64,000 nucleotides of DNA from positions 62,001 through 126,000 of the forward strand of contig JACBFI010000006.1 of assembly GCA_013391385.1 (NCBI GenBank), written 5' to 3'. The notes under the pieces are model-generated. The model was not told where the DNA came from. It saw only the letters and a list, made by a program, of their open reading frames with translations, and made no database searches. This DNA comes from Sediminibacterium sp. Gen4. Its GTDB lineage: Bacteria > Bacteroidota > Bacteroidia > Chitinophagales > Chitinophagaceae. The position numbers and the translations under genes were made by a program. This document shows positions 1 to 64,000 of this stretch, piece by piece (position 1 is the first letter of the stretch; every line of letters starts with the position of its first letter).

Positions 1-1177
1 CTAGTGTTGCCGCTTCTCTGAAAACACCACCCAAACGGGCTCCTACATCCTGACCATATAAAATAGCTTCCGGGTATTCTTCCATCAGTTCTTCTATGGC
101 ATGCAGTGCGGCATCCACCATCAATACTTTCTCGCCGTTCTTTGGACTGCGCTGGCCTTTTTCTTCTGTTACCGGTGTGGGTGCAAACACATGTGCTGCT
201 ACCGAACGTGGATCGGGATCAGGTGCTGCTTGTGCACGCTGAAAATCTGCCAATACTTTTTCTTCTGCCTGCTTTTCAATATCTGTAATCACATGTTCGG
301 CAATACCTACATCCGTGAGTAATAATCTTAATTTAGGAAGCGGATCATACAACCCATGCTTCAATAAATCTTCTCTGCTTCTATAAAACTCTCGTCGAAC
401 ACCACTGGTATGATGCCCCAACAAAGGCACTTTAGCATGTACCAATGCAGGTTTTCTCTCCGCACGTGTATAGGCAATGGCTTCTGTCATGGTTTCATAA
501 CTGCGAATAAAATCGCTACCATCACATTGCCATCTTCTCAACCCTTTAAACCCTTGTGCATAATCATACGCATTCATGGCTCTTACTTCTTCAGCAGAAG
601 CACTGATGCTCCATTGATTATCCTGCACCAAATAAATTATAGGTAATTGTTTGAGCACTGCAAACTGTAAGGCTTCACTCACTTCTCCCTCCGTAACACT
701 CCCATCGCCTAATGAACAAATGACAATGGGTAATTGTCCATCAACACTGCGTAACTTATCACTTTGTATTCTTTCCAGATATTGTATCCCCTGCGCCAAT
801 CCTGTGGTAGGAATGGTTTGCATACCAGTGGCACTACTTTGATGGATGATAGATGGACGATTTTCATCTCTGCTGCTAGGGTGACAGTAATAGGATCGTC
901 CTCCGGAAAAAGGGTCTTCTTTTTTTGCTAACAATTGCAACATCAACTCATAAGGCTGAAACCCGATGGATAACATGATGCTATCATCTCTATAATAAGG
1001 ACTTACCCAATCGCAAGGCAACAACTGCATACCGGTTGCCAGTTGAATGGCTTCATGTCCGCGAGAGGTGGAATGTACATATTTACAGATCTGTCTATTC
1101 GCATCATAGGTATCACACATGGACTTTGCGGTGACCATGAGTTGATATGCTTTCAGTAATAATTCCGGAGTCAACAT
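1..1177 (-). CDS. Fused alpha/beta thiamine-diphosphate 2-oxoacid dehydrogenase E1 (partial)
   Basis: This is the N-terminal part of an E1 component that decarboxylates a 2-oxoacid (branched-chain oxoacid or pyruvate type) for a lipoamide-dependent dehydrogenase complex in the cytoplasm. The frame is open from an ATG at 1177 to the window edge, about 392 codons. Residues 1 to about 340 look like an E1 alpha subunit. The thiamine-diphosphate motif begins with GDGS near residue 157 and is followed by EGEVSEALQFA and a QDNQWSIS segment. From about residue 350 a typical E1 beta start follows in the same frame (VLMVDAALHAIEELM, then YGQDVGARLGGVF). Alpha and beta are therefore fused, as is known in Bacteroidota. 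Which oxoacid is used cannot be read from this fragment. The FAH-family gene lies 28 bases upstream on the same strand, so the two may be co-transcribed. Confidence 0.9.
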   Translation of the reverse strand, partial: MLTPELLLKAYQLMVTAKSMCDTYDANRQICKYVHSTSRGHEAIQLATGMQLLPCDWVSPYYRDDSIMLSIGFQPYELMLQLLAKKEDPFSGGRSYYCHPSSRDENRPSIIHQSSATGMQTIPTTGLAQGIQYLERIQSDKLRSVDGQLPIVICSLGDGSVTEGEVSEALQFAVLKQLPIIYLVQDNQWSISASAEEVRAMNAYDYAQGFKGLRRWQCDGSDFIRSYETMTEAIAYTRAERKPALVHAKVPLLGHHTSGVRREFYRSREDLLKHGLYDPLPKLRLLLTDVGIAEHVITDIEKQAEEKVLADFQRAQAAPDPDPRSVAAHVFAPTPVTEEKGQRSPKNGEKVLMVDAALHAIEELMEEYPEAILYGQDVGARLGGVFREAATL

Positions 1178-1205
1178 GAATTAGACGATCTTCTTTTCCT
1201 GATGA

Positions 1206-1817
1206 TTATTTGATCTCGAGTTCAAACATTTTTTCTTCTTTGAGATACCCTTCCAATACGTCTCCAACTACACATTCACCTACACCGGAAGGTGTTCCTG
1301 TAAAAATCAAATCCCCAATATTGAGTGAAAAATATTGGGATACATGTGCTATGATGTAATCACAAGAAAAGATCATGTCAGCGGTATTACCATCCTGAAC
1401 CAGTTCCTTATTTTTCTTCATGGAGAACTGAATCGGTGAGCTCATGAATTCGGGCCGAATAGGCACCCATTTTCCTACTATGGCAGATTGATCCCAGGCT
1501 TTCGCTTTTTCCCAAGGCAGTCCTTTCTTTTTCAGTTCTGCCTGAATATCTCTGGCGGTAAAGTCGATTCCTACCGTAATAGCATCATAGTATTTTGATG
1601 CCTGATGCTCTTGAACATATTTACCATTCTTAGAAACCCTGAGCACCAACTCTGCTTCATAGTGAAGCTCATTGGTAAATTCAGGATAATAAAAAGGGGC
1701 ATTAGGCTGAAGCAGGGCAGATTTTGGCTTCATGAAAATAACGGGCTCCTCCGGAACTGCATTTCCCAGTTCCTTGGCATGATCTGCATAATTCCTGCCT
1801 ACACAAAAAATTTTCAT
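1206..1817 (-). CDS. Fumarylacetoacetate hydrolase (FAH) family protein
   Basis: A 203-residue cytoplasmic enzyme of the FAH superfamily, which hydrolyses or decarboxylates beta-diketone or oxaloacetate-like acids using a divalent metal. The sequence shows the family start (MKIFCVGRNYADHAKEL), the metal-binding glutamates in HYEAELVLRV, the GIDFTARDIQ segment and the conserved FTGTPSGVG near the C-terminus. The length matches the short single-domain members (YcgM/FAHD1-like), which often act as acylpyruvase or oxaloacetate decarboxylase. The exact substrate is inference. It lies between pth and the E1 gene on the same strand. The stop is 28 bases from the E1 start, suggesting a shared transcript. 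Confidence 0.88.
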   Translation of the reverse strand: MKIFCVGRNYADHAKELGNAVPEEPVIFMKPKSALLQPNAPFYYPEFTNELHYEAELVLRVSKNGKYVQEHQASKYYDAITVGIDFTARDIQAELKKKGLPWEKAKAWDQSAIVGKWVPIRPEFMSSPIQFSMKKNKELVQDGNTADMIFSCDYIIAHVSQYFSLNIGDLIFTGTPSGVGECVVGDVLEGYLKEEKMFELEIK

Positions 1818-1946
1818 ACGCGTACGTTTATCATGTTAACCAGACATCTTTTCACATCTATTCCTGAAAAGGATGGATGTTTTTCACAGAATTATGGTAA
1901 TGATAATGTCTTATTAAGATATAATAACGTCTGAAACAGACTAATA

Positions 1947-2522
1947 TTATAAGAAATTGAGGTTATTTACCTGGCTCATGGTTTTCTCCAACCCAATGGT
2001 TGCAAATGACTCAATAATTTCGATAGATTTCTCAATCTTAGACTGGATAATTTTTTGTTCATCCGGCAACCACCTGCCTAGCACAAACTCAACCTGACGT
2101 CCTTTGGGGAACTGATTGCCAATACCAAAACGAAGTTTGGGATATTGGTCTGTACCCAAAGTCAGTTGAATATCTTTTAATCCATTATGCCCTGCATCAG
2201 AGCCAGAGCCCCGTAACCTTAATTTGCTCAAAGGTAAAGCCAGATCATCCACAATAGTGAGTGTACGACTGATATCAATCCCTTCTTTGTCCATCCAATA
2301 TTTCATCGCTTTTCCACTCAAGTTCATATATGTGGTGGGCTTGATACAAATAAATACACGTCCCTTCCATTTCACTTCAGCAACTTCTGCTAAACGATCT
2401 AGTTTGAAAAAAGTACCATGTTTCAACACAAATGCACTCACTACATCAAAGCCAATGTTATGACGAGTATGTTTGTATTCATCTCCAATATTACCTAGCC
2501 CAACGATCAAAAATTTATTCAT
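1947..2522 (-). CDS. pth: Aminoacyl-tRNA (peptidyl-tRNA) hydrolase
   Basis: Pth cleaves peptidyl-tRNA released by stalled ribosomes and recycles the tRNA. The 191-residue reading from MNKFLIVGLGNIGDEY matches the family length and shows the G-N-G-x-Y-x-x-T-R-H-N-x-G active-site block (HTRHNIGFDVV), KPTTYMNLSG and the DDLALPLSKLRLR-GSGSDAGHNGLK region. The open frame extends to 2615, but the extra N-terminus is not family-like, so the start at 2522 is preferred. A TAnnTTTG-type element (2530-2537, minus strand) lies 7 bases upstream of this ATG. The histidine kinase starts divergently 74 bases away. Together with prs and rplY nearby, this resembles the prs-rplY-pth grouping seen in many bacteria, here interrupted by the kinase. 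Confidence 0.95.
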   Translation of the reverse strand: MNKFLIVGLGNIGDEYKHTRHNIGFDVVSAFVLKHGTFFKLDRLAEVAEVKWKGRVFICIKPTTYMNLSGKAMKYWMDKEGIDISRTLTIVDDLALPLSKLRLRGSGSDAGHNGLKDIQLTLGTDQYPKLRFGIGNQFPKGRQVEFVLGRWLPDEQKIIQSKIEKSIEIIESFATIGLEKTMSQVNNLNFL

Positions 2523-2529
2523 AGACAGG

Positions 2530-2537
2530 CAAAAATA
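2530..2537 (-). promoter_or_regulatory. Bacteroidota -7 element of pth (TATTTTTG)
   Basis: On the minus strand the sequence TATTTTTG fits the Bacteroidota primary-sigma -7 consensus TAnnTTTG and ends 7 bases before the pth ATG. No TTG was found at the usual 17-23 base distance, so only half of the promoter is visible. Confidence 0.45.
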
Positions 2538-2596
2538 AACAAGAGTTTTCTCAGTAGATGACTTAATTTTCATGGGCGCAATGGATAAATAGAGAC

Positions 2597-3886
2597 ATGT
2601 ACATTCCCCAGACAATCAGAAACATATTAGATTTTGGCATTCACGCCACTTTAGACCCCATTGAATTAAAGAAAACAAGGGTTTTGAATCTTTGTGTTTT
2701 GTTGGGAATGCTTCATAATTTGGTTTTTATACCTATTAATCTTTATGAAGGACATTTCTGGAATGTTGGATTACTGGTATTGAATTTTACGGGTGGATTG
2801 ATTTTTCTACTGATTAATTATTACAAGTACATTCAAACAGCTCGTCTAATTTTGAGTCTTTTATCTACTGCGAGTCTTTGTTTAAGTGCTATTAAGTTTC
2901 AAAATGGTAATGAATATTTCCTAATTACCAATTTGGTAATCATTAATATCATTTTTAAAAAGCCTATACTGATTAGTATATTTTCTATACTCACTATTTT
3001 TTGTTTTGTTTTTATCCGTGTTAACGATACCAGTATTTGGATGTATGAGGCATTTCCCGAATACAGAGTAAAAATTAATATGACCAGTGCGCTGATTCTG
3101 GCTTTTCTTGGGCTTCTGTATTATCGATATGAACAAATCTTTTACGAGAAGGAGTTACAAGACAGTCAACTTAAGCTGGAGAAAAAAAATGCAGAACTAG
3201 AAGAGTCGAATACCACCAAAGAGAAACTCTTTTCCATCATCGCCCATGACCTCCGTTCTCCTATTGCACAACTCCGCAATACATTGGACTTAGTGAACAG
3301 ACAACTGTTAACCCCGGAAGAATTTAATAAGCTTACCGAGCATGTGTCGATACAAGTAAAACAATTACAAGGCGGTCTTGACAATTTGTTGAAATGGAGC
3401 AATAGTCAGCTAGAAGGTATTGAGGCGAAACCGGAAAAAGTTGATTTTAAACATATGATGGGTTTGGTATTATCCATGATGGAAGCTGAGCTTGAAAACA
3501 AAGAGATCAAGGTGAGTGTACAGTCTGAAGGGGGACCGATTTGGGCAGATCCTGATCATTTACAACTGGTTTTGAGGAATCTACTATCCAATGCTATCAA
3601 ATACAGTTATAAAAATCAAACCATAGATATTCATCATTATACCCGTAACCATGAAGTAATGATTTCGATAGCAGATCAGGGAGATGGAATGGATAAGTTG
3701 TTACGCGAGCATGTTTTCTCTTCTGCCAATATCATTTCAAAAAGGGGCACACTGAATGAAAAAGGAACAGGACTGGGTTTAAAACTCTGTAAAGAATTTG
3801 TTGAGAAGAATAGAGGTAGAATTTGGGTAGAAGAAAATCAACCCAAGGGCACCATATTCTTTGTGTCATTTCCTGCTACGATATAA
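2597..3886 (+). CDS. Membrane sensor histidine kinase
   Basis: A 429-residue two-component kinase. Residues about 30-175 hold roughly six hydrophobic segments and no recognisable periplasmic sensor domain. A charged coiled-coil linker (KNAELEESNTTKEKL) leads into the HisKA domain with the phosphoacceptor histidine at residue 217 (FSIIAHDLRSPIAQL). The HATPase domain has its N box (NLLSNAIKYS), G1 box (ADQGDGM) and G2 box (GTGLGLKLCKEFVEKN). No response regulator is adjacent, so this is an orphan kinase. Its signal is unknown. It is transcribed divergently from pth and convergently with rplY, with a strong terminator after its 3' end. Confidence 0.9.
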   Translation: MYIPQTIRNILDFGIHATLDPIELKKTRVLNLCVLLGMLHNLVFIPINLYEGHFWNVGLLVLNFTGGLIFLLINYYKYIQTARLILSLLSTASLCLSAIKFQNGNEYFLITNLVIINIIFKKPILISIFSILTIFCFVFIRVNDTSIWMYEAFPEYRVKINMTSALILAFLGLLYYRYEQIFYEKELQDSQLKLEKKNAELEESNTTKEKLFSIIAHDLRSPIAQLRNTLDLVNRQLLTPEEFNKLTEHVSIQVKQLQGGLDNLLKWSNSQLEGIEAKPEKVDFKHMMGLVLSMMEAELENKEIKVSVQSEGGPIWADPDHLQLVLRNLLSNAIKYSYKNQTIDIHHYTRNHEVMISIADQGDGMDKLLREHVFSSANIISKRGTLNEKGTGLGLKLCKEFVEKNRGRIWVEENQPKGTIFFVSFPATI

Positions 3887-3915
3887 CAGAGAGGGTGTCT
3901 GAAAAGAAAATAAGT

Positions 3916-3953
3916 AGCTTATGGTTCATGGCTTATGGTCAATGGTCTACAGC
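3916..3953 (+). repeat. Single-arm copy of the CTTATGGTTCATGG word repeat
   Basis: After the kinase stop codon the DNA reads as short repeated words (GCTTATGGTTCATGGC, TTATGGTCAATGG). The same words in rearranged order, and inverted, make up the repeats at 8093-8128, 23231-23370 and 42311-42436. Here no matching second arm was found, so it is a solo or decayed copy. Confidence 0.6.
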
Positions 3954-3959
3954 AAAAGA

Positions 3960-3993
3960 AAGAGGCTGTATCAAACTTTTGACACAGCCTCTT
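3960..3993. terminator. Bidirectional terminator between the kinase and rplY
   Basis: Arms of 16 bases, 3960-3975 and 3978-3993 (AAGAGGCTGTATCAAA against TTTGACACAGCCTCTT), pair with one mismatch and are followed by ATTTT. It lies between two convergent genes and can stop transcription from both sides. Confidence 0.75.
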
Positions 3994-4014
3994 ATTTTCA
4001 TAAGTATGTTCAAC

Positions 4015-4605
4015 TTATTTTTTCTTCTCTTCTTTTGCAGCAGTTGCTTCTTCTTGTTTCAGCTGACGAGTCATTACTACTGAAGCAATTGGAATACGTG
4101 GAGAGTTCAAAATCTCCATATTATCTGCTTTTACATCTTCTACGCGGACGTTACCGTTCAGTTCAAGATTGGTAATGTCTACTGAAATGTTTTCTTTCAG
4201 ATCTTTAGGGAAAGCTTTTACTTTCAATGCTTTCATTTTTGTAACCAGCTTACCACCTTCTTTCACACCCACAGAAGTACCTGTAAATTTGAGTGGCAGT
4301 GTAGCGACTACTTTTTTGTCATCCACCAACTCTAATAAATCAACATGGATCAGTGAGTCTTCTACTTTATCAAACTGAAGATCTTTCAGAATGCATTTGT
4401 AAGTTTTACCATCCACTTTAACCTCGGCCAGCTGAAATTCACTTGTGTAAACCAAAGGCTTGAAAGCCTTTGCAGGAGCAAAGAAATTGATCTCCTGTGC
4501 ACCCCCGTAAATTACACCTGGCACGTTTTCCTGAGAGCGAATCTGGCGGGCGGCTTTTTTGCCATGTTCGGTCCTCAGTTGTCCTTCGATTGTAATTGTT
4601 TTCAT
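4015..4605 (-). CDS. rplY: 50S ribosomal protein L25 (general stress protein Ctc type)
   Basis: A 196-residue L25 of the long CTC type, which binds 5S rRNA in the large ribosomal subunit. The N-terminal L25 domain reads MKTITIEGQLRTEHGKKAARQ with the conserved VPGVIYGG. The C-terminal TL5/CTC beta domain follows (LPLKFTGTSVGVKEGG, ISVDITNLELN). The open frame reaches 4626, but the start at 4605 gives the normal N-terminus. A TACTTTTG -7 element lies upstream (4624-4631, minus strand). The C-terminus is a lysine/alanine-rich tail, common in this family. prs lies upstream on the same strand across a long inverted repeat. Confidence 0.95.
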   Translation of the reverse strand: MKTITIEGQLRTEHGKKAARQIRSQENVPGVIYGGAQEINFFAPAKAFKPLVYTSEFQLAEVKVDGKTYKCILKDLQFDKVEDSLIHVDLLELVDDKKVVATLPLKFTGTSVGVKEGGKLVTKMKALKVKAFPKDLKENISVDITNLELNGNVRVEDVKADNMEILNSPRIPIASVVMTRQLKQEEATAAKEEKKK

Positions 4606-4623
4606 ATTTAAAATTTTGGACGG

Positions 4624-4631
4624 CAAAAGTA
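4624..4631 (-). promoter_or_regulatory. Bacteroidota -7 element of rplY (TACTTTTG)
   Basis: TACTTTTG on the minus strand matches TAnnTTTG and lies 18 bases upstream of the rplY ATG. No clear -33 TTG is seen at the expected distance. It suggests that rplY has its own promoter after the prs-rplY inverted repeat. Confidence 0.45.
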
Positions 4632-4650
4632 GGGAAAATCTGACGATTTT

Positions 4651-4797
4651 AAGCTACCAGCTTCGAGCCACGAGCTACGAGCCTAAAATAAAATTTAAAA
4701 TTCATTACAAAATATTGATAATCAATAATTTGTAATGAATTTTAAATAATATGAAAACTAAAAGCTAGCGGCTCGTAGCTCGTAGCTCAAAGCTCCT
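4651..4797. repeat. Long two-level inverted repeat, GAGCTACGAGC word family
   Basis: The outer left arm (4651-4683: AAGCTACCAGCTTCGAGCCA and then CGAGCTACGAGCC) pairs with the outer right arm (about 4770-4797: GGCTCGTAGCTCGTAGCTC and then AAAGCTCC). Inside these, ATTTAAAATTCATTACAAA pairs with TTTGTAATGAATTTTAAAT around a short TATTGATAATCAATA core that is itself palindromic. The whole prs-rplY gap is thus one hairpin. The right arm starts directly at the prs stop codon (4796-4798). It could terminate or attenuate the prs transcript before rplY. Confidence 0.8.
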
Positions 4798-5749
4798 ACC
4801 CTCTTCCCTTCAATTGAGAATGAATAAAAAGGCTGGTGATGCTTTTATTTTCATATGCATTGCGGATGGCAATGGCGAAAAGGTCGGCTACGGAAATTAC
4901 TTTGATCTTGGGAGAATCCTTTTTTAAAGGGATGGTATCACATACGACTAACTCCTCCAATACACTATCCTCAATATTTTCGTAGGCTTTACCGCTTAGT
5001 ACCGGGTGAGTAATGAGTGCTCGTACACTTCTGGCACCCTTTTCTTTTAATAATCCTGCAGCCTTAGCAAGGGTACCCCCTGTATCACAGATATCATCTA
5101 CCAATACAATATCACGATCTGTTACATCACCAATCACAACCATGCTGGCAATTTCATTGGCACGTTTACGATGCTTATCACAAATCACCATTTCTGCATT
5201 GAAGTAACTAGCAATCTCTCTTACACGGTTGGTACTTCCTACATCCGGAGCTGCGAATGTCAGGTTTTGCAATTTCAGTTGCTCGATATAAGGAATGAAA
5301 ATGGCTGAACTATCTAAATGATCCACCGGTACATCAAAAAACGCCTGAATTTGAGCGGCGTGGAGATCCATGGTTATCACCCTGTCCGCTCCGGCTGCTT
5401 CCAATAGAGTTGCTATAAGTTTGGAGCCAATTGCGACCCTGGGTTTATCCTTTCGGTCTTGGCGGGCAAAACCATAATAAGGTATTACCGCAATGATTTT
5501 ATAAGCACTGGCACGTTTGGCAGCATCGATCATCAGGAGTAATTCCATCAGGTTATCGGTGGGTGCATAAGTGCTTTGAACAAGGAAAACATAATCGCCG
5601 CGAATACTTTCCAGAAAGATGGGCTGAAATTCACCGTCACTGAATTTCTGAATATTGATTTTTCCGATGGGGGCGCCGAAACGCTGTGCTATTTTTTCTG
5701 CCAGCACTTGAGATCCTGTACCGGAGAAAATCTTGACAGATGGATTCAT
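4796..5749 (-). CDS. prs: Ribose-phosphate pyrophosphokinase
   Basis: Prs makes PRPP from ribose 5-phosphate and ATP for purine, pyrimidine, histidine, tryptophan and NAD synthesis. The 317-residue protein has the family length. It shows the ATP-binding flexible-loop region (YYGFARQDRKDKPRVAIG), ITMDLHAAQIQAFFDVPVDHL, and the PRPP-binding loop VLVDDICDTGGTLAKAA. The start MNPSVKIFSGTGSQ is the first Met of the conserved N-terminus. The stop codon abuts the right arm of the 4651-4797 inverted repeat. rplY follows on the same strand, a very common pairing. Confidence 0.96.
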   Translation of the reverse strand: MNPSVKIFSGTGSQVLAEKIAQRFGAPIGKINIQKFSDGEFQPIFLESIRGDYVFLVQSTYAPTDNLMELLLMIDAAKRASAYKIIAVIPYYGFARQDRKDKPRVAIGSKLIATLLEAAGADRVITMDLHAAQIQAFFDVPVDHLDSSAIFIPYIEQLKLQNLTFAAPDVGSTNRVREIASYFNAEMVICDKHRKRANEIASMVVIGDVTDRDIVLVDDICDTGGTLAKAAGLLKEKGARSVRALITHPVLSGKAYENIEDSVLEELVVCDTIPLKKDSPKIKVISVADLFAIAIRNAYENKSITSLFIHSQLKGRG

Positions 5750-5822
5750 AATTGCAGGAATGAGCGGCGAAGATAGAGATTAGGTTCACAAATTTTCATT
5801 TGAAATTTTCAATTTTTTTACA

Positions 5823-6512
5823 ATGCAAAAAAATACCATCAAAGATTGGGCTACCGATGACCAACCACGTCAGAAACTGCTTCATAAAGGAGCTGAAAAT
5901 CTCAGTGATTCTGAATTATTAGCCATTCTTATCAACAATGGCATACCCGGAAAATCGGCATTAGAGCTTGCAAAAGACCTGCTGAGTCAGTGTAACCATG
6001 ATCTCAATACCATGGGTAGACTTTCTGTTCAATCGCTTTGCAAGCTGAAGATTAAAGGTTTAGGACCGGCAAAAGCCATTCATATTACCGCCGCACTGGA
6101 ACTGGGTTTGCGCAGACATTTGAGTCATGTTAAGAAAGAAGTGATCAAAAGCAGCAGTGATATTGCTGATTACTTGAGAGCAAAATTGGGTCACAAGCCC
6201 AAAGAAGTATTTGGTGTACTTTTTTTAAACCGCAGCAATAAAGTGATCGCCTTTGAACACATGAGTGAAGGTGGTATCACCGGCACGGTAGTAGATATTC
6301 GAATTATTTTAAAAAAAGCATTGCTGCATGAATCAGTATCCATGGTGATATGTCACAATCATCCCAGTGGCAACTTGGATCCTAGTACAGCAGATGAACT
6401 CATCACCAAAAAAATCAAGGAAGCGAGCTTATTACTCGATATCAGATTATTGGATCATATCATTGTAAGTAATGAAGGACATTACAGCTTTGCAGATCAT
6501 GGTAAACTCTGA
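5823..6512 (+). CDS. radC: RadC-family JAB/MPN domain protein
   Basis: A 229-residue RadC homologue. An N-terminal UPF0758 / helix-hairpin-helix region (GAENLSDSELLAILINNG, then KIKGLGPAKAIHI) is followed by the JAB metalloprotease-like domain, with the zinc-binding HxHx(n)D signature in CHNHPSGNLDPSTAD at about residue 178. The historic name implies DNA repair, but that role is not established, and a metal-dependent peptidase or nucleic-acid role remains open. It is divergent from prs (73 bases) and convergent with the DUF3467 gene, with only 8 bases between the stops. Confidence 0.93.
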   Translation: MQKNTIKDWATDDQPRQKLLHKGAENLSDSELLAILINNGIPGKSALELAKDLLSQCNHDLNTMGRLSVQSLCKLKIKGLGPAKAIHITAALELGLRRHLSHVKKEVIKSSSDIADYLRAKLGHKPKEVFGVLFLNRSNKVIAFEHMSEGGITGTVVDIRIILKKALLHESVSMVICHNHPSGNLDPSTADELITKKIKEASLLLDIRLLDHIIVSNEGHYSFADHGKL

Positions 6513-6520
6513 ACCCTGTA

Positions 6521-6826
6521 TCAGGCTTGTGCTGTTGGACCACCAAAATTCATGGGAATTTCAATATGCTCCAGATCCTGAATAGAACCATTGGCAGCTT
6601 CAAAACGTGCAATATTTTCTTCCAACGCTTTCATAAAACGCTTGGCGTGCATGGGTGTAAAGATGATGCGTGATTTTACGCGGCTCTTAGGAGTACCGGG
6701 CATTACGTTTACAAAATCAATCACAAACTCTGCATTACTATGCGTGATGATGGCAAGATTCGCATATTCACCTTCCGCCATTTCTTCACTGATCTCAATA
6801 TTCAACTGATTGGGTTGCTGTTCCAT
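6521..6826 (-). CDS. DUF3467 domain protein
   Basis: A 101-residue protein of the DUF3467 family. The conserved features are EGEYANLAIITHSNAEFVIDF, the PGTPKSRVKSRIIFTP segment and HAKRFMKALEENIARFE. There is no signal peptide, so it is cytoplasmic. The family is widespread in Bacteroidota and other phyla and has no proven function. A TATTTTTG -7 element precedes it (6845-6852, minus strand). Confidence 0.88.
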   Translation of the reverse strand: MEQQPNQLNIEISEEMAEGEYANLAIITHSNAEFVIDFVNVMPGTPKSRVKSRIIFTPMHAKRFMKALEENIARFEAANGSIQDLEHIEIPMNFGGPTAQA

Positions 6827-7153
6827 TATAATGATTTAAGGGATCAAAAATAAGCTATTAATGTTGTGCACTTAATAAAAAGGAGAAGGCCGGTAAGACT
6901 ACCGGCCATTCTCATGTGCATGATAAACTATAAAAACTGAAAACGAGTGAAAAGTTTAATAACTGGTAATGAATTTAGCGTTTTTTTTCTTTTCCTAAAA
7001 AATTATAGCCTTTTTATTCAATTTTTTTTATCGGGTATCCATCCCTTGCCAAGAAGCTAACAGTTGTTCATTCATCAAAAGGTTTAGACATTAAAAAAAT
7101 CAACATGTATCAATAAAGAATTTACATACCTAGCTTTTAAATACTTTTGCGCC
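6827..7153. other. Intergenic region between the DUF3467 gene and folD
   Basis: This 327-base AT-rich gap separates two divergent genes. It contains the DUF3467 -7 element at 6845-6852 (minus strand), a perfect hairpin at 6888-6907 (8-base arms GGCCGGTA and TACCGGCC around AGAC) and the folD -7 element TACTTTTG at 7142-7149. The hairpin lacks a T-run on either side, so it looks more like a leader structure or protein site than a terminator. Between about 6930 and 7130 I see only T-rich and A-rich tracts and no gene. Confidence 0.6.
7142..7149 (+). promoter_or_regulatory. Bacteroidota -7 element of folD (TACTTTTG)
   Basis: TACTTTTG matches TAnnTTTG and ends only 4 bases before the folD ATG, so the transcript would start at or very near the start codon (leaderless or nearly so). 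The -33 region is weak. Confidence 0.5.
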
Positions 7154-8035
7154 ATGTTAGTATTAGATGGTAAAATAGCTGCCGCCGCAGTCAAGGAATC
7201 CCTAAAAATCAAAACCGCTCAATTGGCGGCTGAAGGAAAAAGAAAACCACATTTGGCAGCCATTTTAGTGGGTAATAACGGAGCCAGTGAAACCTATGTA
7301 GCCAGTAAAGTAAAAAACTGCGAGGAAACAGGCTTTGCATCTACCCTCATCAGACTAGCAGATACGATTGATGAAGCTTCCTTATTATCAACCATTCACG
7401 AACTCAATAGCAATCCCTCTATTGATGGTATTTTGGTTCAGTTACCATTGCCCAAACAAATCAGTGAGCAAAAAGTGATTGAAGCGATTGATCCTTTAAA
7501 AGATGTAGATGGTTTTCATCCCATCAATGTCGGTAAGTTGGTTCAGGGACTTTCTACATTCATACCAGCCACTCCTTACGGTATCATGTTGATGCTGGAA
7601 CATTATAAAATTGAAACAAAAGGAAAACATGCAATCGTAATCGGCAGAAGCAATATTGTGGGCAGACCCATGAGTATTCTTTTAAGCAGTAATCTCAAAC
7701 AAGGTAATTGCACCGTTACGATTTGTCATTCGCATACCCCGAATTTGAAAGAACTTTGTCTGCAAGCTGATATCATTGTTGCAGCTTTAGGCAGACCCGG
7801 ATTTGTTACTGCAGATATGGTAAAACCCGGTGCAGTGATTATTGATGTAGGCATCACCCGTGTAGACGACAGTACCGCCAAAAAAGGATTTCGGATCAAA
7901 GGAGATGTTGCTTATGAAGAAGTAGCTACCAAGGCATCAGCTATTACCCCGGTTCCGGGAGGAGTAGGATTGATGACCATTGCAGGGTTGTTGAAAAATA
8001 CGATGCAGGCTTACGAGCAGAGGGCTGATAGCTAA
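7154..8035 (+). CDS. folD: Methylenetetrahydrofolate dehydrogenase / cyclohydrolase
   Basis: FolD converts 5,10-methylene-THF to 10-formyl-THF using NADP in two steps, supplying one-carbon units for purines and formyl-Met. The 293-residue protein has the full family set: the YVASKVKNCEETGF segment with the catalytic Tyr and Lys near residue 50, DGILVQLPLPKQI, PATPYGIMLMLEHY, the nucleotide-binding VIGRSNIVGRPMSILL, and ITPVPGGVGLMTIAGLLKNT. The last residues (RADS) and the stop codon are encoded by the start of the word repeat that fills the gap to queE (GCTGATAGCTAATAGGG). The natural C-terminus may therefore have been remodelled by that repeat. Confidence 0.97.
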   Translation: MLVLDGKIAAAAVKESLKIKTAQLAAEGKRKPHLAAILVGNNGASETYVASKVKNCEETGFASTLIRLADTIDEASLLSTIHELNSNPSIDGILVQLPLPKQISEQKVIEAIDPLKDVDGFHPINVGKLVQGLSTFIPATPYGIMLMLEHYKIETKGKHAIVIGRSNIVGRPMSILLSSNLKQGNCTVTICHSHTPNLKELCLQADIIVAALGRPGFVTADMVKPGAVIIDVGITRVDDSTAKKGFRIKGDVAYEEVATKASAITPVPGGVGLMTIAGLLKNTMQAYEQRADS

Positions 8036-8128
8036 TAGGGAATAGCTTATAGAAAAAGAAATATCTCATATGCAGCAATCAATTGTTCACAACTATAAGC
8101 TATATGCCATGAACCATAAGCCATAAGC
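8024..8128. repeat. Inverted repeat, CTATAAGCCATGA word family, copy 1
   Basis: The left arm (8024-8052) begins inside the folD coding sequence and overlaps its stop. The right arm (8093-8128) ends 2 bases before the queE ATG. AATAGCTTATAG (8041-8052) pairs with CTATAAGCTATA (8093-8104) with one mismatch. The right arm then continues with TGCCATGAACCATAAGCCAT, the inverse of the words at 3916-3953. Apart from two bases, the folD-queE gap consists of this element. Confidence 0.75.
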
Positions 8129-8130
8129 AA

Positions 8131-8757
8131 ATGAACACTACATCAACCATAGTAAAACAACAAAGCCTTCCCGTCATGGAAGCTTTCTACACCCTCCAAG
8201 GTGAAGGTTTTCATCAGGGTCGTGCTGCTTACTTTATTCGTTTGGGTGGTTGTGATGTGGGTTGTGTGTGGTGTGATGTAAAAGATAGTTGGGATGCTTC
8301 TAAACATCCGCTACAATCGGTTACTGATATTGTAACGGAAGCCAAAAAATATCCCGGCAGACTCGCTGTAATCACCGGAGGTGAACCACTCATGCATCAG
8401 TTGGATGAACTTACCCATGCATTAAAAGCTGCAGGGTTTGAAACCAATATTGAAACATCCGGCTCCTCACCATTCAGTGGAGATTGGGATTGGATCTGTC
8501 TCTCACCTAAAAAATTCAAAGCACCTTTGCCTGAGATCATTCCATTGGCGCATGAACTGAAAGTGGTGATTTTTAACAAACATGATTTTGACTGGGCTGA
8601 AACTTATGCTGCACAAGTAAACCCAAACTGTAAATTGTACCTGCAACCGGAATGGGACAAAGCAGAAAAAGTATTACCCCTGATCATCGATTATATCAAA
8701 GCACATCCCCAATGGGAGTTGAGTTTGCAAACGCACAAATACATCAACGTTCCCTGA
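8131..8757 (+). CDS. queE: 7-carboxy-7-deazaguanine synthase (radical SAM)
   Basis: QueE is a radical SAM enzyme that rearranges 6-carboxytetrahydropterin to 7-carboxy-7-deazaguanine in queuosine/preQ0 synthesis. The 208-residue protein begins with MEAFYTLQGEGFHQGRAAYFIRLGG after a short leader. It carries the QueE cluster motif CDVGCVWCD (C-x3-C-x2-C), the ITGGEPLMHQ segment and ETSGSSPFSGDWDWICLSPKKFK. No other queuosine genes are in the window. It follows folD across an inverted repeat with no promoter of its own visible. Confidence 0.93.
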   Translation: MNTTSTIVKQQSLPVMEAFYTLQGEGFHQGRAAYFIRLGGCDVGCVWCDVKDSWDASKHPLQSVTDIVTEAKKYPGRLAVITGGEPLMHQLDELTHALKAAGFETNIETSGSSPFSGDWDWICLSPKKFKAPLPEIIPLAHELKVVIFNKHDFDWAETYAAQVNPNCKLYLQPEWDKAEKVLPLIIDYIKAHPQWELSLQTHKYINVP

Positions 8758-8807
8758 TCGTTGGAATTTTAACAAGATGACCTTCTCTTTTTTCCGAACT
8801 TTCGGCA

Positions 8808-10721
8808 GTGAAAAAATCGATCCTCTTTTTAAGTTGTTTACTATTAGGTGCTCATCTATTCGCACAAACTTATGATGCTGATAAAGTAAAGCCCAAAGCA
8901 TTGGCTCGATATGAAAATGCCATTCAATTATTAAAAGACGGACTTACACGAGAGGCAGTTCCTGTTTTGTTGGAGTGCATCAATATTGATTCTAATTTTT
9001 TAGATGCCTACTTATCATTGGCAGGAGCATTCGGTGAACTCAAACAATACCAACGCTCAGTAAATCTATATGAGAAAGCACAAATAAAAGACCCTGCATA
9101 CTTTTCCATCTATACACTCCCCTATTCCATTAATCTCGCCGGATTGGGAAGATTTGAAGAGGCATTGAAAGCGGTGAATATTTTCTTATCGATTCCGAAT
9201 ATCAGTGAACGTGGACAAAAAAGCGCTGCTTATCGTAAACAAACATATCAGTTTGCGATCGATTATGCATCCAAACATCCGGTGACCGATTATCAGTTTG
9301 CACCTGTCAATCTGGGTGATAGTGTGAATGGACCACGCTCTGAATATTATCCATCGGTTACCGTCACAGATAGTCTATTGGTGTTCACCAGAAGAACCGG
9401 TGATCAACGTGAAGACTTTATGCAGAGCACCATCACCAACAAAAAATTTGGTAAAGCACAACTCATAGATGGTGATATCAATCTCGAACCCAGAAAAGGC
9501 GCCATCACTGTTTCGCAGGATGGAGAATGGTTATTGTTTGCGGGTGATTTCTCCGGACGAGGTTTGGGTTGGTATGATATTTATCTCTCTCAATACACAC
9601 CACAAGGCTGGAGTGAACCTGAAAATTTAGGTCCGGCCATCAATACTGAGTTCTGGGAAAGTTCTCCTTCTATCAGTCCTGATAAACGTGTGCTCTATTT
9701 CAGCAGTAACCGTCCGGGTGGCTACGGTGGAAGAGATCTATACATGTCTATCAGACAACCCAATGGCAAGTGGGGCAAAGCCATCAACATGGGACCTACC
9801 ATCAACTCGGCGGGTGATGAATTTTCACCTTTCATTCATGCAGATAATCAAACATTGTTTTATACTTCGGATGGACTACCCGGTTATGGCAACTCAGATC
9901 TTTTTGTATTGCGCAAAAATGATAAAGGAGAATGGGGCTATCCGGAAAATCTAGGTTATCCGATCAATACGATTGAAAATGAAGGCAGTCTTGCGGTTTC
10001 TGCGGATGGACTCACTGCGTACTACGCAAGTGACAGGAGTGATAGCAGGGGTAATCTTGATTTGTATGCTTTTCAGTTACGTCCGAATATCAGACCCAAC
10101 AGAACTTTGTATGTAAAAGGAAAAGTAACCGATGCCAATACACAAAAAGGAGTACCGGCTACTGTTGAATTAACAGACAACAACAATGATGTGGTGTTGA
10201 TGCGTGTGCAGACAGATGAATTGGGTGAGTATTTTATCACACTTCCCACCGGAAAAGATTACACGTTCACCGTGAATAGAAAAGGTTATCTGTTTTATAG
10301 TGAATTGTATGCATTGAGTAAAAAAGAGGCCGATAGTGTATACAAAAAAGATATCGCGCTGAAACCGGTGAAACTCAATGAGAGTTTTGTGTTTAATAAT
10401 ATCTTGTTTGCATCCAATAGTTATGCTTTACCTGAGAATGGTTTGGCAGAACTGTCACAATTGATACAGGTCTTGAATGATAATCCAACATTGAAAGTAG
10501 AGATCAGTGGTCATACAGATAATATCGGTAATGCAAAAGATAACCTGACACTTTCTACCAATCGTGCCAAATCTATTGTTGATTATTTGGTGAGTAAGGG
10601 AATTGGCACTGAAAGATTATCGTATAAAGGTTATGGCGATACACAACCGGTTGCTGATAATAGTACAGAAGAAGGCAGGGCGAAAAACAGAAGAACAAGC
10701 TTTACCATTACTGGTTTGTAA
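8808..10721 (+). CDS. PorE-like OmpA-family outer-membrane-associated protein
   Basis: A 637-residue secreted protein starting at GTG, with a signal peptide ending near HLFAQ. The order of parts is: a TPR-like helical region (about 25-160), a WD40-like/PD40 beta-propeller (about 170-430) with repeated S-P-D-x-x-x-L-Y-F-S-S-N-R-P-G-G-Y-G-G-x-D-L-Y blades, a carboxypeptidase-regulatory-like beta domain (KGKVTDANTQKGVPATVEL), and a C-terminal OmpA peptidoglycan-binding domain (ISGHTDNIGNAKDNLTLSTN, YKGYGDTQPVADNS). This architecture matches PorE of the type IX secretion system, which anchors the secretion apparatus to peptidoglycan. Many Bacteroidota have several such paralogues, so assignment to PorE is inference. 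There is no clear lipobox cysteine. It follows queE by 50 bases and overlaps the convergent GLPGLI gene by 14 bases. Confidence 0.85.
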   Translation: MKKSILFLSCLLLGAHLFAQTYDADKVKPKALARYENAIQLLKDGLTREAVPVLLECINIDSNFLDAYLSLAGAFGELKQYQRSVNLYEKAQIKDPAYFSIYTLPYSINLAGLGRFEEALKAVNIFLSIPNISERGQKSAAYRKQTYQFAIDYASKHPVTDYQFAPVNLGDSVNGPRSEYYPSVTVTDSLLVFTRRTGDQREDFMQSTITNKKFGKAQLIDGDINLEPRKGAITVSQDGEWLLFAGDFSGRGLGWYDIYLSQYTPQGWSEPENLGPAINTEFWESSPSISPDKRVLYFSSNRPGGYGGRDLYMSIRQPNGKWGKAINMGPTINSAGDEFSPFIHADNQTLFYTSDGLPGYGNSDLFVLRKNDKGEWGYPENLGYPINTIENEGSLAVSADGLTAYYASDRSDSRGNLDLYAFQLRPNIRPNRTLYVKGKVTDANTQKGVPATVELTDNNNDVVLMRVQTDELGEYFITLPTGKDYTFTVNRKGYLFYSELYALSKKEADSVYKKDIALKPVKLNESFVFNNILFASNSYALPENGLAELSQLIQVLNDNPTLKVEISGHTDNIGNAKDNLTLSTNRAKSIVDYLVSKGIGTERLSYKGYGDTQPVADNSTEEGRAKNRRTSFTITGL

Positions 10722-11418
10722 AAGCAGCTCTTACATTTTCCGGAATCGCTTTATTCATCATTTCAACATACTCCTTTCCGGAAATGGGATAACCTTTCGT
10801 AGGTTTTTTAGGAATTCTACTTTCGGGTCTGATAGAGGAAGCAATAGACACATACCTGATTCCATGTGAGAAACTTTCCATCGCTAAAATAGCACCGGGT
10901 AACCCAGTAAACCCATGTTTAGATATCGGATAAGGAATTTGTGGTGTATACCATACCATTGCATTAAAATAATTATTTCTGGCAGGCATTGCTTTATAAC
11001 AAGTATATCCCAGAATTTTTACAGAATCCTGATATAGATCAAATTGTAATTCAGGAAAATTACGTTCCACCAACAATCGCCGATTATCTAACTCATGTCT
11101 TTGTATTTGATGATATTCCTTCTGCTGACTAAAATCAGAATACACATTATCATGTCGGAAATTTGTACCTAGCTTTTTCGCATTTTTATCTCTTGCGGAT
11201 TCAATAAAATTTACAAATGCTATATCGCCTGTTACAATGATTTCATAGTCTTTCAAAGGGTGATATTTTTTAGGCTTTGTTAACAGCTTTACCTGAAGTG
11301 AATCCGTCAATGCCAGATAGCCCGATTTATATTCAATAATAAATGGCTTTTCCAATAGCTGAGCATCAAGCTTTATGCAGATCATCAGGAAAAACAATCC
11401 ATTAATAATCCTACGCAT
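10708..11418 (-). CDS. GLPGLI family secreted protein
   Basis: A 236-residue protein with a short signal peptide (MRRIINGLFFLMICIKLDAQ). It has the family's C-terminal signature region: a tryptophan/tyrosine strand (AMVWYTPQIPYPISKHGFTGLPGAILAME), where GLPGAI stands for the GLPGLI motif. The family is Bacteroidota-specific, periplasmic or outer-membrane associated, and of unknown function. Members often occur near TonB-dependent receptors, but none is here. Its 3' end overlaps the PorE-like gene by 14 bases. Confidence 0.85.
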   Translation of the reverse strand: MRRIINGLFFLMICIKLDAQLLEKPFIIEYKSGYLALTDSLQVKLLTKPKKYHPLKDYEIIVTGDIAFVNFIESARDKNAKKLGTNFRHDNVYSDFSQQKEYHQIQRHELDNRRLLVERNFPELQFDLYQDSVKILGYTCYKAMPARNNYFNAMVWYTPQIPYPISKHGFTGLPGAILAMESFSHGIRYVSIASSIRPESRIPKKPTKGYPISGKEYVEMMNKAIPENVRAAFTNQ

Positions 11419-11514
11419 TTTAAAAATTTAGAATTTGAATGTAAGGACTAATTAGGTAATTCCCTATGTATAAATACCTGTTTTCTCCATTATTTTTTTG
11501 CTGACATTGTCGGC

Positions 11515-12618
11515 ATGATGACAGAAGAAAGTATTTATCAATTATCACTCACCCGAATACCGGATATCGGCAGTATTCTCACCAAACAGCTGATCGACTA
11601 TTTCGGATCTGCCTCTGCTGTTTTCAAAGCCAGAAAAAAAGAATTGGCTGCGGTAGAAGGAATTGGAGAAGTAAGAGCTACGCAGATCAAGAAATTTTCA
11701 GATCATGATTCCTCTGAACAAGAACTGAAGAAGATAGAGCAACATCAGCTTACCCTACTTTTCATCACTGATGAACAATATCCGCAACGATTAAAGAACT
11801 GTTCTGATCCCCCATTGGTCCTTTTTTTCAAAGGAAATAAATCTTTGAACCCTTCCAGAATCATCAGTGTAATTGGTAGTAGGAATGCAACCGACTATGG
11901 CAGAACGGTTACTGAGCAATTGATCAAAGCATTACAACCCTATGATGTGATGATTGTAAGCGGATTGGCACATGGTATTGATGCCATTGCACATCGATCG
12001 GCATTACAGCAACAATTACCTACCATTGGTGTGATGGCGCATGGATTCAAAACGATATATCCGCACGTACATCGATCACTAGCAAGGGAAATGATCGATC
12101 AAGGTGGGCTACTCACAGAATTTTGGTGGGATGCATTACCCGACAAACATCATTTCCCACAACGTAACAGAATTGTTGCCGGTATTTCGGATGCAACTGT
12201 TGTCATAGAAACTGCAGTGAAAGGTGGAAGTATGATCACGGCAGATCTGGCTTTTGAATATAACCGTGATGTTTTTGCAGTACCTGGACGTATTTATGAT
12301 CAACGTAGCAGTGGCTGCCTACAATTGATCGCTCAAAACAAAGCCACGGCTTTTACTAGCCCTGAACAAATCATCAACGCATTGGGTTGGTTAGAACCCA
12401 AAAAGAAAAAAAATCTACAAAAAAAATTATTCCCTGAACTTTCATCAGAAGAACAAATCATCGTATCAATACTCACTGAACATCATCAAATACATGTAGA
12501 TGAGCTCTACCTCAAAACTCAACTCCCCAGCTCAGCCATGGCCTCAGCCATACTCAATCTTGAATTACAGAATATCATTATTCAGTTGCCGGGGAAGAGG
12601 TACGAATTGAGCGTATAG
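11515..12618 (+). CDS. dprA: DNA-processing protein DprA
   Basis: DprA loads RecA onto incoming single-stranded DNA during natural transformation. The 367-residue protein has an N-terminal helix-hairpin-helix/SAM-like region (LTRIPDIGSILTKQLIDYFG, AVEGIGEVRATQI), the Rossmann-fold core (ISVIGSRNATDYGR, IVSGLAHGIDAIAHR, LLTEFWWD, FPQRNRIVAGISDATVVIE) and a C-terminal winged-helix-like region. The stop codon lies in the left arm of the next word repeat (GCGTATAGCATATAGG). No other competence genes are near. Confidence 0.95.
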   Translation: MMTEESIYQLSLTRIPDIGSILTKQLIDYFGSASAVFKARKKELAAVEGIGEVRATQIKKFSDHDSSEQELKKIEQHQLTLLFITDEQYPQRLKNCSDPPLVLFFKGNKSLNPSRIISVIGSRNATDYGRTVTEQLIKALQPYDVMIVSGLAHGIDAIAHRSALQQQLPTIGVMAHGFKTIYPHVHRSLAREMIDQGGLLTEFWWDALPDKHHFPQRNRIVAGISDATVVIETAVKGGSMITADLAFEYNRDVFAVPGRIYDQRSSGCLQLIAQNKATAFTSPEQIINALGWLEPKKKKNLQKKLFPELSSEEQIIVSILTEHHQIHVDELYLKTQLPSSAMASAILNLELQNIIIQLPGKRYELSV

Positions 12619-12721
12619 CATATAGGTTATGGCATATAGTAAGAAGGCACCATGAACTATATGCTATGAGCTATACGCTATTAACTATATGCCATAACCT
12701 ATAAGCCATTTCCTATCAGCT
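12611..12721. repeat. Inverted repeat, CTATAAGCCATGA word family, copy 2
   Basis: The left part (12611-12640) starts inside the last codons of dprA. TATAGGTTATGGCATATAGT at 12621-12640 pairs perfectly over 20 bases with 12684-12703. Additional permuted words (ATGCTATGAGCTATACGC, AAGCCATTTCCTATCAGC) extend the right side to 12721. The element fills nearly all of the dprA-guaB gap except the guaB promoter. Confidence 0.8.
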
Positions 12722-12732
12722 AAAATCATTTT

Positions 12733-12764
12733 TTGGAACCAATATTCCCATTGAACTATCTTTG
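12733..12764 (+). promoter_or_regulatory. guaB promoter (TTG ... TATCTTTG)
   Basis: A TTG at 12733-12735 and TATCTTTG at 12757-12764 are separated by 21 bases, matching the Bacteroidota consensus TTG-N17-23-TAnnTTTG. The -7 element ends 3 bases before the guaB ATG, so the message would be almost leaderless. Confidence 0.6.
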
Positions 12765-12767
12765 CAC

Positions 12768-14267
12768 ATGGCAACAAGAAAATCTTCTCCCCGCAACAAT
12801 GCTGCTGCATCCAGGTTATTTGGCGAAGGGCTTACCTTCGATGATGTTCTGTTGATGCCCGCTTACAGTGAAATCCTTCCCCGCGAAGTAGATATCCGTT
12901 CACAACTCACCAAAGCCATTACATTGAATGTTCCGATCCTATCCGCTGCGATGGATACCGTCACAGAAGCAGGTTTGGCCATTGCATTGGCACGTGAAGG
13001 CGGATTGGGCATTCTTCATAAAAACATGACCATTGAAAAGCAAGCTGAGCAAGTGCGTAAGGTAAAGCGTAGTGAAAGTGGTATGATCATCGACCCTGTT
13101 ACCTTGTTGGTAGATGCTACGATTGGTGATGCGTTGAAATTGATGAAAGAGAATAAGATTGGTGGTATTCCTATCATCGACGGCGGACAAAAACTCGTGG
13201 GTATTCTCACCAACCGAGACCTTCGTTTTGAGACAGATAAAAAAAGAAAGGTGAAAGAAGTGATGACCAAAGAAAATCTCATCACCGCTCCCGAAGGTAC
13301 CGATCTGAAAAAGGCGGAGAAGATCTTACGTCAATATAAAATTGAAAAACTCCCTGTTGTCAATAAACAAGGCAAACTCATTGGTTTGATTACTTACCGT
13401 GACATCATGCAACTAAGTAATTTCCCCAATGGTGTTAAGGACAACTTAGGTAGACTATTGGTAGGTGCTGCATTAGGCATTACTCGTGATCTGATGGATC
13501 GTGCTGCTGCCTTACAACAAGTTGGTGTAGATGTGGTAACGCTTGACAGTGCTCATGGACATAGCAAAGGTGTGATTGAAGCATTAAAAGCACTGAGAAA
13601 AAATTTCAAAAACTTACAGATCATAGCAGGTAATGTAGGCACAGCCGCAGGAGCCAAAGCTTTAGCAGATGCAGGTGCCGATGCTGTAAAAGTAGGTATC
13701 GGTCCGGGTTCTATTTGTACTACTCGTATTGTTGCCGGTGCAGGTGTTCCACAACTGACTGCCATCATGGAAGCTAGTCATGCTTTGAAAACAAAAGGTA
13801 CTCCTATTATTGCCGATGGTGGTATTCGCTATACCGGTGATATGGTAAAAGCATTAGCAGCAGGTGCAAACTTGGTGATGATGGGTAGTGTTTTTGCAGG
13901 CGTACAGGAAAGTCCGGGTGACACCATCATCTATGAAGGACGTAAGTTCAAAGAATACAGAGGTATGGGAAGTTTAGGTGCAATGAGTCAGGGTAGCGGT
14001 GATCGTTATTTCCAAGATGTGGAAGATGATATTAAAAAGTTTGTACCGGAAGGCATTGAAGGTCGTGTTGCGTATAAAGGAAGTTTGAGTGAGATTATTT
14101 ATCAATACGTAGGTGGACTAAGGGCCGGGATGGGTTATTGTGGAGCTAAAAACATCAAAGCCTTACAACAAGCTACATTTGTTAAGATCACCAATGCAGG
14201 GATGAAAGAAAGCCATGCACATGATATTGATATTACAAAAGAGGCTCCGAATTATAGCCGTAAGTAA
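12768..14267 (+). CDS. guaB: Inosine-5'-monophosphate dehydrogenase
   Basis: GuaB oxidises IMP to XMP with NAD, the committed step to GMP. From the ATG at 12768 the protein has 499 residues. An N-terminal barrel segment ([18 protein letters not shown]) precedes two CBS domains (about 100-220, [13 protein letters not shown] and [15 protein letters not shown]). The catalytic loop has the cysteine in [20 protein letters not shown], then [20 protein letters not shown], the flap region [10 protein letters not shown] and [12 protein letters not shown]. An earlier in-frame TTG at 12762 falls inside the -7 promoter box and is not a plausible start. A terminator follows at 14298. Confidence 0.97.
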
Positions 14268-14297
14268 TCTTATAACTTCTTACTAAAGAAATATACG

Positions 14298-14346
14298 ACA
14301 CTGTGTTATTGGAGAAATTTTTTCTTCATTAATACAGTGTTTTTAA
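14298..14346 (+). terminator. Terminator after guaB
   Basis: ACACTGT (14298-14304) pairs with ACAGTGT (14334-14340) around an AT-rich loop and is followed by TTTTAAT. It is a moderate rho-independent terminator for guaB, and it lies downstream of the convergent barrel gene as well. Confidence 0.55.
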
Positions 14347-14409
14347 TAATACACTTATTCAATCTTCGCTATGGTAACTAAGAAATAAGTATGAAAAATA
14401 AAAGGGGGC

Positions 14410-15027
14410 TTATTTTTTGTTTTGTTTTAAATGAATCATACTAAAAGCTAAACCTAACTGAAATACACGATTGGCTCCATTAGTTTTCAAATGCCGAATG
14501 CCAGCATAGTCTTCATAATAGAGCGTATTAAATCCATAAATATATCTTGCTTCTACACTGCAAAATTGACTTAGCCTATATTCTATACCTACTAAAGTCC
14601 CTACATCGTATCGTTGGGGGTAATTAGCAGAAACATCAATATTGTTTTTTGAAATAATGTATTTCGCAGACAATAAATAACCGAATTCCGGACCTATTAA
14701 AAATTTCGTCCGCTCATCCGCGTTAAACGAAACAAGTAAAGGAAGATTCAAATAATTAAAACGGAGAGCATTGGTTTGATCACCTCCGCTAACAGTAGCC
14801 CGTTCTCCTTTCGTAGAATAAATAAGTTCAGGCTTTAGTGAAAATTTTTTGTTGATCTTCAATTCACTTGAAAATCCTGTGTAAAACCCTATTCTGTTTT
14901 TCGGATATTGTATTAACCCTTTTGTAGTAGCAATATTTCCTCCCAACTTGAATGTAAAAGGCATTTGAGAAATCCCTTTTATAAAAAATAAAAAAATGAA
15001 CAACCCGAATGTTAAAACTTGCTTCAT
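14410..15027 (-). CDS. Outer-membrane beta-barrel protein
   Basis: A 205-residue protein with a signal peptide (MKQVLTFGLFIFLFFIKGIS then Q) and alternating strands typical of the small Bacteroidota outer-membrane beta-barrel domain. These include FTFKLGGNIATTKG, YTGFSSELKINKKFSLKPELIYSTKG, LPLLVSFNADERTKFLIGPEFGYLL and GIEYRLSQFCSVEARYIYG, ending in a strand before a short basic tail. It is probably embedded in the outer membrane. Ligand and function are unknown. It is divergent from lnt. Confidence 0.82.
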   Translation of the reverse strand: MKQVLTFGLFIFLFFIKGISQMPFTFKLGGNIATTKGLIQYPKNRIGFYTGFSSELKINKKFSLKPELIYSTKGERATVSGGDQTNALRFNYLNLPLLVSFNADERTKFLIGPEFGYLLSAKYIISKNNIDVSANYPQRYDVGTLVGIEYRLSQFCSVEARYIYGFNTLYYEDYAGIRHLKTNGANRVFQLGLAFSMIHLKQNKK

Positions 15028-15218
15028 ATGCTACTCATTGATAAAACTATGAGGTAAACATACAGTAACTATAATGTAATTGACTTATGAACATAATTTT
15101 TTAACCTTTCTATGTGATAGCAGTTCGAGGCTATTTTGATACGTAATTATTTTTTAGAAAATACTACTTAAAACACTTGTCAAACTATATTAACTATTTA
15201 CAGTTACCCTTCCCTAAT

Positions 15219-15233
15219 ATACTATCATAGTAT
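15219..15233. promoter_or_regulatory. Palindromic site ATACTAT-C-ATAGTAT
   Basis: A perfect 7+1+7 inverted repeat in the 267-base gap between the divergent barrel and lnt genes, 62 bases before the lnt start. It may be an operator. The rest of this gap (15028-15294) shows only AT-rich sequence without a gene. Confidence 0.35.
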
Positions 15234-15294
15234 TTGTTTATTCGGCTATTCTCACATTTTTATTTTACTTTGTTGATTAAGCAAAACACTACAC

Positions 15295-16860
15295 TTGAAA
15301 AACTCATCACTCATATATAGTACCATTTGCGGAATACTTTTATTTGCTGCCTGGCCAGTGTCATCATTAACACCCTTCATTTTTTTTGCGTGGGTTCCTA
15401 TGCTCATGGTAGCTGATCAAGCAAAAAAAGCTTCTACATTTTTTGGTCTTGCTTTTTGGGGATTATTACTTTGGAATACCGGCACTACCTGGTGGATGTG
15501 GAACTCTACAGATGTTGGAACCATCGCTGCCATTATGTTCAATAGCATGTTAATGACTTTCCCATGGTGGGGTTATTATCATCTGAAGAAAAAAGGAAAA
15601 CGTATTGGTTATATTTCTTTGATCAGTTTTTGGATGTGTTTTGAATACATACATCACAATTGGCAACTCAGCTGGCCCTGGTTATCATTAGGTAATGTAT
15701 TTGCCATGTATCCTGATAGTATTCAGTGGTATGAATTCACAGGTGTACAAGGTGGAACTTTATGGGTATTGATCGCTAATATTTTCTTGTATGAAACCAT
15801 TGGTGCTTATCAACATAAAACTGCATTCCAAAAAAAAATAGCCATCACGATAACTATTTTGATCCTCCCCGTATTGATCTCCCTTTTCATTAAACCTTCT
15901 TTACAAGAAGAAAACATCAAACACAATTTGGTCATTGTTCAACCCAATGTAGATCCTTATGGAAAATTCAATGCAGGGTCTACTAGTGAACAAATCAGCT
16001 CTTTATTACAACTGACTGAACAAGCGATTGATAGTAATACCAGTTTGGTCATCTGGCCTGAAACAGCGATGAGTGCTGCAGAATGGCAAGACAATGTTTT
16101 ATACAACAGCTACTATCAGCCTGTTTTTGAGTTTAGCAAAAAACATCCTTCCATCAGTATCGTTTCGGGAATTGAGACCTATAAAAATTATGGGTACGAA
16201 AAACAAACAGCTACTGCAAGAATAAGCGGTAACGGCACCTATTATGATGCATTCAATGCGGCAGTGCATATCAGCAATGGACAACCTATTGCATTTTACA
16301 ATAAAAGTAAATTGGTACCGGGTGTAGAATCATTACCTACCTTTTTAAATTTCATGGCGCCTGTTTTTGAACAGTTCGGAGGTACTACCGGAGGGTATGG
16401 TAGATCTGAAAGTGCCACTGCATTTACAACAGCACAAAATCCGTATAGCAGTGCTCCCATTATTTGCTATGAAAGTGTGTATGGAGAATATGTAGGTGAA
16501 TATGTGAAACAAGGTGCCAATATTCTTACCATTATGACCAATGATGGCTGGTGGGGAAATACACCGGGACACCGTCAGCATTTACATTATGCCAAACTCC
16601 GTGCTATTGAAACAAGAAAATGGGTAGCTAGAAGCGCGAACACCGGAATCTCTGCGGTCATAAATCCTCTCGGTGAAATTAAAGTTAGTGAACCCTGGAA
16701 TCAAAAAACCACGATCAAATATGCAGTACCGGTAGTTAGTGGAGAAACTTTTTATGTTCGGTGGGGAGATTATCTATACAAATTGGCTTCGGCAATTAGC
16801 GTGTTATTGATCTTGTGGAAATTCACGGATAAACTTCGAAAAAAACAACCGAATGCATAA
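15295..16860 (+). CDS. lnt: Apolipoprotein N-acyltransferase
   Basis: Lnt attaches the third acyl chain to the N-terminal cysteine of lipoproteins in the inner membrane. The 521-residue protein starts at TTG. The codon before the next upstream in-frame region is a stop, and no ATG precedes the first membrane segment. Several hydrophobic segments (about 1-200) precede the nitrilase-like domain with the catalytic glutamate in VIWPETAMS, the lysine in YNKSKLVPGVE and the cysteine in PIICYESVYGE. A last membrane segment is near the C-terminus. The gene overlaps the next hydrolase by 8 bases, so the two are translationally coupled. Confidence 0.95.
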   Translation: MKNSSLIYSTICGILLFAAWPVSSLTPFIFFAWVPMLMVADQAKKASTFFGLAFWGLLLWNTGTTWWMWNSTDVGTIAAIMFNSMLMTFPWWGYYHLKKKGKRIGYISLISFWMCFEYIHHNWQLSWPWLSLGNVFAMYPDSIQWYEFTGVQGGTLWVLIANIFLYETIGAYQHKTAFQKKIAITITILILPVLISLFIKPSLQEENIKHNLVIVQPNVDPYGKFNAGSTSEQISSLLQLTEQAIDSNTSLVIWPETAMSAAEWQDNVLYNSYYQPVFEFSKKHPSISIVSGIETYKNYGYEKQTATARISGNGTYYDAFNAAVHISNGQPIAFYNKSKLVPGVESLPTFLNFMAPVFEQFGGTTGGYGRSESATAFTTAQNPYSSAPIICYESVYGEYVGEYVKQGANILTIMTNDGWWGNTPGHRQHLHYAKLRAIETRKWVARSANTGISAVINPLGEIKVSEPWNQKTTIKYAVPVVSGETFYVRWGDYLYKLASAISVLLILWKFTDKLRKKQPNA

Positions 16861-17728
16861 ACAATGTACTTGGTCTGACGGCACTATTCACTATCAGGTA
16901 GTAGGAACAGGTATTCCTGTTGTGTTGTTACATGGATTTGGTGAAGACAGCAGTATCTGGAATGCACCAATAGCTCACTTACAGAAAACCTGTACTCTCA
17001 TTATTCCTGATTTACCCGGCACCGGATTATCAGAATGGAAAAGCGCCCAACACATCTCACTTCAACAAAATGCCATTCACCTCCGAAAGGAGTCCTACGG
17101 ATATTCACCTCCGAAAGGAGTCCTCCGGACATTCACCATTGATACCCTAGCAGATGCTGTTCACTCCATGCTAGTAAACGAAAAAATCGATCAATGCTTC
17201 ATGCTTGGACATAGTATGGGTGGCTATATCACATTGGCGTATGCTGAAAAGTATAAGGAGCAATTACTTGGTTTGGGGTTGATTCATTCTACGTCATTTG
17301 CTGATAGTGAAGAGAAGAAAAACAATCGCTTACGAGGTATTGAAATGATGGATAAGTATGGTGGCTTTGCTTTTTTAAAAAATACGATCCCCAATCTCTT
17401 TGGAACTAGTTTCAAAAAAAATCATCCCGAAATCATAGAAGCACTGATTGAAAAATCAGCATCCATTCCAACTTCCAGTTTACAGGCCTATTATTCTGCC
17501 ATGATGCAAAGACCTGACCGAACAGCTGTTTTAAGAGGCAACCCCTTACCTGTTTTGTTCGTTCTCGGAACGGAAGATGTAGCGGCTCCCTTAAACGATG
17601 TATTGCAGCAAACGCATCTTCCACTAAACTCGTATATTCATATACTGGATGGAATTGGTCACATGGGCATGTTAGAATCAACAGAAAGGATTCATCAATA
17701 TATCGATGCGTTTATACATCAATCCTAA
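16853..17728 (+). CDS. Alpha/beta hydrolase with an embedded palindromic repeat
   Basis: A 291-residue alpha/beta-hydrolase (MenH/BioH-like esterase class). The oxyanion segment is VVLLHGFGEDSSIW, the nucleophile Ser121 lies in LGHSMGGYI, the acid is in VLGTEDVAAP and the histidine in GIGHMGML. Residues about 75-95 (HLRKESYGYSPPKGVLRTF) are not family-like. They are encoded by two tandem 28-base units at 17075-17137 read in two different frames. The protein is otherwise complete and is probably still active, because the insert lies in a loop before the TIDTLADAVHSML helix. The substrate is unknown. It overlaps lnt by 8 bases and is 8 bases from the following T9SS cargo gene. Confidence 0.88.
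   Translation: MHKQCTWSDGTIHYQVVGTGIPVVLLHGFGEDSSIWNAPIAHLQKTCTLIIPDLPGTGLSEWKSAQHISLQQNAIHLRKESYGYSPPKGVLRTFTIDTLADAVHSMLVNEKIDQCFMLGHSMGGYITLAYAEKYKEQLLGLGLIHSTSFADSEEKKNNRLRGIEMMDKYGGFAFLKNTIPNLFGTSFKKNHPEIIEALIEKSASIPTSSLQAYYSAMMQRPDRTAVLRGNPLPVLFVLGTEDVAAPLNDVLQQTHLPLNSYIHILDGIGHMGMLESTERIHQYIDAFIHQS
17075..17137 (+). repeat. Tandem 21-base TCCG palindromes inside a coding sequence
   Basis: The 7-mer ATTCACC occurs three times (17075-17081, 17103-17109, 17131-17137), separated by two 21-base GC-rich palindromes (17082-17102 and 17110-17130) that differ at two positions. Each begins TCCGAAAGGAGTCCT and ends with CGGA plus one base. Read inverted, they resemble the 21-base elements at 40476-40496 and 41472-41492. 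The period is 28 bases, so the two copies are translated in different frames. Confidence 0.85.
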
Positions 17729-17736
17729 TATTTTTT

Positions 17737-20355
17737 ATGAAGAAATCATTCTTCATAATGTTTCTTCTTCTATGCACATTGCCCGCACTCTCCAGACATG
17801 TGGCGGGTGGAGAATTGTTCTATGAATACTTGGGTTCGGGTAATGCACCCAACACCAGTAATTACAAGATCACCTTACGTCTTTTCAGGGAATGTTCTTC
17901 TCCGGGACCTCGTTTAGAAAATGAAAGAGTGAACGTAGGAATTTATCAGAACGATATTCTGTATACCGACCTTTCCTTGCCAATGATTGGTTCTATTAAT
18001 GAGCTTAGACTCAGAACAGATTTATTTCCCTGTTTAGTAGGTGATCCGGTAGTATGTTATGAAGTGGCGATCTATTCCAATGTAATTGCTTTACCCAATA
18101 ATCAAAGTGGGTATCTTCTTTCCAGAACAGGTTGTTGTAGAATCGATCGCATCTCTAATCTGGCAGTACCGGTGAGTGTCGGCAGTAACTATATCACAAA
18201 AATACCCGGTACTGCTTCACTTCCCGATGGACAACATAACAGCAGTCCCCAATTTCGTGTAAGAGATACTGCATTGGTTTGCACAGAAAAAAAATTCATC
18301 TTAGATTTTGGTGCTACAGATACAGATGGTGATAAATTGACGTATTCTTTTTGTGATGGATTTGCCGGAAATAGTGGTAGCAATAATGCCCCCATCCCAC
18401 AAAGTCTCACACTGAATCCGTTAAGTTATGCTTTCCCTTATAATGGCGGTCAACCATTGGGCGATAAGGTAACCATTGATCCTGAAACCGGTATCATTTC
18501 AGGTATCGCACCGCCAGGGGGGCAATACGTGGTGAGTGTTTGTATTACCGAATGGCGAAATGGAAAGCCCATTACAGAACATCGAAAAGATTTTATTTTA
18601 AAAGTAGATGATTGTGATTTGATAGAAGCCGATCTCCCACCGAGAATTGTAAAATGTGATGACAATACCGTGAAGTTCGAAAACGGTTCTACCTCATCTG
18701 CTATCACATCCTATTTATGGGATTTTGGTGTGCCCGGTAGTCCAAATAATTCCTCTACTTCCGCAACACCTGTTTTCACTTATGCTGATACTGGAAAATA
18801 TATAGCACGTTTAACCGTGAGAGGTCCGGAAGGATGTGAAGGCAAAGACAGTACCGAAGTATTGGTCTATCCCGGATTCAAAGCCGACTTTAACAGCAGC
18901 GGATTTTGCGCACAATTACCTTATCAGTTTACAGATGCGAGTTTTGCGAAGTATGGTGTGATCAATAACTGGAAATGGAATTTCGGAGTAGATACCACAT
19001 TGGCAGACACATCAAGAATGGCCAATCCGCAATATAAATATGCCGGAAGTTTGCTGGCATCAGTAAGATTGATTGTTGAAAGCAGTAAGGGCTGTGTAGA
19101 TAGTATCAGAAAATCGATCACCATTCGCGATAAACCCATCATTCAACTCCCTTTTAGAGATACTGTTATTTGCAGTGTTGACAGTCTGTTGATTCCTGTA
19201 TCAGGTACCGGTAATTTCAATTGGATACCTAATACAAATATTCTTGGCACCAATACCAATCGACCGATTGTATTTCCCAAAGACACTACACGATACATTG
19301 TTACCATGTCTGAAAATGGCTGTACAAATATCGATACGGTAACCGTGAATGTGGTTGACTATATCACTGTACAAGCCGGACCTGATACTACCATTTGCTT
19401 AACTGATCTGATCACACTTAGAACCAATACCATAGCGAGCTCCTTTTCTTGGTCACCTTCATTAACACTTAATAACGCTAACGATAAGAATCCCATCGCA
19501 AAGCCTACAGCTAACACTACTTATACCGTGATCGGTAATTTGGGTAGATGCCAGGCCACAGACCAGATTACAGTGAGGGTAGCACCTTATCCGCAAGTGA
19601 ATATCACCACACGTGATACCATAATATGCTATGGAAGTCGTGTACAACTAAATGCAACCTATACGGGAACAGATTTTAGGTGGGCACCTACCAATGCATT
19701 GTTGAATACAAATAGTTTGAATCCATTAGCAGGACCAACTCGAACTACGATTTATACGCTTGTTGTGAGAGATAGTTTATCCGGTTGTCCCAAGTCTGTA
19801 CGTGACTCTCTTCTAATACAGGTAATCCCCAGTATTATCGTGAACGCAGGAAGGGATACCATGATTGTGCCTGATCAATTACTAGCTTTAGAAGCAATAG
19901 CATCCAGTGGCACTCAGTTTAATTGGACACCTTCTCTCGGTTTGAATAATACCATGATTCATAATCCCGTTGTACAATTGGGAAATGATGTCGACTCTAT
20001 CTTGTATCGTGTTCGGGTAACAGATGCCGGAGGTTGTTATGGAGAAGATGATATACTTGTGAAAGTATTGAAAAGTCAACCCGATATTCTGGTACCCAGT
20101 GGATTTACACCCAATGGAGATGGTAAAAATGATATCTTAAAACCCATACCGGTAGGTATTACTGAGCTTCAATATTTCAGGATTTACAATCGGTGGGGAC
20201 AATTGCTATTTAGTACCAGTCAACAAGGTATTGGATGGGATGGCAGGTATAATGGTATTCCACAGGGTTCGGGGACTTATGTCTTTGTTACGCAGGGAAA
20301 AGATATTTATGGGAAAACGGTATTTCGTAAAGGCACAGCTGTATTAATCCGTTAA
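17737..20355 (+). CDS. Secreted PKD-repeat protein with T9SS type B sorting domain (paralogue 1)
   Basis: An 872-residue secreted protein. The signal peptide (MKKSFFIMFLLLCTLPALS) is followed by a conserved RHVAGGELFYEYLG start, a beta-rich N-terminal domain of about 280 residues with paired cysteines, PKD-like domains (YLWDFG near 325, WKWNFG near 411), and several repeated Ig-like modules of the type T-I-C-x-x-D/G. From about 783 there is the gliding-motility-associated C-terminal (type B) signal: PSGFTPNGDGKNDILKP, YFRIYNRWGQLLFSTSQ, GWDGRYNG, then a final strand. Such proteins are exported by the type IX system, usually to the cell surface or medium. The function is unknown, possibly adhesive. 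It is 8 bases after the hydrolase. Confidence 0.92.
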   Translation: MKKSFFIMFLLLCTLPALSRHVAGGELFYEYLGSGNAPNTSNYKITLRLFRECSSPGPRLENERVNVGIYQNDILYTDLSLPMIGSINELRLRTDLFPCLVGDPVVCYEVAIYSNVIALPNNQSGYLLSRTGCCRIDRISNLAVPVSVGSNYITKIPGTASLPDGQHNSSPQFRVRDTALVCTEKKFILDFGATDTDGDKLTYSFCDGFAGNSGSNNAPIPQSLTLNPLSYAFPYNGGQPLGDKVTIDPETGIISGIAPPGGQYVVSVCITEWRNGKPITEHRKDFILKVDDCDLIEADLPPRIVKCDDNTVKFENGSTSSAITSYLWDFGVPGSPNNSSTSATPVFTYADTGKYIARLTVRGPEGCEGKDSTEVLVYPGFKADFNSSGFCAQLPYQFTDASFAKYGVINNWKWNFGVDTTLADTSRMANPQYKYAGSLLASVRLIVESSKGCVDSIRKSITIRDKPIIQLPFRDTVICSVDSLLIPVSGTGNFNWIPNTNILGTNTNRPIVFPKDTTRYIVTMSENGCTNIDTVTVNVVDYITVQAGPDTTICLTDLITLRTNTIASSFSWSPSLTLNNANDKNPIAKPTANTTYTVIGNLGRCQATDQITVRVAPYPQVNITTRDTIICYGSRVQLNATYTGTDFRWAPTNALLNTNSLNPLAGPTRTTIYTLVVRDSLSGCPKSVRDSLLIQVIPSIIVNAGRDTMIVPDQLLALEAIASSGTQFNWTPSLGLNNTMIHNPVVQLGNDVDSILYRVRVTDAGGCYGEDDILVKVLKSQPDILVPSGFTPNGDGKNDILKPIPVGITELQYFRIYNRWGQLLFSTSQQGIGWDGRYNGIPQGSGTYVFVTQGKDIYGKTVFRKGTAVLIR

Positions 20356-20395
20356 ATACACCCATATTTTCAGGCAACTAATCTCCCCTTTTGAT

Positions 20396-20427
20396 TGTCA
20401 GATAAAAGAATTTCCTGTTATTTGACA
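20396..20427. other. Hairpin between the two T9SS cargo genes
   Basis: TGTCAGATAA (20396-20405) pairs with TTATTTGACA (20418-20427) with one mismatch. It lies 40 bases after the first cargo gene, has no T-run, and could be a weak terminator or operator in the 207-base gap. Nothing else is recognisable in that gap. Confidence 0.35.
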
Positions 20428-20562
20428 GAATAAGCAGCAATTCATACCTGATTTTACTCTTAGGGATGTTGTAAACCCGTTAAAAAAGATACGAACTGCA
20501 TTTCCGGATAGCGTGGTATGTAATTTCACAAAACTGGAAGAACGGCGTTTTGGTTCTCAAGC

Positions 20563-23223
20563 ATGAAAAAAGCGATACTGACTATATTGTTATTGGGTTT
20601 TCTGGCCACGACTTATGCGGGGCATATTGCAGGTGGGGAAATATATTATGCTTACCTAGGAACAGGGGGTTCTCCCAATACTGCAAGGTATCAGATTACA
20701 CTACGCCTTTTTAGAGATTGTAATGCTAGTGGAAGTAATGTGGCACAATTACCGATCTCAGTTCAAATTGGTATTTATAACAATACATTACCTTCTACAA
20801 GATTTGGCAACCTAGTTACTGTTGCAAGGTCAGGTAATATCGAAGAATTAAAATTAGGCAGTCCTGACCCTTGTATTACCGGGAATGTCTCTGTTTGTTA
20901 TCAACTGGCTAATTACACGTTTACTACAGAATTACCTATCAGTTCCGCTGGTTACATCGTTATGTACCAAACTTGTTGTAGGACTGATGCCATCACAAAT
21001 ATTGTAAAACAACAAGTAACCCCTAACTCTGTAGGTGAAGGCGCGACTTATTCCTGTACTATTCCGGGTACCAATAATTTAGGGTCTGGAACCAATTCAA
21101 GCCCCGTTTTTGGTTTAAAAGACACTACACTGGTTTGTCAGAACTCGCCCTTCAAAATTGATTTTAGCGCTACTGATCCGGATCAGGGTGATTCTCTATC
21201 TTATAGTTTGTGTGCTGCTTATGACAGAGGCAATACTACTAATGCAAACGACAACAACTATTCTAATCCGCCTTTTGGTTTTGTAGCATATAACAGTGGA
21301 TTTTCAGGATCCAATCCATTAGGACCTAACGCAACCATAGATCCTGTTACAGGTATCATTTCCGGTATTGCTCCAGTAAACGGATATTATGTAGTGAATG
21401 TTTGTATTACTGAATGGCGAAACGGAGTCGCTATTTCTGAACATCGTAAAGATTTTACATTACGGGTATCAGATTGTTCACTAACTGGCGCTAGTCTGAA
21501 ACCTAATTATATTACCTGTAACGGATTCACTATGAATTTTCAGAATGAATCTAGCAACTCAAATATTACAGGTTATCTGTGGGATTTTGGAGAAAATACA
21601 ACCAACTCAAATTCTTCTGCGCCCACCCCTACTCACACATATTCAGATACCGGAACTTATGTGTTGAAATTAACAGTTACCAGTTCAGGAGGGTGTAAAG
21701 ATTCCGCAACTGCGCAGGTAAGGGTATATCCCGGCTTTGTTCCCGATTTCAATGTACAAGGCACTTGCTATCTCAATAATTTTAATTTTACTGACGCTAC
21801 CACAACAGCTTATGGTGTAGTGAATAGCTGGAGATGGGATCTCGGTGATCTTACAACTTCAGCCGATACATCCAGAAGAAAAGATACCGCTTGGAAATAT
21901 GCGACTCCACAAACGGTTCAGGTAAAATTGGTGACCAGTAATAGTAAAGGCTGTATTGATTCCATCACAAAACCCGTTATCATACGTGATAAACCTCTCG
22001 TCAATCTTGCATTTCGCGATACATTGATATGCAGTATTGATACCCTTACTTTACGAAGCACCATTGGAAACGGAACAGTTTCATGGACTACAGACAGACC
22101 CGCAAGTCTGGCCCGCATGTTGAATATCAATACACCCAACCCCATCGTATATCCGGTTGATACTACTCGATATTTTATTACGATCAATGACAATGGTTGT
22201 ACCAATACAGACACCGTCACGGTAAACGTACTGGATTTTATAGATGTTGAACTCGGAATGGACACGAGTATATGTCGCACCGATCAATTCACCCTAAGTC
22301 CGGTTAGTGATGCACTTAGTTATCAATGGACTACATCTACCGGAGTGGTTATTCCCGGTAATACAAAATATCCTCTGGTACAACCATTGGTGAATACCAT
22401 GTATTATGTGACTGCCAATTTGGGTTATTGTCAAGATAGAGACTCTGTATTTGTGAGAGTAGCTCCTTATCCGCAAGTAACAGTACGCAATGATACCACC
22501 ATTTGTTTTGGCGATCGCGTACAATTGGGAGGAGCTATAGTAGGTGCCGCTTTTAATTGGTCGCCATCTTCATCTTTGATCAACGGCAATACATTGTTTC
22601 CAATTGCGGGTCCATCCAAAACCACACAATATATTCTTACAGCGATTGATACATTAGGTTGTGATAAACCTGTTCGAGATACCGTAACCATATTTGTCAC
22701 CCAACCGCTTACTGCTTATGCAGGTAAAGATACTTTTGTGGTTGCAGGAAGACCGGTGCAGCTACTCGCAGAAGGTGGGAATAGTTATCTATGGACTCCC
22801 ACTACAGGATTGGATGATCCTTACAGTGCTTCTCCAACCGTAACACTGCCTGAAACCATCGATTCTATTCGTTATATCGTTCGTGCCATTGGTGCCGGAG
22901 GTTGTTATGCTGAAGATGATGTGATTGTTCGTGTCTTTAAAACAGGCCCCGATCTTTTTGTACCCTCTGCCTTTACACCAAACGGAGACGGGAAAAATGA
23001 TGTGATACGACCCGTAGGTGTAGGTATCGCTACATTGCAATACTTCAGAATTTATAACCGCTGGGGACAATTGGTATTCTCTACCAGTCAAACAGGAAAA
23101 GGCTGGGATGGTATCTTTAACGGCACACCTCAACCACCCGGGACTTATGTATTTGAAGCCGTGGGCACCGATCAATTGGGTAATCGGGTGTATAAGAAGG
23201 GAACGATTGTGTTGATTAGGTGA
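20563..23223 (+). CDS. Secreted PKD-repeat protein with T9SS type B sorting domain (paralogue 2)
   Basis: An 886-residue tandem paralogue of the preceding gene with the same domain order. The signal peptide is MKKAILTILLLGFLATTYA, followed by GHIAGGEIYYAYLG and the N-terminal domain with CRTDAITN. PKD-like domains follow (YLWDFG near 336, WRWDLG near 422), then Ig-like modules (TICFGDRVQLGG). The type B C-terminal signal starts at about 796 (PSAFTPNGDGKNDVIRP, YFRIYNRWGQLVFSTSQ, GWDGIFNG, VYKKGTIVLIR). The close similarity along the whole length indicates duplication. The stop codon is followed immediately by a word repeat (TGATAGTTTGTGGCGCATGG). Confidence 0.92.
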   Translation: MKKAILTILLLGFLATTYAGHIAGGEIYYAYLGTGGSPNTARYQITLRLFRDCNASGSNVAQLPISVQIGIYNNTLPSTRFGNLVTVARSGNIEELKLGSPDPCITGNVSVCYQLANYTFTTELPISSAGYIVMYQTCCRTDAITNIVKQQVTPNSVGEGATYSCTIPGTNNLGSGTNSSPVFGLKDTTLVCQNSPFKIDFSATDPDQGDSLSYSLCAAYDRGNTTNANDNNYSNPPFGFVAYNSGFSGSNPLGPNATIDPVTGIISGIAPVNGYYVVNVCITEWRNGVAISEHRKDFTLRVSDCSLTGASLKPNYITCNGFTMNFQNESSNSNITGYLWDFGENTTNSNSSAPTPTHTYSDTGTYVLKLTVTSSGGCKDSATAQVRVYPGFVPDFNVQGTCYLNNFNFTDATTTAYGVVNSWRWDLGDLTTSADTSRRKDTAWKYATPQTVQVKLVTSNSKGCIDSITKPVIIRDKPLVNLAFRDTLICSIDTLTLRSTIGNGTVSWTTDRPASLARMLNINTPNPIVYPVDTTRYFITINDNGCTNTDTVTVNVLDFIDVELGMDTSICRTDQFTLSPVSDALSYQWTTSTGVVIPGNTKYPLVQPLVNTMYYVTANLGYCQDRDSVFVRVAPYPQVTVRNDTTICFGDRVQLGGAIVGAAFNWSPSSSLINGNTLFPIAGPSKTTQYILTAIDTLGCDKPVRDTVTIFVTQPLTAYAGKDTFVVAGRPVQLLAEGGNSYLWTPTTGLDDPYSASPTVTLPETIDSIRYIVRAIGAGGCYAEDDVIVRVFKTGPDLFVPSAFTPNGDGKNDVIRPVGVGIATLQYFRIYNRWGQLVFSTSQTGKGWDGIFNGTPQPPGTYVFEAVGTDQLGNRVYKKGTIVLIR

Positions 23224-23376
23224 TAGTTTGTGGCGCATGGCAAATGGATCATGGTAAATGGATTATCGCGAATAGCTAATAGGTCATAGCGTATGGCAAA
23301 AATCAATCAGTATGTTCTGCGATAAGCTATTCGCCGTAAACCATTTGCTATAAACCATGACCTATTAGCTGTCTGC
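23224..23376. repeat. Inverted repeat, CTATAAGCCATGA word family, copy 3
   Basis: AGCTAATAGGTCAT (23274-23287) pairs perfectly with ATGACCTATTAGCT (23357-23370), and GCGAATAGCT (23268-23277) pairs with AGCTATTCGC (23325-23334). The words CAAATGGATCATGGTAAATGG and ACCATTTGCTATAAACC also correspond, but in shuffled order, so no single simple hairpin accounts for all of it. The element begins at the stop of the second T9SS cargo gene. Confidence 0.75.
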
Positions 23377-23381
23377 TACCT

Positions 23382-23389
23382 TAACTTTG
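23382..23389 (+). promoter_or_regulatory. Bacteroidota -7 element of the SDR gene (TAACTTTG)
   Basis: TAACTTTG matches TAnnTTTG and ends 4 bases before the ATG at 23394. No TTG lies at the usual distance upstream. Confidence 0.45.
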
Positions 23390-23393
23390 CACC

Positions 23394-24152
23394 ATGAAAA
23401 AAATCATACTCATTACTGGCGCTACATCCGGTTTTGGAAAAGCCATTACTTATACGTTTGCTGCTGCCGGATGGAACTGTATCATAACGGGTAGAAGAAA
23501 AGAAAGATTAGATACCATTGCTACAGACTTACAAACCAAATATGCCATTCAAGTTTTGCCTCTGATTTTTGATGTGCAAGACAGAAAAACAGTGACAGAT
23601 ACACTCGGTAATCTGCCGGAAGAATGGCAAGCAATAGATGTTCTGGTGAATAATGCCGGACTGGCGCTGGGAAGAGACAGTTTTGAAAATGCCAACCTAG
23701 ATGATTGGGATACCATGATGGATACCAATGTTAAAGGATTGATGTACGTTACCAAAGCCATCATACCTTTTATGATCAGTAGAAAGAAAGGGCATATCAT
23801 CAATATTGGTTCCACTGCCGGTAAAGAAGTATACAAAGATGGCAATACGTACTGCGCAAGTAAACATGCTGTTGATGCTATCAGCAAAGCAATGCGTATT
23901 GACCTGCTCCCTTATCATATCAAAGTAACTACTATTCATCCGGGTGCAGCTGAAACTGAATTCTCGATTGTAAGATTCAAAGGAGATGCATCCAAGGCAG
24001 ATGCGGTATATAATGGATACCAAGCATTACAAGCAGAAGATATTGCAAACATTACTTATTACACAGCCAGCTTACCTAAACATGTTTGTATCAATGATCT
24101 CGTTGTCACCTGCACATCACAAGCCAACTCATTTTATTTGCATAAAGACTAG
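23394..24152 (+). CDS. Short-chain dehydrogenase/reductase (YdfG-like)
   Basis: A 252-residue NAD(P)-dependent oxidoreductase. The cofactor motif is TGATSGFGKAI, followed by the RRKERL arginine pair that suggests NADP preference, then NNAGLALG, the catalytic serine in INIGSTAGKEVYKDG and the catalytic Y-x3-K in TYCASKHAVDAISKA. The pattern and length resemble YdfG, the 3-hydroxy acid (serine/allo-threonine) dehydrogenase. The substrate is inference. It is a single gene convergent with the nitronate-monooxygenase family gene. Confidence 0.92.
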   Translation: MKKIILITGATSGFGKAITYTFAAAGWNCIITGRRKERLDTIATDLQTKYAIQVLPLIFDVQDRKTVTDTLGNLPEEWQAIDVLVNNAGLALGRDSFENANLDDWDTMMDTNVKGLMYVTKAIIPFMISRKKGHIINIGSTAGKEVYKDGNTYCASKHAVDAISKAMRIDLLPYHIKVTTIHPGAAETEFSIVRFKGDASKADAVYNGYQALQAEDIANITYYTASLPKHVCINDLVVTCTSQANSFYLHKD

Positions 24153-24160
24153 CTAATTTG

Positions 24161-24260
24161 ATCCGTCTAGGCGGATGCAATTTGAAAATTTGAAGATGAG
24201 GCAATTTGAAAATGAAATACTCGCTTTCCTCATTTTCAAATTTTCAAATTTTCAAATTTT
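24161..24260. repeat. TCCG hairpin plus AATTTGAAAATTTG inverted repeat, copy 1
   Basis: A near-perfect 16-base palindrome (ATCCGTCTAGGCGGAT, 24161-24176) sits next to AATTTG and is followed by an inverted repeat. The left arm is 24179-24215 (AATTTGAAAATTTGAAGATG and on) and the right arm 24227-24260 (TCCTCATTTTCAAATTTTCA and on). The right arm continues into the last codons of the minus-strand gene ending at 24236. It may serve as a terminator between two convergent genes. Confidence 0.75.
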
Positions 24261-25171
24261 GACCTACACTCCATCATTATTTCCTCAACCACCGCTGCTG
24301 CAGGTTTAATTTCATGGATGAGTGCACTTACTTGTCCAATCTCTAATTCACCTTCTTCCATATCACCTTCAAACATTCCTTTTTTCGCCCTCGCTCTTCC
24401 TAAGATTTGTTTCAGTTCCTCTTCTGAAGCGCCGCGCAATTCAGCCGCTTTGATTTCTTCTGCGAATTTATTTTTTAAGAGTCGAACAGGTACTACTTTT
24501 TTCATCGCTAACTGTGTATCACCTTCACCCGCATTAATAATTGCTTCTTTAAAAGCTAAGTGAGATGAAGCTTCCGGTGTACATACAAACCTACTTCCTA
24601 CTTGAACACCATCAGCTCCCAATACCATTGCGGCGAGCATTTGTGTGCCGGTAGCAATTCCTCCTGCCGCTATTACCGGAATATTAACAGCTGCACGTAC
24701 GGCAGGTATCAAAACCATGGTTGTTGTTTCTTCTCGACCGTTATGTCCGCCTGCTTCAAATCCTTCTGCCACAACAGCATCACAACCTGCTTCCTCGGCT
24801 TTCTTAGCAAACTTACTGCTACTCACTACATGCGCTACCTTGATCCCGTGATCTTTCAAAAAGCCGGTCCATGTTTTAGGATTTCCCGCACTGGTAAAAA
24901 CTATTGGCACTTTTTCTTCTACAATAATATTCATCAACTGATCAATATCAGGATACAACAAAGGCACATTCACTCCAAAGGGTTGATCTGTTGCTGCTTT
25001 ACATTTTCGGATATGCTCGCGCAATACATCCGGATACATACTCCCCGCACCCAATAAACCCAGTCCACCCGCATTACTCACCGCACTCGCCAACCTCCAT
25101 CCACTCGCCCATATCATACCGGCTTGGATTAATGGATAGTGGATTCCGAATAGAAAAGTGATTCTGTTCAT
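24236..25171 (-). CDS. Nitronate monooxygenase / FabK-like FMN protein
   Basis: A 311-residue TIM-barrel flavoprotein of the NMO/FabK superfamily. Recognisable blocks are HYPLIQAGMIWASGWRLASAVSNAGGLG, QPFGVNVPLLYP, VVAEGFEAGGHNGRE with the conserved AEG-x-E-A-GGH motif, and FMN phosphate binding in IAAGGIATGTQMLAAMVLGADGVQVGSRF. It could be a nitronate monooxygenase or an enoyl-ACP reductase; the sequence alone does not decide. The last residues (SKFENLKI) are encoded by the AATTTGAAAATTTG word repeat, and the ATG lies 2 bases from another copy of that repeat on the 5' side. Repeats thus bound the gene on both sides. Confidence 0.9.
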   Translation of the reverse strand: MNRITFLFGIHYPLIQAGMIWASGWRLASAVSNAGGLGLLGAGSMYPDVLREHIRKCKAATDQPFGVNVPLLYPDIDQLMNIIVEEKVPIVFTSAGNPKTWTGFLKDHGIKVAHVVSSSKFAKKAEEAGCDAVVAEGFEAGGHNGREETTTMVLIPAVRAAVNIPVIAAGGIATGTQMLAAMVLGADGVQVGSRFVCTPEASSHLAFKEAIINAGEGDTQLAMKKVVPVRLLKNKFAEEIKAAELRGASEEELKQILGRARAKKGMFEGDMEEGELEIGQVSALIHEIKPAAAVVEEIMMECRSKFENLKI

Positions 25172-25172
25172 T

Positions 25173-25313
25173 AATTTGAAAATAAAGCAATTTGAAAATT
25201 TGAAAATAAGAGGTTATTCGACTTTTATAATCTAAAAATAACCATTTTATTACGAGCTTAAAATTATGAGATTACGATATTTTCAAATTTTCAAATTATT
25301 GAATTTTCAAATT
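25173..25313. repeat. Inverted repeat, AATTTGAAAATTTG family, copy 2
   Basis: The left arm (25173-25208) and right arm (25278-25313), 36 bases each, are inverted copies that match except at about five adjacent positions. They enclose an AT-rich core of about 70 bases. The element fills the whole gap between the two minus-strand genes. The right arm overlaps the stop of the nucleotidyltransferase, and the left arm stands 1 base from the ATG of the downstream gene. Confidence 0.85.
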
Positions 25314-26304
25314 ATCCAAAATCTATCTCCGTATTATCCCCAATATTCAAACTCCTGCTCAAACCTTTTACAGATGCATCACTGCCGATGAGTGAATTGT
25401 CGAGGACTACTTCATAGAGACTGGTGTAAGATCCGATGATACTATCTCTTACGATGGAATGTTTTATAGTGGTGTTGGCTCCAATGGCTACGTGTGGACC
25501 AATGATGGAGTTAGCGATATCGCAACCCGGCGCAATACTGACTGGAGGAATGATGATGGTGTCTTTGAAATCGTGTCCGTCTACAATATTACCTCCAAAC
25601 TTTTTCAGCAGTGTAGCATTGCTTTCCAATAAAGTTTCTTTCTTACCACAATCGAACCAGTTCTTTACTTTGAATGATTGAAATTTTGCACCACGTTTGA
25701 TCATACAATCCAATGCATCTGTTAGATTATATTCTCCATAGGTTTTAATATCCTGCGTAAAGAGATGATGCAAACATTCAAAAAGAAAATGCGTTTCCTT
25801 GATTTTGTATAAACCTACCAGTGCCATATTGCTTTTAGGAATGGCTGGCTTTTCTACAACTTGTTCAATAAAACCATCATCACCTATAGAAGCTACTCCA
25901 AAATTTCTGGGGTCATCTACTTTTTTGATACCCAACATACTGTAAGGACTATTCACCACCTCCTTTACATCATACTCACAAATGGTATCGCCAAGTGCAA
26001 CAAACACTTCATCCTGACCTACAATATTTCTGGTCAATTCAATAGCATGTCCTGTACCCTGACGTTCATTTTGAAAAACAAAATGAGCAGTCATATCAGG
26101 ATAGGTCTGCTTTACATAATCTTGAATTTTTTCACCCAGGTAACCTACAATAAAAATGAATTCATTGATACCGGCTTCTCTGAGTTGATCAACGATATAA
26201 CTGAGAATGGTTTTTCCTGCAATAGGAATCAAGGCCTTGGGTTGTGTATAAGTATGCGGTCTGAGTTTGGTACCTGCACCCGCTACTGGTATGATTGCTT
26301 TCAT
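25312..26304 (-). CDS. Sugar-phosphate nucleotidyltransferase
   Basis: A 330-residue NTP-transferase that activates a sugar 1-phosphate with dTTP, UTP or GTP. It shows MKAIIPVAGAGTKLRPHTYTQPKALIPIAGK (GxGxRLxPxTxxxPK-like with a Lys in place of the usual Arg), the magnesium aspartate in FVALGDTICEYD, VEKPAIPKSNMALVGLY, and GEYNLTDALDCMIKRG. A left-handed beta-helix-like C-terminus follows (IANSIIGPHVAIGANTTIKHSIV). The nucleotide and sugar cannot be fixed. It is a cytoplasmic supplier for polysaccharide or cell-envelope synthesis. No other glycan genes are adjacent. Confidence 0.9.
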   Translation of the reverse strand: MKAIIPVAGAGTKLRPHTYTQPKALIPIAGKTILSYIVDQLREAGINEFIFIVGYLGEKIQDYVKQTYPDMTAHFVFQNERQGTGHAIELTRNIVGQDEVFVALGDTICEYDVKEVVNSPYSMLGIKKVDDPRNFGVASIGDDGFIEQVVEKPAIPKSNMALVGLYKIKETHFLFECLHHLFTQDIKTYGEYNLTDALDCMIKRGAKFQSFKVKNWFDCGKKETLLESNATLLKKFGGNIVDGHDFKDTIIIPPVSIAPGCDIANSIIGPHVAIGANTTIKHSIVRDSIIGSYTSLYEVVLDNSLIGSDASVKGLSRSLNIGDNTEIDFG

Positions 26305-26430
26305 GGGAGATTTTTTTTGACGAGCCCATTCGCACCATGCTTACAACAGCTCCACCCGGAAGCTGCCCTACTCATCAAGAGGTCGAAAATAGGAAAATCT
26401 GGTCATTGGGCAAGTGGTGTGGAAATTTAG

Positions 26431-26554
26431 GCCGCAAGCTACATGCTTCAAGCTGCAAGTATATCTTGATGGAAAGTGTCTACATGTAAAATCAAGCAAA
26501 ATTTAATATTAATAAATACTTGAAGCTTGTGGCTTGCAGCTTGTAGCTTGTACC
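26431..26554. repeat. Inverted repeat, CAAGCTTGAAGC word family
   Basis: The left arm (26431-26462: GCCGCAAGCTACATGCTTCA and on to AAGTAT) is inverted relative to the right arm (26516-26554: ATACTTGAAGCTTGTGGCTT and on). About 55 AT-rich bases lie between. Unlike most other copies it lies between two divergent genes, so it cannot be only a terminator. Its right arm supplies the TTG of the glyA -33 box. Confidence 0.8.
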
Positions 26555-26577
26555 ATGCCCCTCTTGGCTTATATTTG
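26548..26577 (+). promoter_or_regulatory. glyA promoter (TTG-N19-TATATTTG)
   Basis: TTG at 26548-26550 and TATATTTG at 26570-26577 are spaced by 19 bases, a full match to the Bacteroidota consensus. The start codon is 16 bases further on. The -33 half lies in the right arm of the inverted repeat. Confidence 0.65.
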
Positions 26578-26593
26578 CATCAAATACTTCATC

Positions 26594-27874
26594 ATGCAAA
26601 GAGATACCCTCGTATTCGATCTCATTAAACAGGAATTAGAACGTCAACGTCGTGGCATTGAACTGATTGCGTCGGAAAATTTTACCAGCTTACAAGTTAT
26701 GCAGGCCATGGGTAATGTAATGACCAACAAGTATGCCGAGGGGTATCCGGGTAGAAGATATTATGGTGGTTGTGAAATTGTGGACCAAACAGAACAATTG
26801 GCAATTGATAGACTTAAACAGATATTCAATATAGAATACGCTAATGTGCAACCGCACAGTGGTGCGCAAGCCAATGCTGCATTGATGCTGGCGATATTGC
26901 AGCCCGGTGATAAAATTTTAGGACTAGACCTAAGTATGGGCGGACACCTTACACATGGTTCTGCTGTTAACTTCAGCGGTAAGTTGTATGAGCCTCATTT
27001 TTATGGCGTGAAAAGAGAAGATGGGTTGGTAGATTATGAAATGCTGGAAGAAAAAGCAAGAACTGTTCGACCTAAGCTTATTATCTGTGGCGCAAGTGCT
27101 TATAGCAGAGATTGGGACTATGCCCGTATTCGTAAAGTTGCTGATGAGGTTGGCGCATTTGTATTAGCCGACATCGCTCACCCGGCAGGTTTGATCGCTA
27201 AAGGTTTATTATCCGATCCTTTTGATCATTGTCATTTCGTAACCTCTACCACCCACAAAACACTACGTGGACCAAGAGGTGGTGTGATCATGATGAGAAA
27301 AGATACTGAAAATCCATTTGGCCTTAAGGATGTAAAAGGAAATTTACGCATGATGAGTAATCTCATTGATATGGCTGTATTTCCCGGAACACAGGGTGGC
27401 CCATTGGAACATGTAATTGCTGCAAAAGCAATTGCATTTGGAGAAATTTTGACAGATGAATTTTTAATCTATCAACAACAAGTACAAAAGAATGCACAAG
27501 CCATGGCAAAAGCATTTGTTGATAGAGGATATCAGATCACTAGTGGTGGCACAGACAACCACTTGATGCTTATTGATCTGAGAAATAAAAATATCAGTGG
27601 TAAAAAAGCAGAACAGGTATTGGGACACGCAGATATCACTGCCAATAAAAACATGGTTCCATATGATGATAAAAGCGCCTTCGTTACTTCGGGTATTCGA
27701 TTTGGTGTAGCAGCTATTACTACACGTGGTATGATTGAGAAGGATATGGAATTTGTTGTAAATTCAATTGATCAGGCTTTGATGAGTGCTGATGATGAAT
27801 CGAAACTGAAAAACATCAAAAAGCAAGTGAATGATTTCATGTCACAGTTCTCTTTGTATCCTGAAATGCAATGA
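26594..27874 (+). CDS. glyA: Serine hydroxymethyltransferase
   Basis: GlyA is a PLP enzyme that converts serine and THF to glycine and methylene-THF, feeding FolD. From the ATG at 26594 the protein is 426 residues: [68 protein letters not shown] and the PLP lysine motif [15 protein letters not shown]. The open frame extends to 26534, but those extra residues come from the repeat arm and promoter and are not family-like. The stop codon is immediately followed by a CAAGAATGAAGAGACAAGG repeat. Confidence 0.97.
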
Positions 27875-27875
27875 G

Positions 27876-27908
27876 AAAGATTCAAGAATGAAGAGACAAG
27901 GAACAAGT
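27876..27908 (+). repeat. CAAGAAACAAGA-type dispersed repeat, copy 1
   Basis: A 33-base stretch directly after the glyA stop (AAAGATTCAAGAATGAAGAG and on to AACAAGT). It matches the inverse of 40513-40545 at all but about five positions. Both copies start within a few bases of a stop codon and read in the same direction as that gene. Confidence 0.7.
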
Positions 27909-27939
27909 CTTAAAAGAATTTTTAGCTAAAAAAAATATT

Positions 27940-28347
27940 ATGATACAACGTGTACAATCATTATGGCTACTGGCTGCATCCATTTGCGGATTCGCTACTT
28001 TGAAAATGCCTTTTTATGTAGGTAGCGTTGGTGCTACTGCTGCAGAAGAGTTTACAGCCATGAGTCATTTGTTGATACTCATACTCACTATCGCTGCTGC
28101 AATAGTTGCTTTGGTATCTATATTCCTGTACAATAACAGACCTCTGCAACTCAAAATTGCATTAGCAGGGATGGCAGTAAGCATCCTGAATATTGTATTA
28201 TATTTTGTGTTCACGAAAAAGTATGATACAGGCGCTATTGCTTTGAGTGCTGTATTCAGCTTTGCAATACCCATCTTCTTTATCATGGCGATTATTGGAA
28301 TCAATAAGGATGAAAAACTGGTAAAGAGTGTAGATAGACTTAGATAG
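27940..28347 (+). CDS. DUF4293 family membrane protein
   Basis: A 135-residue protein with four hydrophobic segments and the characteristic DUF4293 start (MIQRVQSLWLLAASICG). It is an inner-membrane protein of Bacteroidota with unknown function. The first two segments are separated by a short loop (VGSVGATAAEEF), the last two by KKYDTGA, and the tail is charged (NKDEKLVKSVDRLR). It follows glyA by 65 bases and is probably co-transcribed unless the intervening repeat terminates. Confidence 0.87.
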   Translation: MIQRVQSLWLLAASICGFATLKMPFYVGSVGATAAEEFTAMSHLLILILTIAAAIVALVSIFLYNNRPLQLKIALAGMAVSILNIVLYFVFTKKYDTGAIALSAVFSFAIPIFFIMAIIGINKDEKLVKSVDRLR

Positions 28348-28359
28348 AAAAACTATAAT

Positions 28360-28407
28360 AATAAAGCCACAGATTCACAGATTATGCTATGAATCCGTGG
28401 CTTTATT
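28360..28407. terminator. Bidirectional terminator between the DUF4293 gene and uvrA
   Basis: AATAAAGCCACAGATTC (28360-28376) pairs with GAATCCGTGGCTTTATT (28391-28407), 16 of 17 positions, with a 14-base loop and AT tails on both sides. It sits between two convergent genes. Confidence 0.85.
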
Positions 28408-28409
28408 AT

Positions 28410-31250
28410 TTATAAAAATTTTGCAGTATTGCTTTCTTTTACTTTTTTGATCCCTTCAGGAATACCAGCATACACTACTTGCCCACCGGCATCACCGGCT
28501 TCAGGTCCCATATCAATGAGCCAATCGGCAGATTTAATCACATCTGTATTATGTTCAATCACAATCAAAGAATGACCTTGCTCTATCAATGCTTGAAATG
28601 AAGCCAGTAGTTTTTTGATGTCATGAAAATGAAGGCCCGTAGTGGGTTCATCAAAGATGAACAACATATGACCTACCCCTTTTCCTTTACCCAAAAAGCT
28701 CGCAAGCTTTACACGCTGTGCCTCACCCCCACTTAATGTATCGCTGCTTTGTCCGAGTTTGATATAGCCCAATCCTACATCCTGTAAAGGTTGTATGGCT
28801 GTTTTGATATTTTTTTCTTCGGTGAAAAATTCAATCGCATCATCCACACTCATATCCAGTATGTCAAAGATATTTTTCCCTTTGTATTGCACTTCCAGTA
28901 CTTCTTCTTTGAATCGTTTGCCATTACAAACATCACAGGTGAGGTGTACATCTGCGAGGAATTGCATTTCTACAATTTGCTCTCCTTCTCCTTTACAAGC
29001 ATCGCATCTTCCTCCATCCACATTAAAAGAAAAATGTTTAGCCTGAAACCCACGCATCTTTGATAATGGCTGTTTCGCATACAAATCACGTATGGTATCA
29101 TAGGCTTTGATATAGGTAATCGGATTACTTCTCGATGATTTACCAATCGGGTTTTGATCTACCAATTCTATCTGTGAAATATAATCGGTGTCACCACTGA
29201 TCTTATTATGCAATCCTACTTTCTCCGCAGGCTCGCCCTTCATTTTTTTTAAGGCAGGATATAACACTTGCTTTACCAATGTGGTTTTACCACTACCACT
29301 CACACCACTTACTACACAGAGTGTATTCAGTGGAAATCCAACTGTGATATTTTTAAGATTATTCTGTGCTGCACCTTCCACCATGATGGAACGATTCCAC
29401 TTTCTTACTTTATCTGGCGCTTCGATTTTTAGTTTTCCGGTAAGATATTTACCTGTCAGACTTTCAGGATGATGGGTGATAGTTGTATAATCACCCGCAG
29501 CAACCACTTCTCCCCCTAAATGAGAAGCCAATGGTCCCATATCAATGATATGATCAGCCTCCCGCATCATCATTTCATCGTGTTCAACCACTACTACTGT
29601 ATTACCCATATCCCGTAACGATTTCAGTACACTGATCAATCTTTCCGTATCTCTGGAATGAAGTCCGACAGAAGGTTCATCTAAAATATACAAGGAGTTG
29701 GTAAGATTGCTTCCCAAGCTTCTGGTTAATTGAATACGCTGACTTTCTCCTCCACTGAGTGAATTGGCCAAACGATTCAGTGTGAGATAGCCCAAACCCA
29801 CATCCAATAGGGTTTGTAATCGTTGATGAATTTCAATGAGGATTCTTTTTGCAATCTGTTGATCATGTTCTGATAGCACCAATTCATTGAACCACTGTTT
29901 CAAATCTCGAACCTGCCATTCACATAGTTCCCCAATATGTTTACCACCAACTTTCACATACAAAGCTTCTTTGCGCAATCGATACCCTTCACATGCAGTA
30001 CAGGTAGTTCTTCCACGATAACGGCTCAACAATACCCTGAACTGTACTTTGTATAAATTCTGTTCTACATCTTTAAAGAAGTCATCAATCCCATAAGCCC
30101 CAGTTACCCCTTTCCATAATTGTTGATACTGTTCTTTGGTGAGTTCTGAGATAGGCTTGTGTATCGGGAATCCAACTTTAGAAGCTCCTTTGATGAACTG
30201 TTCTTTCCACCAACTCAACTTCTCGCCCTTCCAGGGAGCCACTGCCCCTTCATATACACTGAGTCGTCTATCAGGAATGACCAAATCAGTATCAATACCC
30301 AATACCTGACTGAATCCTTCGCAAACCGGACAAGCACCATACGGATTATTAAAAGAAAACAAATTGGGAACGGGTTCTTCAAATACGATACCATCCAATT
30401 CAAAGCGGTTACTGAAATGATGCAGACGATCGCCATCTACTTCTACCATCATTTCTCCATCTCCTTCATAAAAAGCGGTATTAATTGAGTCTGACAAACG
30501 ATGCAGGTCTTCTTCTTCAAAATCTTTTACCACCATTCGATCAATCAACACATATACCGCATGCTTACTCGACTTGGAAACCGGAATGGTCTTTTGTAAA
30601 GTCTTATCATCCATTTCAGTCAACTCTTCGATACGCAGCATTTGACCTTCTCCGGTCTTACTCCATATCCGTGAAAAGCCTTTCTGCATGAGAATATTCA
30701 GCTCTTCCCGAGTATCTCTGTTGGCATGTTGTTTAAAAGGTACCAATATGACAACTTTTGTTCCGTGAGGAAGGGTTTTTACAAAAGAAACAACATCCGA
30801 AACATCATCTTTCTTTACTTGTCTGCCACTAATCGGAGAAATGGTTTTTCCTGTACGTGCATACAATAAACGGAGATAATCATAAATCTCAGTCATACTC
30901 CCCACCGTACTTCTAGGGGTTCTTGTAATGACTTTTTGTTCAATGGCGATGGCAGGACAAAGCCCTTTGATATAATCTACATCCGGCTTTACCATTCTAG
31001 CCATGAATTGACGGGCATAAGCACTTAAACTCTCAGCATAGCGTCTTTGTCCCTCAGCAAATAAGGTATCAATGGTCAAAGAAGATTTACCGCTACCGGA
31101 TACACCAGTCACTACAATGAGTTGATTACGAGGAAAAGCTACCGTAACATTCTTGAGGTTATGCATTCTGGCACCTTTCACCAGAATGGTATCGCTGTTT
31201 TCCTTTTCACTAAGTGCAGTCCCTGCTTGTTGTTTCGTCTTCGTAGCCAT
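28410..31250 (-). CDS. uvrA: Excinuclease ABC subunit A
   Basis: UvrA is the damage-recognition ATPase of nucleotide excision repair. At 946 residues it has the normal length. There are two ABC modules: Walker A VTGVSGSGKSSLTID and VSGVSGSGKTTLVKQ; signatures NSLSGGESQRIQL and DTLSGGEAQRVKLA; Walker B SLYILDEPSVGLH and LFIFDEPTTGLH. The zinc modules are intact (CPVCEGF with CTACEGY; CDACKGEGE with CDVCNGKRF). The N-terminus has a short extra segment (MATKTKQQAGTALSEKENS) before the conserved start. It ends next to the terminator shared with the DUF4293 gene. Confidence 0.97.
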   Translation of the reverse strand: MATKTKQQAGTALSEKENSDTILVKGARMHNLKNVTVAFPRNQLIVVTGVSGSGKSSLTIDTLFAEGQRRYAESLSAYARQFMARMVKPDVDYIKGLCPAIAIEQKVITRTPRSTVGSMTEIYDYLRLLYARTGKTISPISGRQVKKDDVSDVVSFVKTLPHGTKVVILVPFKQHANRDTREELNILMQKGFSRIWSKTGEGQMLRIEELTEMDDKTLQKTIPVSKSSKHAVYVLIDRMVVKDFEEEDLHRLSDSINTAFYEGDGEMMVEVDGDRLHHFSNRFELDGIVFEEPVPNLFSFNNPYGACPVCEGFSQVLGIDTDLVIPDRRLSVYEGAVAPWKGEKLSWWKEQFIKGASKVGFPIHKPISELTKEQYQQLWKGVTGAYGIDDFFKDVEQNLYKVQFRVLLSRYRGRTTCTACEGYRLRKEALYVKVGGKHIGELCEWQVRDLKQWFNELVLSEHDQQIAKRILIEIHQRLQTLLDVGLGYLTLNRLANSLSGGESQRIQLTRSLGSNLTNSLYILDEPSVGLHSRDTERLISVLKSLRDMGNTVVVVEHDEMMMREADHIIDMGPLASHLGGEVVAAGDYTTITHHPESLTGKYLTGKLKIEAPDKVRKWNRSIMVEGAAQNNLKNITVGFPLNTLCVVSGVSGSGKTTLVKQVLYPALKKMKGEPAEKVGLHNKISGDTDYISQIELVDQNPIGKSSRSNPITYIKAYDTIRDLYAKQPLSKMRGFQAKHFSFNVDGGRCDACKGEGEQIVEMQFLADVHLTCDVCNGKRFKEEVLEVQYKGKNIFDILDMSVDDAIEFFTEEKNIKTAIQPLQDVGLGYIKLGQSSDTLSGGEAQRVKLASFLGKGKGVGHMLFIFDEPTTGLHFHDIKKLLASFQALIEQGHSLIVIEHNTDVIKSADWLIDMGPEAGDAGGQVVYAGIPEGIKKVKESNTAKFL

Positions 31251-31331
31251 AAGTGCAGCAATTTAAACACAATAATGACCGGTAGGTTTAGAAAAAAGAA
31301 AGATTTACTGAAATAAGGACACTAGAACAGA

Positions 31332-31378
31332 TGTGAAAAATGTGAATAACCATTTCATTGAAAAACAATGTATCCACA
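31332..31378. promoter_or_regulatory. Cluster of three DnaA-box-like 9-mers
   Basis: TGTGAAAAA (31332-31340) and TGTGAATAA (31341-31349), read inverted, both fit the relaxed DnaA box TTWTNCACA. GTATCCACA (31370-31378) differs from TTATCCACA by one base in the other orientation. They lie in the 258-base gap between uvrA and the ECF sigma gene. Otherwise the gap shows no gene. Confidence 0.4.
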
Positions 31379-31508
31379 AAAGAAACTGGCATATGAAAGA
31401 TGTATAATTTAACACAACCAATTTAAAATCGGGATAGGTATATCCTGATTCAAAGGTTTTTTACAATCCAATATCCTGTTTTTAAAACGTAGCCAAACCG
31501 ACCCAAAC

Positions 31509-32090
31509 ATGAAAACATTAGACCAAGTGTCTGATATTGATCTAATCCGTTCCTTTCAGGAGGGCGATGCCGGCTCCTTTGAGGTGTTGGTGAACCGATA
31601 CAAGGACAGGATCTATTCATCGATTCTATTCTTTGTAAAAGACACTTACCTCGCTGAGGATCTTTTTCAGGACGTATTTATCAAGATCATCGACACATTA
31701 AAGAACAGACGTTACACAGAAGAAGGGAAATTCCTGCCTTGGGCCCTGCGCATTGCACATAACTTGTGTGTTGACTACTTCCGCAAAGTAAAAAGAGCGC
31801 CTGCTATCAAGACCAGCGATAATCAGGATATTTTTGAAGTGATACAAATCACAGAAGAAGGACCTGATGCCAAGCTCATGCGTGCACAAAGCCATGAACG
31901 TGTTCGCAGAATGCTGGATCTCCTACCGGAAGAACAGAGAGAGATCATTGTGCTGAGACATTATGCCAATTTAAGTTTCAAAGAGATCGCACAAATTACC
32001 AATTGCAGTATCAATACTGCGTTAGGACGTATGCGATATGGACTGATCAATCTTAGGAAAATGATGGTTGAAAAACAGATTGTTTTATAA
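31509..32090 (+). CDS. ECF-type RNA polymerase sigma factor
   Basis: A 193-residue sigma-70 family protein with only region 2 (about 20-90: VNRYKDRIYSSILFFVKD, AEDLFQDVFIKIIDTL, FLPWALRIAHNLCVDYFRK) and region 4 (about 130-185: LLPEEQREIIVLRHYANLSFKEIAQITNCSINTALGRMRYGLINLRK). No anti-sigma factor is encoded next to it: a terminator follows at once and the next gene is convergent. Its regulon and control are unknown. Confidence 0.93.
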   Translation: MKTLDQVSDIDLIRSFQEGDAGSFEVLVNRYKDRIYSSILFFVKDTYLAEDLFQDVFIKIIDTLKNRRYTEEGKFLPWALRIAHNLCVDYFRKVKRAPAIKTSDNQDIFEVIQITEEGPDAKLMRAQSHERVRRMLDLLPEEQREIIVLRHYANLSFKEIAQITNCSINTALGRMRYGLINLRKMMVEKQIVL

Positions 32091-32122
32091 GTTTTTTGCT
32101 CAGAATTGTTACGATAAAAATA

Positions 32123-32149
32123 AAGCCCCGATCTAAAAAGTCGGGGCTT
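32123..32149. terminator. Terminator between the ECF sigma gene and the DsbD gene
   Basis: AAGCCCCGA (32123-32131) pairs perfectly with TCGGGGCTT (32141-32149) around TCTAAAAAG, with flanking A- and T-rich stretches. It serves two convergent genes. Confidence 0.8.
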
Positions 32150-32172
32150 GTCAATTTTATAATGTAGGTGTA

Positions 32173-34137
32173 TTATTTCTTCTTATCAAAAGCCGCTTTC
32201 ATAGCATCTAAATGATCTACAAACTTTTGTACATTGGGCACATACCCATATTTGATATTACTCAAGGGATTCCCTTCTAAATCCAGAAACATATAAAGGG
32301 GTTGCGCATTGAAACCGAACTTAGTGATTTCATAATCCAGGTTCTTCTGTCCAACATTGGTGATCATATTCCCATTCTTGTCTTTATAATGTTCACTTTC
32401 CGGTAACTCAATATTATATTCATCAACATACAAACTAATCAAAACAAAATTTTCTTTGATTCTTTTGAGTACGGCCGGATCTTTCCAGACCTGCTCTTCC
32501 ATTTTTCTACAGTTGGCACAGGTATGTCCTGTGAAGTCAAGCATCACCGGCTTATTCAAGGCTTTTGCAGCAGCCATTCCTTCTTCCAAATCAAAATATG
32601 CAACCAACCCAAAAGGCACTTTTAGCTTGTCGGCATATTTCATCGGAGGTTTTGCTGCATTGGTATCGTTTGTAGATACCATAACAGTATTATTACCAAT
32701 CTTGTATTTCAGGTCATCCAAATTAAATTCTTGTGTGGTAGATGGCGGAATGAACCCACTCAATAATTTCAATGGAGCTCCCCATAAACCGGGTATCATG
32801 TATACCGTAAAACTAAATGCAGCGATCGCAAAGAATAAACGGGGCACACTGATAAATTTTAGTTCACTATCATGAGAAAATTTCAGTTTGCCGATCAGGT
32901 ATAAGCCCATTAATCCAAATATCACGATCCATAAAACGAGAAATACATCTCTGTTCAATAATCCCCAATGATAGGTAAGATCAACATTGGAAAGGAATTT
33001 CAATGCCAGTGCCAGTTCAATAAAGCCAAAAGTTACTTTCACAGCATTCAGCCAGCCGCCACTCTTGGGCAAAGACTGTAACATAGATGGAAAAAAGGCA
33101 AAGAGAGAAAAGGGAATGGCCAATCCGAGACCAAATCCCATCATTCCAATAATAGGCGCAATACTTACGCCCTGTGTACTGGTTTGTCCGAGTAAAGTTC
33201 CTACCAATGGACCTGTACAAGAAAAAGAAACAATAACTAGGGTTAGTGCCATGAAGAAGATGCCCAATAATCCACCTTTCCCAGCTTGCTGATCAGCTTT
33301 ATTTGCCCAGCTATTGGGTAGTGTTAATTCAAAAGCACCAAAGAAAGAAATGGCGAATACTATGAAAAATGCAAAGAAGAGGAGATTGGAAACCGGGTGC
33401 GTAGAGATCGTATACAAAATGGTATCTCCAAAAATCAAAGTCAATATCAATGTTGGTACGGTATAAATCAATACGATACTGAATGAATACCATAAAGCAT
33501 TACGAATACCTTCTGCTCTGCTTTTACTTCTTTTGAGGAAGAAGCTAACAGTGACCGGTATCAAAGGAAATACACAAGGTGTGATGATCGCCAGCAATCC
33601 CGTAACTAAACAGATCAGGAAAATATTCCATAATGATTCATCAGCTGAAGCATCGCTTGTTGCAACTACATCTGCAGATGGAATATTGACAGATATCGTT
33701 TCAGAGCCACTTGGAAATTCATCACCACGAATACCCAGCCAATCAAAGCTCCCTCTGATTTTCACTGTATCTTTTCCAATTTTCAAAAAATATTTGAAAC
33801 TGGCACTATCTGAATAAACCGATGAGTTCTCCTCGGTGCCTGCCGGTTTCACAGATTGATTTACACCAAAAGACTGAACAGAATCAATAATAAAACGACT
33901 ATTTGATTTGGTGGTATCCTGATTGAGTGCACTAACAAATACGTCGTCTGCATTTTGTTTTTGAACACCAAATAACTGTAAGCCTTTACCTATGATTGCT
34001 TTCACAGTAACAATTGCAGTTGTATCTGAAGTTCGTTCTGCCTGGAAAGAAAACTGCACAGGTGTATTGTCCTGTGCAGTAAGAATATTGGTAAAAGAAA
34101 ATAGGGTAAGGAATAAAGTCGCTAATAAATGCTTCAT
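32173..34137 (-). CDS. DsbD-family thiol:disulfide interchange protein, N-domain without cysteines
   Basis: A 654-residue membrane protein that carries electrons from cytoplasmic thioredoxin to the periplasm. A signal peptide (MKHLLATLFLTLFSFTNILT) is followed by a DsbD-alpha-like beta domain, the CcdA/DsbD transmembrane core (about eight segments, residues about 185-470, with LVTGLLAIITPCVFPLIPVTV and VSFSCTGPLVGTLLG) and a C-terminal thioredoxin-like domain with the redox pair CANC from residue 539. In the N-domain the position that should be the CxxxxxC pair reads GSFDWLGIRGDEFPSGS, with no cysteine. The missing pair is present in the separate small protein just upstream (1-base gap). The open frame reaches 34212, but the signal peptide fixes the start at 34137. 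Confidence 0.9.
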   Translation of the reverse strand: MKHLLATLFLTLFSFTNILTAQDNTPVQFSFQAERTSDTTAIVTVKAIIGKGLQLFGVQKQNADDVFVSALNQDTTKSNSRFIIDSVQSFGVNQSVKPAGTEENSSVYSDSASFKYFLKIGKDTVKIRGSFDWLGIRGDEFPSGSETISVNIPSADVVATSDASADESLWNIFLICLVTGLLAIITPCVFPLIPVTVSFFLKRSKSRAEGIRNALWYSFSIVLIYTVPTLILTLIFGDTILYTISTHPVSNLLFFAFFIVFAISFFGAFELTLPNSWANKADQQAGKGGLLGIFFMALTLVIVSFSCTGPLVGTLLGQTSTQGVSIAPIIGMMGFGLGLAIPFSLFAFFPSMLQSLPKSGGWLNAVKVTFGFIELALALKFLSNVDLTYHWGLLNRDVFLVLWIVIFGLMGLYLIGKLKFSHDSELKFISVPRLFFAIAAFSFTVYMIPGLWGAPLKLLSGFIPPSTTQEFNLDDLKYKIGNNTVMVSTNDTNAAKPPMKYADKLKVPFGLVAYFDLEEGMAAAKALNKPVMLDFTGHTCANCRKMEEQVWKDPAVLKRIKENFVLISLYVDEYNIELPESEHYKDKNGNMITNVGQKNLDYEITKFGFNAQPLYMFLDLEGNPLSNIKYGYVPNVQKFVDHLDAMKAAFDKKK

Positions 34138-34138
34138 C

Positions 34139-34591
34139 TTATTGTAGCTTAATATCAAAAGATTTTTTAGTAGGAGGTAAACATTGCGCATCATCACACA
34201 CCATGTATTCAATGGTTCCGGTTACATTGGTTTTGACTTTGCCTTTTAATTTTACAGTTTGTACATATTGTGCTGTATTGGATAGATAGAGCACATCTGT
34301 CTGAAAAATTTCATCATAAATCTTTTCTACTTTTCCAATTTCTTTAGCTGTACCTACCAATGAAATCAATGGATTGGGTTTAACCGTCATCTTAGTAGGA
34401 ATGGGACCACCCTTACCGGTTTTCTGAGAGTAAATATGCCATTTGCCTTGAATGGTAGCAGTCAATACCACATCATAAGTGTCTGCTGATTTTTTCTTGG
34501 CTTCGAAAGTCCAGCTAACAGGGTCTTTGATCTGAGCAGTAACCATCCCAGCAATCATCGTTAATATCAGTGTGTAGAATATTTTTTTCAT
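34139..34591 (-). CDS. Stand-alone DsbD-alpha-like periplasmic domain
   Basis: A 150-residue secreted protein with a signal peptide (MKKIFYTLILTMIAGMVTA) and a single immunoglobulin-like DsbD-alpha domain. It keeps the redox pair and surrounding motif (GTIEYMVCDDAQCLPPTKKSFDI). Its TAA is separated from the ATG of the DsbD gene by a single base, so the two are co-transcribed and probably translationally coupled. The likely role is to receive electrons from the membrane DsbD and pass them to periplasmic targets. Confidence 0.87.
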   Translation of the reverse strand: MKKIFYTLILTMIAGMVTAQIKDPVSWTFEAKKKSADTYDVVLTATIQGKWHIYSQKTGKGGPIPTKMTVKPNPLISLVGTAKEIGKVEKIYDEIFQTDVLYLSNTAQYVQTVKLKGKVKTNVTGTIEYMVCDDAQCLPPTKKSFDIKLQ

Positions 34592-34632
34592 ATAGTTGAG
34601 ATAAAGACGTTTACAAATGAAAAACCTTACTA

Positions 34633-35292
34633 TTAATTCAATCCCAATAGTTCAAATACTTTTTTGCCATCCAGATTATTCAATGCGGTGGAAGTAGCCC
34701 TTTCCGGATGTGGCATCATTCCAAATACATTGTTTCCTGCATTTTTAATACCGGCAATATTTCTTACCGCACCATTTGGATTATAAGCAACATCAATATT
34801 TCCGTTTTCATCACAATAACGGAAAATCACTTGATTATTAGCTTCCAGTTGATCAAGGGTAGCATCATCTGCAAAAAACCTTCCTTCGCCATGTGCAATG
34901 GGAATTTTCAATGCTTCGCCATTACCATTTTTGATGAAGACGTTCTTACAGATGAATTGTTGATTGGCATTTTGAAGTAATACACCCGGTAATAATCCAC
35001 TCTCACAAAGAATTTGAAATCCGTTACATACCCCTAATACTTTGCCACCTCGGTTTGCAAAATCAATCACGCTTTGCATCATGGGACTAAAACGAGCAAT
35101 GGCACCACAACGTAGATAGTCGCCATAAGAAAACCCTCCTGGAAGAATGATACAATCATCAGTAGAAAACATGCTCAGATCTTTGTCTTTGTGCCAAAGC
35201 ATCACTACTTCTTTACCCAGATCATGCTGTAATGAATCCTGCATATCCCTGTCACAATTAGATCCCGGGAAAACGACAACACCGAATTTCAT
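34633..35292 (-). CDS. purQ: Phosphoribosylformylglycinamidine synthase, glutaminase subunit
   Basis: PurQ releases ammonia from glutamine for the PurL-catalysed fourth step of purine synthesis. From [17 protein letters not shown] the protein has 219 residues. The nucleophile Cys lies near residue 89 in [11 protein letters not shown], with [22 protein letters not shown] and the catalytic His-Glu in [10 protein letters not shown]. The frame is open to 35385, but the extra residues are not family-like. PurL and PurS are not in the window. It lies 41 bases upstream of the DsbD-alpha gene on the same strand, with no clear functional link. Confidence 0.96.
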
Positions 35293-35401
35293 GAAAGTTG
35301 ATTTATTGATGATGATGCCTAAGTTCAAAGTAAAAAGACCCCGAAACCGTGGCTCCACTAAATTTCGCCCCAAAGGTACGTTCACACAAGTTAATACACC
35401 C

Positions 35402-36391
35402 CTAATTTTTCAACAGATACCAGTTATTGAGCCCAATGATAATGACAGCCGCAATAAACAAAAGATTGGGAAAACTGAGATTTCTTGGATTGGAAAAGGC
35501 ATTGGCTACAAAAGCACTGATGGGGATAAGACATAATATGCCAGATTCTAATCCACCCAATTCAAAAATGAATGGTACAGGCAGTAAAGTCAGCAGCATG
35601 ACCATCATGACGCCCCAATTTTTCCTGATTTGAATGACCATGCGGTTGATACTTACTTGCCAAAAGAAGAGACCACAGAGCAATAATACCCCCAAACCGA
35701 TCACTCCTCTTAGAAAAACAGCTCCGGATGCCCCTTGGGGAATACCCAGATAAAAATCAGGAACCATCGACTGAAACTCCGATAATCGATCAGTGAGAAA
35801 AAGTGCTGATAGAACGAAATAATAAGGCAGTGATATCCCCATCAATAAGATAAGCCATTCTGCCAATCTAAATGGTCTTACTACAGCAAGCGCAAACAAG
35901 ACTACTCCTACCAATATGGCCATGGGGTGATAACACAATACGGCAAGTCCGGCAATCATCCCGGTATTAAATAGCAATGTTTTGGGATTGGAATGATTGT
36001 AAAGTCGACTGAGTTTAATGAAAATCCAGATCACCAACGAGTTAGATACCAGTGCAGGTGAAATGGCACACCATTGCGGAATGACAGCAGTTAATAATAC
36101 ATAGGTCATCGCAGGGAGGTAATTGGAAGATTGGTACATCCTGAGTTCATTCAAAGCCAGATTCAATCGAATAGCCTGTACCAATACCAACCCATGATAC
36201 AACAGCAATCTGATCACAGCAGGTAATGAAGCAATATAATGATCTAATATTAGGGAGATGAGTCCGTCGTTCGTTCCACTATTGGTATCAATGACCGGAG
36301 ATTCGATCAAAAAATGAAAATGGATGCTGACGCTTAATACAATTAATAGGAAGATATTAATGAATGACTTATCTCTGAATAATCCGACCAC
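35402..36391 (-). CDS. Polytopic membrane protein, probably DUF6427
   Basis: A 329-residue integral membrane protein with about eight to nine hydrophobic segments and no signal peptide. The start [21 protein letters not shown] and the pattern of a conserved proline-rich segment ([19 protein letters not shown]) resemble the Bacteroidota family DUF6427, which has no known function. That assignment is from memory of the family and is moderate. The upstream secreted protein ends 17 bases before this start, suggesting an operon. Confidence 0.65.
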
Positions 36392-36408
36392 AAGTAGAAA
36401 TCAAAGGG

Positions 36409-37932
36409 TTAATAATCAATTTTTGCAAAACAAGTGTAGCCTCTATACTGACAAGGAACAATAAGCTGTCTAGCCCCTACCTGCTTTGCATGTCTGGGCA
36501 TAAAGTTATAACCTCTATCCAAATTTTTAAAAGTTGGGTTACGGTTGATTTGTCCATTGGGTGCAATACTTTGATCAGACAGTATATTATCTCTTTTCTC
36601 CTGCACATTGAAAAGGAAGTGTAGACGATCTCCCGTATTGAGCATACCGAATCCTATAAAATTATCGGTATTATCATCATATTGAGATTTGCGGATCACA
36701 TTGCTCCATTCCATTTTACCGGTTTTGTCAAAAGATATGACGGTTACATTATCGGCATAATACCTTGTCATATTATTGGTAAATGTATTGATACGCCACC
36801 ATGGATAAAAACCGAGTGGGCTATTCCAGCTATAATAATCGAGCTGCGACCAATAAGGGGATCCATATAAATAATCCCAGCGACTCAATGTATTACCACG
36901 GGTACTGCTGTATGCCGATTCAGATACCACAATGAATCCGCCATCTTTTCGGACAATGATATTACTTAAAAAGAAGTCATTAAAAGCCGTTTTCGTATTA
37001 CCATCATTACGTGCATCCGAGCGAAACTCATCTGTGAAAACGGTGGCCGTATTAAGCATTTCTTTCTGTTGATCTTTATCCCACAAGTAATAGTACAATC
37101 CCTCAATATTACCTCTACGCTGTTTACTGAAATAAGAAGTAACAATATAATGTCTGTTTAGGTTATCCGCTTTGATGCGGATATCATCTAAATAAAAACC
37201 TTTGATGGACAAATCTGCAAACTGTACTACATCCGCATTTGCCTTTTTAGTTATGAGAGTTACTTTATTGATATTATCATTTTGTAATGTTCCAGATGCA
37301 CGAATACAGGCCATATCACCATCATTATCAAGAACGAATTCTGATAAAAAATCATTTCGCTGAGGCTTTTCTATTCCCAACCTGCTTCTTTTCAATAGAT
37401 TCAGGTCTTTATCAAATAAAACTGTTGTCAACACATGCATTCTATCGTTTCGGCTGCTGATTTTAAAAATCATAATCTTCTGCTTGTCCTCACTAAACAT
37501 TACCGTATAGACATTACGATTACTGACATAAGCCATGTTACTGGTAGTATCTAACAGAATTGGATCTCCTATTCTTTTACCTTTCGAGTCGAATTTTACT
37601 GCCATGCAATAAAATACATTCCTGCGCTGGTACTGATAAAACATATATGCAAAACCGGGATAAATCTGGAAATCGGTACTGATGGTACGTTCAGTTAGAA
37701 AATCGAGTTTATTCTTTTCGATCATTTTCATACCATTATCAAATACACACATAAAACCCACATCCCGATAACTCTTATACACCAAAATATTGCCATCTAC
37801 TTTACCCAATACCTCAAAATTCATAACACGGGCATCTTCCCTGTCTGGCTCAGAGTAAGTAATTTGTTGAGCAACAAGAGAGGTACCTGTCAGAAAAAGA
37901 AGACATGTCAGGAAGAAGAGAAATTTTTTCAT
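36409..37932 (-). CDS. Secreted protein of unknown function
   Basis: A 507-residue protein with a signal peptide (MKKFLFFLTCLLFLTGTSLV then AQQ). The rest is beta-rich, with repeated patterns such as FDKDLNLLKRSRLGI and ISFDKTGKMEWSNVIRKSQYDD that suggest a beta-propeller-like fold. There are no transmembrane segments, no catalytic motif and no T9SS C-terminal signal. It is therefore likely to be periplasmic or outer-membrane associated. A TACATTTG -7 element lies 23 bases upstream (37956-37963, minus strand). I do not recognise the family. Confidence 0.75.
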   Translation of the reverse strand: MKKFLFFLTCLLFLTGTSLVAQQITYSEPDREDARVMNFEVLGKVDGNILVYKSYRDVGFMCVFDNGMKMIEKNKLDFLTERTISTDFQIYPGFAYMFYQYQRRNVFYCMAVKFDSKGKRIGDPILLDTTSNMAYVSNRNVYTVMFSEDKQKIMIFKISSRNDRMHVLTTVLFDKDLNLLKRSRLGIEKPQRNDFLSEFVLDNDGDMACIRASGTLQNDNINKVTLITKKANADVVQFADLSIKGFYLDDIRIKADNLNRHYIVTSYFSKQRRGNIEGLYYYLWDKDQQKEMLNTATVFTDEFRSDARNDGNTKTAFNDFFLSNIIVRKDGGFIVVSESAYSSTRGNTLSRWDYLYGSPYWSQLDYYSWNSPLGFYPWWRINTFTNNMTRYYADNVTVISFDKTGKMEWSNVIRKSQYDDNTDNFIGFGMLNTGDRLHFLFNVQEKRDNILSDQSIAPNGQINRNPTFKNLDRGYNFMPRHAKQVGARQLIVPCQYRGYTCFAKIDY

Positions 37933-37955
37933 TTCTGAACCCGTTTTAAGTATTT

Positions 37956-37963
37956 CAAATGTA
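37956..37963 (-). promoter_or_regulatory. Bacteroidota -7 element (TACATTTG)
   Basis: TACATTTG on the minus strand matches TAnnTTTG, 23 bases upstream of the ATG at 37932. No -33 TTG was found. The remaining part of the 236-base gap to kup contains no recognisable structure. Confidence 0.4.
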
Positions 37964-38168
37964 AGATATATGGCTAATACATGGTAAGTATCGTCTGAAT
38001 CTATTCAATGTATCCCTTTTTTACATGGAAACAGCCGACTAGTTCAATAGTTGCCTGATAGGAGGTGAAATAAATCTTAATTTCTTCTAAAGAATACTCT
38101 TTATCGTTACTTGAAATTTCCTATACATTTGTTAAAGATTCAGGCACAAATGCCGGACTCTACTTGGA

Positions 38169-40157
38169 GTGAGTAAGAATTTAAACAAGGTTACCTCTGC
38201 AGGACTCATCATTGCACTAGGTATCATCTACGGCGACATCGGTACTTCCCCCCTTTATGTACTGAATGAAATTGTTCATGGACGTGTTATTAGTGAACAT
38301 TTAATATTAGGTTCTTTATCCTGTATTATTTGGACACTCACACTGCAAACCACTATCAAGTATGTGATTCTAACCCTAAAGGCAGATAATAAGGGTGAGG
38401 GTGGTATTTTTGGATTATATGCACTCGTCAGACGAAGACGCAAATGGTTAGTAGTACCAGCCATGATTGGCGGTGCAGCTATTCTTTCTGAGGGAATCAT
38501 TACACCACCCATATCCATTACTTCAGCTATTGAAGGATTGAGACAGCTTCCCGCATTTAGTCATATACAGACTACTACCATAATGGGTATTGTTATAGGA
38601 ATCATTACCCTGCTATTTGTAATGCAGCAATTTGGGACGGCTTCTATTGGTAAACTATTTGGCCCGATCATGCTGGTATGGTTCAGTATGCTTGCCATAT
38701 TGGGTGGACTACACCTCTTTGATGATATTTCCATTTTCAAGGCATTCAATCCCTATTATGCGTATGACCTATTAACGCGCTATCCAAAAGGCTTCTGGCT
38801 ACTGGGTGCTGTATTTCTTTGTACTACCGGTGCGGAAGCTTTGTACAGCGACCTTGGACATTGCGGAAAAGGGAATATTCGTATATCATGGATTTTTGTA
38901 AAAACCTGTCTTATTATCAATTATCTAGGTCAGGGTGCTTGGCTATTGGCGAATTATGAGGGTGGCCCTATTCCTGCAGAGTTGATCACATCTGGTTTTA
39001 ACCCTTTTATTGGCATTATGCCCCAGTGGTTTAAACTCGGAGGAATTACTATTGCTACAATTGCAGCCATCATTGCAAGTCAGGCCTTGATTTCCGGATC
39101 TTTTACACTAATCAGTGAAGCATTGCGATTGAATTTATGGCCAAAGATGAAGATCAATTATCCTACTGAAGAAAAAGGACAATTGTATATCCCAGGCATT
39201 AGCTTGTTACTATACATTGGTTGTATAGGTATTGTCCTTTACTTTCAGAAATCAGCAAATATGGTGGCAGCATACGGACTCGCTATCACGATTTGCATGA
39301 TGAGTACATCCATGCTTTTTGCGAACTTCCTAGTAAGCAGAAGAGTAAAACCTATTTGGATCTATTTATACCTATTAGTCTACCTAACTATTGAAATTTC
39401 TTTTTTGGTAGCCAATCTGGAAAAATTCATGCATGGAGGTTATGTCACACTCGTATTAGGGGGTGGATTATTTTCTGTAATGTATGTGTGGTTCCGAAGT
39501 AGAAAAATCAAAAATAGATATGTTGAATTTGTGCGGATGGAGCATTATATTCCTATGATTCAGGAACTAAGTAATGATAAGACCATCCCGAAATACGCTA
39601 CCCACTTGGTGTACATGACAAGTGCGAATAACCCCAAAGAGATTGAGCACAAGATCATGTATTCTATTCTGAATAAGAAACCTAAAAGGGCAGATATCTA
39701 CTGGTTTGTTCACGTTGATGTACTTGATGATCCATACACTTGTGAATTTTCAGTGGAACATATCATCCCTAATGACATTATTCGTGTAGAATTTCGACTC
39801 GGATTTAGAGTTGAACAACGTATTAATCTTATGTTCAGAAAAGTGGTAGAGGAATTGGTAAACAATAAGGAAGTAAATATCACTAGTAGATATGAAAGTC
39901 TTGAGAAAAATAATGTAGTAGGCGATTTTCAATTCATCGTATTGGAAAAATATTTAAGCCAAGACAATGAATTGCCATTCTTTGAGCGTGTCGTTATGAA
40001 ATTGTATTTCTGGCTGAAAGAGATTAGTTTGGGTGAAGAACGTGGTTTTGGACTTGACCCGAGTAATGTTACCATAGAAAAATTCCCACTCATTGTAGCG
40101 CCGGTTTCTAAACTGAACCTGAAGCGAGTATATTATGAAGGAAGCGATTTCGAATGA
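38169..40157 (+). CDS. kup: KUP-family potassium transporter
   Basis: A 662-residue K+ uptake permease (proton-coupled) of the inner membrane. It begins at GTG, giving MSKNLNKVTSAGLIIALGIIYGDIGTSPLYVLNE with the family GDIGTSPLY motif. About twelve transmembrane segments occupy residues 10-450 (GAVFLCTTGAEALYSDLGHCG is conserved), and the C-terminal cytoplasmic domain fills the rest. No upstream in-frame ATG exists in a suitable place. The stop overlaps the rhodanese start by four bases (ATGA), so the two are translationally coupled. Confidence 0.95.
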   Translation: MSKNLNKVTSAGLIIALGIIYGDIGTSPLYVLNEIVHGRVISEHLILGSLSCIIWTLTLQTTIKYVILTLKADNKGEGGIFGLYALVRRRRKWLVVPAMIGGAAILSEGIITPPISITSAIEGLRQLPAFSHIQTTTIMGIVIGIITLLFVMQQFGTASIGKLFGPIMLVWFSMLAILGGLHLFDDISIFKAFNPYYAYDLLTRYPKGFWLLGAVFLCTTGAEALYSDLGHCGKGNIRISWIFVKTCLIINYLGQGAWLLANYEGGPIPAELITSGFNPFIGIMPQWFKLGGITIATIAAIIASQALISGSFTLISEALRLNLWPKMKINYPTEEKGQLYIPGISLLLYIGCIGIVLYFQKSANMVAAYGLAITICMMSTSMLFANFLVSRRVKPIWIYLYLLVYLTIEISFLVANLEKFMHGGYVTLVLGGGLFSVMYVWFRSRKIKNRYVEFVRMEHYIPMIQELSNDKTIPKYATHLVYMTSANNPKEIEHKIMYSILNKKPKRADIYWFVHVDVLDDPYTCEFSVEHIIPNDIIRVEFRLGFRVEQRINLMFRKVVEELVNNKEVNITSRYESLEKNNVVGDFQFIVLEKYLSQDNELPFFERVVMKLYFWLKEISLGEERGFGLDPSNVTIEKFPLIVAPVSKLNLKRVYYEGSDFE

Positions 40158-40453
40158 AACATATTTCTCCAGAAGAACTCAAACAAAGAATTGTAGATGG
40201 TCAGTTATTTCTTTTGGATGTAAGAGAACCAACTGAACATCAGGAATTCAATATTGGCGGTACTTTGATACCACTTGGGGAGTTGATGCTCCATGCTAAC
40301 GAAATACCCTCAGACCAACCCGTAGTTGTGTATTGTAAAAAAGGAATCAGAAGTCAAATTGCTATTCAGAAGCTTGAAGAAAAACTAGGATTCACCAATC
40401 TAATAAATCTAAAAGGCGGTATAGACGCCTGGAGGAGAATCTTTGATCTATGA
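40154..40453 (+). CDS. Single-domain rhodanese-like protein
   Basis: A 99-residue cytoplasmic sulfurtransferase-type domain with the active cysteine at residue 61 (VVVYCKKGIRSQIAIQKL), the LLDVREPTEHQEFNIGG start block and LINLKGGIDAW at the end. It resembles GlpE/PspE-like enzymes. Its ATG overlaps the kup stop, and the reason for this pairing is not evident. Confidence 0.9.
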   Translation: MKHISPEELKQRIVDGQLFLLDVREPTEHQEFNIGGTLIPLGELMLHANEIPSDQPVVVYCKKGIRSQIAIQKLEEKLGFTNLINLKGGIDAWRRIFDL

Positions 40454-40545
40454 TTTTTGATTTTTTGATTTTTTGTCCGAAGGACCCCTTCGAGGATTTT
40501 TTACTTTATATTACTTGTTTCTTGTCTCTTAATTCTTGTTTCTTT
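40454..40545. repeat. Composite repeat: GATTTTTTGA words, 21-base TCCG palindrome, CAAGAAACAAGA copy 2
   Basis: Following the rhodanese stop there are GATTTTTGATTTTTTGAT words (40452-40475), then a 21-base GC-rich palindrome (40476-40496, beginning TCCGAAGGACCCCTTCG), then T-rich sequence. The inverse of the 27876-27908 repeat follows (40513-40545, ACTTGTTTCTTGTCTCTTAA and on), ending 3 bases before the stop of the convergent hydrolase. The palindrome reappears inverted at 41472-41492. Confidence 0.8.
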
Positions 40546-40547
40546 TA

Positions 40548-41435
40548 CTAGTACTTGAGTATATCTCTAATAAAATTATGATACTCATGGAAAGAGGGTA
40601 GATTATTGTGTCCGCCTCCTTCAATTCTGATAAGGGTAATCTTATGCGGATTAAAGCGTTGTAGTTTTTCGCTATGACTAATAGGAATCAGCCAATCTTT
40701 GGTACCATGTATGATATAAGTATGGCAATTCACTTTTTGTATCCATTTATCTGTCCGCAAATGAAAGCGAAGTACATACTTGATGGGTAGTATGGGCATA
40801 AAACGCTCGGCTACTTTTTTAAAACTGTAATAAGGTGCATCCAATATCAAATAACGAGGTGTATTGTCTGAGGCAATCTTGGTGGCAAAGCCACTTCCCA
40901 TGCTTCTACCATATACAAGGATATGATGTTGCTGATATTTTTGAGCCAGTTGCTCATATACAAACTGCATGTCTTTCAACATGTCTTTTTCCGTTCTTTT
41001 ACCCGTACTTTTTCCAAAGCCACGATAATCTACCAGTACCACATCATAATCATATCGATAAAAATCTTTAGCATATTTAGCCCAGCCTTTGATACTGCGT
41101 GTATTGCCATGTAGATAAAGAATCAATCCTTTGGGCTCAGGTCTGTAGAAGTGTAACCCATTGATACGAACGCCTGGTGCAGGATCAAAAAAGAGCTCTT
41201 CAAAAGGAATATCATATTCAAACCTGAAATCATGTTTCAATTTCTCAGGCTTGAATATTAGTCTTTCCTGTACCAAATAAGTGAGTACAGAAAGTAGTAC
41301 AACAGCCAGTGCAATATATAACAGCAGTTGACCCAAAGCAGTGTTTTGCTGTAAGTTCCGAAAAAAGAAGGATTTGATCTGTGATTTTTTGATCTTTGAT
41401 TTCTTGATTTGTTTTTTGAAGAGACCAGATAGCAT
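40548..41435 (-). CDS. Membrane-anchored alpha/beta hydrolase (paralogue A)
   Basis: A 295-residue hydrolase of the BEM46/ABHD-like type. A lysine-rich N-terminus (KKQIKKSKIKKSQIKS) is encoded by the GATTTTTTGATC-type word repeat. It precedes one membrane segment (LLLYIALAVVLLSVLTYLV) and the hydrolase domain, with GLILYLHGNTRSIKGWAKYA, VDYRGFGKSTGKRTEKDM, the nucleophile in HILVYGRSMGSGFATK, the acid in YIIHGTKDWLIPISHSE and the histidine in GGGHNNLPSFHEY. There is no later in-frame Met before the membrane segment, so the repeat-derived tail is probably translated. The substrate is unknown. It is divergent from its paralogue B. Confidence 0.9.
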   Translation of the reverse strand: MLSGLFKKQIKKSKIKKSQIKSFFFRNLQQNTALGQLLLYIALAVVLLSVLTYLVQERLIFKPEKLKHDFRFEYDIPFEELFFDPAPGVRINGLHFYRPEPKGLILYLHGNTRSIKGWAKYAKDFYRYDYDVVLVDYRGFGKSTGKRTEKDMLKDMQFVYEQLAQKYQQHHILVYGRSMGSGFATKIASDNTPRYLILDAPYYSFKKVAERFMPILPIKYVLRFHLRTDKWIQKVNCHTYIIHGTKDWLIPISHSEKLQRFNPHKITLIRIEGGGHNNLPSFHEYHNFIRDILKY

Positions 41436-41505
41436 TTATTATTGACCTTTATCAAATCGCAGATCAAAGAATCCCCGAAGGGGTCCTTCGGACAAAAAAT
41501 CAAAG
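41355..41505. repeat. GATTTTTTGATC word repeat with 21-base TCCG palindrome, between paralogous hydrolases
   Basis: The words GATCTGTGATTTTTTGATCT and TTTGATTTCTTGATTTG (41378-41412) lie within the first codons of paralogue A. Beyond its ATG, ATCAAATCGCAGATCAAAGA is followed by the 21-base palindrome at 41472-41492, which is the inverse of the one at 40476-40496. ACAAAAAATCAAAG then leads to the ATG of paralogue B at 41506. The two halves are roughly inverted around the divergent start region. Confidence 0.75.
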
Positions 41506-42315
41506 ATGAAAAAGAAAATCCCTCGTTGGCTTAAGATCGTACTCATCGTATATGCCCTGATCGGGATCGCTTTTTATTCTTTTCAAAAGAAAATATTGTT
41601 CCAACCAGTAGTGGTGGCGAGAGATAGTGTGTATCAATTCGAGCAACCCTATGAAGACATTTGGATACCCGTAGATAAGCATAGTGAAACGCATATGGTT
41701 CATTTCACTGTTCCGGATAGTTTACGGAAAGGAGTAGTACTCTATTTCCATGGAAACCGTGGCAATATCAGAAGGTATCGACGTTTTGTAGAAAAGTTCA
41801 CTTCATATGGCTATGCGGTTTGGATGCCCGATTATCCGGGTTTCGGTAAATCAACGGGTAAACTCACAGAACAAGCTATTTATGACCAAGCTTTACAGGT
41901 GTACAAAAGAGCCCGACAATTTTATCAGCCCAATCAAATTATCATCTATGGAAAATCTATGGGTACAGGGGCTGCTACTCAATTGGCTTCCGTAAGGGAT
42001 TGTAAAAGATTGATACTGGAAACACCTTATAACAGTATGCGTTCATTGGTGGGGATGTATTTATGGATGTACCCATTAAAAGCAATTTTAAAATACCAGT
42101 TCCCATCGAATGAATTCATGAAAAAAGTAACAGCACCCATTACCATTTTCCATGGAACTGAAGATGGCGTCATTCCCTACCGCAATGCCGTAAAACTCAA
42201 ATCAGTCCTCAAACCCGGCGATGAATTCGTCACCATCGAAAACGGCGCTCACAGAGATTTGAATACGTTTATTGAGATGAAGAGTAAAATGGATAGTTTG
42301 CTGCGAAGCAGATAG
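41506..42315 (+). CDS. Membrane-anchored alpha/beta hydrolase (paralogue B)
   Basis: A 269-residue paralogue of the preceding gene. It has one N-terminal membrane segment (WLKIVLIVYALIGIAFYSF), then VVLYFHGNRGNIRRYRRF, PDYPGFGKSTGKLTEQA, the nucleophile motif QIIIYGKSMGTGAATQ, the acid in IFHGTEDGVIPYRN and the histidine in ENGAHRDLNTF. It lacks the repeat-derived lysine tail. Its stop codon (TAG) is inside the word repeat GCAGATAGCGGATGGGTTAT. Active site on the periplasmic side is inference. Confidence 0.9.
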   Translation: MKKKIPRWLKIVLIVYALIGIAFYSFQKKILFQPVVVARDSVYQFEQPYEDIWIPVDKHSETHMVHFTVPDSLRKGVVLYFHGNRGNIRRYRRFVEKFTSYGYAVWMPDYPGFGKSTGKLTEQAIYDQALQVYKRARQFYQPNQIIIYGKSMGTGAATQLASVRDCKRLILETPYNSMRSLVGMYLWMYPLKAILKYQFPSNEFMKKVTAPITIFHGTEDGVIPYRNAVKLKSVLKPGDEFVTIENGAHRDLNTFIEMKSKMDSLLRSR

Positions 42316-42436
42316 CGGATGGGTTATGGCTTATAGTTCATGGGAAATAGTAAATAGAAAGAAGCAAATCCTATACTTCTTTCTTAGTTATAAATTAAAT
42401 CAACGACTATAAGCCATGACCTATAAGCTATCAGCC
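42311..42436. repeat. Inverted repeat, CTATAAGCCATGA word family, copy 4
   Basis: The left arm (42311-42358) contains the stop codon of paralogue B. The right arm (42406-42436) contains the stop and last codons of the convergent LD-carboxypeptidase. ATGGCTTATAGT (42326-42337) pairs perfectly with ACTATAAGCCAT (42406-42417). GATAGC words stand at both outer ends in inverted orientation. It may terminate both genes. Confidence 0.8.
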
Positions 42437-43332
42437 AAAACCGCTCCCCCCTTCCCCACTTTCAGCTTATGCATCACCCCTACTTTTAACGGATAATTTT
42501 CTCGGGTATGGCTAACGGGGAAATCGAAGCAGATGGGATATGGGTATTTTTTGACGCGTTCATGAATCACTTCTGCAATGGTGGTGCCGAACGGGATCAC
42601 TGTGTCTTTCATATCTGTAAATCCGCCAATGATCAATCCAGATAAGTTATTGAAGACCCCATTTCTTTCCAGCTGTATCATCATGCGATCAACATTGTAG
42701 ATGTATTCACCAATATCTTCTATAAACAATATTTTCTTTTTGAAATCAAAAGCAGAACGGCTCCCTGTCATATGTGCCAATAAAGAGAGGTTACCGCCTA
42801 CCAACGCTCCGGTTGCAGTACCGAATTGATTCAGAGGATGTGCAGCAGAGCGATATTTATAAGAACCTCCCCTGAGTATTTTCTTTAATGATTGAATGTA
42901 TTCATTCGCATGTTCACCATCATTGAAAGCAGCTGCCATCGGCGAATGAAGCGATGCCGTTTTTAGTTGTGTGTACAAATGACCATGCAGCAAAGTGATA
43001 TCACTATAACCAATGATCCATTTGGGATTTTTTTTGAACGCTTTAAAATCCAGCTGATCAATGATCCGGCTCATCCCATAACCACCTCTGCCACATAAAA
43101 TCGCTTTGACTGTGGGATCATCAAGCATTAATTGTAAATCGTTTCTCCTTTCGTCATCAGTACCGGAAAAATAGTGGAATTGGTTGCCCAATGTTTTGCC
43201 TACCCGCACTTTATAACCCCATTCCTTTAATACCTTGATACAGGTTGCTGCTTTTTCAGCAGGCATATAACCCGAAGGACAAACAATTGCAATAGTATCG
43301 CCTTTACTGAGATTGGGTGGCACTTTGGTCAT
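42421..43332 (-). CDS. LD-carboxypeptidase (peptidase S66 family)
   Basis: A 303-residue enzyme of the LdcA/S66 family, which trims the terminal D-Ala from murein tetrapeptides during recycling; some relatives are microcin-resistance proteins. It has GDTIAIVCPSGYMPAEK, ILCGRGGYGMSRIIDQLDF, the nucleophile serine in WIIGYSDITLLHGHL, LLFIEDIGEYIYNVDRM-like text with the catalytic glutamate, and the catalytic histidine near VSHTRENYPLKVG. There is no signal peptide, which is consistent with the cytoplasm. The last residues (ADSL) are encoded by the word repeat GCTGATAGCTTATAG, almost the same end as FolD. Confidence 0.92.
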   Translation of the reverse strand: MTKVPPNLSKGDTIAIVCPSGYMPAEKAATCIKVLKEWGYKVRVGKTLGNQFHYFSGTDDERRNDLQLMLDDPTVKAILCGRGGYGMSRIIDQLDFKAFKKNPKWIIGYSDITLLHGHLYTQLKTASLHSPMAAAFNDGEHANEYIQSLKKILRGGSYKYRSAAHPLNQFGTATGALVGGNLSLLAHMTGSRSAFDFKKKILFIEDIGEYIYNVDRMMIQLERNGVFNNLSGLIIGGFTDMKDTVIPFGTTIAEVIHERVKKYPYPICFDFPVSHTRENYPLKVGVMHKLKVGKGGAVLADSL

Positions 43333-43351
43333 GGGTTTATTAAACTTGCTG

Positions 43352-43537
43352 TTATTTTTTTGGTTTTTGCTTATTACTTAATGCTATGGGTTCTTTCTTT
43401 CTTCCTGCATCTTTCAGCGCCTTATCAATCAGCATTTCAATTTGTCCATTCACACTACGAAACTCATCAGCCGCCCATCTTTCCAATGCAGCATATGCCT
43501 GTTCATCTAATCTTAATACAAATGATTTTTTACTCAC
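43352..43537 (-). CDS. Small ribbon-helix-helix (Arc-like) protein
   Basis: A 61-residue protein starting at GTG. A short strand (SFVLRLDEQ) is followed by two helices (AYAALERWAADEF, NGQIEMLIDKALKDA) and a lysine-rich tail, a typical ribbon-helix-helix DNA-binding fold. It follows the SPFH gene by 26 bases on the same strand, a pairing that I recall as common in Bacteroidota. It may regulate its own operon (see the inverted repeat at 44451-44473), which is inference. Confidence 0.82.
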   Translation of the reverse strand: MSKKSFVLRLDEQAYAALERWAADEFRSVNGQIEMLIDKALKDAGRKKEPIALSNKQKPKK

Positions 43538-43563
43538 AACTACCGAATTGATCTGTAAAGATA

Positions 43564-44442
43564 CTAGTGATATAAACTACCTGTATTTAATACTGGCGAA
43601 GCCGCTTTATCACCACACAACACCACCATCAAGTTGCTTACCATGGCTGCTTTCTTTTCATCATCCAACTGAACAATTTCTTTTTCAGAAAGCATATCCA
43701 AAGCCATTTCCACCATTCCTACAGCTCCTTCTACGATTTTACTTCTGGCAGCTACAATGGCAGTGGCCTGTTGTCTTTGCAACATGGCGCCAGCTATTTC
43801 AGGTGCATAGGCCAAGTGACTAATCCTTGCTTCTGTAATAACAATACCTGCTTTGTCCAATCGCTCGTTGAGTTCTGCTTCCAATAATTCAAACACTTTT
43901 TCTCCGCCGTCCCTTAAAGTAATATTGGCAAACTCATCCTCAATACTATCATATGGGTAACTAGATGCTAAATGACGAATGGCCGCTTCGCTCTGATTGG
44001 TCATATACTCATTAAAATTCACCACTTCAAAAACTGCTTTATAGGTATCTTGCACCTGCCATAAAATAACAGCAGCTATCTCTATCGGGTTACCCATTTT
44101 GTCGTTTACTTTCAGTTTTGCACTCTCCAGACTTTTTGACCGCAACGATACTTTCATTTTTACAAAAAGCGGATTTACAAATGAAAGCCCATTTTCTTTT
44201 AAGGTACCAACATACTTACCAAAGAAAGTAAGTGTAATACCATAATTAGGCTGAACAATGACCAGTCCTTTAAGAATAAAGGCAGCAGCCAGAAAACAGA
44301 TAATCATTGCCACAATTAAACTTCCGTCCGGGGAATTATCGTTTGCCACATGTTTGATCAGTATATACAATCCAGCTACAAATAAAACAATTGATACAAC
44401 AAGGGCGGTAAATCCGGGAACTCCTTTGTATATTTTTTCCAT
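43564..44442 (-). CDS. SPFH/band 7 domain membrane protein
   Basis: A 292-residue protein with two N-terminal hydrophobic segments ([38 protein letters not shown]) followed by the SPFH domain ([38 protein letters not shown]). A long helical region contains [36 protein letters not shown], as in prohibitin/flotillin-like proteins. It probably forms membrane scaffolds. It is the first gene of a two-gene unit with the Arc-like protein. Confidence 0.92.
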
Positions 44443-44450
44443 ATTTTCAA

Positions 44451-44473
44451 TTTGATATTAAAATGATATCAAA
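44451..44473. promoter_or_regulatory. Inverted repeat TTTGATAT-N7-ATATCAAA upstream of the SPFH gene
   Basis: Perfect 8-base arms (44451-44458, 44466-44473) lie 9-31 bases upstream of the SPFH start codon. The position and symmetry suit an operator, possibly for the ribbon-helix-helix protein encoded in the same unit. Confidence 0.45.
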
Positions 44474-44544
44474 AATATATCTTTTTCTGAAATCACCAAA
44501 TATTCGCCTAAAAATCCGGTACAGGGGCTTTAACAGTCATTCTG

Positions 44545-44552
44545 TATTTTTG
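44545..44552 (+). promoter_or_regulatory. Bacteroidota -7 element of metG (TATTTTTG)
   Basis: TATTTTTG matches TAnnTTTG, 37 bases before the metG ATG. A clear -33 TTG was not found. Confidence 0.45.
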
Positions 44553-44589
44553 CAGCCCGGATTGCCTATTTAGACCGGTTATAGAAGAT

Positions 44590-46719
44590 ATGAGCATGAA
44601 TCAACCGAAAAGATACCTGATTACAGCAGCCCTTCCCTATGCGAATGGGCAAAAACATATTGGTCACCTGGCCGGTGCTTATTTACCGGCAGATATCTAT
44701 GTACGTTATTTAAAAGCACAAAAAAGAGATGTAGTATTTGTGTGCGGTAGCGATGAACATGGAACCGCCATCCCTATTCAGGCAACCAAGGAAGGAACCA
44801 CTGCAAGAGCCATCATTGACAAATACCACCCTTTGATGGAGCAGAATTTCAAAGACCTGGGTATTGCTTTTGATGTTTACCATCGTACCAGCGATCCACT
44901 GCATCATGAAACGGCACAGGAGTTTTTTACGAAACTCAATAATAACGGAGATCTGGAGATCAAAGAATCTGAACAATATTTTGATGAAGAAGCCAATAGC
45001 TTTTTGGCAGACCGATACATCAAGGGAACCTGTCCGAATTGCAGTTTCGATAGCGCATATGGCGACCAATGTGAACGTTGTGGCAAAAGTTTGAGTCCGG
45101 ATGAACTGATCAACCCCGTTAGCACACTCAGCGGAAAACCACCTGTCAAGAAATCTACTAAGCATTGGTATTTACCGCTGAATCGTCATGAAGATTTTTT
45201 AAGAAAGTGGATATTGGAAGAACATGCCAATGACTGGCGTTCCAATGTACTCGGACAATGCAAAAGCTGGATCGATGGTGGATTACAGCCTCGTGCTGTA
45301 ACACGTGATCTGGATTGGGGCGTAAAAGTGCCGGCTGCAGATGCTGAGGGGAAAGTATTGTATGTATGGTTTGACGCACCCATTGGTTATATCAGTGCTA
45401 CTAAACAATGGGCGATCAATACCGGAAAAGATTGGAAACCTTATTGGGAAGATAAAGACACCAAACTGGTTCATTTTATTGGCAAGGATAATATCGTATT
45501 CCATTGTATCATTTTCCCTGTGATGCTGAAACTACATGGTAATATTTTACCGGATAATGTTCCATCCAATGAGTTCATGAATCTGGAAGGAGATAAAATG
45601 AGTACCAGTAGAAACTGGAAACTCGATATGCAGGATTATATCAATGACTTCATCAACAAAGAAAATGGCGGTAGCCAAATGGCGGATGTACTCCGTTATT
45701 ATCTCACCCAGATCGCACCCGAGACAAAAGACAGCGAATTCATGTGGAAGGGTTTCCAGGATGCCAACAATAGTGAATTGGTCAGCATCTTTGGCAATTT
45801 CGTGAACCGCACTTTTGTGTTGATGCATAAACTATGTAATGGTAAAGTACCTTCATTTCATCAGGATATTGCAGATGAGTTAGACCAACAGACCATTACC
45901 GAGATCAAGAACTGTGCAAATAAAGTAACCGCATTACTGGAAGAATATCGTTTCCGCGAAGCTCTATTTGAAGTCATCAATCTGGCTCGTACCGGTAATC
46001 AGTACATGCAGAAAAAAGAACCATGGATTGTTGCCAAATCATTGGCGGAAAATCCGGATGCACAAAAAAGTATTGATAACTGCCTGCATATTTGCTTACA
46101 GCTTACAGCAAATTTGGCTATTCTCATCCAGCCATTCCTTCCATTTACCGCGAAGAAAATGTGCCATATGATGAAAGTGGTTGAAAAAATGCTGGATTGG
46201 GAAAATGCAGGTAGTATGAAATTGCTGAGTGTGGGTTACAGCCTCAGAGCACCTGAACTATTATTTAGAAAAATTGAAGACAGTGAAATTATGGAACAGA
46301 TAGAGAAATTAAATGCCGTGAGTTTGAAAAAAGAAGGTGAAAAGGGAGAAGTGAAAAGTGAAACGACAGAAGCAAAAGAGATTACGGTGAAGCAGGAGAT
46401 TGTATTTGATGATTTTGCTAAGATTGATTTGAAAGTGGGCACTATTGTTTCTGCCGAGAAAGTGGAGAAGGCTGATAAATTGCTGAAATTGCAGGTAGAC
46501 CTGGGTTTTGAAACAAGAACCATTGTATCTGGTATTGCCATGCATTTCAAACCGGAAGACATAGTTGGAAAACAGGTAACTGTTGTGGTGAATTTAGCCC
46601 CACGCAAAATGAGAGGTATTGAAAGCAATGGAATGATTCTGATGGCAGAAGATGCAAATGGAAAGCTTCATTTTATTAATCCGGAAGAAGCTATCAATCC
46701 GGGTAGTGGTGTGAGTTAA
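44590..46719 (+). CDS. metG: Methionyl-tRNA synthetase
   Basis: A 709-residue class I synthetase. The catalytic domain has the HIGH motif (ANGQKHIGHLAGAY), the zinc module with four cysteines (CPNCSFDSAYGDQCERC), WFDAPIGYISATKQW and the KMSKS-type motif as GDKMSTSRNWKL. It is followed by the helical anticodon domain and a C-terminal EMAP-II/Trbp tRNA-binding domain (about 600-709: FAKIDLKVGTIVSAEKVEKADKLLKL). The start could be either of two Met codons two residues apart (44590 or 44596). It is monocistronic, with a terminator after it. Confidence 0.97.
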   Translation: MSMNQPKRYLITAALPYANGQKHIGHLAGAYLPADIYVRYLKAQKRDVVFVCGSDEHGTAIPIQATKEGTTARAIIDKYHPLMEQNFKDLGIAFDVYHRTSDPLHHETAQEFFTKLNNNGDLEIKESEQYFDEEANSFLADRYIKGTCPNCSFDSAYGDQCERCGKSLSPDELINPVSTLSGKPPVKKSTKHWYLPLNRHEDFLRKWILEEHANDWRSNVLGQCKSWIDGGLQPRAVTRDLDWGVKVPAADAEGKVLYVWFDAPIGYISATKQWAINTGKDWKPYWEDKDTKLVHFIGKDNIVFHCIIFPVMLKLHGNILPDNVPSNEFMNLEGDKMSTSRNWKLDMQDYINDFINKENGGSQMADVLRYYLTQIAPETKDSEFMWKGFQDANNSELVSIFGNFVNRTFVLMHKLCNGKVPSFHQDIADELDQQTITEIKNCANKVTALLEEYRFREALFEVINLARTGNQYMQKKEPWIVAKSLAENPDAQKSIDNCLHICLQLTANLAILIQPFLPFTAKKMCHMMKVVEKMLDWENAGSMKLLSVGYSLRAPELLFRKIEDSEIMEQIEKLNAVSLKKEGEKGEVKSETTEAKEITVKQEIVFDDFAKIDLKVGTIVSAEKVEKADKLLKLQVDLGFETRTIVSGIAMHFKPEDIVGKQVTVVVNLAPRKMRGIESNGMILMAEDANGKLHFINPEEAINPGSGVS

Positions 46720-46746
46720 GACTTGCACCCACATATTTGATAAGAA

Positions 46747-46784
46747 AAACGCTGTGTGATTTCGATCACACAGCGTTTGTTTTT
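46747..46784. terminator. Terminator after metG with a TTCG loop
   Basis: AAACGCTGTGTGAT (46747-46760) pairs perfectly with ATCACACAGCGTTT (46765-46778), the loop is TTCG, and TGTTTTTT follows on the plus strand. A strong rho-independent terminator. Confidence 0.9.
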
Positions 46785-47437
46785 TAGCTATAACTCGCAC
46801 ATTCTTTCAATTCTCGTTCTGAGTATGCCAACTTATATTGTTTTAAGACATCTTCAGGTACTCCATTCCATTTATTTGGAACATTACCACGATAATCCAA
46901 ATCTTTCACACCAATCTCAGAAGTGTAAAAACCTGTTAAGGTTAAATCACGCATCAGGTTAAAGAAAGATACGCCTTGAGCCATTTCAGGTTTTGCCTTT
47001 TCCGGATAAGCGATCTGATCTACCAATTGTATTCTTTGTTCAGCACTACAGTCTACAAAAGACTTTTCAAACTGTTTGAATGATTGAATATCCAACCAGC
47101 GTAACCCACCACGCATAGGTGTTTGATGAGAGGGCATATCTTTTACAATGAATTCCAAAAAGTCAGGAACTTTTGCATCAGTAGCACTACCACTCACATC
47201 GTCTTTAGGAACAATGATGTCAACTAAAATAGTAATGGTCGCCATTTCATGTTCAGTAAAGAATTTTTCTTCCTTTTCCAGCTTAGCAAGATATTTTTTC
47301 TCTTCCTCCATTCTGTCATCCAGACCAGCAGATGCAGTTGCATTTTCCTTTTTATCAGTAGGCTTACAGGCATCTACCAGTACACCGGTGGCAACTGTTC
47401 CTACTACGAGCGCTTTAATGGATTTTCTTCTGTCCAT
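46784..47437 (-). CDS. Gluconate 2-dehydrogenase subunit 3 family protein
   Basis: A 217-residue exported protein. The N-terminus MDRRKSIKALVVGTVATGVLVDAC has a twin-arginine-like start and a possible lipoprotein cysteine. The body matches the small subunit family of membrane-bound GMC dehydrogenases (FFTEHEMATITILVDIIVPKDD, FLEFIVKDM, GGLRWLDIQS, FFNLMRDLTLTGFYTSEIG). It lies 45 bases after the GMC oxidoreductase on the same strand and is its probable partner and Tat-export escort. No cytochrome subunit is adjacent. Confidence 0.9.
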   Translation of the reverse strand: MDRRKSIKALVVGTVATGVLVDACKPTDKKENATASAGLDDRMEEEKKYLAKLEKEEKFFTEHEMATITILVDIIVPKDDVSGSATDAKVPDFLEFIVKDMPSHQTPMRGGLRWLDIQSFKQFEKSFVDCSAEQRIQLVDQIAYPEKAKPEMAQGVSFFNLMRDLTLTGFYTSEIGVKDLDYRGNVPNKWNGVPEDVLKQYKLAYSERELKECASYS

Positions 47438-47482
47438 ATGAGTATGTTTTGTCCCATCTCGCTTGAAACGAGACGAGTGGAT

Positions 47483-49225
47483 TTACAGATTTTGTTTTTT
47501 CATTTCATCAATGATGTATTCCGATGCACGCATAGATAAAGCAAGGATCGTCCAGGTGATGTTTTTATCCGCCTGTGAGGTAAACTGACTTCCATCTACA
47601 CAGAACAAGGTTTTACAATCATGTGCCTGACTCCATTTATTCAATGCAGAAGTTCTTTTATCGTTACCCATACGTGCGGTACCTGCTTCATGAATGATGT
47701 TGCCCGGATTGGCAAGACCATAATTATTGGAAGCATCATCATCGCCACCCCAAGTAATGATGGCCCCCATTTCATGCATGATCTCTTTGAAAGTCTCCTT
47801 CATGTGTTTCGCCTGCTTAATTTCATAATCTGAATGCGTAGTATGGAAACGCAAAACAGGGATACCATATTTATCTACGACTTTTGGATCGATCTCACAA
47901 TAGTTATCAATTCTTGGAACTGCTTCCCCTCTACCTGCCATACCCACACCTGCGCCATAGAAATAACGTACATCTTCTTTCAATGAAGCACCATAACCAC
48001 CTGCATCTTTTTTAACCCCATTCACGGCATACTTACCATTCATGCCCTGCATACCAAAGCCAAATCCATAAGCAGGCTGACTCATACCACCCCAATATTC
48101 AATGTGATAACCACGAGGAAAATCTAATTTTTTATTATCCAGCCACCATGGCGTATACACATGCATACCACCAACACCATCTTCATTATATCGTTTCCGA
48201 CCAAAGAGTTCGGGTAATACACCACCCAATGCAGCACCGGTAGAATCGTGCAGGTATTTACCTACCACATTACTACTGTTAGCTAATCCATTGGGATGTC
48301 TGGTAGATTTAGAATTGAGTAAGAGACGTGCTGTTTCACAAGCACTCGCTGCAAGAATCACCACACGACCGCTCACTTGGTATTCCATCATGTCTGTTTT
48401 ATCGACATAAGAGATACCTGTAGCAATTCCTTCGTTATTGGTGATCACTTCACGCGCCATTGCCTGAGTAATGACATCTACATTCCCTGTTCTTACAGCA
48501 GGTTGCACCAATGCAGAAGATGATGAAAAATCTGCCGCCGCTTTACAGCTTCTACCACATTGTGCACAATAGAAACATTCTCCTCTTTCTTTATTGATTT
48601 GTTTGGTAAGAATCGATAAACGGGATGGGATCACCGGTACACCAATACCTGTTGCGGCTTTTTTGATCATCAACTCATGTAAGCGAGGCTTGGGTGGCGG
48701 AAGAAAAATTCCATCCGGATCATTCTCTAATCCTTCCAATGAACCAAATACACCCAATAATTTATCGATCTTATCGTAATAAGGTTTTACATCGTCATAA
48801 CTGATCGGCCAGTCATCTCCCAACCCATCAATACTTCTGCGTTTAAAGTCTTTCGGACCGAAACGCAATGAAATTCTTCCCCAGTGATTGGTACGTCCGC
48901 CGATCATACGGGCACGCCACCAATCCCATTTATCACTCCCTTCTGCCATGGTATAAGGCTCTCCATCAATTTCCCAACCCCAGAAGCAGCCATCAAAATC
49001 GCCAAAAGGGCGAAACTTGGTACTGGCACCTCTGCGTGGCGATTCCCATGGATTTTTCAACTGAGAAGAATGTTTGGCAGGATCATAATCTGCACCTGCT
49101 TCTAACAAACAAACTTTTAATCCGGCATTGGCCAATACATAAGCAGCCATACCACCACCCGCACCAGAACCTACGATCACAGCATCGTATTTCTTGGGTT
49201 GTTTTTTGATTTGAAGATCTCCCAT
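47483..49225 (-). CDS. GMC-family FAD-dependent dehydrogenase
   Basis: A 580-residue flavoprotein that oxidises an alcohol or sugar. It has the N-terminal FAD motif (YDAVIVGSGAGGGMAAYVL), RMIGGRTNHWGRISLRF, a cysteine-rich CAQCGRSCKAAADF segment, the VVILAASACETARLLLNS signature, and a C-terminal substrate/FAD block with His (GNIIHEAGTARMGND, LFCVDGSQFTSQADKNITWTILALS). It has no signal peptide of its own and may be co-exported with subunit 3. A repeat arm stands 2 bases upstream of the ATG. The substrate is unknown. Confidence 0.92.
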   Translation of the reverse strand: MGDLQIKKQPKKYDAVIVGSGAGGGMAAYVLANAGLKVCLLEAGADYDPAKHSSQLKNPWESPRRGASTKFRPFGDFDGCFWGWEIDGEPYTMAEGSDKWDWWRARMIGGRTNHWGRISLRFGPKDFKRRSIDGLGDDWPISYDDVKPYYDKIDKLLGVFGSLEGLENDPDGIFLPPPKPRLHELMIKKAATGIGVPVIPSRLSILTKQINKERGECFYCAQCGRSCKAAADFSSSSALVQPAVRTGNVDVITQAMAREVITNNEGIATGISYVDKTDMMEYQVSGRVVILAASACETARLLLNSKSTRHPNGLANSSNVVGKYLHDSTGAALGGVLPELFGRKRYNEDGVGGMHVYTPWWLDNKKLDFPRGYHIEYWGGMSQPAYGFGFGMQGMNGKYAVNGVKKDAGGYGASLKEDVRYFYGAGVGMAGRGEAVPRIDNYCEIDPKVVDKYGIPVLRFHTTHSDYEIKQAKHMKETFKEIMHEMGAIITWGGDDDASNNYGLANPGNIIHEAGTARMGNDKRTSALNKWSQAHDCKTLFCVDGSQFTSQADKNITWTILALSMRASEYIIDEMKKQNL

Positions 49226-49227
49226 GG

Positions 49228-49257
49228 AAATTTGAAAATTTGTCCGCCTTAGGCGGA
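49228..49257. repeat. AATTTGAAAATTTG word plus TCCGCC hairpin, copy 3
   Basis: AAATTTGAAAATTTG (49228-49242) runs straight into the perfect hairpin TCCGCC-TTA-GGCGGA (49243-49257). The same pairing of AATTTG with a TCCG palindrome occurs at 24155-24180. It forms the immediate 5' flank of the GMC gene. No second arm was found downstream to 49312. Confidence 0.7.
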
Positions 49258-49312
49258 TGAAAATAATAAGAATCGAATCCGTCTCAAGATAAAGAAAAGA
49301 TGATTTGAATGA

Positions 49313-49648
49313 TTACAAACGTTGAACATAAGCCCAGGCTTTTTTGCCTGATCTTAAAATCACGGAGACACGCTGATAATCTTCCACTTCGTATTGATCA
49401 GCACTTTGCAGTTCTGACTCGGTAACTTCAAATACCATCCCCTGAATAGACTGATCCTGATCGGCAGGAATGGCAATAGGATGAAACAACTGTTCACTGG
49501 TAGCCAATACAGCTTCATTGGTAATCTCCAACTGTCCAAGTGTATAACCTACCAACTCATCCTGATGACCTTCCAATAGTCTACCAAAAGACTCCAACTG
49601 AACTTTAGGTTTTTGAAGGGTTCCGTAAGAGAATAACCAATGCAGCAT
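49313..49648 (-). CDS. Gamma-glutamylcyclotransferase-like (AIG2) protein
   Basis: A 111-residue single-domain protein of the GGCT/AIG2 fold. It begins with the substrate-loop motif (LFSYGTLQKPKVQ) and has the QGMVFEVTESELQSADQYEVEDYQRV block, in which a glutamate usually acts as the catalytic acid. It may cleave gamma-glutamyl amines, although many members have unknown substrates. It stands alone between the GMC gene and the toxin-antitoxin pair. Confidence 0.88.
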   Translation of the reverse strand: MLHWLFSYGTLQKPKVQLESFGRLLEGHQDELVGYTLGQLEITNEAVLATSEQLFHPIAIPADQDQSIQGMVFEVTESELQSADQYEVEDYQRVSVILRSGKKAWAYVQRL

Positions 49649-49695
49649 TTGAAATTGTTTGGTGGTAATAAAGATAGGTTGGAAGGGAAATAGTG

Positions 49696-50022
49696 TTAGT
49701 TCAACCTAAGCATTTTTTGATCAATCGTAACAGTGAATTGAATTTTTGCTTGTAAAGCTTTAAACACTTTTATAATGGTATCTAAGGTTGCACTGTTTGC
49801 ACTGCTTTCCAACTTTGATATTTGTGCTTTTTGAACACCTACCAACTTACCCAATTGTTCTTGTGTAAGATTGCGATCCTGTCGAACTTTTTTGATCATT
49901 TGACTTACCAGTTCCATGCTGAGTTCATATTCATACTGCTCCCTTGCCTTAGTACCTCTTTTTCCGATATAAGTATCTTTCATTTCGGAAAGGGTGTAGG
50001 TTTTAAGTGATGTCTTTGCCAT
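49696..50022 (-). CDS. HigA-like XRE antitoxin
   Basis: A 108-residue DNA-binding protein. After a helical N-terminus (TLSEMKDTYIGKRGTKAREQYEYEL) comes an XRE helix-turn-helix domain (about 45-95: VRQDRNLTQEQLGKLVGVQKAQISKLESSANSATLDTIIKVF). It follows the toxin gene by 11 bases on the same strand. Toxin-before-antitoxin order is typical of HigBA. It probably represses the operon by binding the palindromes upstream of the toxin gene. Confidence 0.87.
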   Translation of the reverse strand: MAKTSLKTYTLSEMKDTYIGKRGTKAREQYEYELSMELVSQMIKKVRQDRNLTQEQLGKLVGVQKAQISKLESSANSATLDTIIKVFKALQAKIQFTVTIDQKMLRLN

Positions 50023-50033
50023 AAAATTGTTTT

Positions 50034-50369
50034 TTATAACTTCTTTTCAAAATATTTTTGTCGTAACATGATCGCTCTGGATATTTCTGCCGTAGGAATT
50101 TTATCTGTTTTTTTGCAAAACCCATGAGTAGCCACCACAAGCGTTTCTTCATTATTTGTTTTATCCCAAAAAGCCAATAACCTTACCTGTTGACCATTGT
50201 ACAGCGTTCTAAATTCCCAAATATCATTTTGTAATTTTTTAAATAATCTGGGATCATTAGTTTGCTCTGCCAAATCAATGTTGAATAAGACTTTTGCTAC
50301 CGTTTTCTCTTTAAGAGTTGCCAAGAAATTATTAGCTTCTTCTAAAAACACGGTTTCGAAATAACGCAT
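50034..50369 (-). CDS. HigB/RelE-type (Gp49-like) toxin
   Basis: A 111-residue protein of the phage-derived Gp49-like/HigB family, probable translation-dependent mRNA interferases. It has LATLKEKTVAKVLFNIDLAEQ, LFKKLQNDIWEFRTLYNGQQVRLLAFWD and the C-terminal HGFCKKTDKIPTAEISRA. The frame is open to 50396, but MRYFETVFLEEANNFL at 50369 is the normal start. The antitoxin gene follows. Activity is inferred from family and arrangement. Confidence 0.87.
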   Translation of the reverse strand: MRYFETVFLEEANNFLATLKEKTVAKVLFNIDLAEQTNDPRLFKKLQNDIWEFRTLYNGQQVRLLAFWDKTNNEETLVVATHGFCKKTDKIPTAEISRAIMLRQKYFEKKL

Positions 50370-50390
50370 GCTGTATAGATTGTAAAGGTA

Positions 50391-50416
50391 AAACAATTGT
50401 TTCTATTTTTAGAAAC
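50391..50416. promoter_or_regulatory. Two overlapping palindromes upstream of the toxin gene
   Basis: AAACAATTGTTT (50391-50402) is a perfect 12-base palindrome. GTTTCTA-TTTT-TAGAAAC (50399-50416) is a perfect 7+4+7 inverted repeat. They lie 22-47 bases upstream of the toxin start and are likely operators for the antitoxin. Confidence 0.55.
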
Positions 50417-50533
50417 TTTTTCTTTGAGATAACCTTTTCTTTTGAGGACTTTTCAAAATTATAGCGAAGCGCTTCGTACAAGGCGATGTCATGGCCTGAG
50501 GCGGAGTGTAATGCAAATAATTGTACAAACGCT

Positions 50534-50731
50534 AGATCCTTCGTCGCATGCAATAACCTGCGGTTATTACTGCTCCTCAGGATGACGGATAGACGGGACA
50601 AAAAAGTGCGTGGAGGGAGAAAAAGCTATGGCGCAAAGCGTCCATAGCTTTTTCTCTCTCCACGCACCGGTATATACACTCGTCATCCTGAGGAGCGTTC
50701 CGACAAAGTCGGAAATCGCGACGAAGGATCT
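50534..50731. repeat. Nested cruciform repeat with lateral hairpins
   Basis: Three nested pairs of arms: AGATCCTTCGTCGC (50534-50547) with 50718-50731, GCTCCTCAGGATGACG (50572-50587) with 50681-50696, and GTGCGTGGAGGGAGAAAAAG plus six bases (50606-50631) with 50642-50667 (25 of 26). Between the first and second arms each side carries its own perfect hairpin: AATAACC-TGC-GGTTATT (50552-50568) and TTCCGAC-AAA-GTCGGAA (50698-50714). The outer arms resemble widespread dispersed repeats with CCTGAGGA and GAAGGATCT words. Confidence 0.85.
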
Positions 50732-50748
50732 ATTCGTAAACCACAAAA

Positions 50749-50775
50749 AAACCGCCCCTTAAAAGGAAGCGGTTT
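50749..50775 (-). terminator. nrdJ terminator
   Basis: AAACCGC (50749-50755) pairs with GCGGTTT (50769-50775), with an inner CCTT/AAGG pair. On the minus strand the stem runs into a long T tract. It lies 70 bases after the nrdJ stop. Confidence 0.8.
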
Positions 50776-50844
50776 CTCATTGTATTTACTAACAATTTTC
50801 ATCATTATTATACCATGGTTGGTCGCCTGACCAACTATACAGCA

Positions 50845-53800
50845 TTAGCTACAACCCATGCTATTACCACAGTTCAAGCACTTGTAACAAGTACCCGAGC
50901 GAATGGTGATATGTCCGCAAGTGTTACAAGCAGGCGCATCACTTTGCATGTTTTTCGCTGCTGCATTTACGGCATCCATTCCACTGTTCTCTGCTTTTAC
51001 GGCTGCAGTTGCACGCTGTAATTTCTGCGGTTGTGCAGCGGGAGTAGTATTGGCTGAAGGAGCGGTTACACGAACACTGCTCAGCTCAGGCTTTCCTAGC
51101 AAAGTAGCATCACCATCATCTTCTCCGGTATTACCGATGGTTGGACGATCCAGCACATGTACCAGGTCTGTTCTTCCTAAGTACTCATAAGCCAATGCAC
51201 GGAATACAAAGTCTACCAATGAAGTGGTGGTCTTGATATTCGGATGGTCTACCATTCCTGATGGTTCAAACTTGGTGAATACAAATTTCTCTACAAACTC
51301 TTCCAATGGCACACCATATTGTAAGCCTACAGAAACGGCAATCGCAAAGCAGTTCATGAAGCTGCGAAGAGTTGATCCTTCTTTCGCCAGATCAATGAAG
51401 ATCTCACCCAATGTTCCATCTGCATATTCACCGGTACGTAAGAAGATCACTTGTCCGCCGATCTTCGCTTTCTGTGTAAAGCCACGACGCTTAGCCGGCA
51501 ATGATTTCTTCTCCACGATAGTAGACAACTGACGCTTCAACTTGGTATCGGTAGAAGCATTCATGCGCTTCTGTACCTCATCCAATAATTCATCCACAGT
51601 CAACTGACTCAAATCAACAATATTAGAACCTGTTTCAACAGCCGGAGTCTCTTCACTTGCAGCCTGCAGCTTGTCGCTTGAAGCATCTTCTTTCTTCTTC
51701 TTATCAGATTTATTACTCAATGGCTGACTCAGCTTAGAACCATCGCGGTACAATGCATTTGCTTTCAGACCCAATTTCCAGCTTAACATGTAGCAATCTG
51801 CGATTTCTTCTACAGATGCTTCATGTGGCAGGTTGATGGTTTTAGAAATGGCGCCGCTCAGGAAAGGCTGACAAGCACCCATCATGCGGATATGCCCGTA
51901 AGCATGGATATAACGCTCACCTTTCTTACCACATTTATTCGCGCAATCGAATACAGGTAAATGTTCTTCTTTCAAATATGGAGCACCTTCAATAGTCATG
52001 GTACCACATATATAATCGTTTGCAGCATCTATTTGATCTTCTGTAAATCCTAATGCTTCGAGAAGGTTGAAACTCCAGTCTGCATATTGTTCTTCTTTAA
52101 AACCTAAGCGCTGCATGCACTCATCACCTAAAGTGAAGCGGTTGAAAATAAACCCGATCTCAAAAGCAGATTTAGCAGCACCATTCAATTTTGCAATTTC
52201 ATCAGCTGTAAATCCTTTTGCAGCCAATGTTTCATTGTTGATGAAAGGTGCATTTTCAAATGAAGCGGCTCCTACTGCATATTGTTCTATTGCTTTTGCT
52301 TCTGCTTCATTGTATCCTAAGTTCTTCAATGCCTGTGGAACAGACTGATTGATGATCTTGAAATAACCACCACCGGATAATTTTTTGAATTTCACCAAAG
52401 CGAAATCAGGTTCAACACCGGTAGTATCACAATCCATCACCAGACCGATGGTACCGGTTGGAGCGATTACAGTAGTTTGTGCGTTGCGGTAACCATATTG
52501 CTCGCCCAATTGTACTGCATCATCCCATGCTTTGGTAGCAGCTTTCAACAGGTAATCAGGACAATATTTTGCTTTGATACCTTGTGGTTTAATTTCCAAT
52601 CCCACATAAGCATCTTCAGCATCATAAGCAGCTGCGCGATGGTTGCGCATTACACGCAGCATGTCTTCTTTATTTTCTTCGTACTTATCAAAAGCACCGA
52701 GGAAAGAAGCCATTTCCGCAGATGTCTTATACGACACGCCGGTCATAATAGCTGAGATCGCTCCGGCAATACCGCGGGCTTCTTCACTATCATAAGCAAT
52801 ACCACTTACCATCAGCATAGAACCGAGGTTGGCAAAGCCCAGACCCAGTGTACGATAATCGTAAGAAAGCTGTGCCACTTCTTTTGAAGGGAACTGAGCC
52901 ATCAATACAGAAATCTCCAGTACAGTGGTCCATAAGCGGGTAGTATATTCAAAACCTTCTACATCGAATACGTTGGTATCATCATCATGAAACTTACGCA
53001 GGTTGATGGAAGCCAGGTTACAAGCTGTATTATCCAGGAACATGTATTCTGAACAAGGGTTAGACGCATTGATGCGACCACCTTTTGGACAGGTATGCCA
53101 TTCATTGATGGTAGTATCGTATTGTGTACCGGGATCTGCACAACGCCATGCAGCGTAAGCAATCTTATCCCACACTTCACGTGCAGGGATTTTCTTCATG
53201 GTACGACCATCGGTACGTGCTTTCAGTTCCCAATCACCATCTTCTTCCAATGCTTTGAAGAAACTGTTAGGAATACGAACAGAGTTGTTAGAGTTTTGTC
53301 CGGATACAGTAGCGTATGCCTCTCCCTCATAACTATTGTCATAACCCGCAGCTACCAGGGCAGCTACTTTTTTCTCTTCTTCTACTTTCCAGTTGATGAA
53401 ATCCATGATCTCAGGATGATCCAGATCCAGACACACCATTTTAGCAGCACGACGGGTAGTGCCACCGCTTTTGATGGCGCCTGCTGCACGGTCGCCGATT
53501 TTTAGGAAACTCATCAATCCGCTTGAAGTACCCCCACCGCTCAGTTTTTCTCCACTACCGCGGATCTGAGAGAAGTTGGTACCAACACCAGAACCATACT
53601 TAAATATGCGGGCCTCGCGAGTCCACAAATCCATGATACCGCCTTCGTTCACTAAGTCGTCGCTCACGCTCAGAATGAAACAGGCATGTGGTTGAGGGCG
53701 CTCATAGGCGTTAGTAGACTTTTTCAGTTTACTATCTTTCGGATCTACATAATAGTGTCCTTGTGGCTTTCCGGTAATGCCATATACTTCATGCAAACCG

Positions 53801-54219
53801 GTATTGAACCATTGTGGTGAATTGGGTACGCAAGCCTGATTGAGGATACTGTATACCAATTCATCATAAAATATCTGGGCATCTTTTTCAGAAGCAAAAT
53901 AACCGTAACGCTCGCCCCATACACGCCAACAATGTGCCATACGGTGTGCTACCTGCTTAACGCTCGTTTCTCTTCCTACTGAACCATCGGGTTGCGGTAC
54001 ACCGGCCTTGCGGAAATATTTCTGAGCAAGGATATCGGTGGCAATCTGGCTCCACTGTTTGGGAACCTCCACGTTGTTCATTTCAAATACTTTTTCACCG
54101 TTTGGATTTTTAATCACAGAATCTCTGTAATCGTATTCAAACTGGTCGTACGGACTAACGCCTTCTTGTGTAAAGCGACGTCCGAATTGCAAGCCTTTCT
54201 TAGAGCGAGTAGTAGCCAT
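50845..54219 (-). CDS. nrdJ: Class II (adenosylcobalamin-dependent) ribonucleotide reductase
   Basis: A 1124-residue enzyme that reduces ribonucleotides to deoxyribonucleotides using adenosylcobalamin, independent of oxygen. The catalytic core has [14 protein letters not shown], the [24 protein letters not shown] active-site segment (Cys near residue 389), and [22 protein letters not shown]. The second half of the barrel is followed by a linker, the TSCPAC-type C-terminal region and a zinc-ribbon with four cysteines ([21 protein letters not shown]). The length fits the large NrdJ subtype. No class I genes are in the window. DnaA-box-like 9-mers lie upstream, and a cobalamin riboswitch was not found. 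Confidence 0.95.
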   Translation of the reverse strand: [1124 protein letters not shown]

Positions 54220-54612
54220 AATGCAGTTCTGATTTTAGCGGTTATTTAATGGGTCCCAGCGGATTAACGAAATGTTAAGCGGTTGACGAAAATATCTTTC
54301 CGATTTGATAATCCAAGTCCGTAAATATGCACAGCTTGTGAATAAAGAGTGTGGATTTTTTCACACCTCAAATCAGGGTTGAATTTGCGGGAATATCCCC
54401 CGTTGTGGGAAAGATTTTTTGGTATTTGCCCTTGTTGAATAAAGAATTTTCCGTAAATCAAATGGTGCAACAAACTGGAAATTCCTGCTTTTTAGCAGCT
54501 GTAATTTGCTTTCAACACATTATCTTTCAGATAAATACGAAACAAATAGGGGTTTAGCGCCTTAAACAAAAACTTTTCTGCATTTTTGCAGTAGCATCTA
54601 TTTTAATACTGA
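54220..54612. other. Divergent intergenic region between nrdJ and the GGGP synthase gene
   Basis: This 393-base gap holds a cluster of DnaA-box-like sequences at 54337-54412 and an AT-rich segment (54440-54560). Before the GGGP-synthase start there is CATTTTTG, one base off the -7 consensus. No gene or riboswitch is recognisable. Confidence 0.5.
54337..54412. promoter_or_regulatory. DnaA-box-like cluster upstream of nrdJ
   Basis: TGTGAATAA (54337-54345, inverse of TTATTCACA) and TTTTTCACA (54357-54365) fit TTWTNCACA. TGTGGATTT (54350-54358) and TGTGGGAAA (54404-54412) are one- to two-base variants in the inverted orientation. They stand 118-193 bases upstream of the nrdJ start. Confidence 0.45.
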
Positions 54613-55377
54613 ATGAAGCAGGTTATATATCAGCAATTGGCAGAAAGAAAGCAAGCGGGCAAGAAATCCTTCACCGTATTGATTGACCCTGATAAGGTCG
54701 ATAATGCGAGCATTGATCAGTTGGTATCACTATCTGTGGAAGCTAAAGTGGACTATTTCTTTTTAGGCGGTAGTCTGGTGATTTCCAGCCATCTGGATGA
54801 ATGCATCCAGCAAATCAAAGCCAGCTGTGATATTCCTGTCATTCTCTTTCCCGGCTCCCCTTCTCAGGTGAGTAAATATGCGGATGCACTTTTATACCTC
54901 TCCCTGATTTCCGGACGTAATCCTGAATTATTGATCGGTCAACATGTGATCAGCGCTCCTTTTGTGAAAAAAAGTGGTTTAGAAATCATGCCTACCGGTT
55001 ATATGGTGGTGGATGGCGGTGCGCCTACTACTGTTTCTTATATTTCCAATGCTACACCTATTCCGGCCGATAAAAATGAAATCGCAATGTGTACGGCCAT
55101 GGCAGGTGAAATGCTGGGCATGAAATTGATTTATATGGATGCCGGCAGTGGTGCCAAAAGACCCATTACTGAGCATATGATTGAAAAAGTAGCCCGCCAT
55201 ATTGAAATCCCACTAATTATCGGCGGCGGTATCACTGATCCTGAAAAAGCTTATCGAAATTGTAAAGCCGGCGCTGATGTGATTGTGATCGGTAATGCCA
55301 TTGAAAAAGATGTTTCCTTGATTAAAGAAATGAGTGCTGCCATTCATAGCAGTTCTCTTGTACAGCACAACAGTTGA
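54613..55377 (+). CDS. Geranylgeranylglyceryl phosphate synthase family protein
   Basis: A 254-residue TIM-barrel enzyme of the GGGPS/PcrB family, which joins a polyprenyl diphosphate to sn-glycerol 1-phosphate. It shows FTVLIDPDKVDNASIDQLV, YFFLGGSLVISSHLDECI, PVILFPGSPSQVSKYADALLYLSLISGRNPELLIGQHV, PTGYMVVDGGAPTTVSYIS, YMDAGSGAKRPITEHMI and the phosphate-binding IIGGGITDPEKAYRNCKAGADVIVIGNAIE. Members of this type are known in Bacteroidota, although the physiological lipid is unclear. It is divergent from nrdJ. Confidence 0.92.
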   Translation: MKQVIYQQLAERKQAGKKSFTVLIDPDKVDNASIDQLVSLSVEAKVDYFFLGGSLVISSHLDECIQQIKASCDIPVILFPGSPSQVSKYADALLYLSLISGRNPELLIGQHVISAPFVKKSGLEIMPTGYMVVDGGAPTTVSYISNATPIPADKNEIAMCTAMAGEMLGMKLIYMDAGSGAKRPITEHMIEKVARHIEIPLIIGGGITDPEKAYRNCKAGADVIVIGNAIEKDVSLIKEMSAAIHSSSLVQHNS

Positions 55378-55408
55378 TCATTACTATTTTTGAATACAAA
55401 AGAAATAC

Positions 55409-55440
55409 CCATTAACAAACCCAATAATTACCGTTAATGG
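55409..55440. other. Hairpin CCATTAAC-N16-GTTAATGG
   Basis: Perfect 8-base arms (55409-55416, 55433-55440) 32 bases after the GGGP-synthase stop, without a T-run. It is either a weak terminator or part of the control region of the next gene. Confidence 0.35.
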
Positions 55441-55448
55441 AATTCATG

Positions 55449-55466
55449 ATTGACCGAATGGTCAAT
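55449..55466. promoter_or_regulatory. TetR-type operator-like palindrome
   Basis: ATTGACCGAATGGTCAAT is a perfect 7+4+7 inverted repeat located 28 bases before the ATG at 55495. Its TGACCG-N-GGTCA form resembles operators of TetR-family repressors. No regulator gene is adjacent. Confidence 0.5.
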
Positions 55467-55494
55467 TCTTTTTCTTTGTATAAACTTAACCCTT

Positions 55495-56166
55495 ATGAAC
55501 AACGTCCCTTTGTACTTACCATTGGGCTTTGTAGCCACTGCTTTACTTACTTGTTACTTTTTGGTAAAAGCAGCACATGGTAATAGGATGCTGGCAAGTT
55601 TGCTGATCATTTGGATCATTGGACAAAGTGCTATAGCCATTACCGGTTTTTATACCAATACACAAACCATTCCTCCCAGATTTATGGCCCTGTTACTTCC
55701 TCCGGTAACACTCATCCTGATTGTATTTGCAACACGTAAGGGGCGAAACTTTATAGACCTATTGAGACCGGATCAACTCACACTTTTACACGTTGTTCGT
55801 ATTCCGGTTGAATTTTGTTTATTCGCGCTATACTCCTATCAACTCGTTCCTCAATTAATGACTTTCGAGGGAATTAATTTTGATATCCTATCCGGTATTA
55901 CAGCACCCTTTATTGCTTACCTCGGGTATCATAGAAAAGTACTTAGTAAAACAGTATTGCTGATCTGGAACCTGATTTGTCTGGGGCTCTTAGTGAATAT
56001 CGCATTCCATGGTATTCTTTCTGTTCCTTCACCTTTTCAGCGTTTTGGTTTTGAACAACCCAATATCGGATTAACTTATTTCCCTTATGTATTTTTACCG
56101 GGATTGATTGTACCTACTGTTTTATTTGCTCATTTAAGCAGTATCAGACAGTTGCTAAAATCTTAA
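55495..56166 (+). CDS. Polytopic membrane protein of unknown function
   Basis: A 223-residue protein with about seven hydrophobic segments and few charged residues (LPLGFVATALLTCYFLV, LLIIWIIGQSAIAITGFY, FMALLLPPVTLILIVFAT and others). The segment IDLLRPDQLTLLHVVRIPVEF is a conserved-looking amphipathic loop. I do not recognise the family. The open frame continues upstream to a TTG in the palindrome at 55449-55466, but the ATG at 55495 is a better start. The stop overlaps that of the convergent DUF1684 gene by 4 bases. A TetR-like operator upstream suggests that it is induced by some compound. Confidence 0.75.
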   Translation: MNNVPLYLPLGFVATALLTCYFLVKAAHGNRMLASLLIIWIIGQSAIAITGFYTNTQTIPPRFMALLLPPVTLILIVFATRKGRNFIDLLRPDQLTLLHVVRIPVEFCLFALYSYQLVPQLMTFEGINFDILSGITAPFIAYLGYHRKVLSKTVLLIWNLICLGLLVNIAFHGILSVPSPFQRFGFEQPNIGLTYFPYVFLPGLIVPTVLFAHLSSIRQLLKS

Positions 56167-57053
56167 TGATTGCCCACCATCTTTTCCCCTGCCTCCACCG
56201 CTATTCGAAGTATATTTTGTGTGGGAGGTAAGAGGCAGGTGGCATAGGATGTAAATACACAAGGTGGATTGAACGCTTTATTAAAATCAAGAACCGTAAC
56301 TCCATCTTCACCCGGCATAGCTGCATACAAATACCGACCCGATGCATAGGTTGATCGTCCACTTGTTTGATCACCAAAAACAATAAAAAGCTTATCCCCT
56401 TCCTGTAATGCATCCAGACTATAAGTTTCGCCTTGAAAACTAAACACCAACTTTCCGGGCGATAACTGTTGTGTTATTTGTCCGAGTACATTGGCTACAG
56501 GAATCTTCTTTGGAAGAAGAGAAGGAATCAGCTTTGCTTGTACGCGAAACAATGTATCAACAGGAAAACAGGGAATGGTCTGTAAAGCATCTATAGCCGG
56601 ATGTTTTAGATCTCTGAAACGAATACCGATCAACTCGTCTCTTTGTAATACAGTCCAACGATAATGCGCAAAAGACATTTGTATCGGCTTTATCGAATCG
56701 GGATGAAAGATCACTCTTTCTTTTTGGAAAACACCATTAGACGATAACGCTATATCCTTCTCCAAGACTTGCTTTACTATATTTCCTTTTCTTTCAAAAT
56801 ATCCAACCCGTGCAGGAAAAGAAGGAATCGGGAAACGAATATCATCCGTAGTAGCCCCACCAAAATATTGTTTACCTTCTTTGATCCAAAAGAGTCCAGC
56901 AAGATTCAACCAGCCTTGTTCCGATTTTAATTCAAGTAGCCGTTCTTTCTTCCATTGATCTATTTCCTGATGGTAGAGATCTTGTGCCAAACACTGTTGC
57001 ATCCAGAAAAGTAACAAGATTAGTATGTATTTGCGGATCATTGGCTGGTTCAT
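56163..57053 (-). CDS. DUF1684 family secreted protein
   Basis: A 296-residue exported protein with a signal peptide (IRKYILILLLFWMQQCLA then Q), which may instead start at the second Met (57041). The family blocks are present: WKKERLLELKSEQGWLNLAGLFWIKEGKQYFGG, the IRFRDLKHPAIDALQTIPCFPVD segment and the C-terminal DGVTVLDFNKAFNPPCVFTSYATCLLPP, which resembles the DUF1684 signature with conserved Asn-Pro-Pro-Cys. The function is unknown. It may have a lipocalin- or hydrolase-like fold. Confidence 0.88.
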   Translation of the reverse strand: MNQPMIRKYILILLLFWMQQCLAQDLYHQEIDQWKKERLLELKSEQGWLNLAGLFWIKEGKQYFGGATTDDIRFPIPSFPARVGYFERKGNIVKQVLEKDIALSSNGVFQKERVIFHPDSIKPIQMSFAHYRWTVLQRDELIGIRFRDLKHPAIDALQTIPCFPVDTLFRVQAKLIPSLLPKKIPVANVLGQITQQLSPGKLVFSFQGETYSLDALQEGDKLFIVFGDQTSGRSTYASGRYLYAAMPGEDGVTVLDFNKAFNPPCVFTSYATCLLPPTQNILRIAVEAGEKMVGNH

Positions 57054-57194
57054 TGGTACATGAATGATCTATGTAATTTCGTCATTTTGTTAATTTTCAA
57101 AGCGGAATCTTTAATTTTTCTCTGGAAAAGAAAATTGTTTACGACCTTTACAATATCCTGGCAGATAGTACATTCTTACTCATAAACGTAGCCA

Positions 57195-58511
57195 ATGTCA
57201 GGTAAAAACGATATCGTATCAATTTTTCAAGCAGCCATAAAAGCTGTACACCCTTCTGAACTTGTTCCGGCATATCTTCATGTATCACAAAACATTTTAA
57301 CGATTGGTGATCACTCTTTTCCATTAACGACTGATCAAAAAATATTTGTGATCGGAGCCGGTAAAGCAACCGCCGCAATGGCTTTAGAGACAGAAAAAAT
57401 TCTTGGCGATCACATCTACAAAGGATGTATCACAACAAAGTATCAACATGCCATTCCACTCCAAAAAATAGATTGTCGGGAAGCAGCTCATCCCATTCCT
57501 GATCAAAACAGTTTGTTGGCTGTTGAAAAAACCATTCAACTATTACAAGAAGCAACAAAGAATGATATTATCATTTGTCTATTAAGCGGGGGAGCTTCTT
57601 CTTTATGGGCAGATGTTCCTGAAGAAATCTCACCAGCTGATATGCAAATTGTGTTTGATTCGCTGTTGAAATGTGGCGCCACTATTCATGAAAACAATAC
57701 GGTAAGGAAACATTTATCGAAAATAAAAGGCGGACAATTATTACGCTTTGCACCTCACAGCAAATGGTTCACCCTTATTCTATCTGATGTACCGGATAAT
57801 GATTTGTCTGTTATAGCCAGTGGTCCTACTGTAGCTGATAATAGTACTTATGAAGATGCATTGGATGTACTGAAAAAGTATCAATTGGAAACAGTGATCC
57901 CAACTCGTGTTTGGGAATACTTACAAAGGGGTGCGAAAGGTTTGTTTGCAGAAACTGTTAAACACCATGACCCCTTATTGCATATCGTTACGAATATAAT
58001 GATAGGAACGAATGATATTGCGATAAAAGCGGCATCGGAAAAGGCGCAGACAATGGGTTATCAGGTACACCGTTTTCATCCACTAGATGGAGATGCAATC
58101 ATTACAGCACGAACCATTATTGAATTTTGTAAATCCTATACAGGTTCATTACCCGCATGTATACTCACCGGAGGAGAAACAACCCTACAAGTAACCGGAA
58201 CGGGTTTGGGAGGCCGAAACCAACACATGGCACTCACAGCTTTGATTGAGATGAAAAAAAGAAAAGATAATGAGACGTATTCACTTACATTTTTGGCAGC
58301 AGGAACAGATGGTACTGATGGACCAACAGATGCAGCCGGTGCCATTGCAGATATAGAATCAATAGCCATGTGTGTTCAAAAGAAATTAGACCCTGAAGCC
58401 TATTTCACAAATTGTGACGCGTATTCCTTTTTTAAACAGAGCGGAGGGTTATTAAAAACAGGTCCTACACAAACCAATGTAATGGATCTGGTGTTAGCTT
58501 TAATAGAATAA
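57195..58511 (+). CDS. Glycerate 2-kinase (GckA type, MOFRL domain)
   Basis: A 438-residue kinase that phosphorylates glycerate to 2-phosphoglycerate. The N-terminal DUF4147 domain has IFVIGAGKATAAMALETEKIL and IICLLSGGASSLWADVPEEIS. The C-terminal MOFRL domain has ILTGGETTLQVTGTGLGGRNQHMALTAL and FLAAGTDGTDGPTDAAGAIAD. The next genes on the strand, a Gfo/Idh/MocA oxidoreductase (49 bases) and a permease (41 bases further), suggest a small operon, although a shared pathway is not proven. Confidence 0.93.
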   Translation: MSGKNDIVSIFQAAIKAVHPSELVPAYLHVSQNILTIGDHSFPLTTDQKIFVIGAGKATAAMALETEKILGDHIYKGCITTKYQHAIPLQKIDCREAAHPIPDQNSLLAVEKTIQLLQEATKNDIIICLLSGGASSLWADVPEEISPADMQIVFDSLLKCGATIHENNTVRKHLSKIKGGQLLRFAPHSKWFTLILSDVPDNDLSVIASGPTVADNSTYEDALDVLKKYQLETVIPTRVWEYLQRGAKGLFAETVKHHDPLLHIVTNIMIGTNDIAIKAASEKAQTMGYQVHRFHPLDGDAIITARTIIEFCKSYTGSLPACILTGGETTLQVTGTGLGGRNQHMALTALIEMKKRKDNETYSLTFLAAGTDGTDGPTDAAGAIADIESIAMCVQKKLDPEAYFTNCDAYSFFKQSGGLLKTGPTQTNVMDLVLALIE

Positions 58512-58560
58512 GTGATCAGTTCAAAATAAGGAATGTATTCTTTCACCAAATGTTTAGTTC

Positions 58561-59937
58561 ATGTCTCTAAGACAATTCATTGCATCCAGAAAATTTTTAC
58601 GCCCACTTAGCTTTTTACAAGAAACCGCCACCAATAGCTGGAATGAAATTGCCAGCCTATTTGGATTAGATGATGATGTATTTTTTAATCCATTACATCG
58701 AAAAATTGAATCGCCAGTTAAAGTCATTCTAATTGGCGCTGGACATCGTGGGAATATTTATGCCAGCTATATGCTGGAATATCCGGAAGAAATGAAGATT
58801 GTGGCTGTAGCCGATGCTAGTTTATCAAGAAGAAAACAAGCCGCTGAAGAATATACCATTCCGGATCAATATTGTTTTAGTGACTGGTCTGAAATATTCA
58901 AACGGCCAAAATTTGCTGATGCAGTGATCATAGCAACACCCGATCAATTACATACACAACCCTGTCTTGCCGCGCTCGAAGCTGGATACGATGTACTGCT
59001 AGAAAAACCCATTGCACCTACAGAAGAAGAATGCCGACAAATTTTACAAAAAGCAAAAGAAACCGGAAGAATTGTGGGTGTTTGTCATGTATTACGCTAT
59101 TCTCCTTATTTCCGTGAGTTAAAACAAGTGATAGATGCCGGATTGATAGGCAATATCATTAGCATACAACATATGGAGCCGATTGAACACATACATATGA
59201 GTCATTCCTATGTGAGAGGCAAATGGCGCAACAGTAAAAAAGCAACTCCCATTATTCTTGCGAAATCATCACATGATACTGATATCATTCGATGGCTGGT
59301 GAATAGTCCGGTTCATGATGTTCACTGCTTTGGCAATCTGAGTTGGTTCACCAATCGCAATGCACCTAAAGGAAGTACGGAAAGATGTACAGATGGTTGT
59401 GCGGTTGAAGGAACATGCCCTTATTCGGCCATTCAAATCTATTATCGCGATCGAAAAAGACTCTATGTATTTGATCCACCTGCAGAAGAAGATGATTGGG
59501 GTGAACATATTTTAGAACAACTCAAAACAACTGATTATGGAAGATGTGTGTATAAAATGGATAATGATCAACCTGACCACTTAACAGTAAACATGTTATT
59601 TGAAAACGGTGTTACTGCAGCATTTTCTATGGAGGCCCATGTTTCTTATGAAGGAAGACGAACCCGCATCATGGGTTCAGCTGGTGATATCATGGGCGAT
59701 ATGGAAACTTTTGTATTAACAGATTTCAAAACCAGAAAGCAAACATCCTGGAGTCTGAAAACCGATCCACATGGCGGTGGCGATCATCAACTCGTTAAAG
59801 ACTGGCTGCAAGCGGTTTATCAGCAAGATAAAAATTTGCTCAGTTCATCCATTGAAGTATCTGTTGAAAGTCATTTAATGGCTTTCGCCGCCGAAAGAAG
59901 TCGACAGCAGAGGACGATTGAAGATGTTAGATTGTAA
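58561..59937 (+). CDS. Gfo/Idh/MocA family oxidoreductase
   Basis: A 458-residue NAD(P)-dependent enzyme of the glucose-fructose-oxidoreductase/inositol-dehydrogenase family. After a non-family leader of about 50 residues comes the Rossmann motif VKVILIGAGHRGNIYASYML, then ADAVIIATPDQLHTQPCLAALEAGYDVLLEKPIAPT with the conserved EKP, then VCHVLRYSPYFRELK and the C-terminal alpha/beta domain. An unusual CTDGCAVEGTCPYSAIQIYY segment with three cysteines sits at about residues 278-296. The substrate is probably a sugar or polyol, not defined. Confidence 0.88.
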   Translation: MSLRQFIASRKFLRPLSFLQETATNSWNEIASLFGLDDDVFFNPLHRKIESPVKVILIGAGHRGNIYASYMLEYPEEMKIVAVADASLSRRKQAAEEYTIPDQYCFSDWSEIFKRPKFADAVIIATPDQLHTQPCLAALEAGYDVLLEKPIAPTEEECRQILQKAKETGRIVGVCHVLRYSPYFRELKQVIDAGLIGNIISIQHMEPIEHIHMSHSYVRGKWRNSKKATPIILAKSSHDTDIIRWLVNSPVHDVHCFGNLSWFTNRNAPKGSTERCTDGCAVEGTCPYSAIQIYYRDRKRLYVFDPPAEEDDWGEHILEQLKTTDYGRCVYKMDNDQPDHLTVNMLFENGVTAAFSMEAHVSYEGRRTRIMGSAGDIMGDMETFVLTDFKTRKQTSWSLKTDPHGGGDHQLVKDWLQAVYQQDKNLLSSSIEVSVESHLMAFAAERSRQQRTIEDVRL

Positions 59938-59978
59938 CGATTTACATTTCTTTTGTAATTTATCATTCAATTCTACCT

Positions 59979-61718
59979 ATGTCGACTACTCAAAAACTCA
60001 ATACCTGGAAAGCAACTGCCATCAGTGGAAATGATATTACTTCATCCTGTTTGTATGTTTCAGCCATTACGATTGCTATGTCCGGACAATATGCCTGGAT
60101 TGCACTATTGATCGTAGCTGCTGTCTTATTCTTATTCAGAAAGATTTATGGTGAAGTAGTGGGTGCATTGCCTTTGAATGGGGGCGCATACAATGTACTA
60201 TTGAATACCACTTCTAAAACCAATGCTTCTGTTGCTGCATGTTTAACCATTTTATCTTATATGGCTACCGCTGTTATTTCTGCTAGTGAAGCCATGCATT
60301 ATTTACACCACAGTTTACCTCAAATCAATATTATTCTAGCTACACTTATATTATTGTTTTTTTTCCTCTGTCTTACCATTGCCGGAATTTCGGAAAGTGC
60401 CATTGTAGCACTTGTCATATTTATCATTCACATGGCATCAATGGCTTTACTGGTAATAAGTGCTATCTATTTTTTAGTGACCCATGGAACATCTGTTCTC
60501 GTTGAAAATTTCTCTTTACCCATTCGAGGGGGAAGTTTAGGAATGGCTTTATTTTTTGGATTCAGTGCCGCCTTATTAGGCATTTCAGGATTTGAAAGCT
60601 CTGCCAATTTTGTTGAAGAACAACAAAAGGGGGTGTTTCCTAAGACACTCAAAAATATGTGGCTAGCTGTATCCATCTTAAATCCTTTGATTGCATTTTT
60701 GGCTATTGGGGTCATGCCGGTAGCTGAAGTAGATGCCAACCAACAATCATTATTAAGTCATATGGCTTCTTTAACAGGCGGACAATGGCTGGCAACCATC
60801 ATTTCATTGAATGCAGTATTGGTATTGAGCGGCGCAGTGCTTACTTCTTTCGTAGGCGTGAATGGTTTGATTAAGCGTATGACCTTAGATAGAGTATTAC
60901 CTCAATTTCTATTGAAAGAAAATAAACGAGGTAGTAGCTATCGTATATTGATCACATTTTTTCTGCTCTGCATCTCCGTATTAATGGTTACAAAAGGTGC
61001 GCTGGGTCCGTTAGCAGGTGTCTATACCATTTCGTTTTTATTGGTGATGATCTTTTTTGCATTGGGCAATCTTATCTTGAAAATCAGAAGAGCAAGATTA
61101 CCCAGGCCTGAATACGCTTCTCCATTATTTGTTCTGATTGCTTTAATGGGAGTATCGATTGGACTGTATGGAAATATCAAAATGCATCCGGAATATCTGG
61201 TGGTATTCTTACAGTATTTTATTCCTACCATGTTATTGATCTATGCCATGCTGAACAGGAATCATATCATGGAGTTTATATTGACTATTTTAAAATCTAT
61301 CACAACAGAATTAAGAAAACTTTCCTTATTGAGTCACCTTGTCATTAACAAGTTTCTAGACAAACTACATGAGCAAGATTTTGTGTTCTTTTCAAAAGGG
61401 GATGATATTGCCACACTGAATAAAGTAATGATTTATTTACAGGAGAATGAGATCACCAGAAAAATCAGAATTGTGACTGTATTATCTGAACACCAGCCTC
61501 CTCCGGAACAATTTCTAAAAGACTTTGAAGTATTGGACAGAGCTTATCCCGAAATTAAAATGGAGTACATTACATTGGAAGGAAAATTCGGACCCAAACT
61601 AATTGATCAGTTAAGTCAGGAATGGAAAATTCCTAAGAATTTCATGTTCATTAGTTCTCCAGGAGATACTTTTAGTTATAGAGTAGAAGAACTCGGAGGC
61701 GTTCGTCTGATTCTTTGA
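59979..61718 (+). CDS. APC-superfamily permease with a soluble C-terminal domain
   Basis: A 579-residue transporter with about twelve transmembrane segments (residues about 10-430). It has the APC pattern near the start (ISGNDITSSCLYVSAITIAMSGQYAW, GEVVGALPLNGGAYNVLLNT) and FSAALLGISGFESSANFVEEQQKGVFPKTLKN. The C-terminal 130 residues are hydrophilic (KFLDKLHEQDFVFFSKGDDIATLNKVMIYLQENEITRKIRIVTVLSE) and may be regulatory. The transported substrate, amino acid or other, is unknown. It follows the oxidoreductase by 41 bases. Confidence 0.85.
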   Translation: MSTTQKLNTWKATAISGNDITSSCLYVSAITIAMSGQYAWIALLIVAAVLFLFRKIYGEVVGALPLNGGAYNVLLNTTSKTNASVAACLTILSYMATAVISASEAMHYLHHSLPQINIILATLILLFFFLCLTIAGISESAIVALVIFIIHMASMALLVISAIYFLVTHGTSVLVENFSLPIRGGSLGMALFFGFSAALLGISGFESSANFVEEQQKGVFPKTLKNMWLAVSILNPLIAFLAIGVMPVAEVDANQQSLLSHMASLTGGQWLATIISLNAVLVLSGAVLTSFVGVNGLIKRMTLDRVLPQFLLKENKRGSSYRILITFFLLCISVLMVTKGALGPLAGVYTISFLLVMIFFALGNLILKIRRARLPRPEYASPLFVLIALMGVSIGLYGNIKMHPEYLVVFLQYFIPTMLLIYAMLNRNHIMEFILTILKSITTELRKLSLLSHLVINKFLDKLHEQDFVFFSKGDDIATLNKVMIYLQENEITRKIRIVTVLSEHQPPPEQFLKDFEVLDRAYPEIKMEYITLEGKFGPKLIDQLSQEWKIPKNFMFISSPGDTFSYRVEELGGVRLIL

Positions 61719-61845
61719 TAAAAAGCATTTTTTAAAAATTTTGTATTTTTACAACACTTCGCTACTTAATATTTCCCCCTGAGTGATTATTTATCTAACC
61801 ATTGGTTGTACATCATTATGCAACCTGATAAACAATGATCACATT

Positions 61846-62706
61846 ATGAATCAACATTTGAGCGAATGGCTAAATCGATTTTGGCCGTGGGTGCTGACAC
61901 ATGGAATTAGAATTTTTTTAGTTGCCATTTTTGCATGGATACTATATCGCTACATCAATATCGTGATTCGAAAAATTGTATTGATGAGTATGGTAAGCGA
62001 TGCTGATAAAAATAGTGAAGCAGAAAGAAAAAGAAAAGATACTTTAAGCAGAATATTCAGCTGGGTAACCCGAATTCTGATTTTGACGATGGCAATACTC
62101 ATCATACTACAAGAAGTAGGTGTACCCATTGGTCCAATATTAGCGGGTGCAGGTATTTTAGGTCTAGCATTAGGTTTTGGCGGACAATACCTGATTAGAG
62201 ATTTGATCTCCGGCTTTTTCATCATTTTAGAGAACCAGTATCGAATTGGAGATGTAGTAAACTTAGATGGTACCAGTGGATTAGTAGAAGACATCAGTCT
62301 TCGCTTAACCACTCTACGCGACTTAGATGGAAATGTACATCATGTTCCACATGGAGAAATAAAGAGAGTATCTAATCTGTCTAAGTATTTTTCGCGTGTG
62401 AATTTAAATATTCGCATTGCTTATCACTCGAAATTAGATCACGTGATAGAAGTGGTGAATAAGATCGGAAATGAAATGGCTGAAGACCCCATCTGGAAAG
62501 AACATATTTTAAAAGCGCCGCAATTTTTGCGCATTGATAGTTTTGCTGAATCGGCTATTGAAATTAAAATCATTGGTGAAACACCTGCTCATAAGAAATG
62601 GGATGTAACAGGTGAATTAAGAAAAAGAATTAAGTTGGCATTTGATCAGGAAGGGATTGAAATACCGTTTCCACAAAGAGTCATACACCAAGCGGTGATT
62701 CGGTAA
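61846..62706 (+). CDS. Small-conductance mechanosensitive channel (MscS family)
   Basis: A 286-residue channel of the inner membrane that opens on membrane tension to release osmolytes. There are three hydrophobic segments, the last with the typical Gly/Ala-rich pore helix (PIGPILAGAGILGLALGFGGQYLIRDLISGFFIILENQYRIGDVVNLDG). The cytoplasmic vestibule domain follows (VEDISLRLTTLRDLDGNVHHVPHGEIKRVSNLS). The open frame runs upstream to 61783, but MNQHLSEWLNRFWPW at 61846 is a better start. It is downstream of the permease by 127 bases. Confidence 0.92.
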   Translation: MNQHLSEWLNRFWPWVLTHGIRIFLVAIFAWILYRYINIVIRKIVLMSMVSDADKNSEAERKRKDTLSRIFSWVTRILILTMAILIILQEVGVPIGPILAGAGILGLALGFGGQYLIRDLISGFFIILENQYRIGDVVNLDGTSGLVEDISLRLTTLRDLDGNVHHVPHGEIKRVSNLSKYFSRVNLNIRIAYHSKLDHVIEVVNKIGNEMAEDPIWKEHILKAPQFLRIDSFAESAIEIKIIGETPAHKKWDVTGELRKRIKLAFDQEGIEIPFPQRVIHQAVIR

Positions 62707-62798
62707 AACTTACCTAAAACTGGTTCATAAAAATTCAATCAGCAACAATGAGGGTATGTTCGTTGTTACATTGATTGAAAGACATAAAAAGAAAGAAT

Positions 62799-63188
62799 AT
62801 GAAAAAAAGAAAATTATCAATCATCTTCATCCTTACAATTATGACTGGCATGATCTCTTGTTCCCCTAAAATTGTAGGTACATGGACGATCAATAAGTTT
62901 GAGAATGGAACGCCTTCAGAGCAAGGATATTCTTTGAGCAATATCGGCACAATAACCTTTCATAAAAATGGTTCCGGCGAAAAGAATATCAATTACAGTG
63001 TATTGGGGACCAGCCATACAGATCTATTTCCTTTTAAATGGACAGCTGCAGATGCTGCCATTACTATTGTGGGTGACAGTACCGAGTTTTCTAAAACATG
63101 GATCATTATTTCAAACAAAAGAAATTACCAGCAATGGAAATCTACGAGTGGAAATACGATACAGGTATTAGAGTTAAAGAAAAATTAG
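62799..63188 (+). CDS. Small lipocalin-like lipoprotein
   Basis: A 129-residue lipoprotein with a signal peptide and lipobox (IIFILTIMTGMISC with Cys near residue 21). It is followed by a small beta-barrel-like domain beginning KIVGTWTINKFENG, a start typical of the Bacteroidota lipocalin-like families, with IGTITFHKNGSGEKNINYSV and WIIISNKRNYQQW. The open frame extends to 62775, but the ATG at 62799 gives the normal signal peptide. The function is unknown. Its stop codon lies within the stem of the following terminator. Confidence 0.83.
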   Translation: MKKRKLSIIFILTIMTGMISCSPKIVGTWTINKFENGTPSEQGYSLSNIGTITFHKNGSGEKNINYSVLGTSHTDLFPFKWTAADAAITIVGDSTEFSKTWIIISNKRNYQQWKSTSGNTIQVLELKKN

Positions 63189-63236
63189 ACATAAAAAAAG
63201 CTATCAAAAATGATAGCTTTTTTTATGTCTAATTTT
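63181..63236. terminator. Perfect 26-base stem terminator
   Basis: Positions 63181-63206 and 63211-63236 are perfect inverse copies (AAAATTAGACATAAAAAAAG plus six bases) around AAAA. The stem contains the TAG of the lipoprotein gene and stands 3 bases from the stop of the convergent M28 peptidase. It acts in both directions. Confidence 0.9.
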
Positions 63237-63239
63237 AAA

Positions 63240-64000
63240 TTATCTCAAATCACTTGTATTCACTCTGCTAGGCGTCTCCTTCCCACTCACAATACCTTTT
63301 GAACTCAATGCAATGGCACGAATAATGCGTGTCATATTATCAATATCAATCGTACTGAATTCATCACTGGCTTTATGGTAATAAGGATCTACATCAATTT
63401 TAGTAGTAGAAATGGTATGTGCCGGAACACCAAGTCTTGCCAATGTAGCATTATCTGAACGGTAAAACAGTTGTTGTGTTGGATACGGATCAGGATAAAA
63501 AGTAAAATCTGTTCCTTCTAAATTGCTTTGCAGAATTTTACCCATATCGGTTTTCTCATACCCTGTAATAAAAGCTGAATTCTTACCCCACTTGCTTTCA
63601 GAACCGATCATTTCAATATTGAACATTGCCATCACTTGTGCCGGATTGAATTGACGTGAAAAATAAGTAGAGCCATAACCCCCCACTTCTTCTGCTGTGA
63701 ATGCAACAAAGATCAAAGTGCGTTCATTGTTATTGATGGCTTTGAAATATTGTGCCAGCACCATCATAGCAGTAGTACCTGCAGCATCATCATTGGCACC
63801 ATTAAAAATGGAATCCGTTTGCACATTTCCATTTCTATCCTTACCCATGATTCCTAAATGATCATAGTGCCCTGAAAAAATCACATATTCATTCTTCTTG
63901 CTTTTACCGGGTAATACTCCTACAACATTGGCTGCCGGAAGCTCAGTGATCTCATGCTTACTTTCAATGGCATAGGTTTTAGGATCACCGGTAGTAAATA
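63240..64000 (-). CDS. M28 family metallopeptidase (partial)
   Basis: The C-terminal 253 residues of a zinc aminopeptidase, open at the window end. Catalytic-domain motifs are complete: VIFSGHYDHLGIMG with a zinc ligand His, NDDAAGTTAMMVLAQYF with the bridging Asp, FVAFTAEEVGGYGSTYF with the catalytic Glu pair, FNIEMIGSESKWG, and the last His ligand in DVDPYYHKASDEFSTID. A Met-like GTG at 63884 is internal and is not the start, because the frame continues upstream in family-like sequence (ELPAANVVGVLPGK). It is probably exported. The N-terminus is outside the window. Confidence 0.92.
   Translation of the reverse strand, partial: FTTGDPKTYAIESKHEITELPAANVVGVLPGKSKKNEYVIFSGHYDHLGIMGKDRNGNVQTDSIFNGANDDAAGTTAMMVLAQYFKAINNNERTLIFVAFTAEEVGGYGSTYFSRQFNPAQVMAMFNIEMIGSESKWGKNSAFITGYEKTDMGKILQSNLEGTDFTFYPDPYPTQQLFYRSDNATLARLGVPAHTISTTKIDVDPYYHKASDEFSTIDIDNMTRIIRAIALSSKGIVSGKETPSRVNTSDLR

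Follow-up and report, generated by a model that had tools for sequence, protein, structure and literature searches.

The 64,000-nucleotide stretch of the Sediminibacterium sp. Gen4 genome analysed here (the window) raises the question of what its intergenic inverted repeats are, and of how they come to share a vocabulary of short words. The repeats are real: a log-odds scan located arrays at all five of the places where a preliminary description had reported the family, and the 20-base pairing of positions 12621-12640 with 12684-12703 is exact. The words, described as shuffled, are instead the units of heptamer arrays with the consensus RGYNNAT, kept in register and with a fixed arm polarity. 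The arrays mostly comprise two convergent arms that are able to pair with each other, and several further families exist.

Heptamer arrays in the window and the genome

The solo arm at 3916..3957 (forward strand, 33.8 bits in the scan, four exact units followed by two decayed) sits between the end of a histidine kinase gene (3886) and an ordinary terminator hairpin just 3' of it (3960..3993, forward strand, -18.5 kcal/mol, with a T-rich tail); gene neighbours in the window were assigned by Pfam. The left arm of array A, delimited like its right arm by the log-odds scan (8016..8050, forward), covers the stop codon of a folD-type gene (8035), and its right arm (8095..8129, reverse) precedes a radical SAM gene, which we take to be queE. 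In array B, the TAG stop of a dprA-type gene (12616-12618) spans units 1-2 of the left arm (12610..12637, forward, log-odds scan), and the right arm (12645..12721, reverse), with 11 units of which the last is decayed, precedes an IMP dehydrogenase gene. Array C has a left arm of 12 units, some decayed, overlapping the stop codon at 23223 (23218..23301, forward), and a right arm at 23322..23377 (reverse, log-odds scan). Array D lies between convergent genes, its left arm (42307..42369, forward) overlapping the stop codon of an alpha/beta hydrolase gene at 42315 and its right arm (42402..42436, reverse) that of an LD-carboxypeptidase gene at 42421. Rfam gave 0 matches above gathering score in the window. 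The 7-nt period, the constant arm polarity and the stop-codon position are features that the preliminary description had missed.

Across the five window regions, the probability that a base recurs at a distance of 7, 14 or 21 was 0.38-0.58, against 0.13-0.34 at the other listed distances up to 27. In 789 kb of the Gen4 genome the scan returned 122 arrays of at least 20 bits, compared with 3 in the reversed sequence and 0 in a Markov-1 sequence, a density that may be high because some of the stretches were chosen on contigs with pattern matches; in a second set of stretches, 11 of 19 were picked arbitrarily. Triple-unit RGYNNAT matches numbered 473 in this genome and matches to the reversed pattern 2, a control that may overstate chance in some genomes (G013 and G113, for example) because other heptamer families probably match the reversed pattern there. 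The relative G102 has 571 triple-unit matches. When periods 3-21 were tested, 170 period-7 segments were found versus 0 in shuffles, together with 33 of period 14, 17 of period 8 and at most 7 of every remaining period. Five positions are strongly conserved and two almost free among 950 heptamer units, and G-tracts are absent from the consensus. In a 949 kb sample, the words listed in the preliminary description were over-represented in the case of AGCTTATAG (24 versus 6.7 expected), GCCATGAACC (12 versus 1.7) and ATAAGCCAT (45 versus 14), but not clearly so for GGTCATGGC (5 versus 3). No in-register four-unit string was common to different sites in that sample, which upholds the earlier view that vocabulary and symmetry are shared without block conservation, unlike in REP or MITE elements.

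Such arrays could feasibly be a functionless by-product of slippage with a preferred 7-nt step, together with hairpin strand-switching, in unconstrained DNA between stop codon and promoter. Among the long simple repeats of bacteria, heptamers are reportedly the most frequent, and a connection with polymerase contact length has been made (work cited in the parts of PMC4679880 and PMC4692102 drawn on here), which favours such an origin. Conversely, 20 three-unit strings were common to different sites, compared with 6.0 in within-array and 0.8 in global shuffles, and this sharing is unexpected because each site would, on a neutral view, arise alone.

Position relative to genes

Arrays start at the stop codon. 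With genes called by hexamer scoring rather than curated, an array edge fell within -25..15 bp of a stop in 73 of 106 cases and of a start in 14 of 78 (p 6e-12); of 162 segments, 11 were called coding and 18 lay at stretch edges. Arrays are rare in divergent gaps, period-7 arrays occupying 62/291 co-directional, 21/71 convergent and 8/104 divergent gaps of at least 40 bp (p 3.8e-4). Those touching a stop codon were sense in 53 cases and antisense in 9, a polarity which argues against a neutral by-product. TAG was the stop at 30 of these 53 arrays, as opposed to 131 of 844 genes (p 8e-13), an excess due in part to ATAG belonging to the consensus, and arrays often appear to supply the stop codon themselves. 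Many genes of this Bacteroidota genome carry a DNA hairpin of degenerate heptamers at their 3' side. Heptamer families other than RGYNNAT occupy the same kind of site in the Gen4 genome and its relatives. Proximity to a stop (25 bp or less) was seen for only 11 of the 41 non-coding arrays present in 80 loci from other Chitinophagaceae.

Pairing between arms and possible transcript-end signals

Arms scored higher when paired with their cognate partner than with non-cognate arms (17.4 versus 13.0, p 8e-8), and 32 of 43 paired sites fold more than 2 SD better than heptamer-block shuffles, although only at 4 sites did the cognate right arm outscore all the others of the 43. No RNA-sense bias was present between the arms, G-U mismatches numbering 37 and A-C mismatches 33 at 28 sites, and RNA selection acting through a wobble bias was rejected on this basis. 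Intrinsic terminators combine a hairpin with a U-tract, which the paired arrays lack: the 10 nt past the 3' arm contained 3.0 T on average, against a background of 3.3, at 30 paired co-directional sites, and 2 of the 30 had at least 6 T there. The lack of both signals is as a functionless by-product would have it. Ordinary terminators were not significantly rarer in co-directional gaps with a paired array (3/30) than in the others (45/242), nor in gaps with a promoter motif (1/10 versus 16/64, p 0.44), and the idea that arrays and ordinary terminators exclude each other was accordingly dismissed as not significant. Gaps lacking an array but with an array-bearing ortholog had more stable hairpins only at p 0.052.

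Site retention and turnover of sequence in relatives

Orthologous gaps were compared with those of G100, a metagenome bin of a close relative, and with those of the relative G102. With both detectors combined, 128 gaps remained for Gen4 and G100 after 44 of 172 pairs had been dropped (gaps under 15 bp); both genomes had an array at 33 sites, Gen4 only at 2, G100 only at 1 and neither at 92. The corresponding counts were 16, 2, 4 and 150 with the RGYNNAT detector only, and 22, 3, 6 and 141 with the period 7 or 8 detector only. Site conservation was lower against G102 (10 in both, 6 Gen4 only, 3 G102 only and 126 in neither for RGYNNAT; 9, 8, 7 and 121 for period 7 or 8). At 12 of the 33 sites common to Gen4 and G100 the proportion of shared 9-mers was 0.0, and at the other 21 it was 26-100%. 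Position is thus conserved while the text changes, and about a third of the retained sites have their whole text swapped for another family. With G102 as outgroup, G100 was by eye the changed lineage at 6 of the 12 replaced sites, and AGTCCAT-type words occur in G100 at 4 of those 6. Imported flanks were rejected as the cause, flank identity being 0.90 at the 12 replaced and 0.93 at the 21 kept sites (p 0.20).

Indels of at least 4 nt were multiples of 7 in 15 of 62 cases in arrays and in 4 of 43 elsewhere (Gen4 versus G100), such multiples being a minority of array indels whose alignment within repeats is ambiguous. The interior of array C (pair 64) is inverted in G100, the one clear case, for which the loop p value is a single post-hoc test; a scan of 28 Gen4-G100 sites found 6 with windows fitting better when inverted, with a long stretch only at pair 64. 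The slippage or local copying proposed earlier is supported by these whole-unit length changes and the one inversion, yet slippage alone does not account for replacement without intermediate states. Substitutions reached 10.2% in arrays versus 5.9% at other aligned positions, the latter including gene edges, a difference in line with unconstrained DNA. Against that, near-complete site retention in G100 (33 shared, 3 not) despite whole-text replacement is difficult to reconcile with a neutral by-product, which we consider somewhat improbable overall. The same retention together with replacement is compatible with the proposal of selection for structure only, although the arms show no RNA-level bias.

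The families found at switched sites include GTGAAAR, GTGAGTA, AGTTGAC and the 8-mer TTTGAAAA. This switching weighs against the idea that the arrays are docking sites, for nucleoid, 3' UTR or translation control, of a DNA- or RNA-binding protein recognising ATRGY at 7-nt intervals, as does the rejection of an RGY core common to all families (5 sense versus 4 antisense of 11). The five conserved unit positions would suit such a protein, and Csp, S1 and Csr proteins are named as candidates for TAACTGA repeats in the relevant part of MacGregor (PMC4679880), but protein binding seems very unlikely to explain the arrays.

Candidate makers of the arrays

REP and BIME elements are intergenic palindromes with proposed functions in transcript termination or mRNA stabilisation; REPs are 20-40 bp long, align end to end and are linked to a REP-type Y1 transposase. 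A mobile or trans-made, REP-like family, in which an enzyme writes or moves hairpins of the active heptamer family into gene 3' ends, would fit the discrete replacements and the AGTCCAT-type words gained in G100. Strong matches to IS200-like Y1 transposases were found, moreover, in 5 of the 6 genomes of the genus that are rich in arrays and in 5 of the 54 that are poor in them (p 3e-4), and, in another set including close kin, in 7 of 8 versus 1 of 10 (p 0.003). However, the association shrank when the genus was limited to genomes of 2.7 Mb or more (5/6 versus 4/13, p 0.057, or 0.018 with weak matches counted). The single Y1_Tnp protein of Gen4 is IS200-type (66.6 bits, cut-off 55) and not REP-type by the REP_Tyr model (28.9 bits, cut-off 80), and the repeats upstream of its gene are, by eye, GC-rich palindromes rather than heptamers. 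An IS200-like transposase is therefore not supported as the maker, and neither is a reverse transcriptase, no RVT_1 being found in Gen4 or G100-G104. Neither target duplication nor fixed terminal inverted repeats, both MITE traits, were noticed by eye at changed sites, and the lack of shared four-unit strings and the changing text distinguish the arrays from colinear REP palindromes. A mobile or trans-made origin is in our judgement decidedly unlikely.

Relationship to described repeats

DNA uptake sequences are over-represented copies of a single fixed word of 9-12 nt, unlike the arrays, in which the most frequent heptamer makes up 43 of 950 units. Cyanobacterial STRR heptanucleotides are tandem heptamers, as are the arrays, though we know of no description of hairpin arms or a stop-codon location for them. 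No description of heptamer arrays of Chitinophagaceae was found among the matches listed in the open-access literature.

The closest known system is that of the GGGAATC or GGGGA(C/T)T heptamers of Xanthomonas and Nostoc, which are degenerate, dispersed and mostly intergenic and, according to the portions of the report used here, have nearly the same architecture (Rehm et al. 2015, PMC4692102). In Xcc, 70 convergent pairs are described among 186 arrays; many repeats are on the coding strand less than 50 bp from a stop codon, which some of them overlap, and only 7-8% lie between divergent genes. RGYNNAT arrays are likewise tandem, degenerate and intergenic, with convergent inverted pairs, a sense-strand position on the stop side and few copies in divergent gaps, and because these similar repeats are already published the earlier description of the family as unusual needs tempering. 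The GGGAATC word is G-rich (GGGNATC) and quadruplex-capable, whereas RGYNNAT arrays, judged by sequence alone, have no G-tracts; the present arrays are further set apart from the repeats, as those portions present them, by the occurrence of several families in one genome, by the exchange of one family for another where a site is retained and by the apparent supply of the stop codon. TAACTGA repeats are intergenic heptamer direct repeats found also in five Bacteroidetes (MacGregor 2015, PMC4679880). As described in the sections of that paper drawn on here, they are a single fixed word, lie in the main species mostly just 5' of start codons and include one inverted case, in contrast to the mostly convergent arms seen here; gaps of Gramella, A. 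sublithincola and Elizabethkingia contain further heptamers, and obvious repeats are missing from the same gap of close relatives in the case of the A. sublithincola sets and of one Gramella set. What is new here is that a single genome has many families and that retained sites undergo discrete replacement.

Interpretation

The reading we favour, with about an even chance of being correct, is that the arrays are gene-3'-end hairpins kept for their place and fold, the text of which is renewed through slippage and inversion and is now and then replaced as a whole. Sites would persist since a hairpin following the stop codon would be of use, perhaps as a transcript 3' end, an exonuclease barrier or a boundary, and any folding text would therefore suffice; the arrays would thereby have a role at transcript ends. 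Changes to the text may come about through 7-nt slippage and through exchange or inversion involving the two arms; less often, an array from another family may take the place of the entire array. A bolder proposal, which we regard as unlikely, is that Bacteroidota possess an active process writing heptamer hairpins into fixed gene-3'-end sites, with lineage-specific active word families, such that an old hairpin is erased and an unrelated one installed, position and fold being inherited and sequence not.

For non-coding elements, the arrays mean that place and symmetry can persist while sequence is wholly exchanged between close relatives, and alignment-based searches would class such elements as non-conserved. 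Heptamer repeats have received little study, and those of Xanthomonas, cyanobacteria and Bacteroidota can be viewed together as a single architecture of convergent arms behind stops; the system allows a site-by-site count of how often a 3'-end element is retained, slips, inverts or is replaced.

Results

Array anatomy and abundance

Direct reading revealed that degenerate heptamers in register, with bases recurring at 7, 14 and 21 nt, make up all five places in the window at which the preliminary description had seen shuffled short words: a solo arm (3916-3957) and arrays A (8016-8129), B (12610-12721), C (23218-23377) and D (42307-42436). The shared words do recur at all five, set in register rather than in free order. 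The inverted symmetry also described was borne out at four places, where a left arm of RGYNNAT units faces a right arm; because the latter reads as the complement of the former, RGYNNAT is met first on either strand. The fifth place likewise proved to be a single arm, lying upstream of an ordinary terminator hairpin. Among 89 sites in 789 kb, arm order was plus-minus at 37, minus-plus at 3, single at 42 and longer at 7. The consensus from 950 units in 949 kb of the organism's own genome has R (94%), G (95%) and Y (84%) at positions 1 to 3 and A (93%) and T (90%) at positions 6 and 7, with positions 4-5 nearly free, the percentages being descriptive and no proof of the consensus since the units were detected with RGYNNAT itself. 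A recurrent ordinary terminator, AGAGGCTGTNTC...GANACAGCCTCT, occurs at 3961-3992 and in other own-genome stretches (five copies by strict pattern in a 949 kb sample), several of this kind adjoining solo heptamer arms.

RGYNNAT triple units number 228 + 245 in the own genome (3.52 Mb, 59 contigs) against 1 + 1 for the pattern read backwards. Arrays of at least 20 bits in 789 kb numbered 122, reversed sequence yielding 3 and simulated sequence none. A word-free scan returned 170 segments of period 7 (shuffles 0), 33 of period 14, 17 of period 8 and at most 7 for each remaining period from 3 to 21. The own count tops a set of 247 genomes, itself included, followed by G224 (137) and G318 (115, reversed control 77). 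The closest named matches to the window's radical SAM protein, which we take to be QueE, are Chitinophagaceae. Triple units number 407 in a Sphingobacteriales MAG (locus L031, genome G100; 98% to this protein), 250 in a Chitinophagaceae MAG (L032, G101; 92%) and 571 in Sediminibacterium goheungense (L033, G102; 85%), which thus exceeds the own genome in a comparison set separate from the 247. Genomes G103 and G113 have 246 and 440 (control 120 for the latter), and several other Sediminibacterium and related genomes only 0-3.

The own genome also carries arrays of GTGAAAR, GTGAGTA, TGTGAAT, AGTTGAC, GTCNGAT and AGCTCRT, alongside an 8-mer family, TTTGAAAA. Further words make up 54 period-7 segments, versus 1 in shuffles, in 80 loci from other members of the Chitinophagaceae; a stricter score gave 48 arrays spread over 21 loci. 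The heptamers in the folD-queE gap, home of array A, differ among several species, and other species lack them. Period-8 TTTGAAAA/TTTTCAAA arrays at 24225-24260, 25189-25207 and 25263-25319 flank an ORF (24236-25171) on both sides, and the family also occupies the orthologous gaps of G100, G102 and G103. Additional period-7 segments, some barely above threshold, lie at 4652-4682, 4754-4809, 26519-26557, 40439-40544 and 46334-46363, with AGCTCGT, GCTTGTA, GATTTTT and AGTGAAA word types.

Position at stop codons

Among 466 gaps of at least 40 bp, period-7 arrays occupied 62 of the 291 co-directional gaps, 21 of the 71 convergent ones and 8 of the 104 divergent ones (p 3.8e-4), 11 of 162 segments having been excluded as inside called genes and 18 as at stretch edges. 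The median distance from array edge was 4 bp to a stop codon versus 58.5 bp to a start codon, and stop-touching arrays were sense in 53 cases and antisense in 9. TAG is the stop at 30 of these 53 sense arrays, against 131 of 844 overall. Stops end at unit phase 2 in 21 stop-touching arrays and at phase 6 in 13; falling thus in array register, they make it appear as if the arrays supply the stop codon. In array B, the TAG of dprA straddles the first two units. The tie is looser in the 80 loci of other Chitinophagaceae, where 11 of 41 non-coding arrays lie within 25 bp of a stop.

Turnover between relatives

Gaps between orthologous neighbour genes were aligned for the own genome, G100, G102 and G103 (mean protein identity to own of 95.6, 81.5 and 81.4%, respectively). 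Of 128 own-G100 gaps examined with both detectors, 33 carried arrays in both genomes, 3 in a single genome and 92 in neither. Not one own 9-mer recurred in the G100 gap at 12 of the 33 shared sites; at the remaining 21 the recurring fraction was 0.26-1.0, and no site fell in between. Imported flanks are not evident as a cause of replacement, since flanking gene identity was 0.90 at replaced and 0.93 at kept sites (p 0.20). Judged by eye with G102 as outgroup, G100 is the changed lineage at 6 of the 12 replaced sites; 3 differ in all three genomes and 3 have no G102 counterpart. Site conservation is weaker versus G102, yet exceeds chance expectation (p 3e-6): 9 gaps have arrays in both genomes, 8 in the own genome alone, 7 in G102 alone and 121 in neither.

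The interior of array C is inverted, the own sequence aligning to reverse-complemented G100 across inner arms and loop; for the loop alone, the inverted score is 18 (p 0.011) and the direct score 10 (p 0.59) in one post-hoc test. This was the sole clear inversion among 28 sites scanned. Indels of at least 4 nt were multiples of 7 in 15 of 62 cases within arrays versus 4 of 43 outside. Next to one swapped array lies a conserved segment (own contig C52, 18697-18991; orthologs in G100 and G102) that includes a GTGCCCCGTAGAAACGGGGCAC hairpin and looks like a putative small RNA or structured leader.

Folding and possible origin

At 43 paired sites, cognate arms outmatched non-cognate arms (17.4 vs 13.0, p 8e-8), the cognate being best of 43 at only four sites because words are common to sites. 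Folds at 32 of the 43 were more than 2 SD more stable than heptamer-block shuffles. On the transcribed strand, arm mismatches at 28 sites showed no G-U excess (37 vs 33), and no T-tract was found 3' of the array hairpins. These results give no hint of RNA, as opposed to DNA, being what is kept, and led to rejection of the arrays as intrinsic terminators of the usual form; no test run supported a terminator role.

No in-register four-unit string was found common to two sites, which counts against recent copying of whole elements; shared three-unit strings are in excess (20 vs 6.0 and 0.8 in shuffles). An IS200-like transposase is present in 5 of 6 array-rich versus 5 of 54 array-poor genomes of the genus (p 3e-4), the association being weaker among large genomes (p 0.057; 0.018 including weak matches); a second genome set, close kin included, gave 7 of 8 versus 1 of 10. 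The own protein is IS200-type, and its single Y1 gene with GC-rich palindromes of CTCCGGACTAAAGTCCGGAG type upstream (locus L198, 1426-1848 and 1849-2098) lies near what are presumably iron-sulphur cluster genes. RVT_1 was not found in the own genome or G100-G104.

Discussion

In Rehm et al. 2015 (PMC4692102), G-rich heptamers of Xanthomonas and Nostoc are laid out nearly as here, in convergent pairs on the stop-codon side, and likewise with conserved positions and varying text. MacGregor 2015 (PMC4679880) describes TAACTGA repeats, with five Bacteroidetes among the hosts, some gaps holding other heptamers too. The layout of the present arrays fits this kind of heptamer repeat, from which they differ in sequence, in how many families there are and in having whole families replaced where the site itself is retained. 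The analysis shows the anatomy and place of the arrays, the conservation of their sites, the turnover of their text and one inversion. On the likeliest reading, a hairpin behind the stop codon is useful, any text able to fold would suffice at the site, and that text would be renewed via slippage, arm exchange and replacement.
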